The notes under the pieces are model-generated. The model ran no database searches, had not been told where the DNA came from, and saw only the letters and a list, made by a program, of their open reading frames with translations. A stretch of DNA of 64,000 bases from Crossiella cryophila (GTDB lineage: Bacteria; Actinomycetota; Actinomycetes; Mycobacteriales; Pseudonocardiaceae), in contig NZ_JACHMH010000001.1 of the NCBI RefSeq assembly GCF_014204915.1, positions 5,109,501-5,173,500 of the forward strand, written 5' to 3'. Of this stretch, positions 1-64,000 are shown one piece after another. The translations under genes were made by a program, and so were the position numbers. How positions within the stretch are numbered: the first letter of the stretch is position 1; the number at the start of each line of letters is the position of its first letter.

Positions 1-2
1 CG

Positions 3-278
3 GTCGCGCTGGCCCGGCACCTGATCGAGGCGCTGGGTGGCGGGGTGCGGGATGCGGTCCAGACCACCATGAACCGGTTGCGGGAACTGGAAACGGCGCT
101 GTCGGAACTGCGGCCGGGCGCGGTGGGCCGGGGTGAGGCGATCACCAGCACGCTGGAACGGATCCTGCGGTCCTGGCAGTCCAGGGAACGCGACGAGACA
201 GCCAAGCCGGACCTGGACAGCGCCACCGATGACGAGATCTTCGACCTGATTGACGGCGTGCTCGCCGAAGACCGATGA
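3..278 (+). CDS. Modular type I PKS, C-terminal end (5' truncated by window)
   Basis: The open frame enters at base 3. It begins with VALARHL, the usual last helix of a PKS acyl carrier protein. A C-terminal docking region of about 80 residues follows. It has a coiled-coil-like stretch (MNRLRELETALSEL), a linker, and an acidic terminal helix (DDEIFDLIDGVL). This matches class 1 C-terminal docking domains, which dimerise and pass the chain to the N-terminal coiled coil of the next subunit, here presumably the PKS starting at 1589. The body of the gene lies left of the window. The stop at 278 is 17 bp before the P450 start, so the genes are probably co-transcribed. The family is clear; the number of upstream modules cannot be known from here. 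Confidence 0.88.
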   Translation, partial: VALARHLIEALGGGVRDAVQTTMNRLRELETALSELRPGAVGRGEAITSTLERILRSWQSRERDETAKPDLDSATDDEIFDLIDGVLAEDR

Positions 279-295
279 CCAAGGGAGCCAAGACG

Positions 296-1555
296 ATGAC
301 CCTCGCCGGGGAACGGGTCGCGAGCCGCGACAACCCGCTGTACGCCCTGCTGGAGGCGGAAACCCTCGCCGATCCCTATCCGATGCTGGCCAAGTGGCGG
401 GAGATGGGGCCGATCGAGACCGAGGACGGGTCGCTGATCATCAGCGATTACGCCACCTGCATGGCGATCCTGCGTGATCACGCCGCCATGGGCAACGACA
501 CCCTCGCCTCGCCCGCGATGCAGCGGGTCTTCCCGGAGGCCACCGAGGAGCCGGTGCTCAACTCGATCTTCTTCCTGGACGACCCGGCGCACGGCAGGCA
601 GCGCAGGCTGGTCACCAAGGCGTTCACGCCGCGGATCACCGCCAGGTACGAGCCCTGGATCCGGGAGATCGTGGACTCGCTGTTCGCCAAGTTCATCGCC
701 AATGGCGAGTTCGACGGCGTGGAGGACCTGGCCACCGGGCTTTCCCTTGGTGTGATCGCGAAACTGCTCGACATCCCGGCCGAGGACATCCCGCAGCTGC
801 GCGAGTGGTCCAGTGACATGGCGCTGTCCACCGAACTCCCCACCCTGGTCGCCAGTTTCCACAACGCCGAGACCTTCACCAGGGACGAGCTGATCCGGCT
901 CACCCAGACCACCACCACGGTGCACGCCTACTTCGCCGACCTCATCTTCAAGCGGCGCAAGAACCTCGGCGAGGACCTGATCTCCAGCCTGATCCGCACC
1001 GAGCACGACGGCCGCAAGCTCAGCCGCCGCGAGGTCACCAACACCGTGGCCACCGTGTTCATCGCCGCGCACGAGTCCACCACCAACCTGATCACCAACG
1101 GCCTGCTCGCGCTGTCCCGGTTCCCGGACCAGCTCGCCCAGCTGCGCCAGGACCCGTCGCTCGCGATGTCCACTGTGGACGAGGTGCTGCGTTATGACTG
1201 CCCGATCCTGCTGATCGGCCGGGTCGCGCTGGAAGGCAAGCAGGTCAACGGGATCGACATCGACAAGGACACCATCGTCACCCTGGTGATCGGCTCGGGC
1301 AACCGGGACGAGCGCGAGTTCCCGCAGGCCGATGAGTTCCGGATCCAGCGGCAGAGCAAGAGCATGGGCCTGGCCTTCGGCGTCGGCGCGCACTACTGCC
1401 TCGGCAACAGCCTGGCCAAGCTGGAGGCCGAGATCGTCTTCCGCACGGTCGCCGAACGCCTGCCGGACTTCCACGTGCACGAGGACTCGCTGAGCTACCG
1501 CAGGCACGTGGTGGTGCGCGGTCTCGACACCCAGCGCATCACCTTCAAAGCCTGA
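296..1555 (+). CDS. Cytochrome P450 of the polyketide locus
   Basis: A bacterial class I P450 of about 419 residues, the normal size for actinomycete CYP105/CYP107-like enzymes. The I-helix oxygen-activation motif reads AAHEST, the K-helix ExxR is EVLR, and the haem loop is FGVGAHYCLG with the cysteine ligand near residue 368. The start at 296 is preferred because AAGGGAG sits 8 nt upstream; an in-frame ATG at 275 overlaps the previous stop but has no clear ribosome site. It lies between two PKS genes on the same strand, so it most likely hydroxylates or epoxidises the released polyketide (inference). Electrons would come from ferredoxin and reductase genes that are not in the window. The site of oxidation cannot be read from the sequence. 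Confidence 0.93.
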   Translation: MTLAGERVASRDNPLYALLEAETLADPYPMLAKWREMGPIETEDGSLIISDYATCMAILRDHAAMGNDTLASPAMQRVFPEATEEPVLNSIFFLDDPAHGRQRRLVTKAFTPRITARYEPWIREIVDSLFAKFIANGEFDGVEDLATGLSLGVIAKLLDIPAEDIPQLREWSSDMALSTELPTLVASFHNAETFTRDELIRLTQTTTTVHAYFADLIFKRRKNLGEDLISSLIRTEHDGRKLSRREVTNTVATVFIAAHESTTNLITNGLLALSRFPDQLAQLRQDPSLAMSTVDEVLRYDCPILLIGRVALEGKQVNGIDIDKDTIVTLVIGSGNRDEREFPQADEFRIQRQSKSMGLAFGVGAHYCLGNSLAKLEAEIVFRTVAERLPDFHVHEDSLSYRRHVVVRGLDTQRITFKA

Positions 1556-1588
1556 CCCTGCCTGCCAAACCCGCCACGAGGTGATCCG

Positions 1589-4500
1589 ATGTCCAGCGAC
1601 GAAGCCAAGATCCGCCAGTACCTGAAGAAGGTCACCGCGGACCTGCTCGCCACCAGGGAACGACTGCGCGAGGCCGAGCAGCAGCACGACGAGCCGATCG
1701 CGGTGGTCGGCATGTCCTGCCGCCTGCCCGGCGGTGTGGCCTCCCCGGCCCAGCTGTGGGATCTCGTCGACGGCGGGGTGGACGCGATCTCGCCGTTCCC
1801 GCGGGACCGGCACTGGCCGATCGAGGACCTCTACGATCCGGACCCGAACTCCCAGCAGGCCCGCCGGACCTACGTGCGCGAGGGCGGATTCCTCGACGGG
1901 GCAGGCGAATTCGACCCGGCCTTCTTCGGCATCTCACCGCGTGAGGCGCTGGTGATGGACCCGCAGCAGCGGCTGATGCTGGAACTGGCCTGGGAGGCGT
2001 TCGAGTCCGCCGGTATCCCGCCGGAGTCGATGGCGGGCAGCCGGACCGGGGTGTTCGCCGGCGCGTCCAGCAACGACTACCAGATGCTGTGGCAGGGCAC
2101 CACGCAGTACTCCCAGTACGCGATCACCGGCAGCACGATGAGTGTGATCTCCGGCCGGATCGCCTTCGCCTTCGACTTCAGCGGTCCCGCGGTCACCATC
2201 GACACCGCGTGTTCCTCCTCGCTGGTGGCCGCGCACCTGGCCGCGCGGGCGCTACGGGCGGGGGAGTGCGGGCTGGCACTGGCCGGTGGGGTGACCGTGC
2301 TGGCCACGCCGGGCACGTTCGTCGAGTTCTGCGGGCAGGGGGTGACCTCGAAGGACGCGCGCAGCAAGGCTTTCGCCGCCGCGGCCGACGGGGCGATCTG
2401 GGCCGAGGGCGCCGGACTGCTGTTGCTGGAACGGCTTTCCGACGCCCGGCGCAACGGTCACCAGGTGCTCGCGCTGCTGCGCGGTTCGGCGATCAACCAG
2501 GACGGCACCAGCAACGGGCTGTCCGCGCCGAACGGCACCGCACAGCAGGAGGTCATCCGGGCCGCGCTGGCCGACGCGGGCCTGGCGCCCGAACAGGTCG
2601 ACGTGGTCGAGGCACACGGCACCGGCACCCCGCTGGGTGATCCGATCGAGGGCACCGCGCTGGTGGCCACCTACGGCGAGCACCGGCCGGACGGGCGACC
2701 GCTGTACCTGGGCTCGCTGAAGTCCAACATCGGGCACACCCAGGCCGCGGCCGGGGTGGCCGGTGCGATCAAGATGATCATGGCGATGCGGCACGGCCGG
2801 GTGCCCAAGTCTTTGCACGTGGATGCGCCCACGCCCAAGGTGGACTGGGGTGTCAACGCGGTCAGTGTGCTGGCCGAACCGGTGGACTGGCCGGAGACCG
2901 GGAACCCCCGGCGCGCTGGCGTGTCCTCCTTCGGCATCAGCGGCACCAACGCGCACATCATCCTGGAGGAACCACCCGCCGAGGACGTCGAGTCCACTGT
3001 GGATGGTGAGTTGCCGGTGCTTCCCTGGACGGTGTCCGGCAAAACCGTTGCCGCACTGCGCGGTCAAGCCGCCCGGCTGGCCGAGTTCGCCGAACAGGAC
3101 GAGACCCACGCGGCTGGGGTGGCGCACGCACTGGCCACCGGACGCACGCACTTCCGGCACCGGCGCACGGTTTTCGGCCGGGACAAGGCCGAACTGGCCG
3201 CCGAACTGCGCCGACTCGCCGAGGCCGGTCCCGGTGACCAGGTGCCCGGCACCGGTTCGCTTGGCGTGCTCTTCACCGGGCAGGGCGCGCAGCGGCCGGG
3301 CATGGGACTGGCCCTCGCCGAGACCTTCCCCGCCTTCGCCACCGCCTTCGAGGAGGTGTGCGGGCACCTGGACGAGCACCTGCCGCGCCCACTGCGCGAG
3401 GTGATCGCCAACGACGCGGAACTGTTGCACCGCACCGACTTCGCCCAGGCCGCGTTGTTCGCGGTGGAGGTCGCGCTGTACCGGTTCGCCGAATCCTGCG
3501 GACTGCGGCCCGCCTACCTGCTCGGGCACTCCATCGGCGAGATCGCCGCGGCGCACGTGGCCGGGGTGTGGACCCTGGCCGACGCCGCCACCCTGGTCGC
3601 CGCGCGCGGCCGGCTGATGGCCGCACTGCCCACCGGCGGCGCGATGGTCGCTTTGCAGGGCAACGAAGAAGAGGTCACCGCCGTACTCGCCGGACGCGAG
3701 CAGCTGGTGTCGATCGCCGCGGTGAACTCGGCCGACTCGGTGGTCATCTCCGGCGACGCCGCCGAGGTCGAGGTGCTCGTGACGGACTGGGCGGCCAAGG
3801 GGCGCAAGACCAAGCGGCTCCAGGTCAGCCACGCCTTCCACTCGCCGCTGATGGAGCCGATGCTCGCCGAGTTCCGCGAGATCGTCGCCGCGCTGCCCAC
3901 CGCGGAACCGGCCATCCCGGTGATCTCCAACCTCACCGGCCGGATCGCCACCGCCGACCAACTGCGCTCACCCGGCTACTGGGCCGACCACGTGCGCCAG
4001 GCCGTCCGCTTCCACGACGGCCTCGCCACCGCCCGCGCCAACGGCGTCAGCACCCTGCTGGAACTCGGCCCCGACGCGGTGCTCTCCGCACTCGCTCGCC
4101 AGGACGCCGGACCGGCCGAGACCGCGATCCCGGTGTGCCGCAAGGACCACGCCGAACCGGAGAGCTTGCTGCGCGCCCTCGGCGCCGTGCACGACAGCGG
4201 CGTGGACGTGGACTGGACCGCGGTACTGCCCGCCGTCCCCGCCCGGATCGCCGACCTGCCCACCTACGCCTTCCAGCACGAGCACTACTGGCTGGTTCCC
4301 GACGGCGACTCGGTCAACCTCAAGTCCGCCGGTCTGGAAGCAGCCGGACACCCCCTGCTGGGCGCGGTGCTGAGCGCAGCCGACGGCGACGGCGTGGTGC
4401 TCACCGGCCGTCTCTCCCTGCAGAGTCAGCCCTGGCTGGCCGGGCACATCATCCGCGGCATCCCGGTGCTGGCCGGTACCGCGTTCCTGGAGTTCGCGCT

Positions 4501-7078
4501 GGCCGCGGGCGAGCAGGTCGGCTGTGACGCGGTCGAGGAGCTGACCGTGGAGGCCCCGCTCGCACTGCCCACCGACGGCGGCGTGCAGGTCCAGGTCGTG
4601 CTCGGCGCGGCGGAGGAGTCCGGCCGCCGCCCGGTGCGGGTGTTCTCCCGGCCGGACAACGACTCCGGCAGCTGGCGCGGTCACGCCGCCGGGTTCGTCG
4701 GCGTCCGCACCGCGGTGCCCGAGGCGACGCTGGTGCAGTGGCCGCCGACCGATGTGGTGGAGATCGACGTCTCCGAGGTCTACGACGAGGTCGTGGAGGG
4801 ACGGCACTTCTCCTACGAGGGGGCCTTCCGCGGCCTGCGCACGCTGTGGCGGCGGGACAGCCCGGCAGGGCCGGAGATGTTCGCCGAGGTCGCCCTGCCC
4901 GTGGACGCCGCTGGTGATGCCAAGCGGTACAACCTGCACCCGGCCCTGCTGGACGCCGTGCTGCACGCGGTCGGCCTCGGCCCGCAGCTCGACACGATCG
5001 ACCAGGGCCACGGCTCGATGCCGTTCTCCTGGTCAGGGCTCTCCCTGTTCGCCGCCGGTGCGGCCATGCTGCGGGTGCACATCACCGGCGACAACGGCGA
5101 TGTGGCGATCACCCTGGCCGACGGCTCCGGCGCGACCGTGGCCACCGTCGACTCCCTGCTGTTCCGGCCACTGCCCGCGGACGCCGCGCACCTGCACGGC
5201 CCGGCCGAGGACAGCTCCGCGCTGTTCGGCCTGGACTGGGCGCCGCTGCCACTGTCCGCGGACACCGCCCGGGACTGGGTCGCGCTGGGTGAGCAGGCCC
5301 CCGACCTGGCCGCCCTCGGCGCCCTCGTCGACGACGGCCTGCCCGCCCCCGAGGTCGTGTTCTCGCGTCTCTACCGACCGGTCGGTAGCGAGACGGACGC
5401 GGTACGCACCGCAGTGGGTGAACTGGCCGGGCTGTTGCGGGACTGGCTGGGTGACGAGCGCTTCGCCGAGTCCGCGCTGGTGCTGTGCTCGGAGCAGGCC
5501 CTGGGCGTGCTGCCCGGCGAGCAACCCGATCCGGTGACCGCGGCGGCCTGGGGACTGGCCCGCTCGGCGCAGATGGAACACCCGCACCGGGTGCTGCTGA
5601 TCGACACCGACGACCTGCGCTCCTGGCCGCTGCTGGCCGTGGCCACCGCCAAGGCCGCCAGGGAACCCCAGGTGGCCCTGCGCGACGGCGCGCTCTACGC
5701 ACCCCGCCTGCACCGGGCCACTCCCGGTGACCCGCACCGCGCCCCCGACGGCACCGTGCTGATCACCGGCGGCGGCGGACGGCTCGGCGGCGTGTTCGCC
5801 CGGCACCTGGCCGCCCAGGGCGCCCGCCGGATCGTGCTGCTCTCCCGCCGCGGCACCGCCCCACCCGAACTGCTCGCCGACCTGACCGAGCTGGGCGCGG
5901 ACACCGTGCTGGCCCAAGGCGATGTGGCCGTCCGGGCCGACCTGGAACGGGTGCTCGCCGACATCCCGGCCGCGCACCCGCTCACCGCGGTCATCCACGC
6001 CGCGGGCGTGCTCGACGACGGGCTGGTCGAGACGCTGACCGCGACGCAGCTGGAGAACGTGTTGCGGCCCAAGGTCGACGGCGGCTGGCACCTGCACGAG
6101 CTGACCAAGGACCTGGACCTGGCCATGTTCGTCTGCTTCTCCTCCGCCGCCGGGGTCTTCGGCACCGCGGGACAGGGCGCGTACGCGGCGGCCAACAGCT
6201 TCCTGGACGCGCTCACCGCCCGCCGCCGGGCCGCCGGACTCGCCGGGCTCTCCCTCGGCTGGGGTCTGTGGGCCGCCGACGAGCACAGCGGCGCCGACGG
6301 CATGGGCGGTGGCCTGGCCGCCGCCGACCAGGCCCGGCTCAACCGCACCGGCATCCTCGGCCTCACCGACCCGCAGGGCCTCGCACTGTGGACGGACGCG
6401 CTGGCCACCGGCCGGGACTACCTGGTGCCGATCCGGGTGGACCTGGGCGCGGTCGGCAAACTCGGCGCCGACGGCATCCCGCCGCTGCTGCGCGACCTGG
6501 TCCGCCGCTCCTCCCGGCGCAGCGCGGCCGGGCAACGCGGGGGCGCGCCTTCGGAAACCCCGCAGGCCCTGGCCAGGCGGCTGTCCGGACTCAGCCCGGA
6601 GGAACGCGACCGGCAGCTCACCAACCTGGTGCGCGGGCACGTCGCCGCCGTGCTGGGCTACACCTCCGCCGACGGGGTCCCGGCCGAGGGCGCCTTCGGC
6701 GATCTCGGCTTCGACTCGCTCAGCTCGGTGGAACTGCGCAACCGGATCAACAGCGCGACCGGGCTGCGCCTGCCCGCCACGCTGGTGTTCGACCACCCCA
6801 CCCCGGCCGCGCTGGCCGGTCACCTGGGCCAGGAAATCGCCCCGGACGCGACGGAAACCACCCTCGATCCCGGCATCGAGCTGACCGCGCTGGAGGACGC
6901 CGTCCGGCAGCGCGCGCTCGGCGCGGACGAGGACGCGCGCGAGCTGCTCCGGCAGCGGTTGCGCGCCCTGCTCGGCACGCTCGGGGACAACCCGGGTCAG
7001 GACGTCGTGGCAGGTCTGCGGACCGCCTCGGCCGAGGAGTTGTACGCCTTCGTGGACCGAGAGCTGGGCAGCCCGTGA
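1589..7078 (+). CDS. Type I PKS, one extension module: KS-AT-DH-KR-ACP
   Basis: 1829 residues. An N-terminal docking coiled coil (about 1-32) precedes a KS (about 35-460) with DTACSSS (Cys about 208) and both KS histidine motifs (EAHGTGT, KSNIGHT). The AT (about 565-850) has GHSIGE (Ser about 648) and the specificity motif HAFH at about 748, which predicts malonyl-CoA. The DH (about 920-1200) has the catalytic His near 953 and Asp near 1122, but its first motif is HxxxGxxxxA rather than the usual ending in Pro. The KR (about 1385-1610) has a TGGGGRLG nucleotide loop, Ser/Tyr/Asn active-site residues and an LDD motif, typical of B-type reduction. There is no ER. The ACP has GFDSL (Ser about 1710), followed by a C-terminal docking tail. 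Predicted outcome: addition of C2 with reduction and, if the DH is active, a double bond. It is 33 bp downstream of the P450. Confidence 0.96.
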
Positions 7079-7126
7079 GCCGCCACCGCCTCCCGTCCGC
7101 CACCCAGCCCGAAGGATTGATCTGCC

Positions 7127-10100
7127 ATGGCCGATGACCCCAAGCTCCTGGAGTACTTCCAGCGGGTGACCGCCGAACTCGCCCGCACCAGGGAACGCCT
7201 GCGGGAACTGGAGAACGCCGAAGAGGACCCGATCGCCGTGGTCGGCATGGGCTGCCGCTTCGGTGGCGGCGTGTCCTCGCCGGAGGAACTCTGGGACGTG
7301 CTGGCCGAGGGCCGGGACGTGATCACCGGGTTCCCGGCCGACCGGGGCTGGACCGAGGACCAGGTCTACCACCCGGAACCGGGCACCCCCGGCAAGTCCT
7401 ACGTGCGTGAGGGCGGGTTCATCACCGGCTCCGCCGACTTCGACCCCGGCTTCTTCGGCATCTCCCCGCGCGAGGCACTCGGCATGGACCCGCAGCAGCG
7501 GGTGCTGATGGAGGTGGCCTGGCAGGCCGTCGCGGACACCGGGATCGACCCGGCCAGCCTGCGCGGCAGCCGCACCGGTGTCTTCGTCGGACTGTCCAAT
7601 TCGGACTACACCGCCGCGGTCACCGAGGTGCCGCAGGAACTCATCGGCCAGTTCTCCATCGGCAACGCGCCCAGCGTCACCTCAGGGCGGCTGTCCTACT
7701 TCTTCGGCCTGGAAGGCCCGTCGATCACCGTCGACACCGCCTGCTCCTCCTCGCTGGTGACCATGCACCTGGCCGCCCAGGCCCTGCGCAACGGCGAATG
7801 CTCCCTCGCACTGGCCGGTGGCGTCACCATCCTGTCCAGTCCGCTGCTGTTCGTGGAGTTCTCCCAGCAGCGCGCACTCGCCCCGGACGGCCGGTGCAAA
7901 CCCTTCTCCGCCACCGCCGACGGCACCTCCTGGGGTGAGGGCGCCGGACTCGTTGTGCTGGAACGGCTTTCCGACGCCCGGCGCAACGGCCACCAGGTGC
8001 TCGCCCTGCTGCGCGGCTCCGCGGTCAACTCCGACGGCACCTCCAGCGGGCTCACCGCCCCCAACGGCCCGGCCCAGCAACGCGTGATCACCGCCGCCCT
8101 GGCCGCCGCCAAACTCTCCGCCGCCGACGTGGACGTGGTGGAGACGCACGGCACCGGCACCGTGCTCGGCGACCCGATCGAAGCCGAGGCCCTGCAAGCC
8201 ACCTACGGCCGCGCCCGCGGTGCGGACCGTCCACTGTTGCTGGGTGCGGTGAAGTCCAACCTCGGCCACACCCAGGCCGCCGCCGGCGTCGCGGGCGTGC
8301 TGAAGGTGCTGCTGGCCATGCGGCACGGCGTGCTGCCCAAAACCCTCAACGCCGGTGCGCCCAACCCCCGGGTGGACTGGGACGGCGCGGCCCTGGCCCT
8401 GCTCGACGAACCGCTGCCCTGGCCGGAGACCGGACGGCCGCGCCGCGCGGGCGTGTCCTCCTTCGGCGTCAGCGGCACCAACGCGCACGTCATCCTCGAA
8501 CACGCCGAGTCCGAGCCACAAACCGTTGCGGCGGCTACCCGAACCCTGCCGCTGCTGCCCTGGATCATCTCGTCCAAGACGCCGGAATCGTTGCCAGTGC
8601 AGGCAGGTGCGCTGCTGGCGCACATCGAGCGCAGCAAGCCGGATCCCCTCGACCTGGCCCACTCGCTGGCCACCGCCCGCACCCACCTGCGTTGCCGCGC
8701 GGTCATTTTCGGCCGCACACTGGAGGATCTGACCGAGGCGCTGACCGCGCTGTCCACCCACCGCGGCTCGCACGCGGTCATCGCGGGCAACGCCGTCGGC
8801 GACGGCAGCACCACCTTCCTCTACCCCGGCCAGGGCGCGCAGTGGGCAGGCATGGCCACCGCGCTCAGCGCCGAGTCCGAGACCTTCCGCGCCACCCTGG
8901 ACGAGTGCGAGAAAGCCTTGCGCCCGCACGTGTCCTGGTCACTCTGGGAGGTGCTGCACGGCGCGCCCGGCGCACCGCCGGTGCACCGCACCGAGGTGGT
9001 GCAGGCGGTCAACGTGGCCGTGATGATCGCGCTGACCGCACTGTGGCGCGAGGTCGGCCTGACCCCCGGCGCGATCGCCGGACACTCCCAGGGCGAGGTC
9101 GCCGCCGCCTGGGCCGCCGGTGCGCTGACCCTGCCCGAGGCCATGCGGATCGCCGTCGTGCGCGGAAAACTGATGGCCGCACTCGACGATGGACCGGCCG
9201 GGATGCTGACCCTGCCCCTGCCGGAGGCCGACGCCCGCGCGCTGATGGCCGACTGGGCGGACCGGCTGTGGATCGCGGTGGTCAACAGCGCCTTCGCGGT
9301 CACCGTCTCCGGGGAGGAGCAGGCGGTCGCCGAACTGCTCGCCCGCTGTGAGACCAGGGGTATCCGGGCCCGCCGGGTCCAGGCCGAGGTCGCCTCGCAC
9401 ACCCCGCGGATGGAACCCTTGCGGGACAACCTGATCGCCGAACTCGCCGACCTGGCGCCGCGACCGGCCACCGTGCCACTGGTCTCCGGCCGCACCGGCC
9501 AGTGGGTGGGCACGGCCGAACTCGACGCCGAGTACTGGTACCAGGCCATCCGCGAACCCGTCCGCTTCGACCGCTCCACCGACACCCTGCTGGCCGACGG
9601 CCACCGGATCTTCGTCGAGGTCAGCGCACACCCGCTGCTGGTGCACCCGGTCAGTGAGACCATTGACGTGGCAGGCATCGCCGCGGTCGCCACCAGCACC
9701 CTCAACCGCGAGGACGCCGGCCTGTCCCGGTTCGTCCGCGCCCTCGGCGAGGCATACATCGCCGGTGCCGCCATCGACTGGCAGGCCGTCTTCGCGGGCA
9801 CCGGCGCACGCCGGATTCCCTTGCCCGGCTACGCCTTCCAGCGCGAACGCTACTGGCTGGACCGCGAGTGGAAGACGCCGAGGATGACCGCCGACGGCCA
9901 GGCCCTGCCCGCGGGCGGCGCGACCTCCCCGGCCGCCCGGCTGTGGGCGCTGCCAACGGAGGAACGCGAGACCGAACTCGTCGACATCATCCGCAGCCAC
10001 GTCGCCGTGGTGCTCAACCACCCCGGCACCGAGGACGTGCCCCTGGAGGACACCTTCCGCGACCAGGGCCTGGAATCGTTGAGCGCCATGCAGTTGCGCA

Positions 10101-11131
10101 ACCGGGTCACCTCCGCCACCGGCATCGAGTTCTCCCTCGGCGACATCCTCAACTACCCCACCGTGCTCGACCTGGCCGAACTCGCGGTGGAGAAACTCGC
10201 CGAGATGGCCGAGGAGGACACCCTGTCCACGCCGGTGAGCGTGCCCGGGAACGCGCCCGAGCCGTCGCAGGAGTCCGACAGCCTGGCCGCGGTCTACATC
10301 GGCGCGATCGAGAGCGGCAAGCTCAACGCCGCCCTGCGCCTGGCCCGCGCCGTCTCCGAAACCCGGGACACCTTCACCCAGGACGATCCACGGGACCTGG
10401 CCGAACTGATCAAGGTCGGCGACGGCGGCGAGGGCCCGCTGATCATCGGCCTCACCCCGCCGATCTTCCCCAACCTCGACCTGCCCTACACCTACCTGCA
10501 CTCCGCCCTGCGCCCCGCCTCCGAGGTCTGGTCCCTGTGGGCCCCCGGCTTCACCGGCGACAACCCGCTGCCCGCCGACCGCCCGGCCTTGTTCCGCATG
10601 CTCGCCAAACCCGTGCTCGCCCAGTTCCCGGACCGCCCGTTCATGCTCGCGGGTTACTCCTCCGGCGGCTACCTCGCGCACGGCCTGCTCGAACACCTGG
10701 AGGCCGAGGGCGTCCCGGTGTCCGCGCTGCTGCTGATCGACACCTACCTGCCCGACGCCGAGGTCGCCCAGACGGAGAACCAGAGCGAGTTCATGCAGGA
10801 GCAGATCCGCCGCCGCGACCTGATGGCCGCCTCGGTGGGCCGGGACGACCGCACCGCCACCACCACCGGCCAGATCGGCGCCATGGGCGGCTACAACCGC
10901 ATGTTCGGCGACTGGCACCCGCAGCCGATCAAGGCGCCGATCCTGCACCTGACCGCGTCGGAGGCGGTCGGCGGCATCTCGGCCAACCCGACAGACCGTC
11001 AGTTCCCGCTGGATCTGGTACACCGGAAGGAATCCATCCCCGGCGACCACTTCACCATGCTGTCCAGGCACGCGGACGTGGTGTCCGAACGCCTGCACGC
11101 CTGGCTGCCGGAGGTGCTGCCCAGCCGGTAG
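7127..11131 (+). CDS. Type I PKS, terminal module: KS-AT-ACP-TE
   Basis: 1334 residues. The N-terminal docking coiled coil (about 1-33) resembles that of the preceding PKS. The KS has DTACSSS (Cys about 206), ETHGTGT and KSNLGHT. The AT has GHSQGE (Ser about 654) and VASH at about 755; xASH motifs usually mark methylmalonyl-CoA selection. No ketoreductase lies between AT and ACP; the linker runs straight into the ACP, whose attachment motif is GLESL (Ser about 984) instead of the more common GxDSL. The C-terminal thioesterase (about 1075-1334) has GYSSG (Ser about 1178) and a late GDHF histidine (about 1308). As the only TE-bearing subunit, it should end the assembly line and release a beta-keto product by macrolactonisation, pyrone formation or hydrolysis. 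Which one cannot be told. Confidence 0.96.
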
Positions 11132-11144
11132 GAGAGGAGTGGCC

Positions 11145-11282
11145 GTGCCCGACGACGCGGTGCGAACGGCGCTGGGACTGGGAATCCGGGTTGTCGAGGT
11201 GGACGGCTCGCGGGATGCTGAAGGCGTCGCGGATGACCTCGCCGGGCACTTCCGGCCTTACCTGCCACCGCGCGAGCACTAG
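11145..11282 (+). CDS. Small hypothetical protein (45 aa) between PKS and PASTA gene
   Basis: A short frame of 45 codons, chosen to start at GTG 11145 because GGAGAGGAG ends 5 nt upstream. GTG 11139 is in frame but overlaps that ribosome site. The acidic N-terminus (PDDAVRTALGLG) and C-terminal LAGHFRPYLPP show no domain I recognise and no membrane segment. It begins 13 bp after the PKS stop and ends 8 bp before the PASTA-protein start, so the three genes look co-transcribed. A function in the polyketide pathway is possible but unsupported. Confidence 0.5.
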   Translation: MPDDAVRTALGLGIRVVEVDGSRDAEGVADDLAGHFRPYLPPREH

Positions 11283-11290
11283 GGGGACAA

Positions 11291-11539
11291 GTGGAACAAC
11301 CCGACATGGTCGAGGTGCCCAACCTCGTCGGCCTGACCGTGCCCATCGCCCGCGGCCTCGGCCACGACGCCGGCCTGGTCGTCACCGGCCCGGACCTGGA
11401 CGGACCGGCACTGGGCGCCCTGACCTGGCCAGGGACCTGGGTTGTCACCGCCCAGAACCCGCCGGGTGGGCGCCGCCTGCGCCGGGCGGACGTGGTGCGG
11501 ATCGAGTTCGAGAAGTTCCGCGAGCACGGTGGGGCATGA
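11291..11539 (+). CDS. Stand-alone single PASTA-domain protein (82 aa)
   Basis: GTG start with AGGGGGA just upstream. Almost the whole protein is one PASTA domain: it opens with VEVPNLVGLTVPIARGL, has a central hydrophobic strand, then QNPPGGRRLRRADVVRIEF, matching the family pattern VPxLxGxxxxxA...Q.PxxGxxxxxGxxVxL. PASTA domains are best known as extracellular muropeptide or beta-lactam sensors on Ser/Thr kinases and penicillin-binding proteins. Here there is no kinase, signal peptide or transmembrane helix, so the protein should be cytoplasmic and its role is unknown. It follows the polyketide genes on the same strand with short spacing. Confidence 0.72.
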   Translation: MEQPDMVEVPNLVGLTVPIARGLGHDAGLVVTGPDLDGPALGALTWPGTWVVTAQNPPGGRRLRRADVVRIEFEKFREHGGA

Positions 11540-11591
11540 CTTTCTCATGGTCAACGGGCAGCTGGGAGTGCGCCGACGTAGCCTGAACCCC

Positions 11592-11783
11592 ATGAGCCCC
11601 AACCACTGCGAGCGGCATGACACCTCACGACGCTGGTGCGCGGGCTGTCGCCGGCAGCGGTCGCGGGCGAGTTTGGCCGCGCCGAAGACCTGGACGGTCA
11701 CGCCGGTCGCCGAGACCAAGGACGACAACGCCACGGCGGCCGCGCTCATCGTCCCCACGACCACCGGCAACACCCCGAACTAG
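11592..11783 (+). CDS. Small hypothetical protein with Cys/His knuckle (63 aa)
   Basis: A 63-codon frame with an N-terminal CERH followed about ten residues later by CAGC, an arrangement that could bind one zinc ion. The next stretch is basic (RRQRSR), and the C-terminal half is rich in Thr and Ala with low complexity. No Shine-Dalgarno sequence is visible; TAGCCT about 8 nt before the ATG could be a -10 box for a leaderless message (inference). The gene ends 8 bp from the convergent ABC permease. It may be a real small zinc-binding protein or a spurious frame. Confidence 0.45.
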   Translation: MSPNHCERHDTSRRWCAGCRRQRSRASLAAPKTWTVTPVAETKDDNATAAALIVPTTTGNTPN

Positions 11784-11791
11784 CCCGCGGG

Positions 11792-12475
11792 TCACCGGAG
11801 GTCGCGGGACTGGAGCAGGGCGTGCGCCAGTAGGGCCAGGGCCAGCAGCCAGCCGAGCAGGACGATCAGCGCGGCTGGGGCGGGCCAGGGGTGCTCGCCC
11901 AGGCCGAGCAGGGACATCGCCGCGCCCGCCGGGAACAGGCGGATGATCCCAGGCTGGGGCAGCAGCAACGGGGCGAACAGCGAGGCCGCGGCGGCCAGCG
12001 GGGCCAGCACGTGGTGGCGCACGATGGATCCGACGAGCAGTCCCCACGCCGCAGGCACCGCCGCCAGCACCAGGCCGGCAGGCAGCACCGAGCACAGGCC
12101 GCCGACCAGCCCCGCCGCCGAGCCGGTCCGGGCCACCAGGACCACCGCGCCGGTGCCCAGGGCGGTGACCATGAGCAGCGTGCCGCCGATCGCCGCGGTG
12201 CACGCGGCGGCGCCCAGTACCGGTCCGCGTCGTCCGAGCAGCATCGCGCGGGCCACCACGCCGTGCCGGTAGGCCAGGGTGAAGCGCACCGCGCCGTAGA
12301 GCGCGGCCAGCACCGCGGTCTGCAGGCACACCAGGGTGACCATGGCGCCTGCCGTCGGCGTGGATTTCCCGGTGAGGCCGGAGATCGCGGTGGTCAGCAC
12401 CGCGTAGACCAGGAAGCCCAGCAGCGTCGGATCCCGGGGCAGGCGCAGGAGTTCCATCCGCAGGGCGGCCTTCAC
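11792..12475 (-). CDS. ABC-2 type transporter permease (lanthipeptide locus)
   Basis: 227 residues with about six hydrophobic segments separated by short loops, typical of ABC-2 permeases for small peptides or drugs. The first cytoplasmic stretch is short (MKAALRMELLRLP) and the last helix ends in a charged tail. It overlaps the stop of the upstream ATPase gene by 4 bp, so the two are translationally coupled and should form one transporter. It is the last gene of the minus-strand lanthipeptide locus. A role in self-protection or export is inferred from context only. Confidence 0.85.
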   Translation of the reverse strand: MKAALRMELLRLPRDPTLLGFLVYAVLTTAISGLTGKSTPTAGAMVTLVCLQTAVLAALYGAVRFTLAYRHGVVARAMLLGRRGPVLGAAACTAAIGGTLLMVTALGTGAVVLVARTGSAAGLVGGLCSVLPAGLVLAAVPAAWGLLVGSIVRHHVLAPLAAAASLFAPLLLPQPGIIRLFPAGAAMSLLGLGEHPWPAPAALIVLLGWLLALALLAHALLQSRDLR

Positions 12476-13191
12476 GCGGGTTCACCGGCGCGGTCGATCA
12501 GGTCGAAGTAGCGTTGCTCCAGCTCGTGCCTGCCGCCGTCGGTGAGTTCGGCCAGGCTGCCCGCGAAGAGCAGGCCGCCCTTGATGATCACCACATCGTC
12601 GATGGTCTGGGCCACCTCGGCGAGCTGGTGACTGGACAGCAGCACGGTGCCACCGCCGTCGGCGAACTCGCGCAGGAACCGGCGCAGCCAGCGGATGCCG
12701 TCCGGATCCAGGCCGTTGGCCGGTTCGTCGAGCACCAGCAGCTCCGGATCGCCGACCAGCGCGGTGGCCAGGCCCAGCCGCTGGGTCATCCCGGCGGAGT
12801 ACCTGCCGACCCTGCGGTTGGCGGCCGCGCGCAGGCCGACCTCCGCCAGCAGCCGTTCGACCCGCTGCCGGGACGCGCCCGCGGCCGCCGCGCAGATCCG
12901 CAGGTGCCCGCGGCCGCTGATCCCCGGCTCGAACCCGACCCCGTCCAGATGCGCGCCCACCCGTCTGGCGGGAGTGGACAGCTCGCCGTAGGGCCTGCCG
13001 AACACGGTCGCCGACCCCGCGGTCGGCCGCAGCAGCCCGAGCAGCCCGCGCAACGCGGTGCTCTTGCCCGCGCCGTTGGGCCCCAGCAGACCGAGGATCC
13101 GGCCCTGGCCGACGGTGAAACTCAACTCCCGCACGGCCACCACCTCGCGGTAGACCTTGCCGAACCCGCTGAACCGCACAACTGGCGGCAT
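12472..13191 (-). CDS. ABC transporter ATP-binding protein
   Basis: 239 residues. Walker A is GPNGAGKST near residue 40, the signature region reads RYSAGMTQRL (a degenerate LSGGQ common in drug and bacteriocin exporters), and Walker B is LLVLDEPANGLDPDG. The start at ATG 13191 has AAGGAG 9 nt upstream; the reading frame continues further upstream but without a better start. It is coupled by overlap to the permease ending at 11792. This pair resembles lantibiotic immunity transporters of the LanF/LanE kind (family knowledge). That it protects against the peptide made here is inference. Confidence 0.9.
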   Translation of the reverse strand: MPPVVRFSGFGKVYREVVAVRELSFTVGQGRILGLLGPNGAGKSTALRGLLGLLRPTAGSATVFGRPYGELSTPARRVGAHLDGVGFEPGISGRGHLRICAAAAGASRQRVERLLAEVGLRAAANRRVGRYSAGMTQRLGLATALVGDPELLVLDEPANGLDPDGIRWLRRFLREFADGGGTVLLSSHQLAEVAQTIDDVVIIKGGLLFAGSLAELTDGGRHELEQRYFDLIDRAGEPA

Positions 13192-13220
13192 TCGCCCAAC
13201 TCCTTCGCCTGGGGACCTGA

Positions 13221-14035
13221 TCACGCGCTGGCCTTCGCCGGCGCCGAACCCGACCGCAGCCGGGTCATCCGCCGCAGCAGGGGCGGCGCGCAGACCGCGC
13301 CCAGCACGGTCCAGGCGCCCAGCACCAGCCCCACCACGACCAGCCGCCCCGGCGCCGGTCCGGGGGTGAACGCGAGCCGGATCCCCTCCGCCAGCCAGGA
13401 CAACGGGAACACCGCGCCGACGATCCGCAGCGGCCCCGGCAGCGAGTCGACGGGGAAGAAGAACCCCGACAGCGGGATCAGACCCAGCAGGAACAACCCC
13501 ACCACGGCGACCAGCCGCGGATCCGGGGCCAGCGCACCGCCGATCGCACCAAGGCCGGACATCGCCAGCACCCCCAGCAGCAGCACCCAGGCCAGGGTCG
13601 CCCAGCCTGCCGGTCCCGCGGGCAGACCGGTGCCCGAGACGACCGTCCCGATCACGAGCAGCGCGATCACGTAGGCGATGGTGAGCACGCCGATCACGGC
13701 GAGCTTGCCGAGCAGGTAGCTCTGCACCCCGCCGGGCACCCCGCGCAGGCGCAGCAGCGCGCCGTCCTCGCGGTCGGTGGCCAGCCACTGCATCAGTCCC
13801 AGCAGGCTCGTGCTGACCACGCTGAGCGCCAGACCACCCGCCAGCAGCAGCTCGGCGTACCGGGCCGGCGTGCCGGGAATGACGTCCTGGCCGAGCATCA
13901 GCAGCAGCACGGCCATCATCACCGGTACGAAGGCGTGCCCGGCGCGTTCCCGGCGACCGCGCAACTGGAGTTTCAGTTCGACCACGGCCCGCAGCCGGGC
14001 CGCCCGGAGTGTGTTCGCACGCTGGGACAACGGGA

Positions 14036-14039
<4 letters not shown>
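13221..14039 (-). CDS. ABC-2 type transporter permease
   Basis: 272 residues with about six transmembrane segments and an arginine-rich N-terminus (AARLRAVVELKLQLRGRRER). It has the GFFFPVDSLPG-type loop and PLSWLAEGIR segment seen in ABC-2 permeases partnered with drug-resistance ATPases. Its start overlaps the stop of the upstream ATPase by 4 bp. It forms the first of two ABC-2 pairs at the end of the lanthipeptide locus. Confidence 0.88.
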
Positions 14040-14873
<834 letters not shown>

Positions 14874-14887
<14 letters not shown>

Positions 14888-15758
14888 TGTGGACTCCTTC
14901 CAGTGTGTCCGCGACCAGGCCGACGTAGTTCCGCACCGCACCGGTGTGCCAGCCGACGTAGCCGACGAAGTCGTGCAGGTGCAGCACGATGCGCAGCACC
15001 GCCATCCGGCGCACCCGCTCGTCCAGCTCGGTGCCGTAGCCCTCGGCCAGCGCCGCGATCAGCTCCGGCCAGCCGGGGCCGGGGAAGGCGTGGCTGAGTT
15101 CGAGGAGTTCGCCCAGCAACCAGCCGAGGTCGAAGGCAGCGGGGGCGGCGCCGAGGTCGTCGCCGATCAACAGCTGGACCCGTTGTCCCGGCACGATCGC
15201 GGCCAGTCCTGGCGCGCCGTGCACGAGCACCGGGTCCGGGTCGGCGGCGAGGTCGGCGCACCAGCCCAGCAGCCGGGCCCAGGCCGGGATGCCCAGGCCC
15301 TGGCAGAGGGTGGCCGCCGCCAGCCGGGTCGCCTCGGTGCGGCCGCCCACCCGCAGGAAGGCGGTGAGCCGGGCGTGCGCCGGTGGTGGGACACCGACCG
15401 ACGGCGGTGCGCCGCGGTGTGCCAGCGCCAGCAGGCGACCGGTTTCCCGGACCGCCCCGACCAGTCCGGCGCGGTCCGGAGCCGCGCCGGCGAGCAGGAG
15501 GTCCGCCGCGGTGCGCCAGTGCTCGATCGGGTACACGGTCCCGGCGGGGGAGGGGCGGCCGGGGACCAGCCCGCCGCCTGGCGTCGCCACCCGCGCGAGC
15601 CAGGCGCGCAGGGTGGCGTCGGGCGCCCGGAACGGGATCCGCCGGTCCGGACCCGGACTGCGCAACAGTTCGTAGCCGCCGTCCAGGCCGGTGCGCACCA
15701 GTTGCCGCTGCCAGCGCGTGCCGTACTCGGGCACGACCACGGTGTGCCGCCGGGTCAT
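14874..15758 (-). CDS. Degenerate aminoglycoside-phosphotransferase-like protein (LanX candidate)
   Basis: 294 residues. The C-terminal half keeps the outline of the APH/choline-kinase fold: VLVHG, then about 15 residues later LLIGDDLGAAPAAFDLGWLLGEL, recalling the HGDxxxxN loop and the LIDWxxAxxGPxAFDLA segment. The catalytic Asp of the first motif is missing (HGAPGLA), and the metal-binding Asp region is shifted to GDD, so it is probably not an active kinase. Class V lanthipeptide loci encode a third modification protein, LanX, alongside LanK and LanY, and this is the best candidate by position and by elimination (inference). It overlaps the LanD-like gene by 4 bp and the next ATPase gene by 14 bp. 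It could instead be an independent resistance-type phosphotransferase. Confidence 0.6.
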
Positions 15759-16327
15759 CGGGCGGCACCGGCGTGCAGCGCGCTCAGTTCGGTCAGCACC
15801 ACCGGCAGATCGGCGCAGACCCAGGCGTCCTGGCGGCCGGTGGTGCGGCTGAGGCCGGGCTGGGGCGGCACCACCACCACGTTGTCCCGTTGCCGCAGGG
15901 CCTCCTGGTGGCCGCGGTAGGCGGCGCTGTCCGCACCGCCCGGCGGCAGCGAGGGAGCCACCGCGATCGGCGCGGTGGCGCACTGGGCGGCCAGCAGCGC
16001 GGGGGAGTCGGCCAGGCCGAGGGCGAGGCGGGCGGTGAAGTGCAGGGTCGCCGGGTAGACGACGATCGCCTCGGCCCATTCGGCCAGTTCCACGTGCAGG
16101 GCCGACCGGCTCGGTTCGTCCGGCCAGCCATCGGTCAGCACCGGCCGCGCGGAGAAACCGGCGAGCGCCTCGCGGGTGACGAAGCGCTGGGCGGTACGGG
16201 TGAGCACCACCCGGGTGTCCAGGGCAGGATGGGTCAGCTGCAGCCAGTTGAGCCAGAACGGCAGGAACGCCGCGCTCGCCGCGCCGGTGCCCACGAACAG
16301 CAGCCGGTCGAACCCCGGTGCGCTCAT
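15755..16327 (-). CDS. LanD-like flavoprotein (HFCD family, peptidyl-cysteine decarboxylase)
   Basis: 190 residues. The N-terminal strand-loop LLFVGTGAASAAF fits FMN binding by Dfp/EpiD-type flavoproteins. LHVELAEWAEAIVVYPAT carries the family active-site histidine followed by the strand before the PASANT loop, here altered to PATLHF. ALGLADSPALL also matches. The PxMNxxMW substrate clamp is replaced by PSLPPGG. HFCD proteins in RiPP pathways oxidatively decarboxylate a C-terminal Cys to give AviCys or AviMeCys rings; the precursor at 19261-19485 ends in Cys, a fitting substrate. It is coupled by 4-bp overlaps to the reductase upstream and to the kinase-like gene downstream. Confidence 0.82.
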   Translation of the reverse strand: MSAPGFDRLLFVGTGAASAAFLPFWLNWLQLTHPALDTRVVLTRTAQRFVTREALAGFSARPVLTDGWPDEPSRSALHVELAEWAEAIVVYPATLHFTARLALGLADSPALLAAQCATAPIAVAPSLPPGGADSAAYRGHQEALRQRDNVVVVPPQPGLSRTTGRQDAWVCADLPVVLTELSALHAGAAR

Positions 16328-17286
16328 CCGGTCACCGCCTCGGTGATCTCGGCCAGCTCCCGCACCGCCACCGCCGGTCCCTCGGCGAGTCCGACGCCGC
16401 TGAGGTTGAGCACGATCTCGCGCACCCCGGCCGCCCGGTAGGCGGCCAGCCCGGCGAGGACCTGGTCCAGATCACCGGTGAGGAAGACCCCGGCGTCCAC
16501 CAGGGCCCGCGCGCCCGCCGCCGGATCGGTGGGATCGACCGGGATTCCCGCGCGGTGCAGCATGTCGGTGTAGTGCGGCGCGGTCAGATGTCCACTGGCG
16601 ACCCTGGTGGCCAGCTCGACCGGATCCCGGCCGGGACGGCGCAGCGCGACGTGCACCACCGCGGTCAGCTCGGGCATCGGCCTGCCTGCCGACGCGGCCC
16701 CCTCGGCGAGGGCGGGAGCGATGGCCTCCCGCAGGTACGCCGGCGGGGTGAGCCAGGTGAGGGCGACATCGGCGAGTTCCCCGGCCAGCCGGGCCATCCG
16801 CGGCCGCAGCACGCCGGCGCCGAGTTCCACCGGCGGGTGCGGCAGGTCGGTCAGCCGGGCCTCCAGCGGGAAGTACTCCGCGCCCGCGTCGGTCTCCACC
16901 CCGTCCAGCAGCGCCCGGAAGGCGATGAGGTACTCCCGGACCGCGGTGAGCTGACTGCGGTACGGATGGCCGAGCACGGCGCGCTGGAAACCGGTGGCGC
17001 CGGGGCCGATCCCGGCGACGAAGGGATGCCCGGTGATCCGGGCCAGCGAGCGAGCCTGCACCACGGCCTCCATCGGGTTGCGCAACGGCATCAGCGACAC
17101 ACAGGTGCCCACCGGGATGCGCAGGCCGAGACCGGCGGTGTGCGCGAACACCTGGTGCGCCTCCAGCCCGAGCAGCTGACCGCTCCACAGCCGGTGCAGC
17201 GCGCTGCCCTGCACCAGGGCCGCCACCGGGACGAGCTGTTCGGCTCGGGCGGGCAGGAACGGGATGAGGGCCGAATAGCGGGTCAT
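16324..17286 (-). CDS. F420-dependent LLM-class oxidoreductase (LanJ-like)
   Basis: 320 residues of a TIM-barrel flavin/F420-dependent oxidoreductase. Visible landmarks are LGLRIPVGTCVSLMPLRNPM, then ARITGHPFVAGIGPGATGF (the conserved GxGxG-type loop), and a C-terminal YRAAGVREIVLNLSG. In class V lanthipeptide loci an F420H2-dependent reductase of this family (LanJ) reduces dehydroalanine to D-alanine. The location between exporter and LanD-like gene, with ATGA overlaps on both sides, supports that role here. The alanine-rich core of the large precursor is encoded Ala rather than Ser, so the actual sites of reduction would be among its Ser or Thr residues. Confidence 0.82.
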   Translation of the reverse strand: MTRYSALIPFLPARAEQLVPVAALVQGSALHRLWSGQLLGLEAHQVFAHTAGLGLRIPVGTCVSLMPLRNPMEAVVQARSLARITGHPFVAGIGPGATGFQRAVLGHPYRSQLTAVREYLIAFRALLDGVETDAGAEYFPLEARLTDLPHPPVELGAGVLRPRMARLAGELADVALTWLTPPAYLREAIAPALAEGAASAGRPMPELTAVVHVALRRPGRDPVELATRVASGHLTAPHYTDMLHRAGIPVDPTDPAAGARALVDAGVFLTGDLDQVLAGLAAYRAAGVREIVLNLSGVGLAEGPAVAVRELAEITEAVTG

Positions 17287-19022
17287 CGCGGCGCCACCGC
17301 CTGGGCCGCGAGCAGGTCCCGGTAGACCGGGCTGTCCAGCAGCACCTGCTCGTGGCTGCCGCTGGCCTGGACCCGCCCGTCGGCGAGCAGGATCACCTTG
17401 CCGGCCTGGCGCACCGTGGAGAGCCGGTGCGCGACCACCAGCACCGCCCGGTCGGCGGCCAGGGTGTCGATGGTGGTGCGCAGCAGGTCCTCGTTGCCGC
17501 TGTCCAGCTGGGAGGTGGGTTCGTCCAGCAGCACGATCTCCGCGCTGCTCAGGCTGACCCTGGCCAGGGCGAGCCGTTGCCGTTGCCCGCCGGAGAGGTC
17601 GACCTCCCCGCCGAGCACGGTGTCCAGGCCCTCGGGCAGCGCCCGCACGGCCGCGGTGAGCGCCACCTGGTCCAGGGCGTGCCACAGCTGGTGTTCGGGC
17701 ACCTCGGCGGCGTGGCCGACGGTGAGGTTGGCCCGCACCGAGTCGGCGAGCAGGGTGAATTCCTGGTCCAGGTAGGCGATCCGGCCGCGCAGTTCGGCCA
17801 GCGGCCACTCGCGGCTGTCCCGCCCGAGGATCTCCACCGTGCCGGTGTCGGGCCGCAGGAAGCGTTCGATCAGCGCGAGGGTGGTGGTCTTGCCCGCGCC
17901 GGAGACCCCGAGCAGCGCGGTCAGCCCGCGACGCGGGATGTCCAGGTCCACCTCGTGCAGCACCGGTCGCCGGTCGTGGGCGAACCCGACCGCGCGGAAC
18001 CGCACCGCGGGGGCCTCGGCAGGCAATGGCACGGGGGCCTGCGGCGGATCCTCGGCGTCCTCAGTGGACAGTGCGAGGATCTCGTCGAAGCGGCCCCTGG
18101 CCGCCAGACCGGCCTGCACCTGGCCCGCGCCCATCGAGATCATCATGATCGGCGCCACCAGTTGCAGCAGGCACAGCAGGAACGCGACCAGGTCGGCCAC
18201 CGCCAGTGCCCCCGCCGCGTACCGCGCGCCGCCGGTGACCACCACCGCGACCAGCCCGATCTGCTGCCCCAGCCCCAGCACCGGGCTCATCAGCGCTTCC
18301 AACCGGATGGTGCCCAGCGCCGCGGTCGAGGTGTGCTGGGAGGCCTGGGCCAGCCGGGTGGACAGCCGGGCCTCCGCCTGGCACGCCTTCACCATGGGCA
18401 GGGCGTCCAGCACGGTGCTGAACCGGTGCGCGAGCAGGCCGAGCGCGCCCTGGTAACGGGTGTGCGCCCGGCGCAGGCCGCGCACGACCAGACCGATGAT
18501 CACCCCGGCGACCAGGAAACCGCCGAGTGCGGCCACCAGCAGCACCGGGTCCAGCCAGGCCATCACCGCCAGCGTGCCCGCCGCGGTGACCACGGCGGTG
18601 GGCAACTGCACCACGCCCAGATCGGCGATCGTGCGCAGCTGCGCGCTGTCCGCGGTGACCCGGGACAGCAGATCCCCCGAACCGTGCCCGCGCACCGTGC
18701 GCAGCGGCAACCGCAGCACGTGCGCCATGATCCGGCTGCGCAACCGGTGCACCATCCGCTCGCCCAGCCGGGCCAGCAGATAGCCGGAACCGGCGGCCGC
18801 GCCCGCCCCGCCCAGCGCCGCCACCGACATCGCGATCGCCCGCCAGAGCAGGTCCTGCCGGGCCTGGACCGCGACGATCAGCCCGGAGACCAGTAATGGC
18901 AACGCCAGGGTGCCCGCGGTGGCGACCAGGGAGAGCAGCAGGATCACGACCAGCCTGCTCCGGCGGCCGTCGGTGAGTTCGCGCAGGATGCGCAACGGCT
19001 GATGCCCTGCCGTCACCGGCAT
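17283..19022 (-). CDS. ABC exporter with fused membrane and ATPase domains (LanT-like)
   Basis: 579 residues: about six transmembrane helices (20-300), then an ATPase domain with Walker A GVSGAGKTT near 365, Q-loop AYLDQEF, signature LSGGQRQRLALAR, Walker B IVLLDEPTSQLDS and H-loop VAHRLS. There is no N-terminal C39 peptidase domain, so this exporter cannot cut the leader; that task probably falls to the M16 pair at 21693-24172. AAGGAAG lies 6 nt before the ATG. A strong hairpin (19045-19075) lies just upstream between it and the precursor genes. Expected role: export of the mature or leader-bearing lanthipeptide. Confidence 0.92.
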   Translation of the reverse strand: MPVTAGHQPLRILRELTDGRRSRLVVILLLSLVATAGTLALPLLVSGLIVAVQARQDLLWRAIAMSVAALGGAGAAAGSGYLLARLGERMVHRLRSRIMAHVLRLPLRTVRGHGSGDLLSRVTADSAQLRTIADLGVVQLPTAVVTAAGTLAVMAWLDPVLLVAALGGFLVAGVIIGLVVRGLRRAHTRYQGALGLLAHRFSTVLDALPMVKACQAEARLSTRLAQASQHTSTAALGTIRLEALMSPVLGLGQQIGLVAVVVTGGARYAAGALAVADLVAFLLCLLQLVAPIMMISMGAGQVQAGLAARGRFDEILALSTEDAEDPPQAPVPLPAEAPAVRFRAVGFAHDRRPVLHEVDLDIPRRGLTALLGVSGAGKTTTLALIERFLRPDTGTVEILGRDSREWPLAELRGRIAYLDQEFTLLADSVRANLTVGHAAEVPEHQLWHALDQVALTAAVRALPEGLDTVLGGEVDLSGGQRQRLALARVSLSSAEIVLLDEPTSQLDSGNEDLLRTTIDTLAADRAVLVVAHRLSTVRQAGKVILLADGRVQASGSHEQVLLDSPVYRDLLAAQAVAPR

Positions 19023-19044
19023 GATTCTTCCTTTCCAGCAAGGA

Positions 19045-19075
19045 CATGGGGCGCCCGCGGTGCGAGCGCCCCATG
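19045..19075 (-). terminator. Stem-loop between precursor genes and exporter
   Basis: A perfect 10-bp inverted repeat (CATGGGGCGC / GCGCCCCATG) with an 11-nt loop starts 4 nt after the stop of the small precursor gene and ends 23 nt before the exporter start. RiPP operons often have such a hairpin after the precursor genes. It slows transcription or protects the 3' end, giving more precursor than enzyme message. It lacks a U-tract, so it is probably a partial terminator or processing site. That role is inference. Confidence 0.65.
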
Positions 19076-19078
19076 CGA

Positions 19079-19234
19079 TCAGCTGAGAATGTCCTTGGAG
19101 ACCTGGTATGAGATGGCGAAGCTGGCCAGGAAGCAGGCCGGACTGGTGGCCGGGGCCTCGGTCAGCGCCGCGACGTCCAGCTCCGCGACATCGACGTAGG
19201 TGGCGTAGCCCGCCACCATTTCCTCAATAGCCAT
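19079..19234 (-). CDS. Class V lanthipeptide precursor 2 (51 aa, single Cys)
   Basis: 51 residues, ATG start with AGAGAGGA upstream. The leader shares with the neighbouring precursor the pattern EMxxGYxxYVDVxELxV and the boundary TEAPATSPxCF. If the core begins after TEAPA it is 22 residues, starting TSPACF. It contains one Cys (34) and no C-terminal Cys, so at most one lanthionine ring is possible and no AviCys can form. The core tail (AISYQVSKDILS) is unusually ordinary for a lanthipeptide. Options: second component of a two-peptide product, a one-ring lanthipeptide, or a decaying duplicate. The well-kept leader and ribosome site argue that it is still expressed. Confidence 0.8.
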   Translation of the reverse strand: MAIEEMVAGYATYVDVAELDVAALTEAPATSPACFLASFAISYQVSKDILS

Positions 19235-19260
19235 GGTGTTCCTCTCTCTTCTCGGGATGG

Positions 19261-19485
19261 TCAGCAGCCGGCCTTGACCGAGGCTGCTGTGCCCGCGCCG
19301 GCGGCCGCGCCCGCACCGGCCACACACCAGGGACTGCTGGTGGCGGCCAGGCAGGCCACGCTGCTGGTGGCGGCGGCGAAGCAGACCGGCGTGGTGGCAG
19401 GCGCCTCGGTGGTCGCCACCACGTTCAGCTCCTCGACGTCGACGTAGCTGCCGAAGCCGGACATCATTTCCTTGGTGTTGATCAA
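19261..19485 (-). CDS. Class V lanthipeptide precursor 1 (74 aa, C-terminal Cys)
   Basis: 74 residues, apparently from a TTG start with AAGGAG 9 nt upstream; the next in-frame ATG would cut into the conserved leader. Leader: EMMSGFGSYVDVEELNV, ending TEAPAT. Core from about residue 31: TTPVCF, then two related blocks ATSSVAC and ATSSPWC, an Ala/Gly-rich spacer, and a tail ending SVKAGC. Cysteines are at 35, 45, 54 and 74, with ten Ser/Thr in the core as ring partners. The last Ser and the final Cys are separated by four residues, the spacing known for the AviMeCys ring of thioviridamide-type peptides and consistent with the LanD-like enzyme. TTPVC at the core start resembles N-terminal ring segments of other class V peptides. 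Confidence 0.88.
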   Translation of the reverse strand: MINTKEMMSGFGSYVDVEELNVVATTEAPATTPVCFAAATSSVACLAATSSPWCVAGAGAAAGAGTAASVKAGC

Positions 19486-19581
19486 GATCTTTCTCTCCTT
19501 GGTTTCCGGTTGCCGGGATCAGGACAGGGCAGACAGCGAGGGCAGTTGTCTGCCCAGCGGGGATCCCGGCGGGCCCGGGGT

Positions 19582-20523
19582 TCAGGGCAGGTTGCGGGCG
19601 GGGTCGCGCGGGTCGATCCGGGCCTGGCGAAACGCCTGGCACACGGCCGATTCCGGGGATTCGCCGTCCTGCGCGGCGGCCAGCAGCGCGGTGGCCAGCA
19701 CATGCGCGCGGTGCTGGCCGAAGCTCAGCCCGCGCATGCCGGGGTGGGTGTCCACGGGTTCCCACGCGGTGGCCACCCCGGCGCCGAGGGCGCTGGCGAA
19801 CATCGACACGTCCGCGCCGAGGCCGGGATGCCCGCGCACCGCCGTGGCGATCAGGTCCGCGGCCTGCCAGTCGCCCTCGCCGAGGTAGACGACCAGTCCG
19901 TCCCGGCGCGGGAAGGCGGCCTGGTCGGAGATCACCTTGGCCCGGTAGGCGATATCGCCGGCGTGCAGGGTGTTCAGCACGATCGACCAGATCTCTGGCG
20001 TGCTCTCGGCCGAGCGCAGGTGCAGGTAGACCCGCAGCAGCGGGCCGGAGGTGACCGGCGGGCGGCTGCCGTCGACGAGGAAGAAGCCGGGGGACACCGC
20101 GGGCCTGGCCGGGTCACAGCGCAGGACCAGTGGGCTGTCAGGGATGTGCTCGAAGTCCGCGCCGATCACGTTGGCGGGCAACCAGACCCGGACACCGTCC
20201 CGGCGCACCAGCACCCGTTCGGTCGCCGGGTCGAGGTCCAGGAAGGTGACGCTCACCGGCGTTTCGCGATGCGGCACGGCTGCGGCCAGCCGCTGCTCGA
20301 AGCCGCGGTCCCGCCGGGAACGGGGCGATCCGGCGTGCGGCAGCGCCCAGCCCACGTGCAGCACCTCGTAGCAGGCCAGCGCGAGTGCGCGGGCGAGGTC
20401 CTTGCCGGTGTCGGCGTGCAGTTCCCGTGCGCCGAGCACGGCGAAGTGCTCCTCGGCGTCGATCCTGATCCCGGCCAGTGCCGCCACCAACCGGTCGGCC
20501 AGCTCCACGTTCCGCACCGTCAT
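19582..20523 (-). CDS. HopA1-domain protein (LanY-like lyase candidate)
   Basis: 313 residues, named from the type III effector HopA1-like domain in its C-terminal two thirds. Visible landmarks are LRVYLHLRSAEST, DIAYRAKVISDQAAFPRRDGLVVYLGEGDW, and FASALGAGVATAWEPVDTHPGMRGLSFGQHRAH. In class V (lexapeptide-type) systems the HopA1-domain protein LanY works with the kinase LanK in dehydrating Ser/Thr, presumably as the phosphate-eliminating lyase. HopA1 proteins resemble OspF-like phosphothreonine lyases in this proposed role. Its ATG overlaps the stop of the kinase gene by 4 bp, supporting a stoichiometric complex. The precursor genes follow after a gap of about 96 bp. Confidence 0.85.
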   Translation of the reverse strand: MTVRNVELADRLVAALAGIRIDAEEHFAVLGARELHADTGKDLARALALACYEVLHVGWALPHAGSPRSRRDRGFEQRLAAAVPHRETPVSVTFLDLDPATERVLVRRDGVRVWLPANVIGADFEHIPDSPLVLRCDPARPAVSPGFFLVDGSRPPVTSGPLLRVYLHLRSAESTPEIWSIVLNTLHAGDIAYRAKVISDQAAFPRRDGLVVYLGEGDWQAADLIATAVRGHPGLGADVSMFASALGAGVATAWEPVDTHPGMRGLSFGQHRAHVLATALLAAAQDGESPESAVCQAFRQARIDPRDPARNLP

Positions 20524-21662
20524 ACCGGCTCTCCCAGCCCGAGGGTGTCCACGAAACTCTTCGGGCTCAGCAACACCGTGCGCCCGACTCCGGCCGCGGC
20601 CCTGGCCACCGCGCCGAGCTGAGGGCTGAGCGCGGCGCCGGCGATCATGCGGTCCCACAGGTGCCAGCCGGCGAACGCCGCCGCCCTCGCGGCGAGTCCG
20701 GCCGCCGGTGCGGGGCGGATTTCCCGGTAACCGGCCCAGAACGCCACCACCACCGGCCGCAGCCGCTCGAACTTGCGCACGCCGCGGCCGATCACCTCCG
20801 CCGGGGTGAGGGTGATGTCGGCGAAGGAGATCTCACCCAGCACGCCGGTGTCACCTCGGGTGGTGACGATGTCCAGGATCGAGCGGTAGAGCCATTCCCC
20901 GGTGAAGGAACCCAGGTCCCGCGCCGGATCGGCCAGCCGGAACTCCTCCCAGTCGGTGAGGTGCAACCTGTCGCCCGCGAAGAGGAACTGGTCCAGCCGC
21001 AGATCGCAGTGGGCGGGCACCCGCTCCGCGGCGGCCTCCGCCTGACGCAGCCGCCGGATCGCCGCGGCCAGGTCCGCATCCTGCTGGAGCAGTCGCCAGC
21101 AGGTGAGTTCGGCGAAGCTGCTCTGGTCGAAGACCTCGGCGGGCAGCCCGTGCGCCAACTCGGCGGCAGGCATCGGCGGGACGGTGGTGTCCAGCTCCAG
21201 CCCGGCCGGGATCTCGTTGCCGTGCAACGAACCCAGTGCCTGCCCGGCGACCAGCCCGAGGTCGGCGCCGAAGCTCTCCTCGACCATCAACTCAGCGCCG
21301 GAGCGGGCCTGCGGGATGCGCTCGAAGACCACCAGGCCGTGTTCCTCGTCCCAGCCGTGGCAGGCGATGGTGGCCAGGTGCGGCTGCGGGCGGTGCTCGG
21401 TCAGCCGCTGGAAGTCCAGCGTCCGCCGGAGCCGGTCCGCGGGCGATCCGTTGTGCTGGTCCAGTTTCTTGACGAACACCGGGTGCCCCGCGCTGGTGGT
21501 GCCCGCCCAGTTGTCGTTGCGGCCGGGGAAGGTCTCGGTGTCCTCGGTGCCCAGCGTGCCCAGGCCCAGCCTGGTCAGCAGCACGTTGACCTCGGGCACG
21601 GTGCGCAGATCCCGCGGTGCGATCCGCGGTGACCCGGTGGCCACTTCTTGGATGCCTTGCAT
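20520..21662 (-). CDS. LanK-like peptide Ser/Thr kinase (APH fold)
   Basis: 380 residues with the aminoglycoside-phosphotransferase/protein-kinase-like fold. N-terminal lobe: TFPGRNDNWAGTTSAGHPVFVKKL, with the ATP-positioning Lys. Catalytic loop: HCDLRLDQF, which keeps the catalytic Asp (usual HGDxxxxN, with Asn replaced by Gln). Metal-binding segment: LTDWEEF. Class V lanthipeptide LanK enzymes phosphorylate Ser/Thr in the precursor before elimination. Immediate coupling to the HopA1 gene and proximity to the precursors support this assignment over antibiotic resistance. Only a weak GAGG-like ribosome site precedes the ATG at 21662, so the start is less certain than the frame. Confidence 0.85.
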   Translation of the reverse strand: MQGIQEVATGSPRIAPRDLRTVPEVNVLLTRLGLGTLGTEDTETFPGRNDNWAGTTSAGHPVFVKKLDQHNGSPADRLRRTLDFQRLTEHRPQPHLATIACHGWDEEHGLVVFERIPQARSGAELMVEESFGADLGLVAGQALGSLHGNEIPAGLELDTTVPPMPAAELAHGLPAEVFDQSSFAELTCWRLLQQDADLAAAIRRLRQAEAAAERVPAHCDLRLDQFLFAGDRLHLTDWEEFRLADPARDLGSFTGEWLYRSILDIVTTRGDTGVLGEISFADITLTPAEVIGRGVRKFERLRPVVVAFWAGYREIRPAPAAGLAARAAAFAGWHLWDRMIAGAALSPQLGAVARAAAGVGRTVLLSPKSFVDTLGLGEPV

Positions 21663-21692
21663 GCCTCGAAGTCAATCCGCCGATCGGGTTGT

Positions 21693-22928
21693 TCACCACC
21701 AGATGGTGGATTTCCCGGACAACGGCAGCAGATCGGCCACCGCCAGGTCCTTGCCGCTCAGGTCGCCGCTGACCACGCCGGTCAGCGCCCGCCTGCTCAG
21801 CAACCGCTCGCAGGCCAGGGCCAGATCGGCCGCGGTCACCGCGCGCAACCGTTGCGGGAAAACGGAAAACCAGTCCGGCGCGCGGCCGTAGCAGAGGTCG
21901 GTGGCGATCTTGTCGGCCAGCGCTCCCGGTGAGTCCAGCACGCCGAGGAACTGTCCCAGCGCGAACGTCCTGGCCGCCTCGAGTTCCGCGCCCGCCGGTG
22001 GCCTGCGCCGCAGGTTCGCCAGTTCCACGTGCAGGCCGGCGAGCAACTCCGCGCCGCGCCCGGCAGCGGCCTGGGCGGAGAGCAGGAACATCCGCTGCCC
22101 GCCGATCACCTCCATCCCGGCCGCGGCCGAGCAACCGGGCGCTGGAAACCTCAGCGCCAGGCGGGAATCGGCGTAGGCGCCCAGGGCGACGACGAGCAGG
22201 TCGTGTGCGGCTGGCGAGTCCGCGGCGGCGCCGCTGGGCGCGCACAGTTCCAGCCGGGTCTCCCGCGCGTCACTCAGGGCCAGCAGATCCCCGGTGGGTG
22301 TGGGTCGCGGCCGCGGCAGGACCCGGTGCTCGCCCTCGGGCCAGTGCCGCCGCACCGCGCCTGCCATCGCCGCCACCGCCGCCGCGGGCTCGATGTCCCC
22401 GGCCAGCACCAGGAAAGCCCCGGCCGGAGTCAGCAACCGCCGCCGGAACGCCAGCAGGTCCGCGGGCTCGGTGGCGGCCAGCAGGGCGGGATCGGGCAGG
22501 TCCGAGGGTGGCCCCGGCGGTGCGAAGGCCCGCTGCCGCAACAACCGGGCGAGGTGCTGTCCCCGGTCCCGCTGCCGTGCCCTGGCCTGGTTGACCAGAC
22601 CGGCGCGCCAGCGGGGGTAGTCGGGCTGCTCGACCTCGTTGCCGCGCAGCGACTCCAGTATGGTCTCAAGTCCGGTGGCCCAGTCATGGGCAGGCAGGCT
22701 GGAGTGCACCCGCAGCCATGCACCGTCCCAGCTCGCCCCGGAGTGCCCGGTGGCGGCCGGCGTGGCCCGCAGGCTCCGGGCGAGCAGTTCGGTGAGACCG
22801 GCCTGCCGGGGATCGGCCGCGGCGGCCGGGATCAGCAGCCGCAACTCGGCCACCGGCGCCCTGGCATCGCGCACCGCGAGCAGCCGCAGTCCGTTGTCCA
22901 GCAAGGAGTCCGCCCACTTCGGGCTCAT
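21693..22928 (-). CDS. M16-family peptidase-like protein, non-catalytic partner
   Basis: 411 residues with the M16 (insulinase/processing peptidase) fold, including LTELLARSLRATPAATG and the later VLAGDIEPAAAVAAMAGAV. The zinc motif HxxEH is absent where the active partner has it, as expected for the structural subunit of a heterodimeric M16 peptidase. Its ATG overlaps the stop of the HxxEH-bearing partner by 4 bp. The pair probably removes the leader from the lanthipeptide, because the exporter has no peptidase domain (inference). About 30 bp separate it from the LanK-like gene, so it belongs to the same operon. Confidence 0.85.
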   Translation of the reverse strand: MSPKWADSLLDNGLRLLAVRDARAPVAELRLLIPAAAADPRQAGLTELLARSLRATPAATGHSGASWDGAWLRVHSSLPAHDWATGLETILESLRGNEVEQPDYPRWRAGLVNQARARQRDRGQHLARLLRQRAFAPPGPPSDLPDPALLAATEPADLLAFRRRLLTPAGAFLVLAGDIEPAAAVAAMAGAVRRHWPEGEHRVLPRPRPTPTGDLLALSDARETRLELCAPSGAAADSPAAHDLLVVALGAYADSRLALRFPAPGCSAAAGMEVIGGQRMFLLSAQAAAGRGAELLAGLHVELANLRRRPPAGAELEAARTFALGQFLGVLDSPGALADKIATDLCYGRAPDWFSVFPQRLRAVTAADLALACERLLSRRALTGVVSGDLSGKDLAVADLLPLSGKSTIWW

Positions 22929-24172
22929 CGGCCGTTGTCCGGCACCGCGTGCAGGACCCCGCGCGGGGACGCCCGCAACCGCTCGGCGGCGGCCGGGACA
23001 CTGTCCGGCGGCAGCGCGTCCAGCAGCCCTGGCCAGTCATCGAGCAGTTCCGCCCGGCCGAACAGGATCTCCAGCCTGCCCAGTGCGCAGCACCGGGTCA
23101 GCAGATCGGCGTGCCGCCGGTGGTGCTCCAGCCGGAGCCGGTCCCGGTGCCGCTCGAACTCCGCCCGCGGCAGGCCGTGTCCGGCCACTGTGGACAGTCG
23201 CCGGTCCACATAGGACAACAGCGCCTCCGGCTGGGTCTGTGGCCGGTGCACCGCGGTGAGCACCAGGGTGTCCGGGTCGGCGGCGTCCAGGTAGTCGAAG
23301 AAGCCGCAGCTGGAGTCCGAGGCCAGCGAGAGTTCGGCAGGCCAGCGCAGTGCGGGGGCCAGCACCTGGTGGGCGAGGTAGGCTGGCAGTTCGGTGGCCG
23401 GGTCGGGCAGCGGGTAGCCGATCGCGAGACCGGGCAGGCTGATCCGCCGGTCGGGCAGCACGATCGTGCTCGCCTGCCGGAGCTGTTCGGTCAGCCGGGC
23501 CACCGGCGGCACCGGCCGGGCGGGGATGTCGCCGAAGTGCCGGTTGATGAGATCCCAGGCCAGCCCAGGGTCGAAGTCACCGCACACGGTCAGCACCGCG
23601 TTGCCCGGCGGGTAGTGCAGGCCGAAGAACTCCCGGCACTGCTCAGGGGTGATCCCGGCCAGCCGGGTGGTGTCGCCGAAACCGTCGTGGGCGTTGGCGA
23701 AGTCGCGGTAGAGCGCCTGCGGCAGGCGCGGCCACGGGAAACCGCCGTAGGGCCGCTCCCGGACCGAGAGCCGAATCTCCTCGGCCACCCCGGCCAGCTG
23801 CCGCTGGATACCGGCCTCGGTGAACCGCGGCGCGCGCATCCGGTCGGCCTCCAGGAACAGGGCGAGTTCCAGGGATTGGCTTGGCAGCACCTGGAAGTAC
23901 CGGGTGTAGTCCTGATGGGTGCGGGCGTCACCGGCCCCGCCCGTCGCGTGCACCCGCGCACCGTGCTCCCTGGGCCCGACCTCCGCGCTGCCCTCGAACA
24001 TCAGGTGCTCGAACAGATGCGCGAAGCCCGCCGCCTGCTCCGGCTCGTTGCGGAAGCCGACCCGGTAGTGCACGCTGACCGCCACCCGCGCCGCCTCCGG
24101 CACCGGCGCGAGCAGCACGGTCAACCCGTTGCCGAGCCGGTCGCGCCGCAACCCGCCGGGGCTAACGGGCAT
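22925..24172 (-). CDS. M16-family zinc metallopeptidase, catalytic subunit
   Basis: 415 residues. The inverted zinc motif HLFEH is at about 52-56, with the third ligand Glu expected in the EEIRL segment near 130. Further family segments are YPPGNAVLTVCGDFD and LPGLAIGYPLPDP. M16 enzymes close around short unfolded peptides, which suits cutting of a RiPP leader. It has no signal peptide, so it would act in the cytoplasm, before or during export. The start at ATG 24172 overlaps the end of the regulator gene by 11 bp. The gene order regulator, catalytic subunit, non-catalytic subunit, LanK, LanY suggests a single long transcript. Confidence 0.9.
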   Translation of the reverse strand: MPVSPGGLRRDRLGNGLTVLLAPVPEAARVAVSVHYRVGFRNEPEQAAGFAHLFEHLMFEGSAEVGPREHGARVHATGGAGDARTHQDYTRYFQVLPSQSLELALFLEADRMRAPRFTEAGIQRQLAGVAEEIRLSVRERPYGGFPWPRLPQALYRDFANAHDGFGDTTRLAGITPEQCREFFGLHYPPGNAVLTVCGDFDPGLAWDLINRHFGDIPARPVPPVARLTEQLRQASTIVLPDRRISLPGLAIGYPLPDPATELPAYLAHQVLAPALRWPAELSLASDSSCGFFDYLDAADPDTLVLTAVHRPQTQPEALLSYVDRRLSTVAGHGLPRAEFERHRDRLRLEHHRRHADLLTRCCALGRLEILFGRAELLDDWPGLLDALPPDSVPAAAERLRASPRGVLHAVPDNGR

Positions 24173-24533
24173 CGTGCTGGGCCGCGCCGAGCAGGCCGAC
24201 GCCCACGGAGATGAGCCACAGCGCGAACTTCCGGTCCGGTTTCCCTGAGCTGACCCGTTTCGCCCGGCGCTGGGCCGCGACCAGGTCCCGCCAGCGGCCG
24301 GACCACTGCTCGACGTCACCGCCGCAGGCCAGCACGTAGCCGCGGACCACCGCCAGGGTGGGCAACCGGTGGCCGCGGGCGGCATCGGAGAGCGAGGTGA
24401 CGGAGAAATGGGCCTGCCGGGCGAGTTCGTGGTACGGCGGACTGCCTGCCCTGGCGCGCAACGAACGCAGGTCGGCGGCGAAGCGGTGCACCGGACCCGC
24501 GCTCGGGTCCAGCGGCAACTCTGGTCGTGCCAC
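24162..24533 (-). CDS. Helix-turn-helix protein with C-terminal membrane segment
   Basis: 123 residues from GTG 24533, with GGGGAG 6 nt upstream. Residues about 15-90 read as an XRE-type helix-turn-helix: FAADLRSLRARAG, then SVTSLSDAARGHRLPTLAVVRGYVLACGGD. This arrangement is common in actinomycete regulators. After a basic stretch (RRAKR), the C-terminus FALWLISVGVGLLGAA forms one hydrophobic helix, so the protein is probably membrane-tethered. It sits second in the minus-strand lanthipeptide operon, between a membrane protein and the M16 peptidases. It may control the locus or sense its product. The ligand is unknown. Confidence 0.75.
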   Translation of the reverse strand: MARPELPLDPSAGPVHRFAADLRSLRARAGSPPYHELARQAHFSVTSLSDAARGHRLPTLAVVRGYVLACGGDVEQWSGRWRDLVAAQRRAKRVSSGKPDRKFALWLISVGVGLLGAAQHDAR

Positions 24534-24553
24534 GGTCAACTCCCCAGTTCTGC

Positions 24554-25264
24554 TCAGATGTGTTCCCGGCGCTGATGCGACCACCAGGCGAGCGCGCCGA
24601 CCCCGGCCAGCCACGGCAGGAAGGCCACGGGCGCGCGGAAGTCCCCTGGGACAACGGATATCGTGAGTGCCAGCACCGCATCCGGCAGGTAGCCGCCCAG
24701 CTCGGGCCAGGTGAGCACCAGGGGCAGTTCGACCGCCAGCGGCAGGCCGAAGGTGATCGCGGTGGCCACGTAGTAGTTGGCGCAGAGCCGGGTCAGCAGC
24801 ACACCCCAGACCCCGGCCAGCACACAGGCCAGCACGCAACCCGCGGCCAGGGACCAGGTCAGCCCACCGAGATAGGGGTCATCGCCCCGTTGCAGCTGCC
24901 AGATGAGCGCGCCCCAGCCGAACACCCCCGCCACCGCGACGACGAGTCCGGCGATGGCCCCGGCGAGGCAGCCGGCCACGAAGGACGCGCGCCGGGTGGT
25001 GAGCCAGGCGAGGCGGCTGCTGGTGCGGTAGTGGTAGTCCCGGCTGATCAGCCAGGAGCCGATCCAGCCCGCGGTCAGCGGCGTGGCCATCAGGAACAAC
25101 CACATCCGGCTGCCCGATGCGGCGGCCTCGCCCACCCGCCCGGCCACCTCGTCGGGGGCGTAGCTCCAGATCAGGTACGGCAGCAGCACCGCGTAACCGA
25201 AAGCGATCGCGGTCCACCAGCCACTGCGCAGGCGCAGCAGTTCGGCCCGCACCGCCTCACGCAC
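24554..25264 (-). CDS. ABC-2-like membrane permease without adjacent ATPase
   Basis: 236 residues, GTG start, about six transmembrane helices. N-terminal VRAELLRLRSGWWTA resembles ABC-2 permeases that begin with a short amphipathic helix; other loops are WLISRDYHYRTSSRLAWLTTRRA and LTRLCANYYVATAITFG. No ATPase gene adjoins it, so it may use the ATPase at 12472-13191 or 14036-14887. It is the first gene of the lanthipeptide locus, and the 225 bp upstream should contain the operon promoter. Whether it imports, exports or gives immunity is unknown. Confidence 0.7.
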   Translation of the reverse strand: MREAVRAELLRLRSGWWTAIAFGYAVLLPYLIWSYAPDEVAGRVGEAAASGSRMWLFLMATPLTAGWIGSWLISRDYHYRTSSRLAWLTTRRASFVAGCLAGAIAGLVVAVAGVFGWGALIWQLQRGDDPYLGGLTWSLAAGCVLACVLAGVWGVLLTRLCANYYVATAITFGLPLAVELPLVLTWPELGGYLPDAVLALTISVVPGDFRAPVAFLPWLAGVGALAWWSHQRREHI

Positions 25265-25445
25265 GGCTGGTTTCCGCGCACCGCGTTGATGATGTCACTC
25301 TGCTCTCCCCAGACCGGACCTCGCATCAGCCCGTTCAGCGTCTCCGGGCGGCAGCCGGTGGGGGAAGTAGCCTTTGACATCAACCAGGCATGAGTAAATC
25401 ACCGGCGGCGCGGGGGAGATCGGCACCCGCCGGGTCGAACGGAGC

Positions 25446-25484
25446 AGGTGGCCACGGACCGGCATGTGTGGTCCGTGGCCACCT
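25446..25484 (-). terminator. Rho-independent-type hairpin after secreted hydrolase gene
   Basis: A perfect 15-bp inverted repeat (arms 25446-25460 and 25470-25484, AGGTGGCCACGGACC and complement) with a 9-nt loop lies 6 nt beyond the stop of the minus-strand hydrolase gene. It insulates that gene from the lanthipeptide operon to its left. There is no long U-tract, which is usual in actinomycetes. Confidence 0.85.
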
Positions 25485-25489
25485 CCCGA

Positions 25490-27019
25490 TCAGCCGGCCA
25501 GGTAAGGACCGACCTCAGGCTGCTGCAGTTCGCGCGCGTCCACGCCGGTCCCACCGGGAACCTCGGTGGCCGGGCAGGTCAGGCCCCAGCGCGGGGGCTT
25601 GAGGTTGATCAGGTACTCGTCGACGGCCACGTTCACACACGGGCTCGGGCCGCTCTGGCGGTACGCGGTGTGGCCCCAGCCCTCATAGGTGATCAGGCGG
25701 GCGCCGCTCTGCCTGGCCGCGGTCACGTTCCACTCGTACACGGTGGCCGGGTCGTGGATGTTGCCGATCATCACCAGCGGCGGGGCGCCCTTGATGTCCA
25801 GCCTGCGCTGCGGGTTCGTGGTCTTGGTGCCGCTGTTGACGCAGGTCATGGCGTGGTCGACGTAGGGGGACCACTGCACGTTCGGGAAGCGCTTGTCCAG
25901 CCGGTCGCGCAGTTCCTTGTACTCGGCGTAGTCGCGGACCGGGTAACGCCAGTCGCTGCACCAGATGGTGGGGTAGGCGATGTTGGCGATCGGGCCTGCC
26001 AGCGTGGTGACCGCGCTGTCGGTGACGGCGCCGTCGCGCAGGCCGCGCAGGGCGGTGGCCACGGTGCCCCACTGGGCGGGGCGGGTGGTGCCGAAGGCGT
26101 AGCTGGACAGTGAGTAGAAGTCCACCTTGCCGTTCGGGCCGACCAGGGTGCCCGCCTTGGCCTTGGCACGCAGTTCGGCGTAGACCTTCTTGGTGTCCTG
26201 GCCGTAGAGCGCGCACTTCGCGGTGGTGTCACACCACTTGGCGAACTCGATGAACGCCTGCTCCACCGGCGCGGTCTCGCTGCGCATGAAGTCCCAGGCG
26301 GTGTTCATGCTGTGGTCCATGTTGCCGTCCAGCACCAGCGCCCGGACCCGGTGCGGGAACTTCTCGGCGTACTGCTGACCCATGACGCTGCCGTAGGAGT
26401 AGCCGACGTAGGTCAGCTTCTGCTCACCGAGCGCGGCCCGGATCGCGTCCATGTCGCGCACGGTGTTCAGGTTGTCCACGTTCTCGGCCAGCTTGCCCGA
26501 GTTGGTCCGGCAGCTGTCGTGCAGCTGCCGGTTCAGCGAGGCCAGCTGGTCGAAGTCGGCCTGGCTGGTGGGGTGCCGCGCCGCGGTCGCCTTGTTCGCC
26601 AGGTCGGCGTCACAGAGCAGCTTGCTGCTGGTGTTGATGCCGCGCGGGTCGAAGCCCACCTGGTCGAAGCGGGCCCGCACCGCCTCGGTGAACTGCTCGG
26701 AGCCCTTGACCGAGGCGACACCGGAACCACCGGGGCCGCCCGGGTCCATCAGCACCGCGCCGATGCGCTTGGCCGGATCCTTGGCCTTGCGGCGGGCCAG
26801 GCCAATCTGGATCTTCTCCCCGGCCGGGTTCGCCCAGTCCACCGGGACCTCGACGAAGCCACAGTCCACTGTGGGCGCGTTCGGACAGGGTTGCCAGTCG
26901 ATGGGCTTGACCGTTGGTTCGGCCGAGGCCACGCCCGGTGCCACCACCGCACCGGAGACGGCCAGCGCGCCCGCGACAAACGTGAGCAGTGCTCGGTTCC
27001 GCGGACGTTTCGCACGCAT
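25490..27019 (-). CDS. Secreted alpha/beta-hydrolase, tripeptidyl aminopeptidase-like (TAP)
   Basis: About 509 residues. The N-terminus MRAKRPRNRALLTF, a hydrophobic core and AVVAPGVASAEP form a signal peptide. The nucleophile elbow is GYSYGS. The oxyanion loop is DPGGPGGSGV and the strand RFDQVGFDPRG matches secreted proteases of the SlpD/SlpE/TAP group. The C-terminal TAP-like part has PPLVMIGNIHDPATVYEW (acid region) and GWGHTAYRQSGPSPCV, carrying the catalytic His. It likely trims di- or tripeptides from the N-terminus of extracellular peptides. GTG 27040 is an alternative in-frame start; neither start has a clear ribosome site. A paralogue lies at 49760-51364. Confidence 0.88.
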   Translation of the reverse strand: MRAKRPRNRALLTFVAGALAVSGAVVAPGVASAEPTVKPIDWQPCPNAPTVDCGFVEVPVDWANPAGEKIQIGLARRKAKDPAKRIGAVLMDPGGPGGSGVASVKGSEQFTEAVRARFDQVGFDPRGINTSSKLLCDADLANKATAARHPTSQADFDQLASLNRQLHDSCRTNSGKLAENVDNLNTVRDMDAIRAALGEQKLTYVGYSYGSVMGQQYAEKFPHRVRALVLDGNMDHSMNTAWDFMRSETAPVEQAFIEFAKWCDTTAKCALYGQDTKKVYAELRAKAKAGTLVGPNGKVDFYSLSSYAFGTTRPAQWGTVATALRGLRDGAVTDSAVTTLAGPIANIAYPTIWCSDWRYPVRDYAEYKELRDRLDKRFPNVQWSPYVDHAMTCVNSGTKTTNPQRRLDIKGAPPLVMIGNIHDPATVYEWNVTAARQSGARLITYEGWGHTAYRQSGPSPCVNVAVDEYLINLKPPRWGLTCPATEVPGGTGVDARELQQPEVGPYLAG

Positions 27020-27120
27020 GTGTTGAGTAACAGTTCTCACACACGCCCATACTGCCCATGATCGGATCCCGCCGCCAGGGATGGCGGGTACCGGACAGCT
27101 CGCCCCGCGGGCCCCCCGGG

Positions 27121-28398
27121 TCAGGCGGTGGCGGGCAGTGAGTACGGCAGCGGGGGCAGGACCAGGGAGTTCAGCAGCCTGGGCAGAGTGCCTGCCGCGC
27201 GTGGCGGGGCGAGTCCGGACTCGGCCAACAGGTTTTTCAGTTCGGCCCGGCAGCCCCTGAGCTGGGCCAGACAGACCTGTTCGGCCCGGTCCAGGGTGGC
27301 CGGGGACAGGGTGGCGCGTTCGCCGATCCGGAGCAGGCCGGGCAGCCGGTGGTCGTACCGGGACGGCTCGGTGGCGGGTGGTCCGGTGAGCGCTTTCCAG
27401 AAGGCCGCGTCCTGACGGGGCGCGGGATCGGTGATGCGCGCTGGCGCGAAGTCGCGGGTGATCAACTTGTGCAGAAGCGCGTCCTCGTCGACCCGGCCGA
27501 GCTGGGTTGGACAGTCCATTGTGGACTTCAGGTCGGCGTGCAGCCGGGTGGGCAGCAGGTTGCGCTCGGGCAGCAGTTCCACCGCGGGGCCGATCCCGGC
27601 GGCCAGCACCGGCACCCCGGCGGTCAGCGCCTCCAGCATGGCCCGGCCGGTGGCGTCGGTGGAGCTGGTGCCCGGACAGAGCAGCACGTCGATCTCGCCG
27701 AAGAGCGCGTCCAGGTGATCCGGCGCCAGTTCGCCGAGCATGGTCACCGCGGCGGCGGGCACCCAGTCATCGGCCAGCCGCGCCCGCACCGCGTTCTCCT
27801 GCCAGCGCGGGGAATCCGGTCGCCCGGCGCACACCAGCCGAGCCCGTCCGCCGGTCTCCCGGTGCAGCCGCCCGAACACGCCGACCACCTGGTCGAAGTT
27901 GCGCGCGGCCGAGTGAGCGCCGAGAAAACCCACCCGCAGCACCGTGTTCATGGGCGGCACGGGCAGCGGTGGGAAGGCGTCCAGGCGATCCAGCAGCGGA
28001 TAGGACACTGCCGCGGCTCGCGGTTCGGTGGCCGGGAAGTGCCGCAGGTAGAGCCGGCGGGCGTACTCGGTGGGGAACAGCGCCAGATCACCGGGCCGCA
28101 GCAGTGGCGCGCACAGTTCCTCCTGCAGCCAGTAGTCCGCGCGCAACGCGGCGTGCACCTGGCGGACGATCCGGAACTCCCGGCCCAGCCGCTCCCGCCA
28201 GCGGTGGTAGAGGAAGGCGTGCGCGCCGGCCAGGACCAGGTCGCCGTCGGCCACCTCGGCCAGGCAGCGCGGGCCCGCGGCCAGGTCGTGCGGGACAACT
28301 CCCTTGTGCGACAGCAGGAAGCACGCGGTGTCCCGGTGCGTCCGGGACTCGCCGTCGCCCGCGTGGGCGGGCCGGCGGCCGTGCAGGTGGAGCCTCAC
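27121..28398 (-). CDS. GT4-like glycosyltransferase
   Basis: 425 residues from GTG 28398. The C-terminal half fits a GT-B family 4 enzyme: NTVLRVGFLGAHSAARNFDQVV begins the nucleotide-sugar domain, then ARLVCAGRP, DVLLCPGTSSTDATGRAMLEALTAGVPVLA with the conserved Glu of the E-x7-E region, and LLPERNLLPTRL. The N-terminal half (FLLSHKGVVPHDLAAG, LALFPTEYARRLYLRHFP) is the acceptor domain. It is divergent from the first PucR regulator and so may belong to the terpenoid locus or stand alone. Donor and acceptor cannot be predicted. The stop at 27121 is about 100 bp from the hydrolase start, on the same strand. Confidence 0.75.
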   Translation of the reverse strand: MRLHLHGRRPAHAGDGESRTHRDTACFLLSHKGVVPHDLAAGPRCLAEVADGDLVLAGAHAFLYHRWRERLGREFRIVRQVHAALRADYWLQEELCAPLLRPGDLALFPTEYARRLYLRHFPATEPRAAAVSYPLLDRLDAFPPLPVPPMNTVLRVGFLGAHSAARNFDQVVGVFGRLHRETGGRARLVCAGRPDSPRWQENAVRARLADDWVPAAAVTMLGELAPDHLDALFGEIDVLLCPGTSSTDATGRAMLEALTAGVPVLAAGIGPAVELLPERNLLPTRLHADLKSTMDCPTQLGRVDEDALLHKLITRDFAPARITDPAPRQDAAFWKALTGPPATEPSRYDHRLPGLLRIGERATLSPATLDRAEQVCLAQLRGCRAELKNLLAESGLAPPRAAGTLPRLLNSLVLPPLPYSLPATA

Positions 28399-28508
28399 GT
28401 CAGGGTGCCTCGATCGGTGGCGGAATCGATGAATCCAGTCTCCAGTCCGGCGGTGACGGCGTCGATGTTCGGTGGCACCACGCAGCGGACCACGGATTGT
28501 GCTGGCGG

Positions 28509-28522
28509 ACAACAGAGGTTGT
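28509..28522. promoter_or_regulatory. Short inverted repeat upstream of PucR gene 1
   Basis: ACAAC-agag-GTTGT, a 5-bp perfect inverted repeat centred about 45 bp before the PucR 1 start, in the region shared with the divergent glycosyltransferase gene. It may be an operator. It does not resemble the 29-bp element found before the other two PucR genes. Confidence 0.3.
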
Positions 28523-28562
28523 GTAGCGTGCCGCGGGCAGGCCAATCCGGGAGGCGGGTGCG

Positions 28563-29744
28563 GTGATGGTGGTGGATCCGGCCGGTGACGCGGTCGCCGG
28601 TCTCGGGCTCGTGTTACTGGCGCGCGCACCCGAACTGGCCGAGGAGCTGACCCGGCGGATCCGGGCGGCCCTGCCGGTCTACCGCACCGGCCAGGTGGTC
28701 ACCGCCAAGGAGGTCCGGGCCACCTGTCTCAACCACATCCGGGCCATCTACGGCGCGGTCGGCCGCCGGGTGGACGTCGGCACGCGCGAGTCCTTCGAGA
28801 ACGGGCGGGTGCGGGCCAGGGCCGGCATGCCGCTGGCCACGGTGATGGAGGCCTACCGGGTGAGCGCGCGGTTCCTGTGGGAACAGCTCACCGAGGCCGC
28901 GCTGGCCGCGAACGCCTCCGGAGCGGTGCTGATGCGCGCGGCGACGGACATGTGGCAGGTCCATGACGTGTTCACGCAGGCCATGGCCGACGGCTACCGA
29001 GAGGAACTGACCGAACGGTTGGTAGGGCAGGAACAACGCCGCTCCGCCGTGGTACAGGCGCTGCTGGAGGGCGGGCTGGCCGAGGGCGGCGACCTGTGGG
29101 TGGCCGCCGATGTGCTGCGGCTGCCGCCGTCCGGGCCGTATGTGGTGCTGGCCGCCAACGTCCGGGAGATCGGCGAATCCGGCCTGCCGCAGGTGGAGAG
29201 CAGGCTGCGCGCGGTGGACATCCCCTCGGTGTGGCGGTTGCAGCACGACGAGCAGCTGGGTGTGGCCGCGCTGACCCGGCCGGCCGAACAGGTCCCGAAG
29301 CTGCTTGACCTGCTCCGGACCGCGGTCGGCGTCGGGGTGAGCCCGGCCTACCACGACCTCACCGAGACACCCCAGGCGCTGACCCTGGCCCGGATCGCAT
29401 TGAGCGCCAGCACCCCGGACGAACCGGTGGTGCTCTTCGACCGGGCTCCGCTGGCGGTGGCCGCGGTGAGCGCGCCGGAGGTGATGCGGCGGGTGGCCCG
29501 CGGCGCGCTGGCCGGACTGGACGAGTTACCGGAGCGGGAGCGTCTACTGCTGCTGGACACCTTCGCGGTCTGGCTGGACAGCGGCTCGGCCCGGACCGCC
29601 GCGGCCACCCTGCACGTGCACGCCAACACCGTCCGGCACCGGCTGCGGCGGCTGGAGGAGCGCACCGGGCGGTCGCTGTCCGTGCCCCGGCAGCTCACCG
29701 AACTCGGGCTGGCCGCCGAGATCGATCGCAGGCTGGGTCGCTGA
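28563..29744 (+). CDS. PucR/CdaR-type transcriptional regulator 1
   Basis: 393 residues from GTG 28563, with GGGAGG 8 nt upstream. The N-terminal domain includes RIRAALPVYRTGQVV and a FENGRVRARAGMPLATVMEAYRVSARFLWE segment. The middle CdaR GGDEF-like part ends with VGVSPAYHDLTETPQALTLARIAL. The C-terminal PucR-type helix-turn-helix is AATLHVHANTVRHRLRRLEERTGR. Three paralogues of this architecture lie within 5 kb (also 29847 and 32571), all in the terpenoid locus. PucR-family proteins usually activate a neighbouring operon in response to a small molecule. This copy lacks the 29-bp element in its promoter. Confidence 0.9.
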   Translation: MMVVDPAGDAVAGLGLVLLARAPELAEELTRRIRAALPVYRTGQVVTAKEVRATCLNHIRAIYGAVGRRVDVGTRESFENGRVRARAGMPLATVMEAYRVSARFLWEQLTEAALAANASGAVLMRAATDMWQVHDVFTQAMADGYREELTERLVGQEQRRSAVVQALLEGGLAEGGDLWVAADVLRLPPSGPYVVLAANVREIGESGLPQVESRLRAVDIPSVWRLQHDEQLGVAALTRPAEQVPKLLDLLRTAVGVGVSPAYHDLTETPQALTLARIALSASTPDEPVVLFDRAPLAVAAVSAPEVMRRVARGALAGLDELPERERLLLLDTFAVWLDSGSARTAAATLHVHANTVRHRLRRLEERTGRSLSVPRQLTELGLAAEIDRRLGR

Positions 29745-29753
29745 CCTGCTGCT

Positions 29754-29782
29754 TACGTAGCCGCTACGTGGTCCGCCCGATG
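29754..29782 (+). promoter_or_regulatory. 29-bp palindromic element, copy A (upstream of PucR 2)
   Basis: TACGTAG-CCG-CTACGTG, then 12 nt ending CGATG. The element ends 64 nt before the ATG of PucR 2. The left and right halves form an inverted repeat with 3-bp spacer. The same arrangement with identical spacing recurs at 32511, 33682, 45732 and (minus strand) 40712, each before a gene of the terpenoid locus. It is probably a regulator-binding promoter element. Confidence 0.85.
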
Positions 29783-29846
29783 CCCCGCCACGCCGGGCGG
29801 GAGACCGTCGTGGCTGCCCCAGCAGCACGACGAAGGGACCTCGGCC

Positions 29847-31037
29847 ATGACCCACGCCGTCCGGGACACCGCCGCCAACCGGGTCCGGGAACTCGGCTTC
29901 GCCCTGCTGCGCCGGGCCGACGCGCACACCGAGGAACTCACCGACCTGCTCCAGGACGCCCTGCCGGTGTACCGGTCCGGGCTGGTGCTGGACCGGGCCG
30001 GACTGCGCGCCGCCTGCCGGGACCGGCTACGCGTGGTCTACTCCGCGCTGGCCAGGCGGCCCTGCGCCACCACCCTGTCCGCCGCGGGCATCGGCCGCCG
30101 CCGGGCCGCCGCGGGCGTGTCCCTGGCCACCCTGCTGGAGGCCGCGCACCTGCTGATCGGCTTCATCTGGCGGCGACTGGCCGACACCGCGCTGCACACC
30201 GGATTCGCCGGACCGGCCCTGGCCCACGGCACCCAGCACGCCTGGGACCTGCACGAGGAGTTCGTCCGCGAGCTGGTCCTCGGCTACCAGCAGGAGATCG
30301 CCGCCGGTGCGCTGGAGGCGGGCGCGGCGCACACCGGCACCATGCGCGCCCTGCTGCGCGGCAGCGAACCGGTGATCTCCTGGGCCGCGACCGAGGCCCT
30401 TGGCCTGCCAAGGGAAGGCACCTTCCTCGCGGTGGCGGCCACCGCGGTCGAGGGGGACGCGGCGCGGCTGATCTCGACCCGGTTGCGGGCAGCCGGGATG
30501 TCGTTGGGGTGGACCGAACTGGACGGGGTCGACGCGGGCATCATCGCCACCCCGGCCCGCGCCGAGAGCCTGATCTCCCTGCTGCACGGGCTTTCCGGCG
30601 TCCAGGCCGGGGTGAGCCCCGCCTACCGGAGCCTGACCGGGACCGCCAGGGCGTTCCGGCTGGCCCGCACCGCCCTGGACGCCGGCACCGCGCGGAATCC
30701 GGTGGTGTGCTTCGACTCCGCGCCGCTGGCGATGATCGCGGCGAGTTCACCGGCGGCGGCGGACGGACTCGCCGAGGTGTTGCTGGCGCCGCTGGCCGAC
30801 CTGCCAGAGGTCGAGCGGGAGCTGCTGGTGCGCACGCTCGGGGCCTGGCTGGACGCCGGGGGATCGGCCGGCGCGGCGGGGGAGTTGCTGTACTGCCACC
30901 CCAACACCGTGCGCTACCGGCTGCGCAAACTGCAGGAGCGCACCGGTCGCTCGCTGGCCGATCCCGTGGCCGTCACCGAACTGGCCCTGGCCTACGAGGC
31001 TGGCCGGCGACGGCGTAGGCGGCCTGACGGCTGCTGA
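29847..31037 (+). CDS. PucR/CdaR-type transcriptional regulator 2
   Basis: 396 residues, ATG start with GAAGGGA upstream. It has the same architecture as its two paralogues: LQDALPVYRSGLVLDRAGLRA at the N-terminus, AGVSLATLLEAAHLLIGFIWRRL, then AGVSPAYRSLTGTARAFRLARTAL in the middle, and YCHPNTVRYRLRKLQERTGR as C-terminal helix-turn-helix. The 29-bp palindromic element (29754-29782) stands upstream, so it may be autoregulated or part of the regulon. Its last 65 bp overlap the 3' end of the convergent P450 gene, so the two transcripts are antisense to each other there. Confidence 0.9.
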   Translation: MTHAVRDTAANRVRELGFALLRRADAHTEELTDLLQDALPVYRSGLVLDRAGLRAACRDRLRVVYSALARRPCATTLSAAGIGRRRAAAGVSLATLLEAAHLLIGFIWRRLADTALHTGFAGPALAHGTQHAWDLHEEFVRELVLGYQQEIAAGALEAGAAHTGTMRALLRGSEPVISWAATEALGLPREGTFLAVAATAVEGDAARLISTRLRAAGMSLGWTELDGVDAGIIATPARAESLISLLHGLSGVQAGVSPAYRSLTGTARAFRLARTALDAGTARNPVVCFDSAPLAMIAASSPAAADGLAEVLLAPLADLPEVERELLVRTLGAWLDAGGSAGAAGELLYCHPNTVRYRLRKLQERTGRSLADPVAVTELALAYEAGRRRRRRPDGC

Positions 31038-32346
31038 GCCGCAACCGCAACCCCTGCGGGTGCAGCACCGCGCCCGCGAACGCCTTCACTTCCTGCCCGC
31101 CCTCCCGGCTGAACGTCCAGCGCTGCAGGAAGCTGGCCAGCACCAGGGCGTTGGACAGCATGGAGAAGTTGTCCCCGATGCACTTGCGGGCGCCGGAGCC
31201 GAACGGGATGAACACGTTGCGCGGGTGCGTGGGGCGCAGCCACCGGTCCGGCCGGAACTCCAGCGGGTCCGGGAAAGCGGCCGGATCGCGGTGCATGGCG
31301 GCGAAGCTGTAGAGGAAGTTGCGCCCCACCGGGAACTCCACCCCGCCCAGGGTGACCGGGGTGATGGTCCGCCTGGTCTGGAACCACACCGGGCAGTACA
31401 GCCGCAGGGTCTCCATCAGGGCCCGGTTCAGCTTGCCCAGCCGGGGCAGATCCGCCACCGTCGGCGGCCTGCCCTGCAACACCTCGGCCAGCTCCTCGGC
31501 GATCTCCTGCTCCAGTTCCGGCGCGTTGATCATGGCGTAGAGGAACCAGCTCATGGTGCTGGCCGAGGTCTCGCTGCCCGCCATCAGGAAGGTGACCACC
31601 TGGTCGACCAGCAGCTCGTGCGACAGGCCTGCCCCGTGCTCGTCCCTGGCCGCGATCAGCTGCGACATCAGGTCGGTCGAGTTCTGGCCGGTGTCCAGGT
31701 GCCGGGTGACGGCCGCGCCGACCGCGCCGCGGATGGTGGTCCGCGCGCGCTGGAAGCGGATGTTGGCCGGCAGCGGCAGCTTGTTGAGGAAGTCCGCAGG
31801 CATCAGGGTCTGGCGCAGGATCCCCTTGAGGAACTCCGGCAGCAGGTCGGCGAGACTGACCGAGACCTCGTCGAAGTCGTCCCCGGAGAAGATCGTCTTG
31901 GACATCAGCACCATGGTGAGGCGCTGCAGCTCGGGGTACAGCTCCAGGACCTGACCCTCGGCGTACCGCCCGACCTGCTGCTCGGCGCCCTCGGCCACGA
32001 TGGCGGCGTACTGCCGGAGCGCGGCCTGGCTGAAGGCGGGCTGGATCATCCGGCGCTGCCTGCGGTGCTCGGCCTTGGCGCAGGTCATGAGCCCGTTGCC
32101 GAGGAACAGCTTGACGTGCTCGAAGAAGCGGCCCTTGTCGAACTTGTCACTGTCGGCCGTCAGCACCTGGTGCAGCAGGTCCGGGTTGTTGATCAGGTAG
32201 TACGGCTGCCCGCCGACGCCGATCTCGACGATGTCCCCCAGCGGGGCAAGGGTCTCCAGATAATTGAGCCGCCCCTTGGCCAAGGCCAGTGCGTTGCCCA
32301 GGACCGGAAGCCGATTCGGCGCCTTGACCACCGTCGCGTGTGCCAT
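30973..32346 (-). CDS. Cytochrome P450 of the terpenoid locus
   Basis: 457 residues, longer than typical soluble class I P450s and closer to terpenoid-oxidising enzymes such as the CYP170/CYP183 groups (family impression). The I-helix motif is AGSETSAST, ExxR is ETLR, the PERF-like region is FRPDRW, and the haem loop is FGSGARKCIGDNFSM with the Cys ligand near 400. The start at 32346 has GAGGAG 8 nt upstream. It is flanked by two PucR regulators and lies close to terpene synthase 1, so the likely substrate is the terpene hydrocarbon. Copy B of the 29-bp element lies 165 bp upstream on the divergent side. Its 3' end runs 65 bp into the PucR 2 gene. Confidence 0.93.
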   Translation of the reverse strand: MAHATVVKAPNRLPVLGNALALAKGRLNYLETLAPLGDIVEIGVGGQPYYLINNPDLLHQVLTADSDKFDKGRFFEHVKLFLGNGLMTCAKAEHRRQRRMIQPAFSQAALRQYAAIVAEGAEQQVGRYAEGQVLELYPELQRLTMVLMSKTIFSGDDFDEVSVSLADLLPEFLKGILRQTLMPADFLNKLPLPANIRFQRARTTIRGAVGAAVTRHLDTGQNSTDLMSQLIAARDEHGAGLSHELLVDQVVTFLMAGSETSASTMSWFLYAMINAPELEQEIAEELAEVLQGRPPTVADLPRLGKLNRALMETLRLYCPVWFQTRRTITPVTLGGVEFPVGRNFLYSFAAMHRDPAAFPDPLEFRPDRWLRPTHPRNVFIPFGSGARKCIGDNFSMLSNALVLASFLQRWTFSREGGQEVKAFAGAVLHPQGLRLRLSSRQAAYAVAGQPRRPGPVR

Positions 32347-32510
32347 CTGTGTAGCTCCTCAAGAGCCGTTGTTCCGGGGGATTTGCGAATTCGATCCGAG
32401 CCTGTCAGGAACGGCGATCGGGGTCGATGTACGGCAGAACAAAAAGAGGGACACCGCCGCTGTGCGCTGAAACAACCACGCGGGTTTCCGGCGAATTCCG
32501 GGTTAGGAAG

Positions 32511-32539
32511 TGCGTAGTCGCTACGTAGTCTGCCCGATG
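32511..32539 (+). promoter_or_regulatory. 29-bp palindromic element, copy B (upstream of PucR 3)
   Basis: TGCGTAG-TCG-CTACGTA followed by 12 nt ending CCCGATG. The element ends 31 nt before the PucR 3 ATG. It lies in the 224-bp region between the divergent P450 and PucR 3 genes, so the symmetric part could serve both. The asymmetric CGATG tail points toward PucR 3. Confidence 0.85.
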
Positions 32540-32570
32540 TGCGCACGGCCCAGCTGGATACGCTCCGGGC

Positions 32571-33680
32571 ATGTCGGAGGCAGGGCAGGAACTGGCACAT
32601 GCGACCGAGGAGATCGCCGATACGGTCATCGGACGAATTCGGGCAAGCGTACCTGCCTATCGGGCTCTGGCCGGGTCCGGCGCCGAGGAATTCCGGCAGA
32701 GCATCCGGAGTCACGTTCGATTCGCGCTGGCCGCGCTGGAGTCGGCCGCGGTGCTGGACGTGCCCGACACCCGGGAGGAAGGGCGGCGCTCGGCCGAGGG
32801 CGGGATCCCGTTCGCCGCGGTGCTGGCCGCCTGCCAGGTGGTCGCGGACTGCCTCTGGGAACGGCTGTCGGCGGCGGGGACGCCACTGCCCTCGGCAGCC
32901 AGGATGTGGACCGGCCTGCAGACCTGCGTGCGGCAGCTGGCCCTGGGCTACCAGGAGGAGTCGCTGCACCAGGCCCGCGCCGACGAGCAGCGGCGCACCG
33001 CCCTGCTGGACGCGCTGCTGGCCGGGCGCCTGGACGGTGAGGACCTCAGCCAGGCCGCCGACGTGCTGCGCATCCCGGCCCGCGGCACCTACGCGGTGAT
33101 CGCGGCGCAGGTCCCGGCCATCGGCCGCAACGCGCTGTTACGTGCGGAGACCACCCTGCAGGCCAGCGGCGCGGCCTCGGTCTGGCGGCTCGGCCCCGAT
33201 CTCGAGGTCGGCGTGGCCTGCCTGTCCATCTCGCACGTGCAACCGGGTGAGCTGGCCGAACTGCTGCACGGCCACTGCGCGGGCCCGGTGGCGGTCAGTC
33301 CGGCCTACCACGACCTGCGGGAGAGCGCGGCGGCCCTGCGGCTGGTCACCGAGGACCTCCGGCGGGCGAGCGCCGATCCGCTGGCCGCCGCGATCGCGGC
33401 CGCCCCCGATGTGCTGGCCAGGGTCGCCGAGGTGGTCTTCGCCGAGCTGGCCGGGCTGCCCGTGGCCGAGCGCGCGCTGCTGCTGGACACCTTCGGCGCC
33501 TGGCTGGCCTGCCATGGTTCGGTCGTGGACACGGCAGGCAGCCTGAATTGTCATCCGAACACCGTCTGGTCCCGGCTGCGAAAACTCGAGGAACGCACCG
33601 GGCGATCGCTGACCGACCCGAGACAGCTCGCCGAACTCAGTCTGGCCTATCGCATCACCCGGGAAAACCAATTTCCGTGA
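32571..33680 (+). CDS. PucR/CdaR-type transcriptional regulator 3
   Basis: 369 residues. N-terminal ADTVIGRIRASVPAYRAL, then FAAVLAACQVVADCLWERL, middle VAVSPAYHDLRESAAALRL, and C-terminal helix-turn-helix LNCHPNTVWSRLRKLEERTGRSL. It is the shortest of the three paralogues, and no convincing ribosome site precedes the ATG, so the message may be nearly leaderless or the start misplaced. It is followed within 100 bp by copy C of the 29-bp element and terpene synthase 1. Likely role: control of the terpenoid locus (inference). Confidence 0.88.
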   Translation: MSEAGQELAHATEEIADTVIGRIRASVPAYRALAGSGAEEFRQSIRSHVRFALAALESAAVLDVPDTREEGRRSAEGGIPFAAVLAACQVVADCLWERLSAAGTPLPSAARMWTGLQTCVRQLALGYQEESLHQARADEQRRTALLDALLAGRLDGEDLSQAADVLRIPARGTYAVIAAQVPAIGRNALLRAETTLQASGAASVWRLGPDLEVGVACLSISHVQPGELAELLHGHCAGPVAVSPAYHDLRESAAALRLVTEDLRRASADPLAAAIAAAPDVLARVAEVVFAELAGLPVAERALLLDTFGAWLACHGSVVDTAGSLNCHPNTVWSRLRKLEERTGRSLTDPRQLAELSLAYRITRENQFP

Positions 33681-33681
33681 T

Positions 33682-33710
33682 TACGTAGTGCCTACGTACT
33701 TGTCGCGATG
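33682..33710 (+). promoter_or_regulatory. 29-bp palindromic element, copy C (upstream of terpene synthase 1)
   Basis: TACGTAG-TGC-CTACGTA, then 12 nt ending GCGATG, beginning right after the PucR 3 stop codon. It ends 59 nt before the GTG start of terpene synthase 1. This makes the synthase an independent unit of the presumed regulon rather than part of a PucR 3 operon. Confidence 0.87.
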
Positions 33711-33769
33711 TCCGCCGAACCCGGGCGTGCGCAGACTGGAGACCACGTAAGGTCGTCGGAGGGATTTGT

Positions 33770-34741
33770 GTGCCTATCAGGGATCTAGTTCGCGACTTCG
33801 CCATTCCCGCCATTCCGGTGGCGGCCTGGCACGGACAGGCGGAACACGAGACGAGACGATGGGTGCGCCGGTTCGGAATGGTGCGGGCGCCGGCCGCCTG
33901 CGCGCATTTCGACGCCATTGGCGCTGGCCGGTTGTCCGCGTGGGTATACCCGGAGGCGGCCCTGGAGGTGCGGGGTGTGGTGACCGACTGGCTGTCCTGG
34001 CTCTTCGTCATCGACGACCAGTGCGATGAGGGCCTGCTGGGCCGGGACCCGGTGGCGCTGGACCGGCTGACCGGCCCGGTGCACCAGGTCCTGGACGGCC
34101 GCCGGGACGACCTGCCGCCGCTGGCCGCCGGCCTGGCCGACATCTGCGACCGGGTCAGCCACCTCGGCCCGTGGTGGGCCCGCTACCGCGATCACGTGCG
34201 CGGCTACCTGGACGCCTGCCGCTGGGAGGCGGCGAACCGGGCGGCCGGGCGGGTGCCGGTGCTGGACGCCTACCTGCCGCACCGGCGCTGGGCCGGTTCC
34301 ATGCTGGCCACCCTGGACCTGACCGAACTGGCCACCGGCGACCTGCTCACCGACCAGGAGTGGGCCGATCCGGACTACCAGCAGGCCATGACCGCCGCCG
34401 CCGACATCGTCTGCTGGACCGACGACGTGGTGGCGGTGGACAAGGAGGTCGCCCGCGGTGACGTGCACAACCTGGTGATCGTGCTCTCCACCCGGCACGG
34501 CATCCCGTGGGCGGAGGCGACCCGGCTCGCCGGGGACATGCTGGACCGGCGGGTGGCGGAGTTCCTGGCGGCCGAGACCCGTTTGCTGGCCGCGGATCCG
34601 GCGCGCTGGAGCCGTAACCTGCACGGGCTGCGGGCGTGGATGCGCGGGCACCTGGACTGGGGTGCGGAGACGGCCCGCTACCGCGAGGTCGACCGCTGCG
34701 AGGGCGTGCCGGCCTACATCGAGGAACTGCTGGTCGGATGA
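33770..34741 (+). CDS. Class I terpene synthase 1 with altered NSE triad
   Basis: 323 residues from GTG 33770 (GGAGGG 6 nt upstream). The aspartate-rich metal motif is DDQCDE at about 82-87. The second metal motif, normally NDxxSxxxE, reads DDVVAVDKE at about 218-226: Asn is replaced by Asp and Ser by Ala. The YLPHRRWAG segment holds the diphosphate-sensing Arg region, and a late TARY supplies the usual Arg-Tyr pair. The enzyme should cyclise a prenyl diphosphate after ionisation. The changed triad may alter metal binding or the product, or mark a co-factor-like paralogue. Terpene synthase 2 (45818) keeps the canonical triad. It is preceded by copy C of the 29-bp element. Confidence 0.9.
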   Translation: MPIRDLVRDFAIPAIPVAAWHGQAEHETRRWVRRFGMVRAPAACAHFDAIGAGRLSAWVYPEAALEVRGVVTDWLSWLFVIDDQCDEGLLGRDPVALDRLTGPVHQVLDGRRDDLPPLAAGLADICDRVSHLGPWWARYRDHVRGYLDACRWEAANRAAGRVPVLDAYLPHRRWAGSMLATLDLTELATGDLLTDQEWADPDYQQAMTAAADIVCWTDDVVAVDKEVARGDVHNLVIVLSTRHGIPWAEATRLAGDMLDRRVAEFLAAETRLLAADPARWSRNLHGLRAWMRGHLDWGAETARYREVDRCEGVPAYIEELLVG

Positions 34742-34742
34742 G

Positions 34743-34779
34743 GTGCTGGGGCGGCGCCGGATCGACGCCGCCCCAGCAC
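34743..34779. terminator. Bidirectional terminator between terpene synthase 1 and ispG
   Basis: A perfect 14-bp inverted repeat (GTGCTGGGGCGGCG and its complement) with a 9-nt loop begins 1 nt after the synthase stop and ends 10 nt before the ispG stop on the other strand. It should end both convergent transcripts. Confidence 0.92.
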
Positions 34780-34789
34780 GTTCCGCTGT

Positions 34790-35941
34790 TCAGCTCGCGG
34801 TCACCACGGGCACGGCGCCCTCGACGGGCTCCATCTCCTCGGCGATCCGCATGGCCTCCTCGATCAGGGTTTCCACGATCTGGTGCTCGGGCACGGTTTT
34901 GATCACCTTGCCCTTGACGAAAATCTGGCCCTTGCCATTGCCGGAGGCCACACCCAGATCCGCCTCGCGAGCCTCACCGGGGCCGTTGACGACACAGCCC
35001 ATCACCGCCACCCGCAACGGCACCTCCATGCCTTCCAGCCCGGCGGTGACCTGTTCGGCGAGGGTGTAGACGTCGACCTGGGCGCGGCCGCAGCTGGGGC
35101 AGGAGACGATCTCCAGCTTGCGCGGGCGGAGGTTGAGGGATTGCAGGATCTGGGTGGCGACCTTGATCTCCTCCACCGGCGGCGCGGAGAGGGAAACCCT
35201 GATGGTGTCGCCGATACCGCGGGACAGCAGCGCGCCGAAGCCCACCGCGGACTTGATGGTGCCCTGGAAGGTCGGCCCGGCCTCGGTGACCCCCAGGTGC
35301 AGCGGGTAGTCGCACTGTTCGGCGAGCAGTTCGTAGGCGCGGACCATGACGACCGGGTCGTTGTGCTTGACGGAGATCTTGATGTCGTGGAAGTCGTGTT
35401 CGGCGAACAGCGAGGCTTCCCACAGCGCGGATTCGACCAGGGCTTCGGGGGTGGCTTTGCCGTACTTCTTGAGCAGCCGTGGGTCGAGGGATCCGGCGTT
35501 GACGCCGATGCGGATCGGGGTGCCGGTCTCCTTTGCCGCCTGGGAGATTTCGCCGATCCGGTCGTCGAACTTCTTGATATTCCCCGGGTTCACCCGAACG
35601 GCGGCGCATCCGGCTTCGATGGCGGCGAAGACGTACTTGGGCTGGAAGTGGATGTCGGCGATCACCGGGATCCCGGATTTCCGTGCGATGGCTGGCAAAG
35701 CGTCCGCGTCGTCCTGCGAGGGGCAGGCGACTCGCACGATGTCGCAGCCCGCCGCGGTGAGTTCGGCGATCTGTTGCAGGGTCGCGTTGACGTCGCTGGT
35801 GAGCGTGGTGGTCATGGTCTGGATGGACACCGGGTGATCGCTGCCCACGCCGACTTTGCCGACCTGGAGCTGCCGGGTCTTCCGGCGTTCGGCGAGCACC
35901 GGTGGCGGCAGGTCCGGCATGCCGAGGGAAACCTGGCTCAC
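34790..35941 (-). CDS. ispG: 4-hydroxy-3-methylbut-2-en-1-yl diphosphate synthase
   Basis: 383 residues, normal for the short bacterial IspG. The N-terminal TIM barrel has [45 protein letters not shown] and VRVNPGNI. The C-terminal iron-sulphur domain has [12 protein letters not shown] and [17 protein letters not shown], providing the three Cys and the Glu for the 4Fe-4S cluster. IspG reductively converts MEcPP to HMBPP, the penultimate MEP-pathway step. It is last in an operon, with GTGA overlap to dxs. As this is a specialised-metabolite locus, it is probably a second genomic copy that boosts precursor supply (inference). Confidence 0.97.
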
Positions 35942-37743
35942 TGCAACACACCTTCCAGGCGGGACGGGTGCGGGACGGGGGTGCTGCCGAGGTTCGCCCG
36001 CGCGGCCTCGGCGATCGACTCGGCGTCCAGGCCGCAGGCGGCCAGGATGTCGCCGCGGGCGCCGTGGTCCAGGAAGGCCGGTGGCACGCCGAGGTTGTCC
36101 ACGGGGGTGCGGACCCCGGCCGCACCGCAGGCCTGGGCGAGCGCGGTGCCCAGGCCTCCGGTGCGCACCCCGTCCTCGACGGTCACGACGAGGCGGTGTC
36201 GTGCGGCGAGGTGGACCAGGGTCGGGTTGATCGGGAGCAGCCAGCGCGGGTCGACCACGGTGACGCCGAGGCCGTCCTGTTCGAGCAGTGCGGCGGCCTG
36301 GAGCGCGGGTTCGGCGAGCACCCCGGCGGAGACGATCAGCACGTCCAGTGGGGTGTGCTCACCGCGGTAGAGCACGTCCATGCCGTCCATCCGGTTGCGG
36401 GCCTTGATCGCCGGACCGGCCGCGGCCTTGGGGAAGCGCAGCGCGGTCGGGCCGGGGTCGTCCACCGCCTCGGCGAGCAGCGCCGCCAGCTCCACCGGAT
36501 CCCGTGGCGAGGCCACCCGCATACCCGGCACCTGGCCGAGCAGCGCGAGGTCCCAGACACCGTGGTGGGACGGGCCGTCCGGGCCGGTGATGCCCGCGCG
36601 GTCGAGGACGAAGGTGACCGGGAGCTGGTGCAGGGCGACGTCCATGAGGACCTGGTCGATGGCGCGGTTGAGGAAGGTGGCGTACAGGCAGACCACCGGG
36701 TGCAGCCCACCCATGGCGAGCCCGGCGGCTGAGGTGACGGCGTGTTGTTCGGCGATGCCGACGTCGAAGATCCGGTCCGGGAAACGCTGGGCGAAGCGGT
36801 GCAGGCCAACGGGTCGCAGCATCGCCGCGGTCAGCGCGACCAGGTCAGGGCGGGTCTCGGCGAGTTCGGTGATGTGCCTGCCGAACAGGCTGGTCCAGCT
36901 CGGCGCGCCACCGGCCTTGCCGGTCCCGGTGGCCGGGTTCAGCACGCCGATGCCGTGCATCCGGTCGGCCTCGTCGTTCTCCGCGTGGGTGTAGCCGCGG
37001 CCCTTCTCGGTCACGCAGTGCACCACCACCGGCTGGTTCAGCTCGCGGGCGTGCCGCAGCGCCGTCTCGGTGGCCCGCACGTCGTGGCCGTCGATCGGGC
37101 CCAGGTAGAGGAAACCCATGGTGTGGAACAGGTTCCGGCCACTGGCCGCGCCGGATCGGAGGGCGCCGAGGTGTTCGGCCAGGCCGCCGATGGTCGGGTC
37201 GTAGGAGCGGCCGTTGTCGTTGAGCACCACGATCACCGGCCGCCCCGAGCCACCGAGGTTGTTCAGCGACTCCCAGGCCAGGCCGCCGGTCAACGCGCCG
37301 TCGCCGATCACCGCGACCACCCGCCGGTCGGTCTCCCCGCGCAGCTGCTGGGCCTTGGCCAGGCCGTCCGCCCAGGCCAGCGAGGTGGAGGCGTGCGAGT
37401 TCTCCACGTGGTCGTGCTCGGATTCCGCGCGCTGCGGGTACCCGGCCAGCCCGCCCGCCACCCGCAGGCTGTCGAACTCCTGCTGCCTGCCGGTGAGGAT
37501 CTTGTGCACGTAGGACTGGTGCCCGGTGTCGAAGATGATCCGGTCCCGCGGCGAGTCGAACACCCGGTGCAGTGCGATGGTCAGCTCCACCACGCCCAGG
37601 TTCGGGCCGAGGTGCCCGCCGGCCCGGCAGACCTTCTCCACCAGGAAGTGCCGGATCTGCCCGGCCAGCGCGGGAATCTCGTTGGCGGGCAGGGATTTCA
37701 GGCGGTGCGGGTCGACGATGTGCGTCAGCGGTGTGGTGGTCAT
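35938..37743 (-). CDS. dxs: 1-deoxy-D-xylulose-5-phosphate synthase
   Basis: 601 residues. Family landmarks: [34 protein letters not shown], the thiamine diphosphate motif GDGALTGG with a following [16 protein letters not shown] with the catalytic Glu of the pyrimidine domain, and [12 protein letters not shown]. It condenses pyruvate and glyceraldehyde 3-phosphate, the first and flux-controlling step of the MEP pathway. It is coupled by 4-bp overlaps to the IspH-like companion and to ispG. A dedicated dxs next to prenyl diphosphate and terpene synthases is a known device in terpenoid clusters for raising precursor supply. Confidence 0.97.
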
Positions 37744-38363
37744 GGACGCCCCTGTTCGTTGGTGGTCAAGGATTCGACGCGGGTGGGACCGAGACCGCCG
37801 ATCGCCGCGAGCACCCCGGTCAGCAGCTGCCGCCGGGTGTCGCGGTGCAGCAGCAACCCGACCGTGCCCGCCTCGGCCAGCCAGTCCGCGCGCACCTGCC
37901 CGGCCGAGCGCACCAGGTGCGCCGGCACGTCCCGGTACGGGGTGAGCGCGGCCGGGTCCAGCACCAGCAGCAGGTCCACCGGCTCCGGCCGGTCCAGCAG
38001 CAGGACCCGGCGCGGGCGCAGCGCGGCCGACCACTCGCGCACCACCGCGGCGGTGGCGGCCAGGGTGGCCGGATCGTCGGCGTTCGCGGCCGCGCCCAGC
38101 CCGACCGGCCGCCCCCGGTCGTCCACCCAGGAGGCGGTGAACCCGAGCGAGCGGTGGTCGCCGCACTCGTCGTCGTAGGTCAGCAGGCCCCGGCCCGCGC
38201 TCAGTCCGAGCCTGCGCAGACTCCCGGCCAGCAGCGGCGCGGCCGGACAGGGGGCAAGGCCACCGTCGGTGCGCAGGCCCTCGGCGATCACCGCCCCGCG
38301 CTGAACCGCTTGCGACGCCACCGAAACCGGGCGGAAAGCACTGTGGTGCCGCAACGAGTTCAC
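37740..38363 (-). CDS. IspH-derived companion protein lacking the iron-sulphur core
   Basis: 207 residues from GTG 38363, overlapping the ispH stop by 4 bp. Residues about 24-128 align with the unusual N-terminal extension of the adjacent Isp[20 protein letters not shown] against [19 protein letters not shown], then ADDPATLAA and VREWSAAL against the equivalent IspH segments. Residues about 129-207 ([22 protein letters not shown]) align with the IspH C-terminus. The catalytic middle is absent, and none of the three cluster-binding Cys motifs remains. It looks like an ispH duplicate that lost its active core by an in-frame deletion yet kept a clean reading frame and tight coupling. This suggests a structural or regulatory partner of IspH. 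The function is unknown. Confidence 0.8.
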
Positions 38364-39586
38364 GACTCCACACCCCGGCGCACGGCAGCGGGCAGTCCGA
38401 AGTGGACGGTCTCCCTGGTGACCTCCCGTTCGGTGCGGGTGATCTCGCCGAGCCCGCCGAGCGCGGTGACCACCTCCTCGACCAGTGCGGGCGGTGCGGA
38501 GGCGCCCGCGGTCAGGCCGAGCACCCGCACCCCGGCCAGCCACTCCGCCCTGATGTCGCCGACCCGGTCGATGAGCTGGGCCGGAGTGCCGTTGCGGCGG
38601 GACAGTTCGACCAGGCGGACGGAGTTGGAGGAGTTGGTGGAGCCGACCACCAGGACCAGGTCGGACTCGTCGATGACGGCCTTGAGCGAGTTCTGCCGGT
38701 TCGTGGTGGCGTAGCAGATGTCGTCGCTGGGCGGCTCGTGCAGCAGCGGGAACTTCGTCCGCAGTGCCTCGACCACCTCGGCGGTCTCGTCGATGGCCAG
38801 GGTGGTCTGGGTCAGGTAGGACACCCGGGCCGGATCGGCGAGGTCCAGCCCGACCACGTCCTCGGGGGTCTCGACCAGGATGGTGGCCTCGGGGGCTTCG
38901 CCGAGGGTGCCTTCGACTTCTTCGTGTCCGGCGTGGCCGATGAGCACGATGGTGTCGCCGCGGGCGGCGTAGCGGCGGGCTTCGGCGTGCACCTTGGTCA
39001 CCAGTGGGCAGGTGCCGTCGATGACCTCGAGGCCGCGCTGGGTGGCCTCGGTGCGGACGGCGGGGGAGACGCCGTGGGCGGAGAAGACCACGGTGGAGCC
39101 GTCGGGGACCTCGTCGAGTTCGTCCACGAAGATCGCGCCGCGGGCGGCCAGGTCCTCGACCACGTAGGTGTTGTGCACGATCTGCTTGCGCACGTAGACC
39201 GGGTTGGTCCGGGTTTCCAGGGTGCGTTCGACGATCTCGATCGCCCGTTCCACGCCCGCGCAGAAGGACCGTGGACTGGCCAGCAGGATCGAGCGCGGAC
39301 CGGCCACCGCGGACCACTCTGCGAGGACCTGCTCGGCGGCGGCCAGCGCGACTGGATCGTCGGGCGGGGCGGCGACGCCGAGTCCGGCCGCGCCCAGCGC
39401 ACCCCGGTCGATCGTGGCGTGCCGGGCGTGTTCGTCCAGGTGCAGTGGGCCGGTGCGGACCGGCAGGCCGCGGCGGCGCAGATCACCGGCCAGCAGCAGC
39501 GCGGCGGGCGCCGGGATCTCGCCCGCTTCGGTGCGCAGGGCGGTGGCGACCAGCACGCCGCCCGTCCCGTGGTGTGGGGAGTTCAT
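38360..39586 (-). CDS. ispH: 4-hydroxy-3-methylbut-2-enyl diphosphate reductase with N-terminal extension
   Basis: 408 residues against about 310-330 for ordinary IspH. The catalytic part starts near residue 98 ([18 protein letters not shown], Cys about 109) and continues with [24 protein letters not shown] and [13 protein letters not shown], which give the three cluster Cys. [15 protein letters not shown] and [28 protein letters not shown] also match. The first roughly 97 residues form an extra domain ([30 protein letters not shown] and onward), which recurs in the downstream companion protein. The enzyme converts HMBPP to IPP and DMAPP. AAGGAG lies 10 nt before the ATG. It is second in the operon after the prenyl diphosphate synthase. 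Confidence 0.95.
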
Positions 39587-39606
39587 GGGGTTCTCGCTCC
39601 TTGGAG

Positions 39607-40647
39607 TCAGTGCCTGCGGCGGGTGATCAGGTTGGCCAGGTCGAGCAGCTGCCGGGCCGCCTCCGGTTCGCAGGCCGCCGACTCCAGGCACTCCACCGCC
39701 GAGGCGACCTGCCGCCCCGCCTCCCGCTGCGTCCAGCGCCTGCCGCCTGCGGCCTCGACCAGGTGCCGCATGTGGTCCAGCTCGTGCGCCTCGATCGGCT
39801 CCGGCCGGGCGTAGTAGGCGGCCAGTTCCCTGGACTGGGCGGTGTCCGCGGCCAGCGCGGCGGCCACCGGCAGCGACTTCTTCCGGTTGCGCAGGTCGTT
39901 GCCCGCGGACTTGCCGGTGACCTCGGGTGCGCCCCAGATCCCGAGCAGGTCGTCCACCAGCTGGAAGGCCAGCCCGATGTGATCGCCGAAGCGGCGCAAC
40001 GCGCTCACCCGCGCCTCATCGGCCCCACCGGCCAGCGCGCCCAGCGCGCAGGAACCGCCCAGCAGCGCGCCGGTCTTGCCGGCCACCATGGCCAGGCACT
40101 CGTCAAGGCGCACCGAGGTCCGCTGCTCGAAGGCCAGGTCCGCGCTCTGCCCGTCGCACAGCGCCAGCACCGAGTCGTTGAGCCAGCCCACCGCGATGCT
40201 CGCGGTCGCGCCACCGCCGTCGGCGAGCACCCGGGAGGCCAGCGCGAGCATGGCGTCGCCGAACAGGATGGCGTCGGAGGTGCCGAACACCGTCCACGCG
40301 GTCGGCCGGTGCCGCCGCACCGGATCGCGGTCCATCACATCGTCGTGCACCAGGGAGAAGTTGTGCACCAGCTCCACCGCCACCGCGGCGGGCACCGCGG
40401 CCTCGGCCGTGCCACCCACGGTCAGCGCGGAGAGCAGCACCAGCGCCGGCCGGATCGACTTGCCGGGGTTGGCCCGGATCGCGCCGCCGTCCTGGTCCCA
40501 CCAGCCCAGGTGGTAGCCGGCGCCCCGGCGCATCAGCGGCGGCAGCGTGTCCACCGCGCGGCGCAGCGCGGGTTCGATCAAGGACCGGCTCCAGGCGAGT
40601 ACGTCCTCGGCGGAGCGTTCCCCAGTCACCGCGGTGGTCAAGGTCAT
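39607..40647 (-). CDS. Polyprenyl diphosphate synthase (GGPP-type)
   Basis: 346 residues from ATG 40647, with GAGGAG 8 nt upstream; GTG 40656 is in frame but too close to that site. First aspartate-rich motif: HDDVMDRD, with DDVMD at 102-106. Second: [27 protein letters not shown], the form common in actinomycete GGPP synthases. The fifth residue before the first motif is Phe and the fourth is Ser, with no insertion in the motif, a pattern usually linked to C20 chain length (inference; C15 is not excluded). It is the first gene of the MEP operon, preceded by copy E of the 29-bp element. It should supply the substrate for one or both terpene synthases. Confidence 0.93.
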
Positions 40648-40711
40648 GCGGTCCACTCCTCACAGAAAGTGATCGGTTGGGGACCACCGTCGCGGCGAGC
40701 GGACGAGCGGA

Positions 40712-40740
40712 CATCGGCGGAACCACGTAGGAGGTACGGA
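40712..40740 (-). promoter_or_regulatory. 29-bp palindromic element, copy E (upstream of prenyl synthase/MEP operon)
   Basis: Read on the minus strand: TCCGTAC-CTC-CTACGTG followed by 12 nt ending CCGATG, 64 nt before the start of the prenyl diphosphate synthase. The right half and the CGATG tail fit the other copies exactly; the left half is degenerate. It places the whole MEP operon in the presumed regulon. Confidence 0.75.
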
Positions 40741-40963
40741 CTTTCCCCCGAGTTGGTTTATTGATCATCACATTTGGTCAGTGCGGACGGTGAGCGGCGC
40801 TCTACCCGCTTGGCGGTACCGGCGTGACTCCCGGCCGTCGATTTGGGATCGATTTGGTGGCGCTGTCACGGAGCAGAGTCGGCAGCCCCCATCGGGTAGC
40901 GTCGACATTCAATTTGCCAATGGCGGTAACCGCTCCGTACTGCGTTATTCGGCCGGTTAACTT

Positions 40964-40991
40964 CACGTGCAAATTGCGTGTCCGCCCGATG
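40964..40991 (+). promoter_or_regulatory. Possible degenerate copy of the 29-bp element, upstream of LAL regulator 1
   Basis: CACGTGC-AAA-TTGCGTG followed by TCCGCCCGATG, 72 nt before the GTG start of LAL 1. The tail matches that of copy A (CCGCCCGATG), but the half-sites are diverged and the spacing is 1 nt shorter. The rest of the gene-free region from 40741 to 41063 is comparatively AT-rich, with no other structure I can name. Confidence 0.35.
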
Positions 40992-41063
40992 TCTCTGGTA
41001 ATTTTTCGCGGTCCTGGGCGCTTGGATATGCACAAGAGCCGTATCGCAACCGGAGGTCCACTG

Positions 41064-43364
41064 GTGTTGGGAATGCTGCCCGCCGAGCTGACCAGCTTCG
41101 TGGGGCGCAGGAAGGAGCTGGCGGCCATCCGGCGGCTCATCGCGGGCACCAGGCTCCTCACATTGACCGGACCGGGCGGAGTGGGCAAGACCAGGCTGGC
41201 GATGCGCGCCGCCGAACAGATGCGCCGGGCCTATCCGGACGGGGTGCACTTCGTCGCGCTGGACTCACTCAGCCACGGCGACCTGCTGGCCGCCACCATC
41301 GCGGCCGCGCTGCGCCTGCCGGACACCACCGCGGACGCCACCGCGCACCTGATGGAGTTCCTGCGGGCGAAACAGCTGCTGCTGGTGCTGGACAACTGCG
41401 AGCACGTGATCGACAGCTCCGCCCGCCTGGTCGCCAGGCTGCTGGCCGAGGCGCCCGAGGTGCGGGTGCTGGTCACCAGCAGGCAGGTGCTGGAGGTCGA
41501 GGGCGAGCAAACGCTGCTGGTCCCGCCGCTGGACGTGCCCGAGGTCAGCAGCAGACGGGAGGCGGCCAAGCTGGACGTGCTGGCCCTGTTCGCCGACCGG
41601 GCCGCCGACTCGGTGCGCGGCTTCACCCTGGACGAGCGCAACTGGAACCTGGCCCTGCGCATCTGCGCCAAGCTGGACGGGATGCCGCTGGCCATCGAAC
41701 TGGCCGTGGCCTGGCTGCGCACCCTGGCCATCGAGGAACTGGCCACCGAACTCGACCGCGGCCTCAACCTGCTCGACCACGGCAGCCACCAGGCGCCGCG
41801 GCGGCAGCGCACCCTGCGCGCCACCATCCAGTGGAGCTACGAACTGGCCGACACCGCCGAGCAGCTGCTCTGGGCCCGGCTCTCGGTGTTCAGCGGCGGC
41901 GCCACCCTGGAGGCCATCGAGGCGGTCTGCGGTGGCGAGGGCCTCAACCCGGACGAGGTGCTCGGCTTGCTCGCCTCGCTGGTGGACAAGTCCATCGTGC
42001 AGCGCGACGACCAGCACGAGGTGCCCCGGTTCCGGATGCTGGAGGCGGTCCGCCAGTTCGGCGCCACCCGGCTGGCCGCCGCCGACACCGGGGAGACGCT
42101 GCGGGCCTGGCACCGGGACTACTTCCTGGCCATGGCCAGGGGCGCGGAGGCGGACTGGTTCGGCGGCCGCGACCAAGCCGGGGTCTACCGGCGATTACGC
42201 GGGGAACACGCCAACCTGCGGGCCGCCCTGGAGTTCAGCCTGAGCAACCCCGGAGCGGCCGAACTGGGCCTGGAACTGGTCACCCGGCTGCACGTGTACT
42301 GGATCAACTGCGGCCTCTACGGCGAGGGCCGCCGCTGGCTCAGCGAGGCGCTGAGCAGCGCCCAGCCCACCGCCCGGTTCTACGCCAAGGCGCTGTGGGT
42401 CTGCGCCTACGCCAACAACGCCCTCGGCGACACCGCCACCTCCAAGGAACTCGGCCGCCAGGCGCTGACCTGGTCCTACCGCACCGGCGACCGGGCAGCC
42501 CACGGCTGCGCGCGGGCGGTGCTCGGCGGGGCCGCCCTGCTCGACGGCGAACCGGAGCAGGGCGTGCGGCTGTGCGAGTCGGCCCGGTCCTACCTGGACG
42601 GACCCGGCGAGACCACCTGGTGGCTGATCGCCGAGTCGATCCTGCTGATCTCGATGGCCTTCGGCGGCGCCGCGCAGGCCACCCTCAACCGGGCCAAACA
42701 CGCCCAGACCGTTGGCGAGGCCACCGGTCAGGAGTCCGCGCTGGTGCACGTGCGCTACGCCCTGGCCCTTGCCCTGCACAAGGCCGGTCGGCACGACGCC
42801 GCGGTGCGCCAGTGCCAGGCGGGCATCCGGCGGGCCAGGGACTTCAACGACGTGCTCTCGGTGTGCATGTTCGCCGAACTGCTCGCCTGGATCGCCGAGG
42901 CCGCCGGCCGGTTCCGGCAGGCCGCGCAGCTGCTCGGCGTGGTCGAACAGGTGTGGCCGCTGCTGGGCGGCAAGGCGATGCTGGGCTCGCCGATGTGGGT
43001 CCGTCCGCACGACGACTGCCTGCACCGGACCCGCACCGCACTGGGCGCCGAGGCGTTCCAGACCGGCTACGCCAAGGGCATGGCCAACAGCGGCGACCTG
43101 CGGCAGGCGGTGGCTTTCCTGCTGGAGGAACGCCGCCGCGGCACCGGCGTGCCACGTGCGGAGAACCAGCTGACCAAGCGGGAACAGCAGGTGGCCGAGC
43201 TGGTCGCGCAGGGGCTGACCAACCGGGAGATCGCCGCCCGGCTGGTGGTCGCGCCGCGCACCGCGGAGACCCACGTCGACCACGTGCTGGCCAAACTGGG
43301 CTTCACCTCCCGCACCCAGATCGCCAGCTGGATCGCCGGACAACCCGCCGACGAGCGGGCCTGA
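41064..43364 (+). CDS. LAL-type LuxR-family regulator 1 (ATPase plus HTH)
   Basis: 766 residues from GTG 41064, with GGAGG 7 nt upstream; the frame is open further upstream without a good start. The N-terminal nucleotide-binding domain begins MLPAELTSFVGRRKELAAI, has Walker A GPGGVGKTRLA near 40 and LLLVLDNCEHV as Walker B. The middle is helical TPR-like repeat (about 350-680). The C-terminal LuxR helix-turn-helix is LTKREQQVAELVAQGLTNREIAARLVVAPRTAETHVDHVLAKLGF. Such large ATP-binding regulators commonly act as pathway-specific activators. Its stop is 1 nt from the stop of the convergent paralogue at 43366. Location between the MEP operon and terpene synthase 2 suggests a role in the terpenoid locus. 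Confidence 0.92.
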   Translation: MLGMLPAELTSFVGRRKELAAIRRLIAGTRLLTLTGPGGVGKTRLAMRAAEQMRRAYPDGVHFVALDSLSHGDLLAATIAAALRLPDTTADATAHLMEFLRAKQLLLVLDNCEHVIDSSARLVARLLAEAPEVRVLVTSRQVLEVEGEQTLLVPPLDVPEVSSRREAAKLDVLALFADRAADSVRGFTLDERNWNLALRICAKLDGMPLAIELAVAWLRTLAIEELATELDRGLNLLDHGSHQAPRRQRTLRATIQWSYELADTAEQLLWARLSVFSGGATLEAIEAVCGGEGLNPDEVLGLLASLVDKSIVQRDDQHEVPRFRMLEAVRQFGATRLAAADTGETLRAWHRDYFLAMARGAEADWFGGRDQAGVYRRLRGEHANLRAALEFSLSNPGAAELGLELVTRLHVYWINCGLYGEGRRWLSEALSSAQPTARFYAKALWVCAYANNALGDTATSKELGRQALTWSYRTGDRAAHGCARAVLGGAALLDGEPEQGVRLCESARSYLDGPGETTWWLIAESILLISMAFGGAAQATLNRAKHAQTVGEATGQESALVHVRYALALALHKAGRHDAAVRQCQAGIRRARDFNDVLSVCMFAELLAWIAEAAGRFRQAAQLLGVVEQVWPLLGGKAMLGSPMWVRPHDDCLHRTRTALGAEAFQTGYAKGMANSGDLRQAVAFLLEERRRGTGVPRAENQLTKREQQVAELVAQGLTNREIAARLVVAPRTAETHVDHVLAKLGFTSRTQIASWIAGQPADERA

Positions 43365-43365
43365 C

Positions 43366-45648
43366 TCACTGCCGCTGCTGGGTGACCCAGGCCGCCAGCC
43401 GGGCCCTGGAACTGAAGCCGAGCTTGCCCAGCACGTTGTTCACGTGCGTTTCCGCGGTGCGCGGGGTGATGCCCAGGTTCTTGGCGATGTCCCGGTTGGA
43501 CAGCCCGCCTGCGACCAGTTCGGCGACCTCCCGCTCCCGCTTGCTCAGCTGCACCACCTCGGCCGTGGTCACCTCGGCGGCCGCGGTCTCGCCGAGCACG
43601 TGCGCCACCGCGTCCGGCAGCCCGGCCGCGATCCGCACCCCGCGCTCGAAGGCCAGCTCGAAGGCCTGATCACCGAGTTCCTTGCGCAGCTGCAGCTCAC
43701 ACGCCTCGTGCCGGGAACCCCATGGCGGGCCGCCGAACTCCGAACTGCGCCCGATCAACGGCCACACCGCGTGCGAGACCCCGAGCAGCTCGGCCGCGGG
43801 CTCCGGCCGTCCGGCCGACTCCTCCACCCAGGCCCGCAGGTCCAGCAGCATGCCGGCGGCCAGCAGGTCGTTGAGCGTGCGGGCGATCCGCAGCCCGGCG
43901 TCCACCTCCCGGAGCGCCACCTCGTGCCCGCCCTGGATCCAGGCCAGCAACGCGGCCGAGTAGTGCGCGTAGGAGCCTGCCCAGCGCTCGCCGTGCCGGG
44001 CGCAGACATCGCGGGCCTGCTCGGTGAAGGCCAGCGCGTGCTGGAACTCGCCGCGGAAGGTGGCCACCATCGACCGGGTGGCCAGGGTCAGACCGAGGAA
44101 GGTCAGTTCACCCACCGCCTCGAACCGGGACAACGCCTCATCGCAGTAGCCCTGCGCCTGCTCGAAGGCCCCCTGCTGCAGCGTCGCGGTGCCCAGCACC
44201 AGCAGCGCGTGCGCCAGCGTCGGCTCGTCGCCGTGCTCCCTGGCCCAGCCCTCGGCCGCGCGGGCCAGCCGGATCCCGGCCTCGAACTGCCCCATGATCA
44301 CCGCGGCGTGCCCGTTGGCCCACAGCCCGTGCGCCCGGTCCCGGCTGGGTTCGGGATTGCTCGCCAGGGCCAGGTCCAGCCAGCGCCGGGCCTCGCCCAG
44401 CGCACCGCAGCCGAGCCAGAAGTAGGTCATGGACACCGCCAGCTCCAGCCCGGCCGCCGGATCCTCGCCCTCCAGACCGAAGAGCATGGCCGCGCACAGG
44501 TTGTCGTGCTCGGCGGTCAGCCGCTGGTAGACCCGCTCCTGCTGCCCGCCGGAGAGCCAGTCGTGCGCGGCCCTGGTGGCCAGCGCCCGGTAGTGCGCGG
44601 CGTGCCTGCGCCGGATCCGCCGCTCGTCACCGGTGGCGCCCAGTTTGAGCTGCCCGAACTGGCGCAGCGTGCCGAGCAGGGTGAACCGCGCGGCCGGGCG
44701 GCCGATCCGGCTGGTGATCACCGACTTGTCCACCAGCCGGGCCAGCAGATCGATCAGCTCGTGCGTCTCCACCGGCTCGCCCTCATACAGCGCGGCCACC
44801 GCGGCCAGGTCGAACTCGCCGGTGAAGATGGACAGCCGCTCCCACAGCAACCGCTCGTCGGCCGAGCACAGCGTGTAGCTCCAGTCGATGGTGGCGTAGA
44901 GCGTCTGCTGCCGGGTCGGCGCGCTCCGGTTGCCCCGGTTGAGCAGCTGGAAGGTGCGGTCCAGCCTGCGCAGCAGCTCCTGCGGGGTGAGGATGCGCAG
45001 CCAGACCACCACCGCCTCGATGGCCAGCGGGATGCCGTCCAGGGTCCGGCAGATCCGCACCACCAGCTCGGCGTTGCCCGCGTCGACGACGAAGTTGGGC
45101 ACCACCGCGGCGGCCCGGTCGGCGAAGAGCTGCACCACCGGCTGCCTGCGCACCTCGGCCGGTTCACCCAGCTCAGGCACCTCCAGCGGCGGCACCGGCA
45201 GGATCTGCTCGCCGCGCACACCCAGGATGTGCCGGGAGGTGAGCAGGATCCGCACCCCCGGCGAGGTGGTCAGGATCAGCGCGACCAGTTCGCCGCAGGA
45301 TTCGGTCAGGTGTTCGGCGTTGTCCAGCAGGAGCAGCAGCTGCTTGTCCCGCAGGTGCTCCACCAGCTGCGCGGACTGGTCCAGCGAACCGTCACTGAGG
45401 CCGAATGCGGAGGCGACCGCGGACAACAGCAGTTCAGGTCGGCGAACGGGGGAGAGATCGAGGAAGCAGACCCCATCGGGAAAACCACGCCGCACTTCTG
45501 TGGCGACCCGGAGAGCGAGCCGGGTCTTACCCACTCCACCAGGGCCGATGAGAGTCACCAACCGGCCACTCGCCAGTAGTGCGCGGGTATCGCTTAGTTC
45601 GCGGATGCGACCAACGAAGCTGGTGATATCCGCCGGAAGTCGTGACAT
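43366..45648 (-). CDS. LAL-type LuxR-family regulator 2 (ATPase plus HTH)
   Basis: 760 residues, a clear paralogue of LAL 1. The N-terminus is MSRLPADITSFVGRIRELSD, Walker A is GPGGVGKTRLALRV, Walker B is LLLLLDNAEHL, with a TPR-like middle. The C-terminal HTH is LSKREREVAELVAGGLSNRDIAKNLGITPRTAETHVNNVLGKLGF. The ribosome site is GGGAGG, 10 nt before the ATG. Copy D of the 29-bp element lies 84 bp upstream in the region shared with divergent terpene synthase 2, so the symmetric part could act on both promoters. The two LAL genes face each other tail to tail without room for a terminator. Confidence 0.92.
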   Translation of the reverse strand: MSRLPADITSFVGRIRELSDTRALLASGRLVTLIGPGGVGKTRLALRVATEVRRGFPDGVCFLDLSPVRRPELLLSAVASAFGLSDGSLDQSAQLVEHLRDKQLLLLLDNAEHLTESCGELVALILTTSPGVRILLTSRHILGVRGEQILPVPPLEVPELGEPAEVRRQPVVQLFADRAAAVVPNFVVDAGNAELVVRICRTLDGIPLAIEAVVVWLRILTPQELLRRLDRTFQLLNRGNRSAPTRQQTLYATIDWSYTLCSADERLLWERLSIFTGEFDLAAVAALYEGEPVETHELIDLLARLVDKSVITSRIGRPAARFTLLGTLRQFGQLKLGATGDERRIRRRHAAHYRALATRAAHDWLSGGQQERVYQRLTAEHDNLCAAMLFGLEGEDPAAGLELAVSMTYFWLGCGALGEARRWLDLALASNPEPSRDRAHGLWANGHAAVIMGQFEAGIRLARAAEGWAREHGDEPTLAHALLVLGTATLQQGAFEQAQGYCDEALSRFEAVGELTFLGLTLATRSMVATFRGEFQHALAFTEQARDVCARHGERWAGSYAHYSAALLAWIQGGHEVALREVDAGLRIARTLNDLLAAGMLLDLRAWVEESAGRPEPAAELLGVSHAVWPLIGRSSEFGGPPWGSRHEACELQLRKELGDQAFELAFERGVRIAAGLPDAVAHVLGETAAAEVTTAEVVQLSKREREVAELVAGGLSNRDIAKNLGITPRTAETHVNNVLGKLGFSSRARLAAWVTQQRQ

Positions 45649-45731
45649 ACCTAATTCACCTCCCGCACCTCCGCCCGCAGCCTACGCAATTCTCCCCGAT
45701 GCGGTCAGGGCTGACCGGAGGAAGTGCGAAA

Positions 45732-45760
45732 TACGTAGTGACTACGTGGATCGCCCGATG
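45732..45760 (+). promoter_or_regulatory. 29-bp palindromic element, copy D (upstream of terpene synthase 2)
   Basis: TACGTAG-TGA-CTACGTG, then 12 nt ending GCCCGATG, 57 nt before the proposed TTG start of terpene synthase 2. It sits between that gene and the divergent LAL 2 gene. The ATG inside the CGATG tail is in frame with the synthase but has no ribosome site, and the corresponding ATG at other copies is out of frame. It is probably not a start codon. Confidence 0.85.
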
Positions 45761-45817
45761 ACGTGCCTGGTCAAGGCTGGCGACTCTGGGACAGCGCTGA
45801 AGGAGGCGGTTGCGATT

Positions 45818-46750
45818 TTGCTGCGAGCTTTGAAGATATGGTGCCCTTTCAGTCCGAGGCAGGGAACGCGCACTCCGGTCGAGGTGGTGGAGCGGCAGCT
45901 GGCCGAGTGGGCACAACGCCTGCGGCTGCTCTCCGGCGAGGCCACCGTGCACCGGTTCCGCGCGGCCCGTTTCGGCGAGTTCGCCTCATTCGTCTACCCG
46001 GACGCCCCGGACCTGTTGATCTACGCGAAGTGGCTGGCCTGGCTTTTCGTCGTGGACGACCTCTACGACGAGAACCGGGCTCCTGGACAGGGCGGCATCG
46101 TCAACGGCGTGCTGCCCTACCTGCCCGACCAGGGCCAGCCCCCGGCCCAGCCGATCGACCCGGCCTCGGCCGCGCTGGCCGACATGTGGCCGGAACTGCG
46201 GGCCAGCATGCCGGACTCCCTGCGGGAACGGTTCCGCGGGCACACCGACCACTACGTCCGTTCCTATGCCACCGATCTGGCCAACGCGCGCACCGGGCTG
46301 GCCCCCGCGCTCGCGCCCTACATCACCCTGCGGCGCGCCAGCGGCGCGGTGGAGACCTGCGTCGACCTGATCGAACGCCAGCCCGCCGCCTACCTGCCGC
46401 CGCACACCGCGGGCGCCACCGACCTGCTGGCCCTGCGGGAGGCGGCCAACGACGTCATCTGCTGGAGCAACGACGTGCTGTCCCTGGCCAAGGAGATCGA
46501 GCACGGCGAACTGAACAACCTGGTCGCCGTGCTCCGCGACGCCACCGGCCTTGGCTGGCAGGCCGCCCTGGAGGTGGCCGCCGAGATGGTCGGCGCCCGC
46601 ACCAGGGAGTTCGAGCAGATCAGCCACCGCCTGCTGAGCGGGGACGCCGATCCGGCGCTGGCCCCGTTCATCGACGGGGTCCAGCTGTGGATCGCGGGCA
46701 GCCTGCACTGGCACCAGAGCAGCCCGCGCTACGCGGCCACCCCGGCCTGA
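45818..46750 (+). CDS. Class I terpene synthase 2 (canonical motifs)
   Basis: About 310 residues. First metal motif DDLYDE follows LAWLFVV; second is NDVLSLAKE, a complete NSE triad. The segment YITLRRASG carries the diphosphate-sensor Arg region, and SPRYAA provides the Arg-Tyr pair near the end. The start is uncertain: AAGGAGG at 45800-45806 favours TTG 45818 (or the very rare ATT 45815). ATG 45758 is in frame but lies in the regulatory element. The product cannot be predicted; with a GGPP-type synthase in the locus, a diterpene is possible. It is separated from terpene synthase 1 by 11 kb but carries the same upstream element. Confidence 0.92.
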   Translation: MLRALKIWCPFSPRQGTRTPVEVVERQLAEWAQRLRLLSGEATVHRFRAARFGEFASFVYPDAPDLLIYAKWLAWLFVVDDLYDENRAPGQGGIVNGVLPYLPDQGQPPAQPIDPASAALADMWPELRASMPDSLRERFRGHTDHYVRSYATDLANARTGLAPALAPYITLRRASGAVETCVDLIERQPAAYLPPHTAGATDLLALREAANDVICWSNDVLSLAKEIEHGELNNLVAVLRDATGLGWQAALEVAAEMVGARTREFEQISHRLLSGDADPALAPFIDGVQLWIAGSLHWHQSSPRYAATPA

Positions 46751-46772
46751 GCAGATGTGCTGTCCCGGACGG

Positions 46773-47276
46773 TTACTTCTCGCCGAGCTGCCACTCCGGC
46801 CGCACGTAGTGGCAGGTGTAGCCGTTCGGGTAGCGCTCGAGGTAGTCCTGGTGCTCCGGCTCGGCCTGCCAGAAGTCCCCGGCCTGGCTCACCTCGGTGA
46901 CCACCTTGCCCGGCCACTTGCCTGAGGCGTCCACCTCGGCGATGACCTGCTCGGCGACCTGCTTCTGCGCCTCATCGGTGTAGAAGATGGCCGAGCGGTA
47001 GCTGGCGCCGATGTCGTTGCCCTGCCGGTTCCGCGTGCTCGGATCGTGGATCTGGAAGAAGAACTCCAGGATCTGGCGGTAGCTCAGCCGGTCCGGGTCG
47101 AAGACGATCTCGATGCCCTCGGCGTGGTTGCCGTGGTTGCGGTAGGTCGCGTTGGGCACCTCGCCGCCGGTGTAGCCGACCCGGGTGGCGAGCACGCCGG
47201 GGTGCCTGCGGAACAGGTCCTGCATGCCCCAGAAACAGCCACCGGCCAGAACGGCCTTCTCACTCGCCGCGGTCAT
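46773..47276 (-). CDS. msrA: Peptide methionine sulfoxide reductase A
   Basis: 167 residues. The active-site motif is AGGCFWG with the catalytic Cys near 14. Further family segments are [51 protein letters not shown] and [23 protein letters not shown]. It reduces methionine-S-sulfoxide in oxidised proteins with thioredoxin. Its ATG overlaps the MFS stop by 4 bp, so the two are co-expressed. It is convergent with terpene synthase 2, with 22 bp between stops and no clear terminator. Probably housekeeping and outside the terpenoid pathway. Confidence 0.97.
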
Positions 47277-48511
47277 GTTCTCGCTCCGCTCTCTCGCTGG
47301 TCCAACCCACCAGGCACAACGTTCCCACGCCTGCCGATGATCCCGGTTATGACCAGAAGCACCACTCCGAGCGCCGCCAGCCCCAGGCTCATCAGGTACG
47401 CGCTGCGGTAGCCCAGGGTCTGGGCCAGCCCGAGCAGCGGTCCGGCCAGCATGCCGCCCACGGTCATCGTGTTGCTGTACAGCGTGGTGGTGAACCCCGG
47501 CCGGTCCGGCGCCAGCGCCTGGAAGTAGGAGATGCCCACCCCCATCAGCGCCGAGACCACCACCGCGTTCAACGCCTGCGCCGCCGCCACCTGCCAGGTG
47601 GCCAGCGTCGCGGCCATCACCGCCTGGTAGGCCACCGCGACCACCGCGCCGAGCAGCACGATCCGCCGCTGGTCCAGCTTCACCGCGAGCACCCCGAACC
47701 ACAGCATCAGCGGGATCTCCAGCGCCGCGCACAATCCCAGGATCAACCCGACATCCGCCTCGCTGCCGCCCAGGTCCGTGGTCACGAACAACGGCAACGC
47801 GCTGCCTCCCAGCGACAACCCGCCCTGCAACGCCGCGAAGGCCAGCACCGCGCACACCACCTGCGGCCGCGCGACCCCGCCCACCTCCGCGGCCCGCTTG
47901 ATCGGAGCACTCGCCCCACCCAGTTCGGGCAGCCGCAACGCGACCAGCACCACCAGCGCGTAACACGCCGCACTGGCCAGGTACAGCCCGGCATACCCCG
48001 TCCAGGACACCAGCAACGCCGCCAGCGGCGGCCCACCCACCCAGGCCAGCGAGATCACCGTGCGCAGACTGCTGATCACCAGCGGCGCCCGCGCCGACCC
48101 CGTCCGCTCCACGGCCTGCCGAGCGTAGGCGAACATCTGCGCCAGCACACAGGACGCGATCGCCAGCAGCGACACCGACACCGCCAGCAGCACCCAGTAG
48201 TCCCGCACCACCGCGAACACCAGCGACCCGAGCATCCCCGCCACGGCGCCGCCCACCAGCAGGTTCCGCCGCACCGCCCGCCGATCCGACCACCGCCCGA
48301 GGAAGGCGCTTACCACCAGTCCGGCCAACGGGGAGATGAGCAGGAAGGCGCCGAGTTCGACCGGGCCGACGCCGATCTGGGTGGTGAGGAACAGGCCGAT
48401 GAAGGGCAGGGTGACGGCGGCGGCCAGGCCGACGGAGATGCTGACGGAGGCGAGGGGGAGCAGGGTGCGGAAGGTCAGCGGGGGTGGGCTGACCTCGGTG
48501 GTGACACTCAC
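47273..48511 (-). CDS. MFS efflux transporter (SetA-like)
   Basis: 412 residues with 12 predicted transmembrane helices. The loop between helices 2 and 3 is [17 protein letters not shown], the MFS signature. The order of helices and the segments [21 protein letters not shown] and [33 protein letters not shown] resemble sugar-efflux SetA-type transporters. GTG start. The substrate is unknown; it could export a small product of the neighbouring locus, or sugars. The coupling to msrA is unusual and gives no clear hint. Confidence 0.88.
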
Positions 48512-48859
48512 GGGTGCATCCTCACCGGTGGGGCCGGTGGGGGCGTAACGAATTCCCAGGATGTGATCGGGCCGTCAGCCCCGGTGGTCGAGCGTGCAGG
48601 CGGTGCGCATGGGCAGCAGCGGGGACAGGTCCGGGAGCGCGAGGTCGGGGCCTCCGCCGCGATGTCCTAGGGGCGCGGTGCGGTCTCGTCCGGGCCGGGC
48701 CGGCTCCCGTGGGTATCGGCCTACCGTCCGGGGTGACCCGGGGAATTCAGGCGGGGCGGCTCTCTTGCCGCTGCTTGATCCGCTGGAGTTCGGCGATCAG
48801 ATCGGCCCTCGCGACCCTGACCATGTCCCACCGTCAGGGTGTGCTGCGAGGATCCACGC
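48512..48859. other. Gene-free region with inverted repeat at 48814-48840
   Basis: About 350 bp between the divergent MFS and SUKH-like genes without a convincing frame. It should hold both promoters. The one clear structure is ACCCTGAC-N11-GTCAGGGT (48814-48840), a perfect 8-bp inverted repeat ending 19 bp before the SUKH-like start. It could be an operator or a leader hairpin. Confidence 0.5.
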
Positions 48860-49681
48860 ATGACCTCCGCTCCGGTCCTGCCCGTGGACTACCGCGCACT
48901 GCTGATCGAGCACGGCCCTGGCCCGGTGGCCGGGGTGCGCCTGCTCGCGCCCGCGGACCTGGCCGCCGAGCAGTCCCGGCATTCCCCGCCGCACCCCGAC
49001 GCCCTGCTGTGGGGTGTGTTCGGCACCGGTGAGACCTGCTGGTGGCTGCCGATCCACCCGGACCCGGTGAGCTGGCTGGTGGTGGTGGCCGGGGACGGTG
49101 AGCAGCAGCTGAACATCAGCACCACCGAGTTCCTGCGCCGCCTCGGCGCCGGTCAGCTCGACCTGCCGGTGCTGTCCGGGCTGCCCGGCCCGCGTGATCC
49201 ACTGGCCCAGCTGCGCACCCTCATCGGCCCCGGCGGTGGGCACCGCTACGACTGGGCCGCGCTGGAGCTGGAACTGGGCTGCCCGCTGCCGCCGGACTAC
49301 CGGTTGCTGTTCGAGGAGTACGGCTCGGAGCTGGTGGTCAACGGCCTCTTCCCCTCCCCGCCGGAAGAGCTGGTCTCCGTGCACCGCGACCACGCCCATT
49401 TCCTGGACGACCTCGACGGCCACCGGGTGCACCCGGAACCGGGTGGGCTGCTGACCTGCCTGATCAGCGAAGGGCGCCAGCAGCTGTGCTGGGACACCAG
49501 TGGGCCCGATCCGGCGGCCTGGCCGCTGGTCGACTCCGACACCGGCGAGGTCTTCCCCGGCACGCTGACCGAACTGCTGGTCGCCGAGGTCGTGGGCCGC
49601 GGTCCGGGGTTGTGTGCCCACAGCCTGGGTGACCCGGACACCTGGGCCTACCCGATGTGGGGGCCGGATCCGGTGCACTGA
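48860..49681 (+). CDS. SMI1/KNR4 (SUKH)-like protein, possible immunity or housekeeping
   Basis: 273 residues from ATG 48860. The second half has the SUKH signature LELELGCPLPPDYRLLFEEYGS followed by a variable region. The first half starts VDYRALLIEHGPGPVAGVRLL and looks like a shorter, diverged copy, so the protein may hold two such domains. SUKH proteins often neutralise contact-dependent or polymorphic toxins, but many actinomycete copies stand alone, and no toxin gene is adjacent here. It has no signal peptide. The assignment to the superfamily is good; the function is open. Confidence 0.7.
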   Translation: MTSAPVLPVDYRALLIEHGPGPVAGVRLLAPADLAAEQSRHSPPHPDALLWGVFGTGETCWWLPIHPDPVSWLVVVAGDGEQQLNISTTEFLRRLGAGQLDLPVLSGLPGPRDPLAQLRTLIGPGGGHRYDWAALELELGCPLPPDYRLLFEEYGSELVVNGLFPSPPEELVSVHRDHAHFLDDLDGHRVHPEPGGLLTCLISEGRQQLCWDTSGPDPAAWPLVDSDTGEVFPGTLTELLVAEVVGRGPGLCAHSLGDPDTWAYPMWGPDPVH

Positions 49682-49759
49682 GGCCCCCGTCACACGCCCC
49701 TGCCGCCTGCCCGCTCGCCACGCCAGGATCGATCTTCCACAGCAGACAGGGAGATCGGT

Positions 49760-51364
49760 GTGCGGTTGAGGCAGTGGAGTCTGGTGGCCGTGGCGACAGT
49801 GGCGTCGCTCGGCGCGGGTGGGTTACCGGCGGTGGCCGGGGCCGAGGCGGTGCCCGCCAAGCTCAAGGTCTTCTACGAGCAGCAGGTCACGTGGGGTCAG
49901 TGCGCGGCAGCGGCGAACCTGGAGTGCGCGACGGTGGTGGTCCCGATGGACTACGCCAAGCCCGGTCTGGAGCGGGTCCAGGTCGCGATCAGCAGGCTCA
50001 AGGCCAAGGATCCGGCCCGGCGGCGCGGGGTGTTGCTGGTCAACCCGGGTGGGCCCGGCGGGTCCGGGCTCGGGTTGCCCAATCGGTTCGCCAACCAACC
50101 GGTCGGGCAGCTCTACGACGTGATCGGGTTCGATCCGCGTGGCGTGGGCGCCTCCACCCAGCTGCGCTGTGAGTCGAGCCTGCTGGACCTGCCGCGGCCC
50201 TCCCGTCCCACCGAGGCCGAGCTGCCCAACTTCACCGCCGCTGCCAAGGCCGTCGAGGACGGTTGTGTGCGGGCCGGTGGGGACTACCGCAAGCACGTGA
50301 CCACCCGCAACACCGCGCGGGACATGGACGTCATCCGCGGTGTGCTGGGCGAGAAGAAGATCAACTTCTTCGGGTACTCCTACGGCACCTGGCTCGGCGC
50401 GATGTACGGCACCATGTTCCCGCGCCTGCTGGACCGCAGTGTCCTGGACTCGGCCATGGATCCGAACAAGACCTGGCACGAGCAGGACATCGACTCGGCG
50501 CACTCGATCAAGTTCAACTTCGACTCCTGGGCCGCCTGGACCGCCGCGCGGGACAAGACCTTCAAGCTGGGCAGCACCCCGGCCCAGGTGCGCGCGGGGC
50601 TGGACCGGATCGCGGCCGTGCTGGCCACCAAGCCGGTCGGCGGGCTGGGCACCGTGCACGACCTGGACACCTTCACCGGCTTCTACACCCGCTACCGCGC
50701 GGTCTGGGCCGGTTTCTCCCGGCAGGTCCGCGAGCTGCTGGACTCCTTGTCCGGCAACGGGAATCCGGAGCTGACGGCTGAGACCTCCACCTTGCTGGAG
50801 CTGGCCAACCGCTCGCTGATCAAGCCGACCAGCCCGGGTACCTTCCAGGCCGTGCTGTGCGAGTGGGACTGGCCGAGTGACCAGCAGCAGTACTACCGGG
50901 ACATGCGGCAGTGGCGGGACACCCACCCCTACGGCAACACGGTGTCCTTCCTGGCCCCCACCAACTGCGCCTTCCGCGGTTTCACCCGCACCGAACCGCT
51001 GCCGCAGATCACCCGCACCGCCTACCCGACCGGGCTGGTCGTGCACGCCGAGGGCGACACCCAGACCGCCTACCCCAACGGCGTGGTGATGGCCGAAACC
51101 CTGCGGCACCACCTGATCAGCGTGCCCAACGACGGTGAGCACGGCCAGTACGGCAGCGGCGGCGCCTGCGTGGACAACGCGGTCAACCGCTACCTGGTCG
51201 ACGGCATCCTGCCGGCCACCCGCTCGGAGTGCGAGGGCGTGGACAAGCCCGCCGACATCCCGGCGGACACCGCGAACGCCACCCAGGTTCCGCAGTCCGG
51301 GCCGGGCCTGGTCGAGCAGGCGACCGGCATCGTGCGCCGGTTGGAGACCAGCGGCATCCAGTGA
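49760..51364 (+). CDS. Secreted alpha/beta-hydrolase, tripeptidyl aminopeptidase-like (TAP)
   Basis: 534 residues, GTG start. The signal peptide runs MRLRQWSLVAVATVASL to about AVAGAEA. The nucleophile elbow is GYSYGTW, the oxyanion loop NPGGPGGSGLG, the strand DVIGFDPRGVG, and the C-terminal TAP-like domain YPTGLVVHAEGDTQTAYPNGVV. The active-site His lies in the NDGEHGQYGSGGACV segment. It is a paralogue of 25490-27019, with which it shares both the overall plan and many motifs. Expected role: removing short N-terminal peptides from extracellular substrates. A bidirectional terminator follows 7 nt after the stop. Confidence 0.9.
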   Translation: MRLRQWSLVAVATVASLGAGGLPAVAGAEAVPAKLKVFYEQQVTWGQCAAAANLECATVVVPMDYAKPGLERVQVAISRLKAKDPARRRGVLLVNPGGPGGSGLGLPNRFANQPVGQLYDVIGFDPRGVGASTQLRCESSLLDLPRPSRPTEAELPNFTAAAKAVEDGCVRAGGDYRKHVTTRNTARDMDVIRGVLGEKKINFFGYSYGTWLGAMYGTMFPRLLDRSVLDSAMDPNKTWHEQDIDSAHSIKFNFDSWAAWTAARDKTFKLGSTPAQVRAGLDRIAAVLATKPVGGLGTVHDLDTFTGFYTRYRAVWAGFSRQVRELLDSLSGNGNPELTAETSTLLELANRSLIKPTSPGTFQAVLCEWDWPSDQQQYYRDMRQWRDTHPYGNTVSFLAPTNCAFRGFTRTEPLPQITRTAYPTGLVVHAEGDTQTAYPNGVVMAETLRHHLISVPNDGEHGQYGSGGACVDNAVNRYLVDGILPATRSECEGVDKPADIPADTANATQVPQSGPGLVEQATGIVRRLETSGIQ

Positions 51365-51371
51365 TCCGGCG

Positions 51372-51401
51372 CCGGGCCCTGCCAGTCACGGCAGGGCCCG
51401 G
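51372..51401. terminator. Bidirectional terminator between hydrolase and amidase
   Basis: A 12-bp perfect inverted repeat (CCGGGCCCTGCC and complement) with a 6-nt loop sits in the 43 bp between the two convergent stops. It probably serves both genes. Confidence 0.88.
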
Positions 51402-51407
51402 ACCGGC

Positions 51408-53513
51408 TCAGCCCAACTTCACCGTCGTGGTCTGGACCGCGGTGTTGCCCTCGCGGTCCTTGACCACCGCCAGCACCAGCAGCTCCCCGGCCTGGAACGC
51501 GCCGGGATGGCGGTACTTCCGCACTGGGATCTCCGCCGTCCAGGACCGCTCGTCCCCGCCGGTGGCGACCCGTTCCCCGTTGACGTACAACCGGGCCTGC
51601 GCCACACCCCCGGAGTCGGCCGCCGATCCGGTGATCTTCAGGTTCTCCCCGGCCAGCTCGGCCGCGAGCCGCACCTGCGGCGCGTTGTGCTCGGTGCGCC
51701 TGCCCGGCTGCGGGAACGGACTGTTCGCCAGCTCCACCGTCTCATCGGCCAGTGGGGCCGACCGGGTCGGCGGCACCCGGTGCCGGGTGGCCTGCTCGTA
51801 GGCGTAACCGAAGGAGAGCAGTCTGCTGTCCTGGTAGGCCGGTCCGGCGAAGGTCAGGTTCACCGGCATCCGGGTGTCCGCCATCAGGCCCATCGGCACC
51901 GACACACTCGGAATCCCCAGCAACCGCATGTGCTGGTTCATGTTCGACAGCCGCACCCCGTTGCGCAGCGCCTCGACGTTGGCCGCTTTGTCCACATCGG
52001 ACTCGGCCCGGCCGATGTCGGCGTTGGCCGGGAACACCACCCCGTCCAGCCGCTGCGCCGCGAGCCAGTCCTCGAAGTCCGCCTTGCGGGTTTTCTCCAG
52101 TCCCCGCAGTACTTCCGCCAGTCCGGACACCTCGCTCCACTGGCCGGGCACCCCGGCGGCGACCAGCAGCGGGTGGGGGCGGAAGAACTCGGCGTTGTCC
52201 ACGCCCTCCTCGGCGTCCACCGAACCGGGCGGGTTGGGGAAGACCTTGTCCAGGTCGACCTGGGTCCAGGAGGTCAGCCTGGGATCGCCGACGGACTTGA
52301 GGAACCGCTCCGCGCTGTAGGCGTCGACCTTGGCCATGACCTCCAGGAAATTCGCCGGCAGCAGCCCGCGTTCCTGCGGCGACTTCGCGCCGGCCCGGTC
52401 CTGATCCATGTTGTGCACCACCGGGAAGTCCACCGGAACCAGCTCGGCGCCGAGCCTGCGCAGGTCCTCGGCGGCCTGCGCCCACAACGCGCGGATCGAC
52501 GGCCGCACCTCGATCGGCGCGGTACCACCCAGATCATCCCCGACGTACATCCGCGGCACGCCGAATCGCTTGCCGCGCAACGCGTTCGGATCCCGCAACG
52601 CGCTGTAGTCGGCGGGCCGCACCTTGTCCACCGGGGGTAGCTCCACCGCGCGCTGGTCCCGCCAGAAGTCGGTGTCGGTGACCTCGTCGTGCACGGCGAT
52701 CGTGTTCAGCAGCGTGAGCAGATCGCCGACGCTGCGGGTGTGCGGCACGATCACGTCCATCAGCGCGAACAGCGGCCAGTTCCCGCGGATCGAGAGCACC
52801 CCGCGCGAGGGCGTGTAGGCCACCAGCGCGTTGTTCGAGGCGGGCGAGCGTCCGGAGGAGACGGTCTCCTCACCCATGCCGAACACCGCGAAGTTCGCCG
52901 CCGTGGCCACCGCGGACCCGTTGGAGGACCCCGAACCCCAGGCCGCGGCCAGGTAGTCGCCGTTGTAGGGACTCTCCGCGCGGCCGTACAACCCGCGCTG
53001 CATGCCCCCGGCGGCCATCGGCGGCATGTTGGTCTTGCCGATCAGCACCCCGCCCGCCTCGCGGATCTTCCGCACGGTGAAGGCGTCCCCGCTCGCGGTG
53101 AGATCGGCGAACGCCGGCGACCCGGAGGCCACGGTCAGTCCCTTGACCATGTAGCTGTCCTTGACCGTGTACGGGATCCCGTCCAACGGTCCGAGTGGCT
53201 TGCCGGTCGCCCGCCGCAGATCCGCGGCCGCCGCCTCGGCCAGCGCGTCCGGATTGGGCACCACGACCGAGTTCAGCCGGAGCCCGTTGGCGTCGTAGGC
53301 CCGGATCCGGTTGAGGTACATCGCGGTCAGCTCGACGCTGGTCAGCGCACCCGAACCGAGTGCCCGGCCCACCTCCGCGATGCTCGCCTCGGCGAGCACG
53401 AACGGCTTTGGCGGTGGGGGAGCGGGAGCAGGCCCGGTGCAGCCCGCGGCCAGCAGTGCCAACCCGGCGCCGAACGCGATGCCGGCCCGTACCCGCGCAC
53501 GCGAAACGTGCAT
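51408..53513 (-). CDS. Amidase-signature lipoprotein with C-terminal Ig-like domain
   Basis: 701 residues from ATG 53513 (GGAGGA just upstream). The signal sequence ends in a lipobox LLAAGC, predicting a membrane-anchored lipoprotein. The amidase-signature core has the catalytic Lys in IPYTVKDSY and the Ser pair in AAAWGSGSSNGSAVATAANF, plus IGKTNMPPMAAGG. The last roughly 100 residues (QVRLAAELAGENLKITGSAADSGGVAQARLYVNGERV) form a beta-rich Ig-like domain not found in ordinary amidases. It likely hydrolyses amides outside the cell; the substrate is unknown. Confidence 0.9.
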   Translation of the reverse strand: MHVSRARVRAGIAFGAGLALLAAGCTGPAPAPPPPKPFVLAEASIAEVGRALGSGALTSVELTAMYLNRIRAYDANGLRLNSVVVPNPDALAEAAAADLRRATGKPLGPLDGIPYTVKDSYMVKGLTVASGSPAFADLTASGDAFTVRKIREAGGVLIGKTNMPPMAAGGMQRGLYGRAESPYNGDYLAAAWGSGSSNGSAVATAANFAVFGMGEETVSSGRSPASNNALVAYTPSRGVLSIRGNWPLFALMDVIVPHTRSVGDLLTLLNTIAVHDEVTDTDFWRDQRAVELPPVDKVRPADYSALRDPNALRGKRFGVPRMYVGDDLGGTAPIEVRPSIRALWAQAAEDLRRLGAELVPVDFPVVHNMDQDRAGAKSPQERGLLPANFLEVMAKVDAYSAERFLKSVGDPRLTSWTQVDLDKVFPNPPGSVDAEEGVDNAEFFRPHPLLVAAGVPGQWSEVSGLAEVLRGLEKTRKADFEDWLAAQRLDGVVFPANADIGRAESDVDKAANVEALRNGVRLSNMNQHMRLLGIPSVSVPMGLMADTRMPVNLTFAGPAYQDSRLLSFGYAYEQATRHRVPPTRSAPLADETVELANSPFPQPGRRTEHNAPQVRLAAELAGENLKITGSAADSGGVAQARLYVNGERVATGGDERSWTAEIPVRKYRHPGAFQAGELLVLAVVKDREGNTAVQTTTVKLG

Positions 53514-53593
53514 GTGTTCCTCCATGCGGAAACCTGGCGGGCGGGCCACCGACCACGGTCCAGCATGGTGATCTTCGCTGTCACCGGTCTTTC

Positions 53594-53607
53594 GGTATTT
53601 GAATACC
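53594..53607. promoter_or_regulatory. Short AT-rich inverted repeat upstream of amidase
   Basis: GGTATT-tg-AATACC, a perfect 6-bp inverted repeat about 80 bp upstream of the amidase start, in the 249-bp region shared with the divergent ABM-protein gene. It is an unusually AT-rich palindrome for this DNA and may be an operator. Confidence 0.35.
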
Positions 53608-53762
53608 CCAGGTAACTCGGCCGCCTGGGCCGATACTCGCCGTGACGAGAGGAACGGGCAAGGAGCAGGGAGGATCGGTCTAAGCTTTTGGCTGGTCAGG
53701 CTGATGTCATGGGTAGGCCGGAATTCCCGGCGAGCAGCACCCCGAGACTGAGGAGACAGACC

Positions 53763-54068
53763 ATGACTGTTGGCCACGGCTTCCACGCCACCGTCACCGC
53801 CCAGCCCGGCCAGGGCGGGGCAGTGGCCGACCTGCTGCTGCGCGCCCCCGCCCTGCCGCACCCGGACTGCGTGGTGTTCCTGGTCAGCCGCTCGGCGGGC
53901 AACCCGGACCGGGTGCACATCACCGAGGGCTGGACCACCCGGGAGGCCCACGCCGCCTTCTTCGCCAGCCCGATGGCCGAGGCGTTCACCGCGAGCCTGC
54001 AGCCGCTGCTGGCCGGGGAGGCCGAGTACCACGACGGGGTGCCGGTCGGCGGCAAGGCCGCGTTCTAG
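53763..54068 (+). CDS. ABM-fold (antibiotic biosynthesis monooxygenase-like) small protein
   Basis: 101 residues from ATG 53763, with GAGGAGA upstream. It reads as one dimeric alpha/beta-barrel domain: GFHATVTAQPGQGGAVADLLL, then a strand CVVFLVSRSAGNPDRVHITEGWTTREAHAAFFASPMAEAF, then a final strand. The pattern xxEGWxxxEAHxxHxxxxxxxxF is kept. ABM proteins oxidise aromatics without cofactor, or act in stress response. Nothing in the context points to a substrate. It lies about 90 bp before the STAND ATPase gene on the same strand. Confidence 0.8.
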   Translation: MTVGHGFHATVTAQPGQGGAVADLLLRAPALPHPDCVVFLVSRSAGNPDRVHITEGWTTREAHAAFFASPMAEAFTASLQPLLAGEAEYHDGVPVGGKAAF

Positions 54069-54160
54069 GCCCGGCGCGCGGGCTGACCGGACCGGCGCGG
54101 GATGGTGGCATGGCGTAGGTTTCCGGTCACGGGGTGTGCGTGCAGTGGGGAGAACCGGCA

Positions 54161-56158
54161 ATGGGTGAGCCGCGGCAGGTTCCGGGTGAGGTGCCGGCGG
54201 GGCCGGTGCCGTTCGTCGGGCGCGGGCCGGAGCTGGACGAGCTGACCGCGCGGGCCGAACGAGCACGGGTGATCCGGGTCGGTGGGACCGGCGGAGTCGG
54301 CAAGAGCGCGCTGTGCCGCCACTGGAGCGCCGACACCGGAGACCGGTTCACCGGCGGCAAGGTCTACGTGGACCTCGCCGACTACCGGGTCAAGGGGGCC
54401 ACCGGGGTGGGTGATGCCATCGCGGATGTGTTGCGCCGGAACGGGGTTGCCGAGGAACACATCCCGGCAGCGCTCTCCGCCCGCGCCTCGCTCTACCGGA
54501 CCCGGCTGTCCGATCCGGTGCTGGTGGTGCTGGACAACGTGCTGGACGCGGCCGAGGTCGAGCCGCTGGTGCCGAACTCGGCTGGCAGCCTGGTGCTGGT
54601 CACCAGCGAGCGACAGCTCGCCGGGCCGAGCCTGACCGGGACCCGGCCGCTCGTGGTGCGGTCGCTGACCGCGGCGGAGAGCGTGCGATTCCTGGGTGAA
54701 CTGTGCGGAGCCGAGCGGATCGAGGCCGAACCGGAGGCGGCCCTCGTGCTGGCCGGGTACTGCGCGGGCCTGCCGCTCGCGCTGCGCCTGGTCGCGGCGC
54801 GGCTCAACCACCGCGCGCACCTGACGATCGCCAGGCTCAACGCCGAACTCGCCGACGAAAGCCGACGGCTGGAGCGGCTGTCCGGCCCTGGCGAGACCGT
54901 GTCCGCGGTCCTGGACAACTCCTATCGCGCCCTGACCGGCGACGAGGCCAGGCTCTACCGGCGGCTGGGGCTGCTTCCGGTGCGGGACATCACCATCGAG
55001 CTGGTCGTGGCCGCCGCCGAGATCGAACGGGAGGAGGCCGCCGAACTGCTGGCGGTCCTGGTCGACGCGAGCCTGCTGGAGGAGATCGGCGCGGACCTGT
55101 TCCGGCTGCACGACCTGGTCCGCCTGCACGCCAAGGAAAAGGCCGGGACCCAGGACGATCCGGCGGAGTCGGCGCGCATGCTGCAGCGTCTGGTCGGCTA
55201 CTACCTGGCGCAGACGGCCTTCGCGGACCGGGCGATCATGGGACCGAATCGGTTGCGGATCGTTGACCTGGAGCAGGCGATCGCGGGTTACCCGGACCCC
55301 TTCGGCAAGGACGACACCGACGGGCGAGCCATTGAATGGTTGACCGCTCACCGGGCGAACCTGCTGGCCGTGCTGCGTGCGGTGGCCGAGCGGGGTTGGC
55401 ACGACAAGACCTGGCAGCTGGCCGAGTTGCTCGTTCCGCTCTACTTCAACCGGCGTTACCTCGACGACTGGGTCGAGGCCACCGAGCTGGGTGCCGTCGC
55501 GGCGGAGGCGGCGGGACGGGCGGATGCCGAGGCGCGGTTGCGCAGCGTGGGATCCCGGGCCTGCACCGACCTGGGGCTGCTGGAACGGGCGAAGGCGGAA
55601 CTGGATCGCGCGCTGGCGCTGGCCGAGGCCAGCGGACACCGGGTCCTGCTCGCCTCGGTGTGGGAGTTCCTCGGCCGCTACTGGGACAAGGTCGACCGCG
55701 CCGAGGCCGAGCGGGCGTACCTGCGGTCGATCCAGCTCAACGCCGAGGCCGGTGAGCAGCGCGGGGTTGGGCTGGGACAGCTCTACCTCGGCGGCACCCT
55801 GCACGCGCTCGGCCGGATCGAGGAGGCGCTGGCCGTACTCGGGCAGGCGCTGACCGCCCTGGACGGCGACGCCCGGATGCGTGGCCGGGCGCGGATGGCG
55901 CTGGCCGCCGTGCACGCCGGACAGGGCCGGGATGAGCTGGCGCGGGTGGAGTTCGAGGCGGCGGTGGAGGTGTTCACCGACCGGAAGACCTTCCACTACC
56001 GCGCGCAGGCGCAGCGGGCACTGGCGGATATCGCGTTGCGGCAAGGGGATCTGGCCGTGGCGCGGGAGAACTTGTTGGCAGTGCTGGACTATCAGGAGCA
56101 GACCGGTGGTCCGGCCGTTGCCGAGTTGCGGCGGGAGCTGGCCGAACTGGACGGGTGA
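54161..56158 (+). CDS. STAND (NB-ARC) ATPase with TPR repeats, no DNA-binding domain
   Basis: 665 residues from ATG 54161, with GGGGAG 8 nt upstream. The N-terminus VPFVGRGPELDEL leads into the P-loop GGTGGVGKSAL. LVVLDNVLDAAEV is Walker B, and LPLALRLVAARL is the GxP-type motif of NB-ARC domains. LFRLHDLVRLHAKEKA opens a winged-helix-like part, followed by TPR-type helices to the end. AfsR-like regulators of this layout normally start with a BTAD or OmpR-type DNA-binding domain; here there is none, so this is probably a signalling hub rather than a transcription factor. The stop is 3 bp from the convergent gene stop. Confidence 0.85.
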   Translation: MGEPRQVPGEVPAGPVPFVGRGPELDELTARAERARVIRVGGTGGVGKSALCRHWSADTGDRFTGGKVYVDLADYRVKGATGVGDAIADVLRRNGVAEEHIPAALSARASLYRTRLSDPVLVVLDNVLDAAEVEPLVPNSAGSLVLVTSERQLAGPSLTGTRPLVVRSLTAAESVRFLGELCGAERIEAEPEAALVLAGYCAGLPLALRLVAARLNHRAHLTIARLNAELADESRRLERLSGPGETVSAVLDNSYRALTGDEARLYRRLGLLPVRDITIELVVAAAEIEREEAAELLAVLVDASLLEEIGADLFRLHDLVRLHAKEKAGTQDDPAESARMLQRLVGYYLAQTAFADRAIMGPNRLRIVDLEQAIAGYPDPFGKDDTDGRAIEWLTAHRANLLAVLRAVAERGWHDKTWQLAELLVPLYFNRRYLDDWVEATELGAVAAEAAGRADAEARLRSVGSRACTDLGLLERAKAELDRALALAEASGHRVLLASVWEFLGRYWDKVDRAEAERAYLRSIQLNAEAGEQRGVGLGQLYLGGTLHALGRIEEALAVLGQALTALDGDARMRGRARMALAAVHAGQGRDELARVEFEAAVEVFTDRKTFHYRAQAQRALADIALRQGDLAVARENLLAVLDYQEQTGGPAVAELRRELAELDG

Positions 56159-56161
56159 CCG

Positions 56162-57796
56162 TCAGCGGGCGGTCAGCGTCAGGTGGTGTTCGCCGCTGCC
56201 GTCACGCACGACCAGGGGGCCGGGTTCGAGTTGGCCGGTGCACCACAGCAGGTGCACGGCGGAGGCGGCCAGTACCGGGTCTACTGTTCCGGGGGACATC
56301 AGGAACTCGCCCCGGTCGCGGATCGCGATCAGCCAGCCGTCCACAGTGGACACTTCGGTCAGGGTGCAGCCGGGATGGCGGTGCAGCAGGTCGGCCGGGG
56401 ACTCGGGGTCGGGGCTGACGATGACCGAGGCGTTGGCGTACAGGCGAAGGTGACGTTCCCCGGTGCCGACGACCAGGAACTCCAGGGCCTCCGGCGGGGA
56501 TGGTGGGCGGTGTTCGCGGACCGCGGCGGGGAAGCGGTGCAGGGAAACCGTGCGGGGTGCGACCAGTTCGCCGCGTACGTCGAAGGAGTGCACCGGGCGT
56601 TGGTCGGTGACCGGGGCTGGTACGGCTGCCAGTTCGATCTCGGCGTGGGGTTCGGGCAGGTTCAGCAGGCGGTAGCAGATGCCGCGCAGGCTGGCCGCGG
56701 CCTCGCCGGGGCGGCTGAACAGCTGGTCGGCCAGGTGCCGGAACTGGCCTGGTTGCTGGGTGGCGATGGCCTTGTCGAGTTGTTCGGGTAGCCCGGCACG
56801 GTGGTCGAGGCGCTGGGCGAGGCGGCCGAACCAGGCGAGCGGGGTGTCCGGGACGACCTCGGAACCGAAGGCGGCCAACAGGATCGGCTTGTCGATCACC
56901 GCGCCGTACAGCGTGACCGAGCCATGGTCACCGACGACCACGTCAGCGGCGATCATGGTGGCGTGCCAGCCTGCCGTGGGCGGGATCAGGATGAGGCCCG
57001 CGCGCAGGGCGTCGTCCAGCCATTCCGCGAGCTGCCAGTGTCCGTGCCAGGTGAACGCGTTGGGGTGCAATATCATCGCCACCCGGGTTTGCGTCGCATC
57101 GAGTTCGGCGAGCAGCCGGTCCGGTAGCTTGGGGAAGCGGCCGAAGGCCGACTGCGGGCCCCAGGTGGAGCTGAACACGACAAGCCGTTGTGCTGGCAGG
57201 ACTCCGAGCCGCTCTCGGTAATGCGGGCGCAGTGCGGACCCGGCCAGCAGGCCGTCGAGACTGAGGTCTCCGCCCAGCAGCACGCGACCGGCCGTGTCCG
57301 GACAGGCATGGCGGAGCTGGGTTTCCTGGTCCGGGTGGGTGATCAGGTGGCTGATCTGCTTGGTGCGCACCAGTTCCGGGTCGGCCAGGCCGGACAGGCG
57401 GGTGCCGCCGCGGTCGCCGTCTGGCACGTACTTGTGGAAGCCGATGCCGTGTGGCAGCACCAGGATCGGTGCTTCGCCGACCTGCTCGAACCCGGCGTTC
57501 TCGCTGGCCGCGAGGACCAGATCGCAGTGCAGGGCGGGGATTTGTGACCAGGGCACGAGCCGGGTGTCCAGTTCGCGGAGCAGGGCGTCGACGCCGGCGG
57601 AGTAGCGGGAACCGGGGTCGACGGTGAAGACGATCTGCACCCGGGGGTCGGCGCGGAAGACCACGATGGCTTCCAGCAGGCGGATGGCGGAGGTGAGGGT
57701 GCGGGCGATGGCCAGGACGGTGCGCTGGGGGCTCAGCGTGCGCCAGCGGGGGGAGTCGGCGGCGGCCGGGCCGTGCGCGAGCGGGTCAGGCGTCAC
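56162..57796 (-). CDS. GT-B-fold-like protein, CDP-glycerol glycerophosphotransferase-like
   Basis: 544 residues from GTG 57796. N-terminal RTVLAIARTLTSAIRLLEAI and RVQIVFTVDPGSRY, then LVLPHGIGFHKYV, RLVVFSSTWGPQSAFG, VAMILHPNAFTWHG, and DVVVGDHGSVTLYGAVIDKPILLAAFG read like the donor half of GT-B enzymes of the CDP-glycerol phosphotransferase group, in which a HG...DHGS segment binds the nucleotide. The last 130 residues are an additional region I do not recognise. No wall-polymer genes surround it. Upstream, within 36-124 bp of the start, lies an 8-bp x 11 tandem repeat that could influence expression. Confidence 0.55.
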   Translation of the reverse strand: MTPDPLAHGPAAADSPRWRTLSPQRTVLAIARTLTSAIRLLEAIVVFRADPRVQIVFTVDPGSRYSAGVDALLRELDTRLVPWSQIPALHCDLVLAASENAGFEQVGEAPILVLPHGIGFHKYVPDGDRGGTRLSGLADPELVRTKQISHLITHPDQETQLRHACPDTAGRVLLGGDLSLDGLLAGSALRPHYRERLGVLPAQRLVVFSSTWGPQSAFGRFPKLPDRLLAELDATQTRVAMILHPNAFTWHGHWQLAEWLDDALRAGLILIPPTAGWHATMIAADVVVGDHGSVTLYGAVIDKPILLAAFGSEVVPDTPLAWFGRLAQRLDHRAGLPEQLDKAIATQQPGQFRHLADQLFSRPGEAAASLRGICYRLLNLPEPHAEIELAAVPAPVTDQRPVHSFDVRGELVAPRTVSLHRFPAAVREHRPPSPPEALEFLVVGTGERHLRLYANASVIVSPDPESPADLLHRHPGCTLTEVSTVDGWLIAIRDRGEFLMSPGTVDPVLAASAVHLLWCTGQLEPGPLVVRDGSGEHHLTLTAR

Positions 57797-57832
57797 CGGG
57801 GGTCCCGGTGATCAGGTGGGGAGGCAGATTCC

Positions 57833-57920
57833 GGGCCTCCGGGCCTCCGGGCCTCCGGGCCTCCGGGCCTCCGGGCCTCCGGGCCTCCGGGCCTCCGGGC
57901 CTCCGGGCCTCCGGGCCTCC
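57833..57920. repeat. Perfect tandem repeat, GGGCCTCC x 11
   Basis: Eleven uninterrupted copies of the 8-bp unit GGGCCTCC (88 bp) in the 252-bp region between the divergent GT-B-like gene (start 57796) and the DIP1984-family gene (start 58049). The unit is not a multiple of three, and the region is non-coding. Short tandem arrays of this kind change length by slipped-strand mispairing, so promoter spacing or leader length could vary between cells. Confidence 0.95.
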
Positions 57921-58048
57921 GGCGTCACTGTGTTGATCTTACCGCATGCCAGCGCCCGCCGAGTCCGCACCACCCGCATTCTAGGCGATCCGGCCGGAGT
58001 CCTGAGTGGACCGAAACTTGGTGGCCCCCGGTTGATACCGTCGTAGGC

Positions 58049-58522
58049 ATGACTGGGGTGATGAAACTCGCGGAGGCGTTGGCGTTGCGCGCCGAGGCCA
58101 GTAAGCGGGTTGAGCAGCTGCGTTCGCGGATCGTGGCGAACGCGCGCTACCAGGAGGGCGAGGATCCGGGAGAGGACGCCGCCGCCCTGCTGGCCGAGGC
58201 GAATGTGGCGCTGGTCGAGCTGGAGGACCTGATCCGCCGGATCAACCGCACCAACGCCACCGCCCGGCTCGGCGAGGGCACCGTCACCGATGTCTTGGCG
58301 CGCCGGGACATCCTGCGCCTGCGCCATAGCGTGCTGGTCTCGGCCGCCGACGCGGCCGCTGGCCGCAACCAGAACTTCCGCCAGCTCCGCTCCGAACTCC
58401 GCCAGCTGCCCGCACTCCCGGTTTCCGAGGTGCGGGCCGAGGCGGACCGGGTGGCGCGCGAGCTGCGTGAGGTGGATGTGCGCATCCAGCGGGCCAACTG
58501 GGAGGTCGACCTGCTGGACTGA
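58049..58522 (+). CDS. DIP1984-family protein
   Basis: 157 residues (an internal ATG at 58061, MKLAEAL, is an alternative start and fits the family's usual beginning). The protein is nearly all helical: ALALRAEASKRVEQLRSRIVANARYQEGEDPGED, LLAEANVALVELEDLIRRINRTNATARL, VTDVLARRDILRLRHSVL, and a final RVARELREVDVRIQRANWEVDLLD. This agrees with the DIP1984 family of small coiled-coil proteins found in actinobacteria. The function is not established. A tRNA-like element follows about 50 bp downstream. Confidence 0.85.
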   Translation: MTGVMKLAEALALRAEASKRVEQLRSRIVANARYQEGEDPGEDAAALLAEANVALVELEDLIRRINRTNATARLGEGTVTDVLARRDILRLRHSVLVSAADAAAGRNQNFRQLRSELRQLPALPVSEVRAEADRVARELREVDVRIQRANWEVDLLD

Positions 58523-58572
58523 ACACGCGGAAAAGCAGGTAGCCGCTGCCGGGAAGGCGGGCACGAACCGAC

Positions 58573-58642
58573 GATCGGCGGTATAACCGATCAACTGTGG
58601 TGCGCGGTGGGCAGCGCTTGGGGTTCGATTCCCCGCAGGACA
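58573..58642 (+). ncRNA. Candidate tRNA-like small RNA downstream of DIP1984 gene
   Basis: Two tRNA-like parts lie in order. A hairpin GATCGG-CGGTATAA-CCGATC (58573-58592) has a GG-containing loop like a D arm. A textbook T arm (58619-58635) has stem TGGGG/CCCCG and loop TTCGATT. No complementary 5' acceptor strand, normal anticodon arm or CCA end can be found, so it is not a normal tRNA. It could be a tRNA-like regulatory RNA (YrlA-like domains show such arms), a tRNA remnant, or chance for the first hairpin. The T arm is hard to dismiss. Confidence 0.4.
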
Positions 58643-58749
58643 GAGCAGCCCAGCACTACGCACAAGTGACCGTGCACAAACAGCACAGTTCACCACCACG
58701 TGCAGGTTCCCGGTAGCGGTGAGGGCGGGCAAGGGGCACTTCCGCGTGT

Positions 58750-58792
58750 GCACCGCCCGGCCACGAGGTTCGTCCTCGCGGCCGGGCGGTGC
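58750..58792 (-). terminator. Terminator hairpin after AraC-type gene
   Basis: Outer arms GCACCGCCCGGCC (58750-58762) and complement (58780-58792), with a further inner CGAGG/CCTCG pairing, form one long hairpin 22 nt past the stop of the minus-strand AraC-type gene. Confidence 0.85.
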
Positions 58793-58813
58793 CGCACCAT
58801 CGTGCGTGATCGG

Positions 58814-59683
58814 TCAGTTCGGTTCGATGGGGAGCCACAGTTCGCAGGTCGCGGTGCTGAAATCGGCCGCGCGGTCGAGGACTGCGACGATCGAGGGTCC
58901 TGGCCGCAGGCGCCACGGGTTGGACGGGAACCATTCGGTCGCGGTCGCGGCCCAGGTCGTCTGCAGGGCCTGTGGGTAGGGGCCGGTGCTGCGGAAGACC
59001 GCCCAGCGGCCTGCCGGTACCGCGATGCCGGTGAGGTCGGCGGGGGCCGGGGTGTCGGGGTTGACGGCGACTCCGTGCAGGTAGGTCAGTTCGCTGCCTT
59101 CGGTGTTGTCGGGGTCGAGGTCGTCGCAGACCTGCAGCAGGCCGTGGGGTTCGGTGTCGCCGAGGGTCTTGAGCCGCTGGTGTTCCTCGGCTGGCAGTGC
59201 GGCGATGTGCTGCTGGATGTGCGGGTTGACGCCGTGGTGGATGAGCGGGACGCGCGTGGCGTGGCCGAGGAGCCGGAACGCGGGGCGGTCGAGGATGCGG
59301 GTGTCCATGGGGGTGGTCCCTTCGACGGTCAGGCGGAACCTGAGTTGTGGTTGGGCGCGAAGGGGGCCGCCGTCCCGGCGGACGTCACCGGGGCCGGCGC
59401 CGTGGACGGCCCGGAACGCCCGGCCGAACGCCTCGGTGGAGCCGTAGCCGTGCCGGACGGCGATGTCGAGCAGGTCGTGCTCGCCGCGGACGAGGTCGGC
59501 GGCGGCGACGGTCATGCGGCGCCGGCGCAGGTAGTCCGACAGCGGCATGCCCGCCAGGGACGAGAACATCCGGCGCAGGTGGTATCCGGTCGTGCCGAGT
59601 TCCCTGGCCAGTCCGTCGAGGTCCAGCTCCTCGCCGAGATGTTCCTCGACCAGGTCGACCAGCCGGTTGAGTGCCGAGATCAT
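58814..59683 (-). CDS. AraC-family regulator with GyrI-like effector domain
   Basis: 289 residues from ATG 59683 (GGGAGG 4 nt upstream). The N-terminal double helix-turn-helix (about 1-105) has LDLDGLARELGTTGYHLRRMFSSLAGMPLSDYLRRRRM and DIAVRHGYGSTEAFGRAFRAVHGAGPGDVRR. The C-terminal half from about 120 (RILDRPAFRLLGHATRVPLIHHG, PAGRWAVFRSTGPYPQALQTTW) is the GyrI/BmrR-type small-molecule-binding domain. This plan (like Rob and SoxS-GyrI fusions) suits sensing of hydrophobic compounds and switching efflux or resistance genes. No target is evident beside it. Confidence 0.92.
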   Translation of the reverse strand: MISALNRLVDLVEEHLGEELDLDGLARELGTTGYHLRRMFSSLAGMPLSDYLRRRRMTVAAADLVRGEHDLLDIAVRHGYGSTEAFGRAFRAVHGAGPGDVRRDGGPLRAQPQLRFRLTVEGTTPMDTRILDRPAFRLLGHATRVPLIHHGVNPHIQQHIAALPAEEHQRLKTLGDTEPHGLLQVCDDLDPDNTEGSELTYLHGVAVNPDTPAPADLTGIAVPAGRWAVFRSTGPYPQALQTTWAATATEWFPSNPWRLRPGPSIVAVLDRAADFSTATCELWLPIEPN

Positions 59684-59789
59684 GGTGCCTCCCTTCGACA
59701 TCAACCTTGGCCGAGGTCACCAGGGCGCCGCCCGATCGCGGCGAACCGATCCGATCATTCGAGTACGCGTCCGGACCGACGCGCGCTGC

Positions 59790-60791
59790 TCAGACCGGAT
59801 CCTCCCGGTCCCGGCCTGCCCGCAGCGAACCCGGGTGCGCCTTGGCCGAGGGGTCGTTGCGGGTCTTGACCAGGCTGGCCACCGTGACCACGACCAGCAC
59901 GCCGATGATCACGGTGAGGCTCACCGCGGTGGAGATCTCCGGCACCCGCGGGTCGATGTCCACGTGCGCCCAGTGCAGGATCAGCTTCACGCCGATGAAG
60001 GCCAAGATCAGCGCCAGTCCGGTCGACAGGTAGACCAGGCGGTCCAGCAGGCCCTTCACCAGGAAGTACAGCGCGCGCAGGCCGAGCAGGGCGAAGGCGT
60101 TGGCGGTGAAGACGATGTAGGGCGCCTCGGTGACGCCGAAGACCGCCGGGATCGAGTCCAGCGCGAAGAGCAGGTCCACGCTGCCGATGGCCAGCAGCAC
60201 CACGAACAGCGGGGTGGCCAGGCGGCGGCCGTCGACCTTGGTGAACAGCTGGCCGCCGACATAGGTGTCGGTGGTCGGGAACATGCGGCGGGCGGTGCGG
60301 ACCATGATGTTGTTCTCGACGTCGGGGTCCTCGTCCCGGTGTCGGAACAACTGCACCGCTGTGAAGATCAGCAGCAGCCCGAAGAGCAGGAACATGAAGG
60401 AGAACAAGGACAACAGGGTCGCGCCGAGGGCGATGAAGATCGCGCGCATGATCAGCGCGAGCACGATGCCGAAGGTGAGCACCTTGTGCTGGTGCTCCTC
60501 GGGCACCGCGAAGGTGGTCATGATGATCACGAACACGAACAGGTTGTCGACCGAGAGGCTCTTCTCCACGATGTACCCGGCGAAGTACTCGGTGCCGAAC
60601 TGCCCGCCGTACTGCCAGGTGAACCAGACGCCGAAGGCGACCGCGACCAGGATGTAGAACACCGACCACGCGGTGGCCTCGCGGAAACCGACCTTGTGCG
60701 GGCGCACCGCGGCCAGGATCAGGTCGACCGCGAGCAGGGCGATGATCAGTCCGATGGTAGCGATCCAGGTCAGCGCGCTGATCTCGAGCAT
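59790..60791 (-). CDS. TerC-family integral membrane protein
   Basis: 333 residues from ATG 60791; TTG 60803 is in frame. Seven to nine transmembrane helices. The paired acidic family motifs lie in LSVDNLFVFVIIMTTFAVPEEHQHKVL and in GSVDLLFALDSIPAVFGVTEAPYIVFTANAFALLGLRALYF. TerC/Alx proteins are associated with tellurite resistance and with manganese export or metal loading of secreted proteins. The cytoplasmic loop HRDEDPDVENNIMVR and a basic C-terminus follow the usual plan. It is divergent from the secreted-protein gene at 60916. No yybP-ykoY-type leader is apparent in the short upstream region. Confidence 0.95.
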   Translation of the reverse strand: MLEISALTWIATIGLIIALLAVDLILAAVRPHKVGFREATAWSVFYILVAVAFGVWFTWQYGGQFGTEYFAGYIVEKSLSVDNLFVFVIIMTTFAVPEEHQHKVLTFGIVLALIMRAIFIALGATLLSLFSFMFLLFGLLLIFTAVQLFRHRDEDPDVENNIMVRTARRMFPTTDTYVGGQLFTKVDGRRLATPLFVVLLAIGSVDLLFALDSIPAVFGVTEAPYIVFTANAFALLGLRALYFLVKGLLDRLVYLSTGLALILAFIGVKLILHWAHVDIDPRVPEISTAVSLTVIIGVLVVVTVASLVKTRNDPSAKAHPGSLRAGRDREDPV

Positions 60792-60915
60792 GATCCCAGT
60801 CAACCAAACGCGCGCGCGCTGACGCTGTTCCGCCTCGCCGGGGCTTGCTCACACGTTGTACTGAACCGGCGCGACCCGGGTTGCCGGGTCCGGACCGCCC
60901 GCCAATGGTCGAGGC

Positions 60916-61479
60916 ATGGGTCATTCACGCATCTCGCGACTGTCCGTCCCGCTGATCGCCGTCTCCCTCACCCTGCTCGGCGCCCCGGCGCTGGCCGCCC
61001 CGGCCGAGCCGGACCTGGTCTGCACCGCCGCCGCCATCGCCCGCGCCTCCGCCGGACTCACCGCGGCGGAGTCGGCGGAGGTCGAGCTGACCATGGACGC
61101 CACCACCGCGGCCTGCACCGACACCCGGCCGGACGTGACCGACGACGAGCGGATCGTGGGCGCGGCGATCACCATGCCGGAGGCGGGCAGCGCGGAGGGC
61201 ACCTGCGGGGAGGTCTCGGCCGAGTTCGGCCTCGCGTTCACCTGGTTGCTGGCCGATGGCAGCGCGGAGCAGAAGAGCACCTTGAGCGCGTCGATCAAGC
61301 TCAAGGACGGGCAGCCGAGCGGCAAGATCGAACTCAGCGATGGTCCGGTGGACGGCCGGGCGCTGGCGATCCAGCTCACCAACCGGGCCGAGGTCATGCG
61401 GCACCTCAAGGCCGCCTGCGCCACGGACGCGGGCGCGACCGTGATCGCCGCCCAGGTCTCACTGGGCTTCCTGAAGTAG
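60916..61479 (+). CDS. Small secreted protein of unknown function
   Basis: 187 residues. A signal peptide MGHSRISRLSVPLIAVSLTLLGAPALAAPA is followed by a mature part of about 157 residues with three Cys (DLVCTAAA, AACTDT, EGTCGEVS) and a fourth near the end (KAACATD), so two disulphides are possible. It is acidic and rich in Ala and Glu, with no enzyme motif that I recognise. A strong terminator follows 13 nt after the stop. It is divergent from terC, with about 120 bp between starts. Confidence 0.75.
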   Translation: MGHSRISRLSVPLIAVSLTLLGAPALAAPAEPDLVCTAAAIARASAGLTAAESAEVELTMDATTAACTDTRPDVTDDERIVGAAITMPEAGSAEGTCGEVSAEFGLAFTWLLADGSAEQKSTLSASIKLKDGQPSGKIELSDGPVDGRALAIQLTNRAEVMRHLKAACATDAGATVIAAQVSLGFLK

Positions 61480-61492
61480 CGCTCACCTGCGG

Positions 61493-61528
61493 ACTACGCC
61501 CCTTGTCGCACTGGACAAGGGGCGTAGT
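61493..61528 (+). terminator. Rho-independent terminator after secreted-protein gene
   Basis: A perfect 15-bp inverted repeat (ACTACGCCCCTTGTC and complement) with a 6-nt loop, followed by TGTTGCTT. It lies 13 nt beyond the stop of the secreted-protein gene and shields the next gene on the strand. Confidence 0.92.
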
Positions 61529-61631
61529 GTTGCTTGCGTCGGCGACACTTCGAATGCGGGCGGTCAAGCCCGCGTCGTCCCCGACGATTCCCAGTTCGGC
61601 CGGGTTCACGGCCGGGAACGGGACCAGCACC

Positions 61632-62174
61632 ATGATGTCGAGCCCGCACGCACCGTTCGCCGCCCCGCTGGCCCCCGCCTCGATCGAACCGCCGGGGAAC
61701 ATCCCGCGGCTGCGGCTCAAGCCACAGGCCCGCGTCACCGGGTACGTCGACGGAGCGTGGTGGCCGCGGACCAGGGACCTGGCCGCCGAACTGACCGCGT
61801 TGCTGCCGGTGCTCACCATCCGGCTGGGCCGGGTGGAGCGGGTGACCTTCAACCTGACCATGTGGCAGCCGACCGCGCGCAGGCTCCCGGTGCACACCCG
61901 CAGCGTCCGGGTGGAGGGATTCCGGGCGCAGCAGCCGGACACGGTGACGGTGACCGGGCGCGGCAGGCAGCGGCTCGTGCTGCTGGTGGTGCCGCCGGAA
62001 ACCCGGCCCGCCATCGCGCACGACATCATGATGTCGGCGGCCCGGCGGGGCAACGCGGACAGCGTCAGCGCGCTGCTCACGGTCAACCTCGGCGCGTCGG
62101 CCGGCGTCAGTCTGCTGGAGCAGCTGGACCCGGACACCCAGCGCTGGGAACTCGACGGCGGCCGGTTCCGCTGA
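61632..62174 (+). CDS. DUF5994-like protein
   Basis: 180 residues; start at ATG 61632 or 61635, with only a weak GGGA upstream. After a Pro/Ala-rich head, RLRLKPQARVTGYVDGAWWPRTRDLAAELTALLPVLTIRLGRVERVTFNLTMW is the typical beginning of the actinobacterial DUF5994 family, and VLLVVPPETRPAIAHDIMMSAARRGNADSVSALL its second half. It has no membrane or signal segment and its function is unknown. Members are often found several per genome. Confidence 0.85.
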   Translation: MMSSPHAPFAAPLAPASIEPPGNIPRLRLKPQARVTGYVDGAWWPRTRDLAAELTALLPVLTIRLGRVERVTFNLTMWQPTARRLPVHTRSVRVEGFRAQQPDTVTVTGRGRQRLVLLVVPPETRPAIAHDIMMSAARRGNADSVSALLTVNLGASAGVSLLEQLDPDTQRWELDGGRFR

Positions 62175-62210
62175 CCGCCACCGGCGGGCGGTGACGGTCA
62201 GCGGGCAGGC

Positions 62211-64000
62211 TCAGACCAGCCGCGGACTCCCGGCCGGGACCGGCGTCCCGGCAGGGTCGAGTCCGGCCAGGGCCTGCGGCAGCACGCCCTGGTGCAGCAC
62301 GCCGAGGCGCTGGGTGGCCCTGGTGAGCGCGACGTAGAGTTCGGCGGCGCCACGCGGACCGTCGGCCAGGATCCGCTCCGGATCCACCACCAGCACCGCG
62401 TCGAACTCCAGGCCCTTGGTCTCCGAGGCTGGCACCGTGCCGGGCACCCCTGGCGGCCCGATCACGATGCTGGTGCCCTCGCGACCGGCCTCCGCCTGGA
62501 CGAACTCCTCGATGGCCGCGGCCAGCTCGTCCGCGCCGACCTGGCGGGACCACGGCTGGACCCCGCAGGCCCGCACCGACTCCGGCGGCGCCACGCTGGG
62601 CGCGAAGTCGGCCAGCACCGCGGCGGCGACGGACATGATCTCCGCCGGGGTGCGGTAGTTCACCGTCAGCGACCGGTACACCCAGCGGCCGGGCACGTAC
62701 GGCTCCAGCATCTCGCCCCAGGACCGGGCACCGGCCTCGGAGCGGCGCTGGGCGAGGTCGCCCACCACGGTGAATGACCGGCCTGGGCAGTGCCGCATCA
62801 GGATCCGCCAGTCCATTTCGGACAGTTCCTGGGCCTCGTCGACCACGATGTGCCGGTAGGTCCAGTCCCGGTCCGCGGCGGCCCGTTCGGCCAGTTCCCT
62901 GGTGTCCCGCTCGATGAACCGCTCGGCCAGGTCCTCGGCGTAGAGCAGGTCGGTGGCGTAGAGGTGGTCCTCGTCGTCCATCGAGTCCTCGCGGCCGTGC
63001 ATGATGTCCAGCACGCCCTTGGCGTACTCGGCGTCGGCCTTGCGCTGACGTTCCGCGGCGGCCTCATCGGCCTTGTCGGTGCCCAGCAGGTCGACCAGCT
63101 CGTCCAGCAGCGGCACGTCGGAGACCGTCCACGCCTCGCCGTCGGCCCGCCACAGCACCGGGTCGGCACCGGCCAGCCGCAGCCGTTCGCGCGAGGAGAA
63201 CAGCTGTCCCAGCAGGGTTTCCGGGGTCAGCAGCGGCCAGAGCGCGTCCAGTGCCGCGGCGAAGCCCTCGTGCTTGCCCAGTTCCAGCATCAGGTCCTTG
63301 CGCATGCTCTCCCAGGCGACCTTGTCCTCCCTGGTGAGCCAGCCCTTGCCGATCCGGGCGATGGCCCGTTCGGTGAGCACGTAGCTGATGATCTCGGTGA
63401 ACTTGGCCCTGGCCTCGTTGTGCGGCAAGCCGGTCGCGCGGGCCTCCTCCCTGGCCCACTCCGCGGTGGCGGCGTCGATCCGCACCGTGACGTCCTCCAG
63501 CTCCACCGGCAGCGGCTCCTCCGGCAGCTCCTGGCGGTCGGCGATGGCGGCCGCGAGCACGTCCAGGATCTTCAGGGATCCCTTGAGCCGCGCGGCTTCC
63601 GGGCCGTCCTCTGCGGTGACGTGCCGGCCGGGCACCAGGTCGCCGGTGGTCATGAACACCACATCGGACTCACCGAGTGAGGGCAGCACCCGGCCGATGT
63701 GGTTGAGGAAGGCCGGGTTGGGGCCGACCACGAGCACGCCGTGCCGCTCCATCCGCTCCCGCTGGGTGTAGAGCAGGTAGGCGACCCGGTGCAGCGCGAC
63801 CACGGTCTTGCCGGTGCCGGGGCCGCCCTCGATCACCAGCACGCCGGGGTGGTCCAGCCGGATGATCTCGTCCTGCTCGGCCTGGATGGTGGCCACGATG
63901 TCGCGCATGCCCTCGCCGCGCGGCGCGTTCACCGCGGCGAGCAGGGCCGCGTCGCCTCGGGCGTCCCCGTCCGGGCGGCCGAGCACCTCGTCGGTGAAGT
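62211..64000 (-). CDS. HelD/HelR-type UvrD-like helicase (5' end beyond the window)
   Basis: About 596 residues are visible; the frame remains open to the window edge. Walker A is VIEGGPGTGKTVVALHRVAYLLY, Walker B/DEAQ box is HIVVDEAQELSEMDWRIL, motif III is FTVVGDLAQRRS, motif IV includes RSLTVNYRTPAEIM, and the late VALTRATQRLGVL completes the superfamily 1 set. An insertion of more than 200 residues between motifs I and II (ITERAIARIG..., helical) is typical for HelD. HelD proteins remove RNA polymerase from stalled complexes, and actinobacterial HelR gives rifampicin tolerance. Rifampicin-associated promoter elements, if any, would lie to the right of the window. Confidence 0.93.
   Translation of the reverse strand, partial: FTDEVLGRPDGDARGDAALLAAVNAPRGEGMRDIVATIQAEQDEIIRLDHPGVLVIEGGPGTGKTVVALHRVAYLLYTQRERMERHGVLVVGPNPAFLNHIGRVLPSLGESDVVFMTTGDLVPGRHVTAEDGPEAARLKGSLKILDVLAAAIADRQELPEEPLPVELEDVTVRIDAATAEWAREEARATGLPHNEARAKFTEIISYVLTERAIARIGKGWLTREDKVAWESMRKDLMLELGKHEGFAAALDALWPLLTPETLLGQLFSSRERLRLAGADPVLWRADGEAWTVSDVPLLDELVDLLGTDKADEAAAERQRKADAEYAKGVLDIMHGREDSMDDEDHLYATDLLYAEDLAERFIERDTRELAERAAADRDWTYRHIVVDEAQELSEMDWRILMRHCPGRSFTVVGDLAQRRSEAGARSWGEMLEPYVPGRWVYRSLTVNYRTPAEIMSVAAAVLADFAPSVAPPESVRACGVQPWSRQVGADELAAAIEEFVQAEAGREGTSIVIGPPGVPGTVPASETKGLEFDAVLVVDPERILADGPRGAAELYVALTRATQRLGVLHQGVLPQALAGLDPAGTPVPAGSPRLV

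Follow-up and report, generated by a model that had tools for sequence, protein, structure and literature searches.

A palindromic 29-bp element as candidate operator-promoter module of a terpenoid regulon in Crossiella cryophila, with LAL proteins as its probable readers

Introduction

Regulators of the LAL class are present in many actinomycete natural-product clusters and are little studied. One described example is TpdR of Rhodococcus jostii TMP1, a 788-aa LAL protein with an N-terminal ATPase and a C-terminal LuxR HTH, which activates PTTMP (PMC6099782). According to the parts of that report used here, PTTMP carries two inverted repeats of 7 nt, separated by 4 nt, between -45 and -28; changing T-33 to A in an arm abolished expression, and a 5-nt arm deletion only halved activity. 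In the view of its authors, the inverted repeat may form a hairpin, and TpdR was proposed to act at a 15-nt direct repeat (PMC6099782). SCO6993 of Streptomyces coelicolor is a LAL repressor that was footprinted on palindromic promoter sequences, for which the portion of the paper considered here reports that no consensus site was found or could be predicted (PMC9628970).

Here we compare with these systems a terpenoid locus of Crossiella cryophila (GCF_014204915.1, contig NZ_JACHMH010000001.1), which was analysed in a stretch of 64,000 nt, referred to as the window, and in which two LAL genes lie among five copies of a 29-bp palindromic element.

Results

The preliminary description of the window had reported five 29-bp copies, and direct reading of the sequence confirmed the position and strand of each. 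They precede the genes for two HTH_30 PucR proteins, two Terpene_syn_C_2 proteins and a polyprenyl synthase followed by IspH, DXS and IspG, which are the targets as originally named. The element of PucR2 (29847..31037, plus strand) lies at 29754..29782 (plus), with the palindrome at 29754-29770 and the -35-like CGATG at 29778-29782. Those of PucR3 (32571..33680, plus), terpene synthase 1 (TS1; 33770..34741, plus) and terpene synthase 2 (TS2; 45818..46750, plus, likely with a TTG start) lie at 32511..32539, 33682..33710 and 45732..45760, all on the plus strand. On the minus strand, the element at 40712..40740 precedes the polyprenyl synthase gene (39607..40647), the first gene of an apparent operon with the MEP genes for IspH (38360..39691), DXS (35938..38373) and IspG (34790..35941), and it is situated in the region common to the divergent LAL1 gene. 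PucR1 (HTH_30; 28563..29744, plus) has no upstream element, and none of the elements is directed towards LAL1 or LAL2. The distance between palindrome and CGATG is fixed, as had been claimed; the original wording that CGATG follows after 12 nt does not stand, as CGATG starts 7 nt past the right arm and ends 12 nt past it.

LAL1 (40824..43364, plus; true start probably downstream of 40824) is an NB-ARC/STAND ATPase of 846 aa with a C-terminal GerE (LuxR) HTH, and LAL2 (43366..45648, minus) has 760 aa with an NB-ARC ATPase and a GerE HTH. Both have NB-ARC/AAA matches and show GPGGVGKT/S in alignment, their GerE domains have Pfam E-values of 1.8e-16 and 8.6e-16, and the HTH of LAL2 aligns with DNA-binding NarL (PDB 1je8).

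The exact pattern TNCGTASN3CTACGTR occurs in five places of the 10.06-Mb genome, all in the locus, and the reversed-pattern control in none. The claim that the window holds no further perfect copy is thereby extended to the whole genome, and many copies at unrelated sites were not seen. With up to two mismatches, the pattern gave nine window matches (the five places, four of them read from both strands), compared with a shuffle mean of 1.04, and 0/100 shuffles reached nine. Across the genome, two mismatches yielded 111 matches vs 163 for the control, so that only tight palindrome matches are meaningful.

From the end of the element to the start codon there are 64 nt for PucR2, 31 for PucR3, 59 for TS1, 64 for the prenyl synthase and 57 for TS2 if the latter uses the in-frame TTG confirmed at 45818 as its start codon (distance counted by hand), which bears out the range of 57-64 nt given earlier for four units and the 31 nt for PucR3. 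A -10-like NANNNT hexamer, whose offset had been spotted on the home sites before the test and whose first letter was relaxed from T/G to any base after looking at the sites, is found 20-22 nt past CGATG in 15/15 sites and in 0/2000 shuffles that preserve base content only. The stricter [TG]ANNNT is present in nine of the 15 sites, likewise with 0/2000 shuffles. These sites include one member each from the orthologous sets g25, G064/G076 and G010/G025 as well as L158, which lacks the left arm; a hydrolase site of the congener G001 (CGACG) was excluded. On fresh intergenic sites from LAL regions, the rule fitted 3/5 compared with 125/1843 ordinary CGATG. Because of the hexamer in all 15 sites, CGATG is probably the -35 element, and the earlier suggestion of a spacing in phase with a promoter element agrees with this fixed offset. 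The predicted -10 hexamers of the plus-strand units are GACCGT at 29803..29808 (PucR2; offset 21 after CGATG, predicted start ~29815), TACGCT at 32559..32564 (PucR3; TAGGAT in G001), CAGACT at 33732..33737 (TS1; start ~33744) and GACTCT at 45782..45787 (TS2; GACGCT in G001, start ~45794); for the prenyl synthase operon it is GACGGT at 40686..40691 on the minus strand (identical in G001, start ~40679). With CGATG as -35 and the short distance of 31 nt, transcription of PucR3 would start at the A of its ATG (32571), and its mRNA is therefore predicted to be leaderless.

Conservation in a related locus was found in the congener G001, where elements precede the orthologues of PucR3 (48% identity), prenyl synthase (75%) and TS2 (71%), the first with the same layout and 31-nt distance to the ATG. 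In front of G001 TS1 (74% identity), the right arm and CGATG are retained and the left arm is shifted by 1 bp. Behind the prenyl synthase gene, the G001 operon carries mevalonate-pathway genes, whereas its counterpart in the window consists of MEP genes. LAL1 and LAL2 share 70% and 66% identity with their G001 orthologues, and PucR1 shares 67% with an intact PucR. The G001 orthologue of PucR3 has lost its DNA-binding HTH while the elements persist, and no one-to-one orthologue of PucR2 was found in the 54-kb region. Gene calls in these comparisons come from a simple script (ORF length and GC by codon position) and not from annotation. An additional G001 element precedes a second prenyl synthase gene, 0.38 Mb away and near terpene synthase and LAL genes. 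Among five genomes of the genus, and with as many as three mismatches allowed, the full element was matched six times in the own genome (the five elements, one also in reverse; control 0), seven times in G001 (control 1), once in G003 (control 1) and not in G002 and G004. The G001 match at 8088281 (two mismatches) precedes a hydrolase gene and a squalene-hopene-cyclase-like gene; looser G001 matches, with three mismatches each, lie at 8078654 and 8076533. The fetched stretches around other TS1 homologues of the family (38-39% identity; G091, G146, G115, G023) held no clear element and one weak match (12.4).

The strict N3 pattern matched only in the own genome and G001 within the family; a wider search required the N4 spacing, which had been derived from LAL neighbours. 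CGTAN{4,5}CTACGTN8CGATG then occurred in 20 places in 386 family genomes vs two for the control. Thirteen of these places lie outside the home loci, and ten of the 13, in 4/5 lineages, have an NB-ARC-type LAL gene in the fetched stretch, seven of the ten being one orthologous locus in one genus, of which one member (L143) helped define the N4 pattern. By comparison, no LAL gene was found in 278 kb of 45 other loci, and up to 17 strong NB-ARC LuxR homologues occur in one family genome. No NB-ARC LAL lies within the stretches fetched for the remaining three places (G025, G076, G211); the G025 stretch encodes a protein of 908 aa whose HTH is LAL-like, and G076 is close to a contig end. In 60 LAL regions chosen by homology and not by motif (66/74 non-home LAL matches, eight not being fetched), ACGTA/TACGT arms stand at spacing 6 in four places, at spacing 5 in one and at any other spacing from 0 to 19 at most once; no such inverted pair occurs in 20 PucR regions (20/22 non-home PucR matches). 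The spacing from CTACGT to CGATG in the same LAL regions is 8 in four cases, 14 in two and never 0-7 or 9-13.

Single TACGTA words number 26 in 509 kb of LAL regions, one in 143 kb of PucR regions and six in 278 kb of wider background, which places the LAL regions clearly above the PucR regions but only 2.4-fold above that background. Under a Markov model, the count of TACGTAG in LAL regions shows no excess (23 vs 22.1 expected), since the sub-words of this heptamer are enriched too. The home-site 29-bp matrix had no match in LAL regions and one in PucR regions, and the 17-bp matrix four and none, compared with 1-7 and 0-4 for permuted models; we put the difference from the spacing-aware count down to N4 spacing and variable arms. 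The link between recognition-helix type (T vs other) and the element is weak (p 0.06, 0.06, 0.29 and 0.047 in four tests, with 4/60 regions dropped in which the script found no HTH). A sample outside the family gave three places vs four for the control. Searched in ~85,000 genomes, the N3 form with exact left arm returned eight stretches, none related by title, the own and near genomes perhaps being left out.

The preliminary description had proposed a PucR or LAL protein of the locus as reader, and the family comparison favours the LAL half of this proposal (10/13 outside places). A six-frame profile search, which recovers 3/3 window PucR proteins and 20/20 PucR control regions, found a PucR HTH at 0/13 outside places. 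In the LAL regions L146, L154 and L158, the element, whole or partial, stands before a PucR (HTH_30) gene, and PucR genes therefore look like its targets. A PucR HTH is present in six LAL regions, of which three have no element before PucR, namely L163 (two PucR HTHs), L132 and L129, the last with a solitary TACGTAG close to where its PucR frame begins. Overall, PucR2 and PucR3 seem to be targets and not readers of the element.

Discussion

Since its exact copies are confined to the locus, its G001 copies are conserved and its phase to a -10-like hexamer is fixed, the 29-bp element is well supported as the operator-promoter module of a dedicated terpenoid regulon, as had been supposed from the window itself. 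Given the site layout, conservation, LAL association and -10 signal that we observed, we consider it likely that the element is the activator site of the NB-ARC LuxR (LAL) proteins of the locus and makes up the upstream half of a promoter that requires an activator. TACGTAG-N3-CTACGTR (N4 in relatives) would serve as the operator, bound by the GerE domains of LAL1 and/or LAL2 as a dimer. CGATG, 7 nt downstream of the palindrome, would occupy the place of the -35, and the -10, a weak NANNNT, would begin 20-22 nt later. The dyad centre would thus lie ~52 bp before the predicted transcription start and immediately upstream of the -35, a position from which RNA polymerase could be recruited by an activator bound there. 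Upon binding of ATP and an inducer, the STAND ATPase may jointly switch on all five units: the genes for PucR2 and PucR3, those for TS1 and TS2, and the prenyl synthase operon with its precursor-pathway genes. LAL binding, LAL activation, the start sites and the inducer enter this model as predictions.

The closest competitor retains a LAL protein as reader and is compatible with it. STAND regulators form oligomers, which favours a contact of a further LAL subunit with CGATG; the pentamer, as constant as the palindrome, would then be part of the operator and not a -35. Its position 19-21 bp before the -10-like hexamer is close to that of a -35, however, and we regard this reading as possible but rather improbable. 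We consider it unlikely that the palindrome is recognised by a PucR protein, with PucR1 as the best candidate, and that this protein governs PucR2, PucR3 and the pathway genes. In favour of this reading, PucR1 is intact here and in G001, the absence of an element before its gene would suit a regulator at the top of a cascade, and the element precedes PucR genes in the window, in G001 and, whole or partial, in three other loci. However, no PucR HTH accompanies the 13 outside places, the 20 regions of PucR homologues hold no inverted pair and one TACGTA, and G001 PucR3 has no HTH.

Still less probable is the core promoter of an alternative sigma factor, with the left arm as -35 and CGATG as -10. 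The gap of 17-18 bp between them would be a normal spacer, and CGATG is identical in 6/6 sites first compared, but the arms form a palindrome whose spacing is 3 or 4, with a constant distance from the right arm to CGATG. Moreover, a second hexamer follows 20-22 nt further on and is the one that the leaderless-type PucR3 starts fit, and a Pfam scan of 30 window ORFs found no sigma factor domain. Recent duplication of a promoter segment, or chance, with no regulator involved, is hardly credible: three PucR genes and two terpene synthases do suggest duplications in the locus, but 29 bp are kept between differing flanks, orthologous copies persist in G001 despite diverged flanks, and related elements occur in other genera.

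For the preferred reading, with LAL proteins as activators, we see even chances that it extends to a general promoter code, TACGTAS-N3/4-CTACGTR-N7-CGATG-N19/21-NANNNT, of the family's NB-ARC LuxR ATPases, driving a neighbouring gene and sometimes PucR as a second tier. If so, the targets of orphan LAL proteins could be read from sequence. With a rigid, searchable operator-promoter, targets, start sites and leaderless mRNAs could be predicted directly, and the module might serve as a handle for awakening silent terpene clusters. Furthermore, a conserved switch would stand in front of differing precursor pathways, and a genus module would keep MEP in one species, or mevalonate in another, under the switch of the terpene synthases.

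The literature searched, as far as its accessible portions go, yielded no operator like the 29-bp element. The NarL heptamer is TACYYMT with 2-bp spacing, and such an operator is not matched here, where the arms are TACGTAG and the spacing is 3 (window) or 4 (relatives). NarL (GerE domain, PDB 1je8) has its HTH family in common with LAL2, and its sites are described as inverted heptamers, as here (PMC6099782). MalT resembles the proposed readers as a large ATP-binding LuxR-type activator, with GGA[TG]GA given as its box (PMC9628970); however, MalT boxes are described as direct repeats of another sequence (PMC6099782), and by eye GGAKGA is absent from the five 29-bp elements. SCO6993 is alike as a LAL protein on palindromic promoter DNA, with binding here being predicted, but it is a repressor in contrast to the proposed activator, and 0/4 of its printed sites resemble TACGTAG-N3-CTACGTA (PMC9628970). 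In the PimR/SARP-LAL case, a LAL-like regulator activates the gene of a second regulator, as proposed here for LAL over PucR; by the title of the report, binding is to heptameric direct repeats, and the second tier is PAS-LuxR and not PucR (PMC5930380). The PTTMP palindrome is nearer to the start than ours, its arm is ATCCGTA by the authors' primers as opposed to TACGTAG, the portion of the report considered describes no CGATG rule, and C-32 to A, which by our primer mapping brings it nearer to the Crossiella arm, slightly lowered activity (PMC6099782). The 7-4-7 layout of PTTMP is like that of the N4 form of our element, a match that is our reading and not that of the authors (PMC6099782).

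A 29-bp element shared by five transcription units

The terpenoid locus encodes PucR1 (28563-29744), which like PucR2 and PucR3 carries an HTH_30 domain, a minus-strand P450 between PucR2 and PucR3 (30973-32346), the class I terpene synthases TS1 and TS2, and a minus-strand operon of polyprenyl synthase, IspH, DXS and IspG. Between the prenyl synthase and TS2 lie LAL1 and LAL2, large ATP-binding LuxR-type regulators that share 43% identity and have NB-ARC and GerE domains. All five 29-bp copies claimed in the preliminary description occur exactly where it placed them, at 29754-29782, 32511-32539, 33682-33710 and 45732-45760 (plus) and 40712-40740 (minus), each with the palindrome TNCGTAS-N3-CTACGTR (17 bp) separated by 7 nt from a downstream CGATG. 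The targets and distances named there also hold: the elements are directed at PucR2, PucR3, TS1, TS2 and the prenyl synthase, with the start codon 31 nt after the element for PucR3 and 57-64 nt after it for the others. No element in this locus is directed at PucR1, the P450, LAL1 or LAL2, and that of the prenyl synthase sits in a region common to this gene and the divergent LAL1. As expected of the dedicated regulon that had been suggested, a genome-wide motif search found the exact palindrome only at these five places of the 10.06-Mb chromosome (reversed-pattern control, 0). Allowing the full element up to three mismatches returned the same five and the TS1 palindrome read in reverse, with none in the control, and the palindrome with two mismatches was at chance level (111 versus 163 in the control).

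The prenyl synthase (39607-40647) scores above the NCBIfam cut-off (465 versus 450) for “family 2 encapsulin nanocompartment cargo protein polyprenyl transferase”; of the window genes scanned, none was recognised as encoding an encapsulin shell. TS1 (33770-34741) has TDDVVAVDKE in place of the NDxxSxxxE usual in class I terpene synthases, and may therefore have an unusual second metal site. A class V lanthipeptide-like cluster (13221-24385) with LxmK, a HopA1-family protein, a flavoprotein, an M16 peptidase-like protein and ABC transporters adjoins the locus.

Conservation in the congener and the family

The 27-base form CGTASN3CTACGTN8CGATG occurs in two of 390 family genomes, our own (five copies) and the congener G001 (one; control, zero). 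Conservation in a related locus, anticipated for a true operator, was found there: a matrix scan of 54 kb gave strong hits before the orthologues of PucR3, the prenyl synthase and TS2, the orthologues being 48-75% identical. At G001 TS1, the right arm and CGATG are kept and the left arm is shifted by one base. The PucR3 orthologue (L028 8593-9447) ends before its HTH, followed almost directly by TS1, and part of the TS1 operator may have been lost along with the HTH. For PucR2, the G001 region holds no one-to-one orthologue. Where the window has MEP genes, G001 has a mevalonate operon downstream of its prenyl synthase, encoding GHMP kinases, diphosphomevalonate decarboxylase, HMG-CoA reductase, HMG-CoA synthase, a KAS III-like protein and an FMN-dependent enzyme (FMN_dh hit) that we read as a type 2 IPP isomerase. 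This operon (L028 11373-17933, L041 878-3965) has an orthologous prenyl synthase and an element of this type in front of it. G001 has another exact pattern match 0.38 Mb away, before a second polyprenyl synthase that has LAL genes and a terpene synthase in its neighbourhood.

When spacings of 3 and 4 were both allowed, the pattern gave 20 matches in 14 of 386 family genomes and 2 in the control; in a class-wide sample (393 genomes), matches outside the family were at control level (3 versus 4). Of the places matched, thirteen are not in either home locus (twelve in other genera, one in G001), and at ten of these the fetched stretch holds an NB-ARC-type LAL, which at the second G001 locus is a shortened 404-aa STAND-GerE protein. 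The exceptions are G025, with a 908-aa protein bearing a LAL-like HTH 2.4 kb off, G076, where the stretch ends at a contig end, and G211, where a trypsin-like gene follows the element. Because seven places are one orthologous locus, the link with LAL counts as four of five by lineage. In 45 other loci (278 kb) no LAL was found at E 1e-20.

In regions L211-L217 of one genus, the element has a LAL gene on one side and small ORFs, either a DUF5999 protein or a short one of MTIDSAP type, on the other. All five genomes of the window's own genus (L114, L116, L118, L120, L121) have a palindrome near one LAL gene, TGTGACA-N7-TGTCACA, which resembles a CRP-type site.

Candidate readers of the element

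Since PucR2 lacks a one-to-one orthologue in the G001 region and G001 PucR3 lacks its HTH, the candidates narrow to LAL1, LAL2 and PucR1, which occur in both species. BLAST of predicted ORFs and a six-frame HTH profile search, which recovered all 26 PucR frames expected in control stretches, detected no PucR at any of the 13 outside places. We also compared regions from relatives, 60 of them surrounding a LAL homologue and 20 a PucR homologue, picked by protein only. Inverted pairs ACGTA-N-TACGT are absent from the PucR regions; in the LAL regions they occur at four places at spacing 6, one at spacing 5 and at most one at any other spacing from 0 to 19. There, CGATG comes 8 nt after CTACGT in four cases, three of them intergenic and one within a predicted gene, and 14 nt after it in two; spacings of 0-7 and 9-13 nt do not occur. 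A PucR HTH is present in six LAL regions, and the element precedes the PucR gene in three: as a palindrome without CGATG (L154), as right arm and CGATG without left arm (L158), and in a form ending CGACG (L146). No such element precedes the PucR HTHs of L163 (two) or the weaker ones of L132 and L129, the last having a lone TACGTAG close to the start of the frame. We therefore propose LAL1 and/or LAL2 as the reader, with PucR1 a less likely candidate. The correlation with the recognition helix is marginal. By themselves, word counts exceed a broad background modestly, so the argument depends on spacing, composite structure and the genes nearby.

Probable promoter layout and comparison with known systems

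In all 15 sites aligned on CGATG, some of them orthologues, NANNNT starts 20, 21 or 22 nt after CGATG; in 2000 shuffles, the best three-offset window averaged 4.3 and never reached 15. The stricter [TG]ANNNT fits nine of the 15, a count likewise never reached, and the six sites outside the home loci all fit NANNNT. A looser composite gave 11 matches in LAL regions, of which five of the seven between genes fit versus one of the four inside genes. Two of these five are loci already used to set the rule; among fresh intergenic matches, 3 of 5 fit versus 125 of 1843 ordinary CGATG. Because NANNNT begins 20-22 nt after it, CGATG would lie at about -35 and the middle of the palindrome around -52, a position which, together with the weak -10 and -35, suggests that the regulator acts as an activator. 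In G001, too, the PucR3 ATG lies 31 nt after the element, at the expected transcription start, and the mRNA is probably leaderless. In the L211-L217 set, G236 and G242 have a small gene at a similar leaderless-type spacing (32 nt); the protein it encodes is similar to the DUF5999 protein of G230.

No paper naming this operator was found in the part of the literature searched. SCO6993 binds palindromes without a consensus (PMC9628970). The nearest described case is TpdR of Rhodococcus, a LAL whose promoter contains a 7-4-7 inverted repeat; the authors of that study read the repeat otherwise, and the mutants do not simply follow the consensus of our element (PMC6099782).
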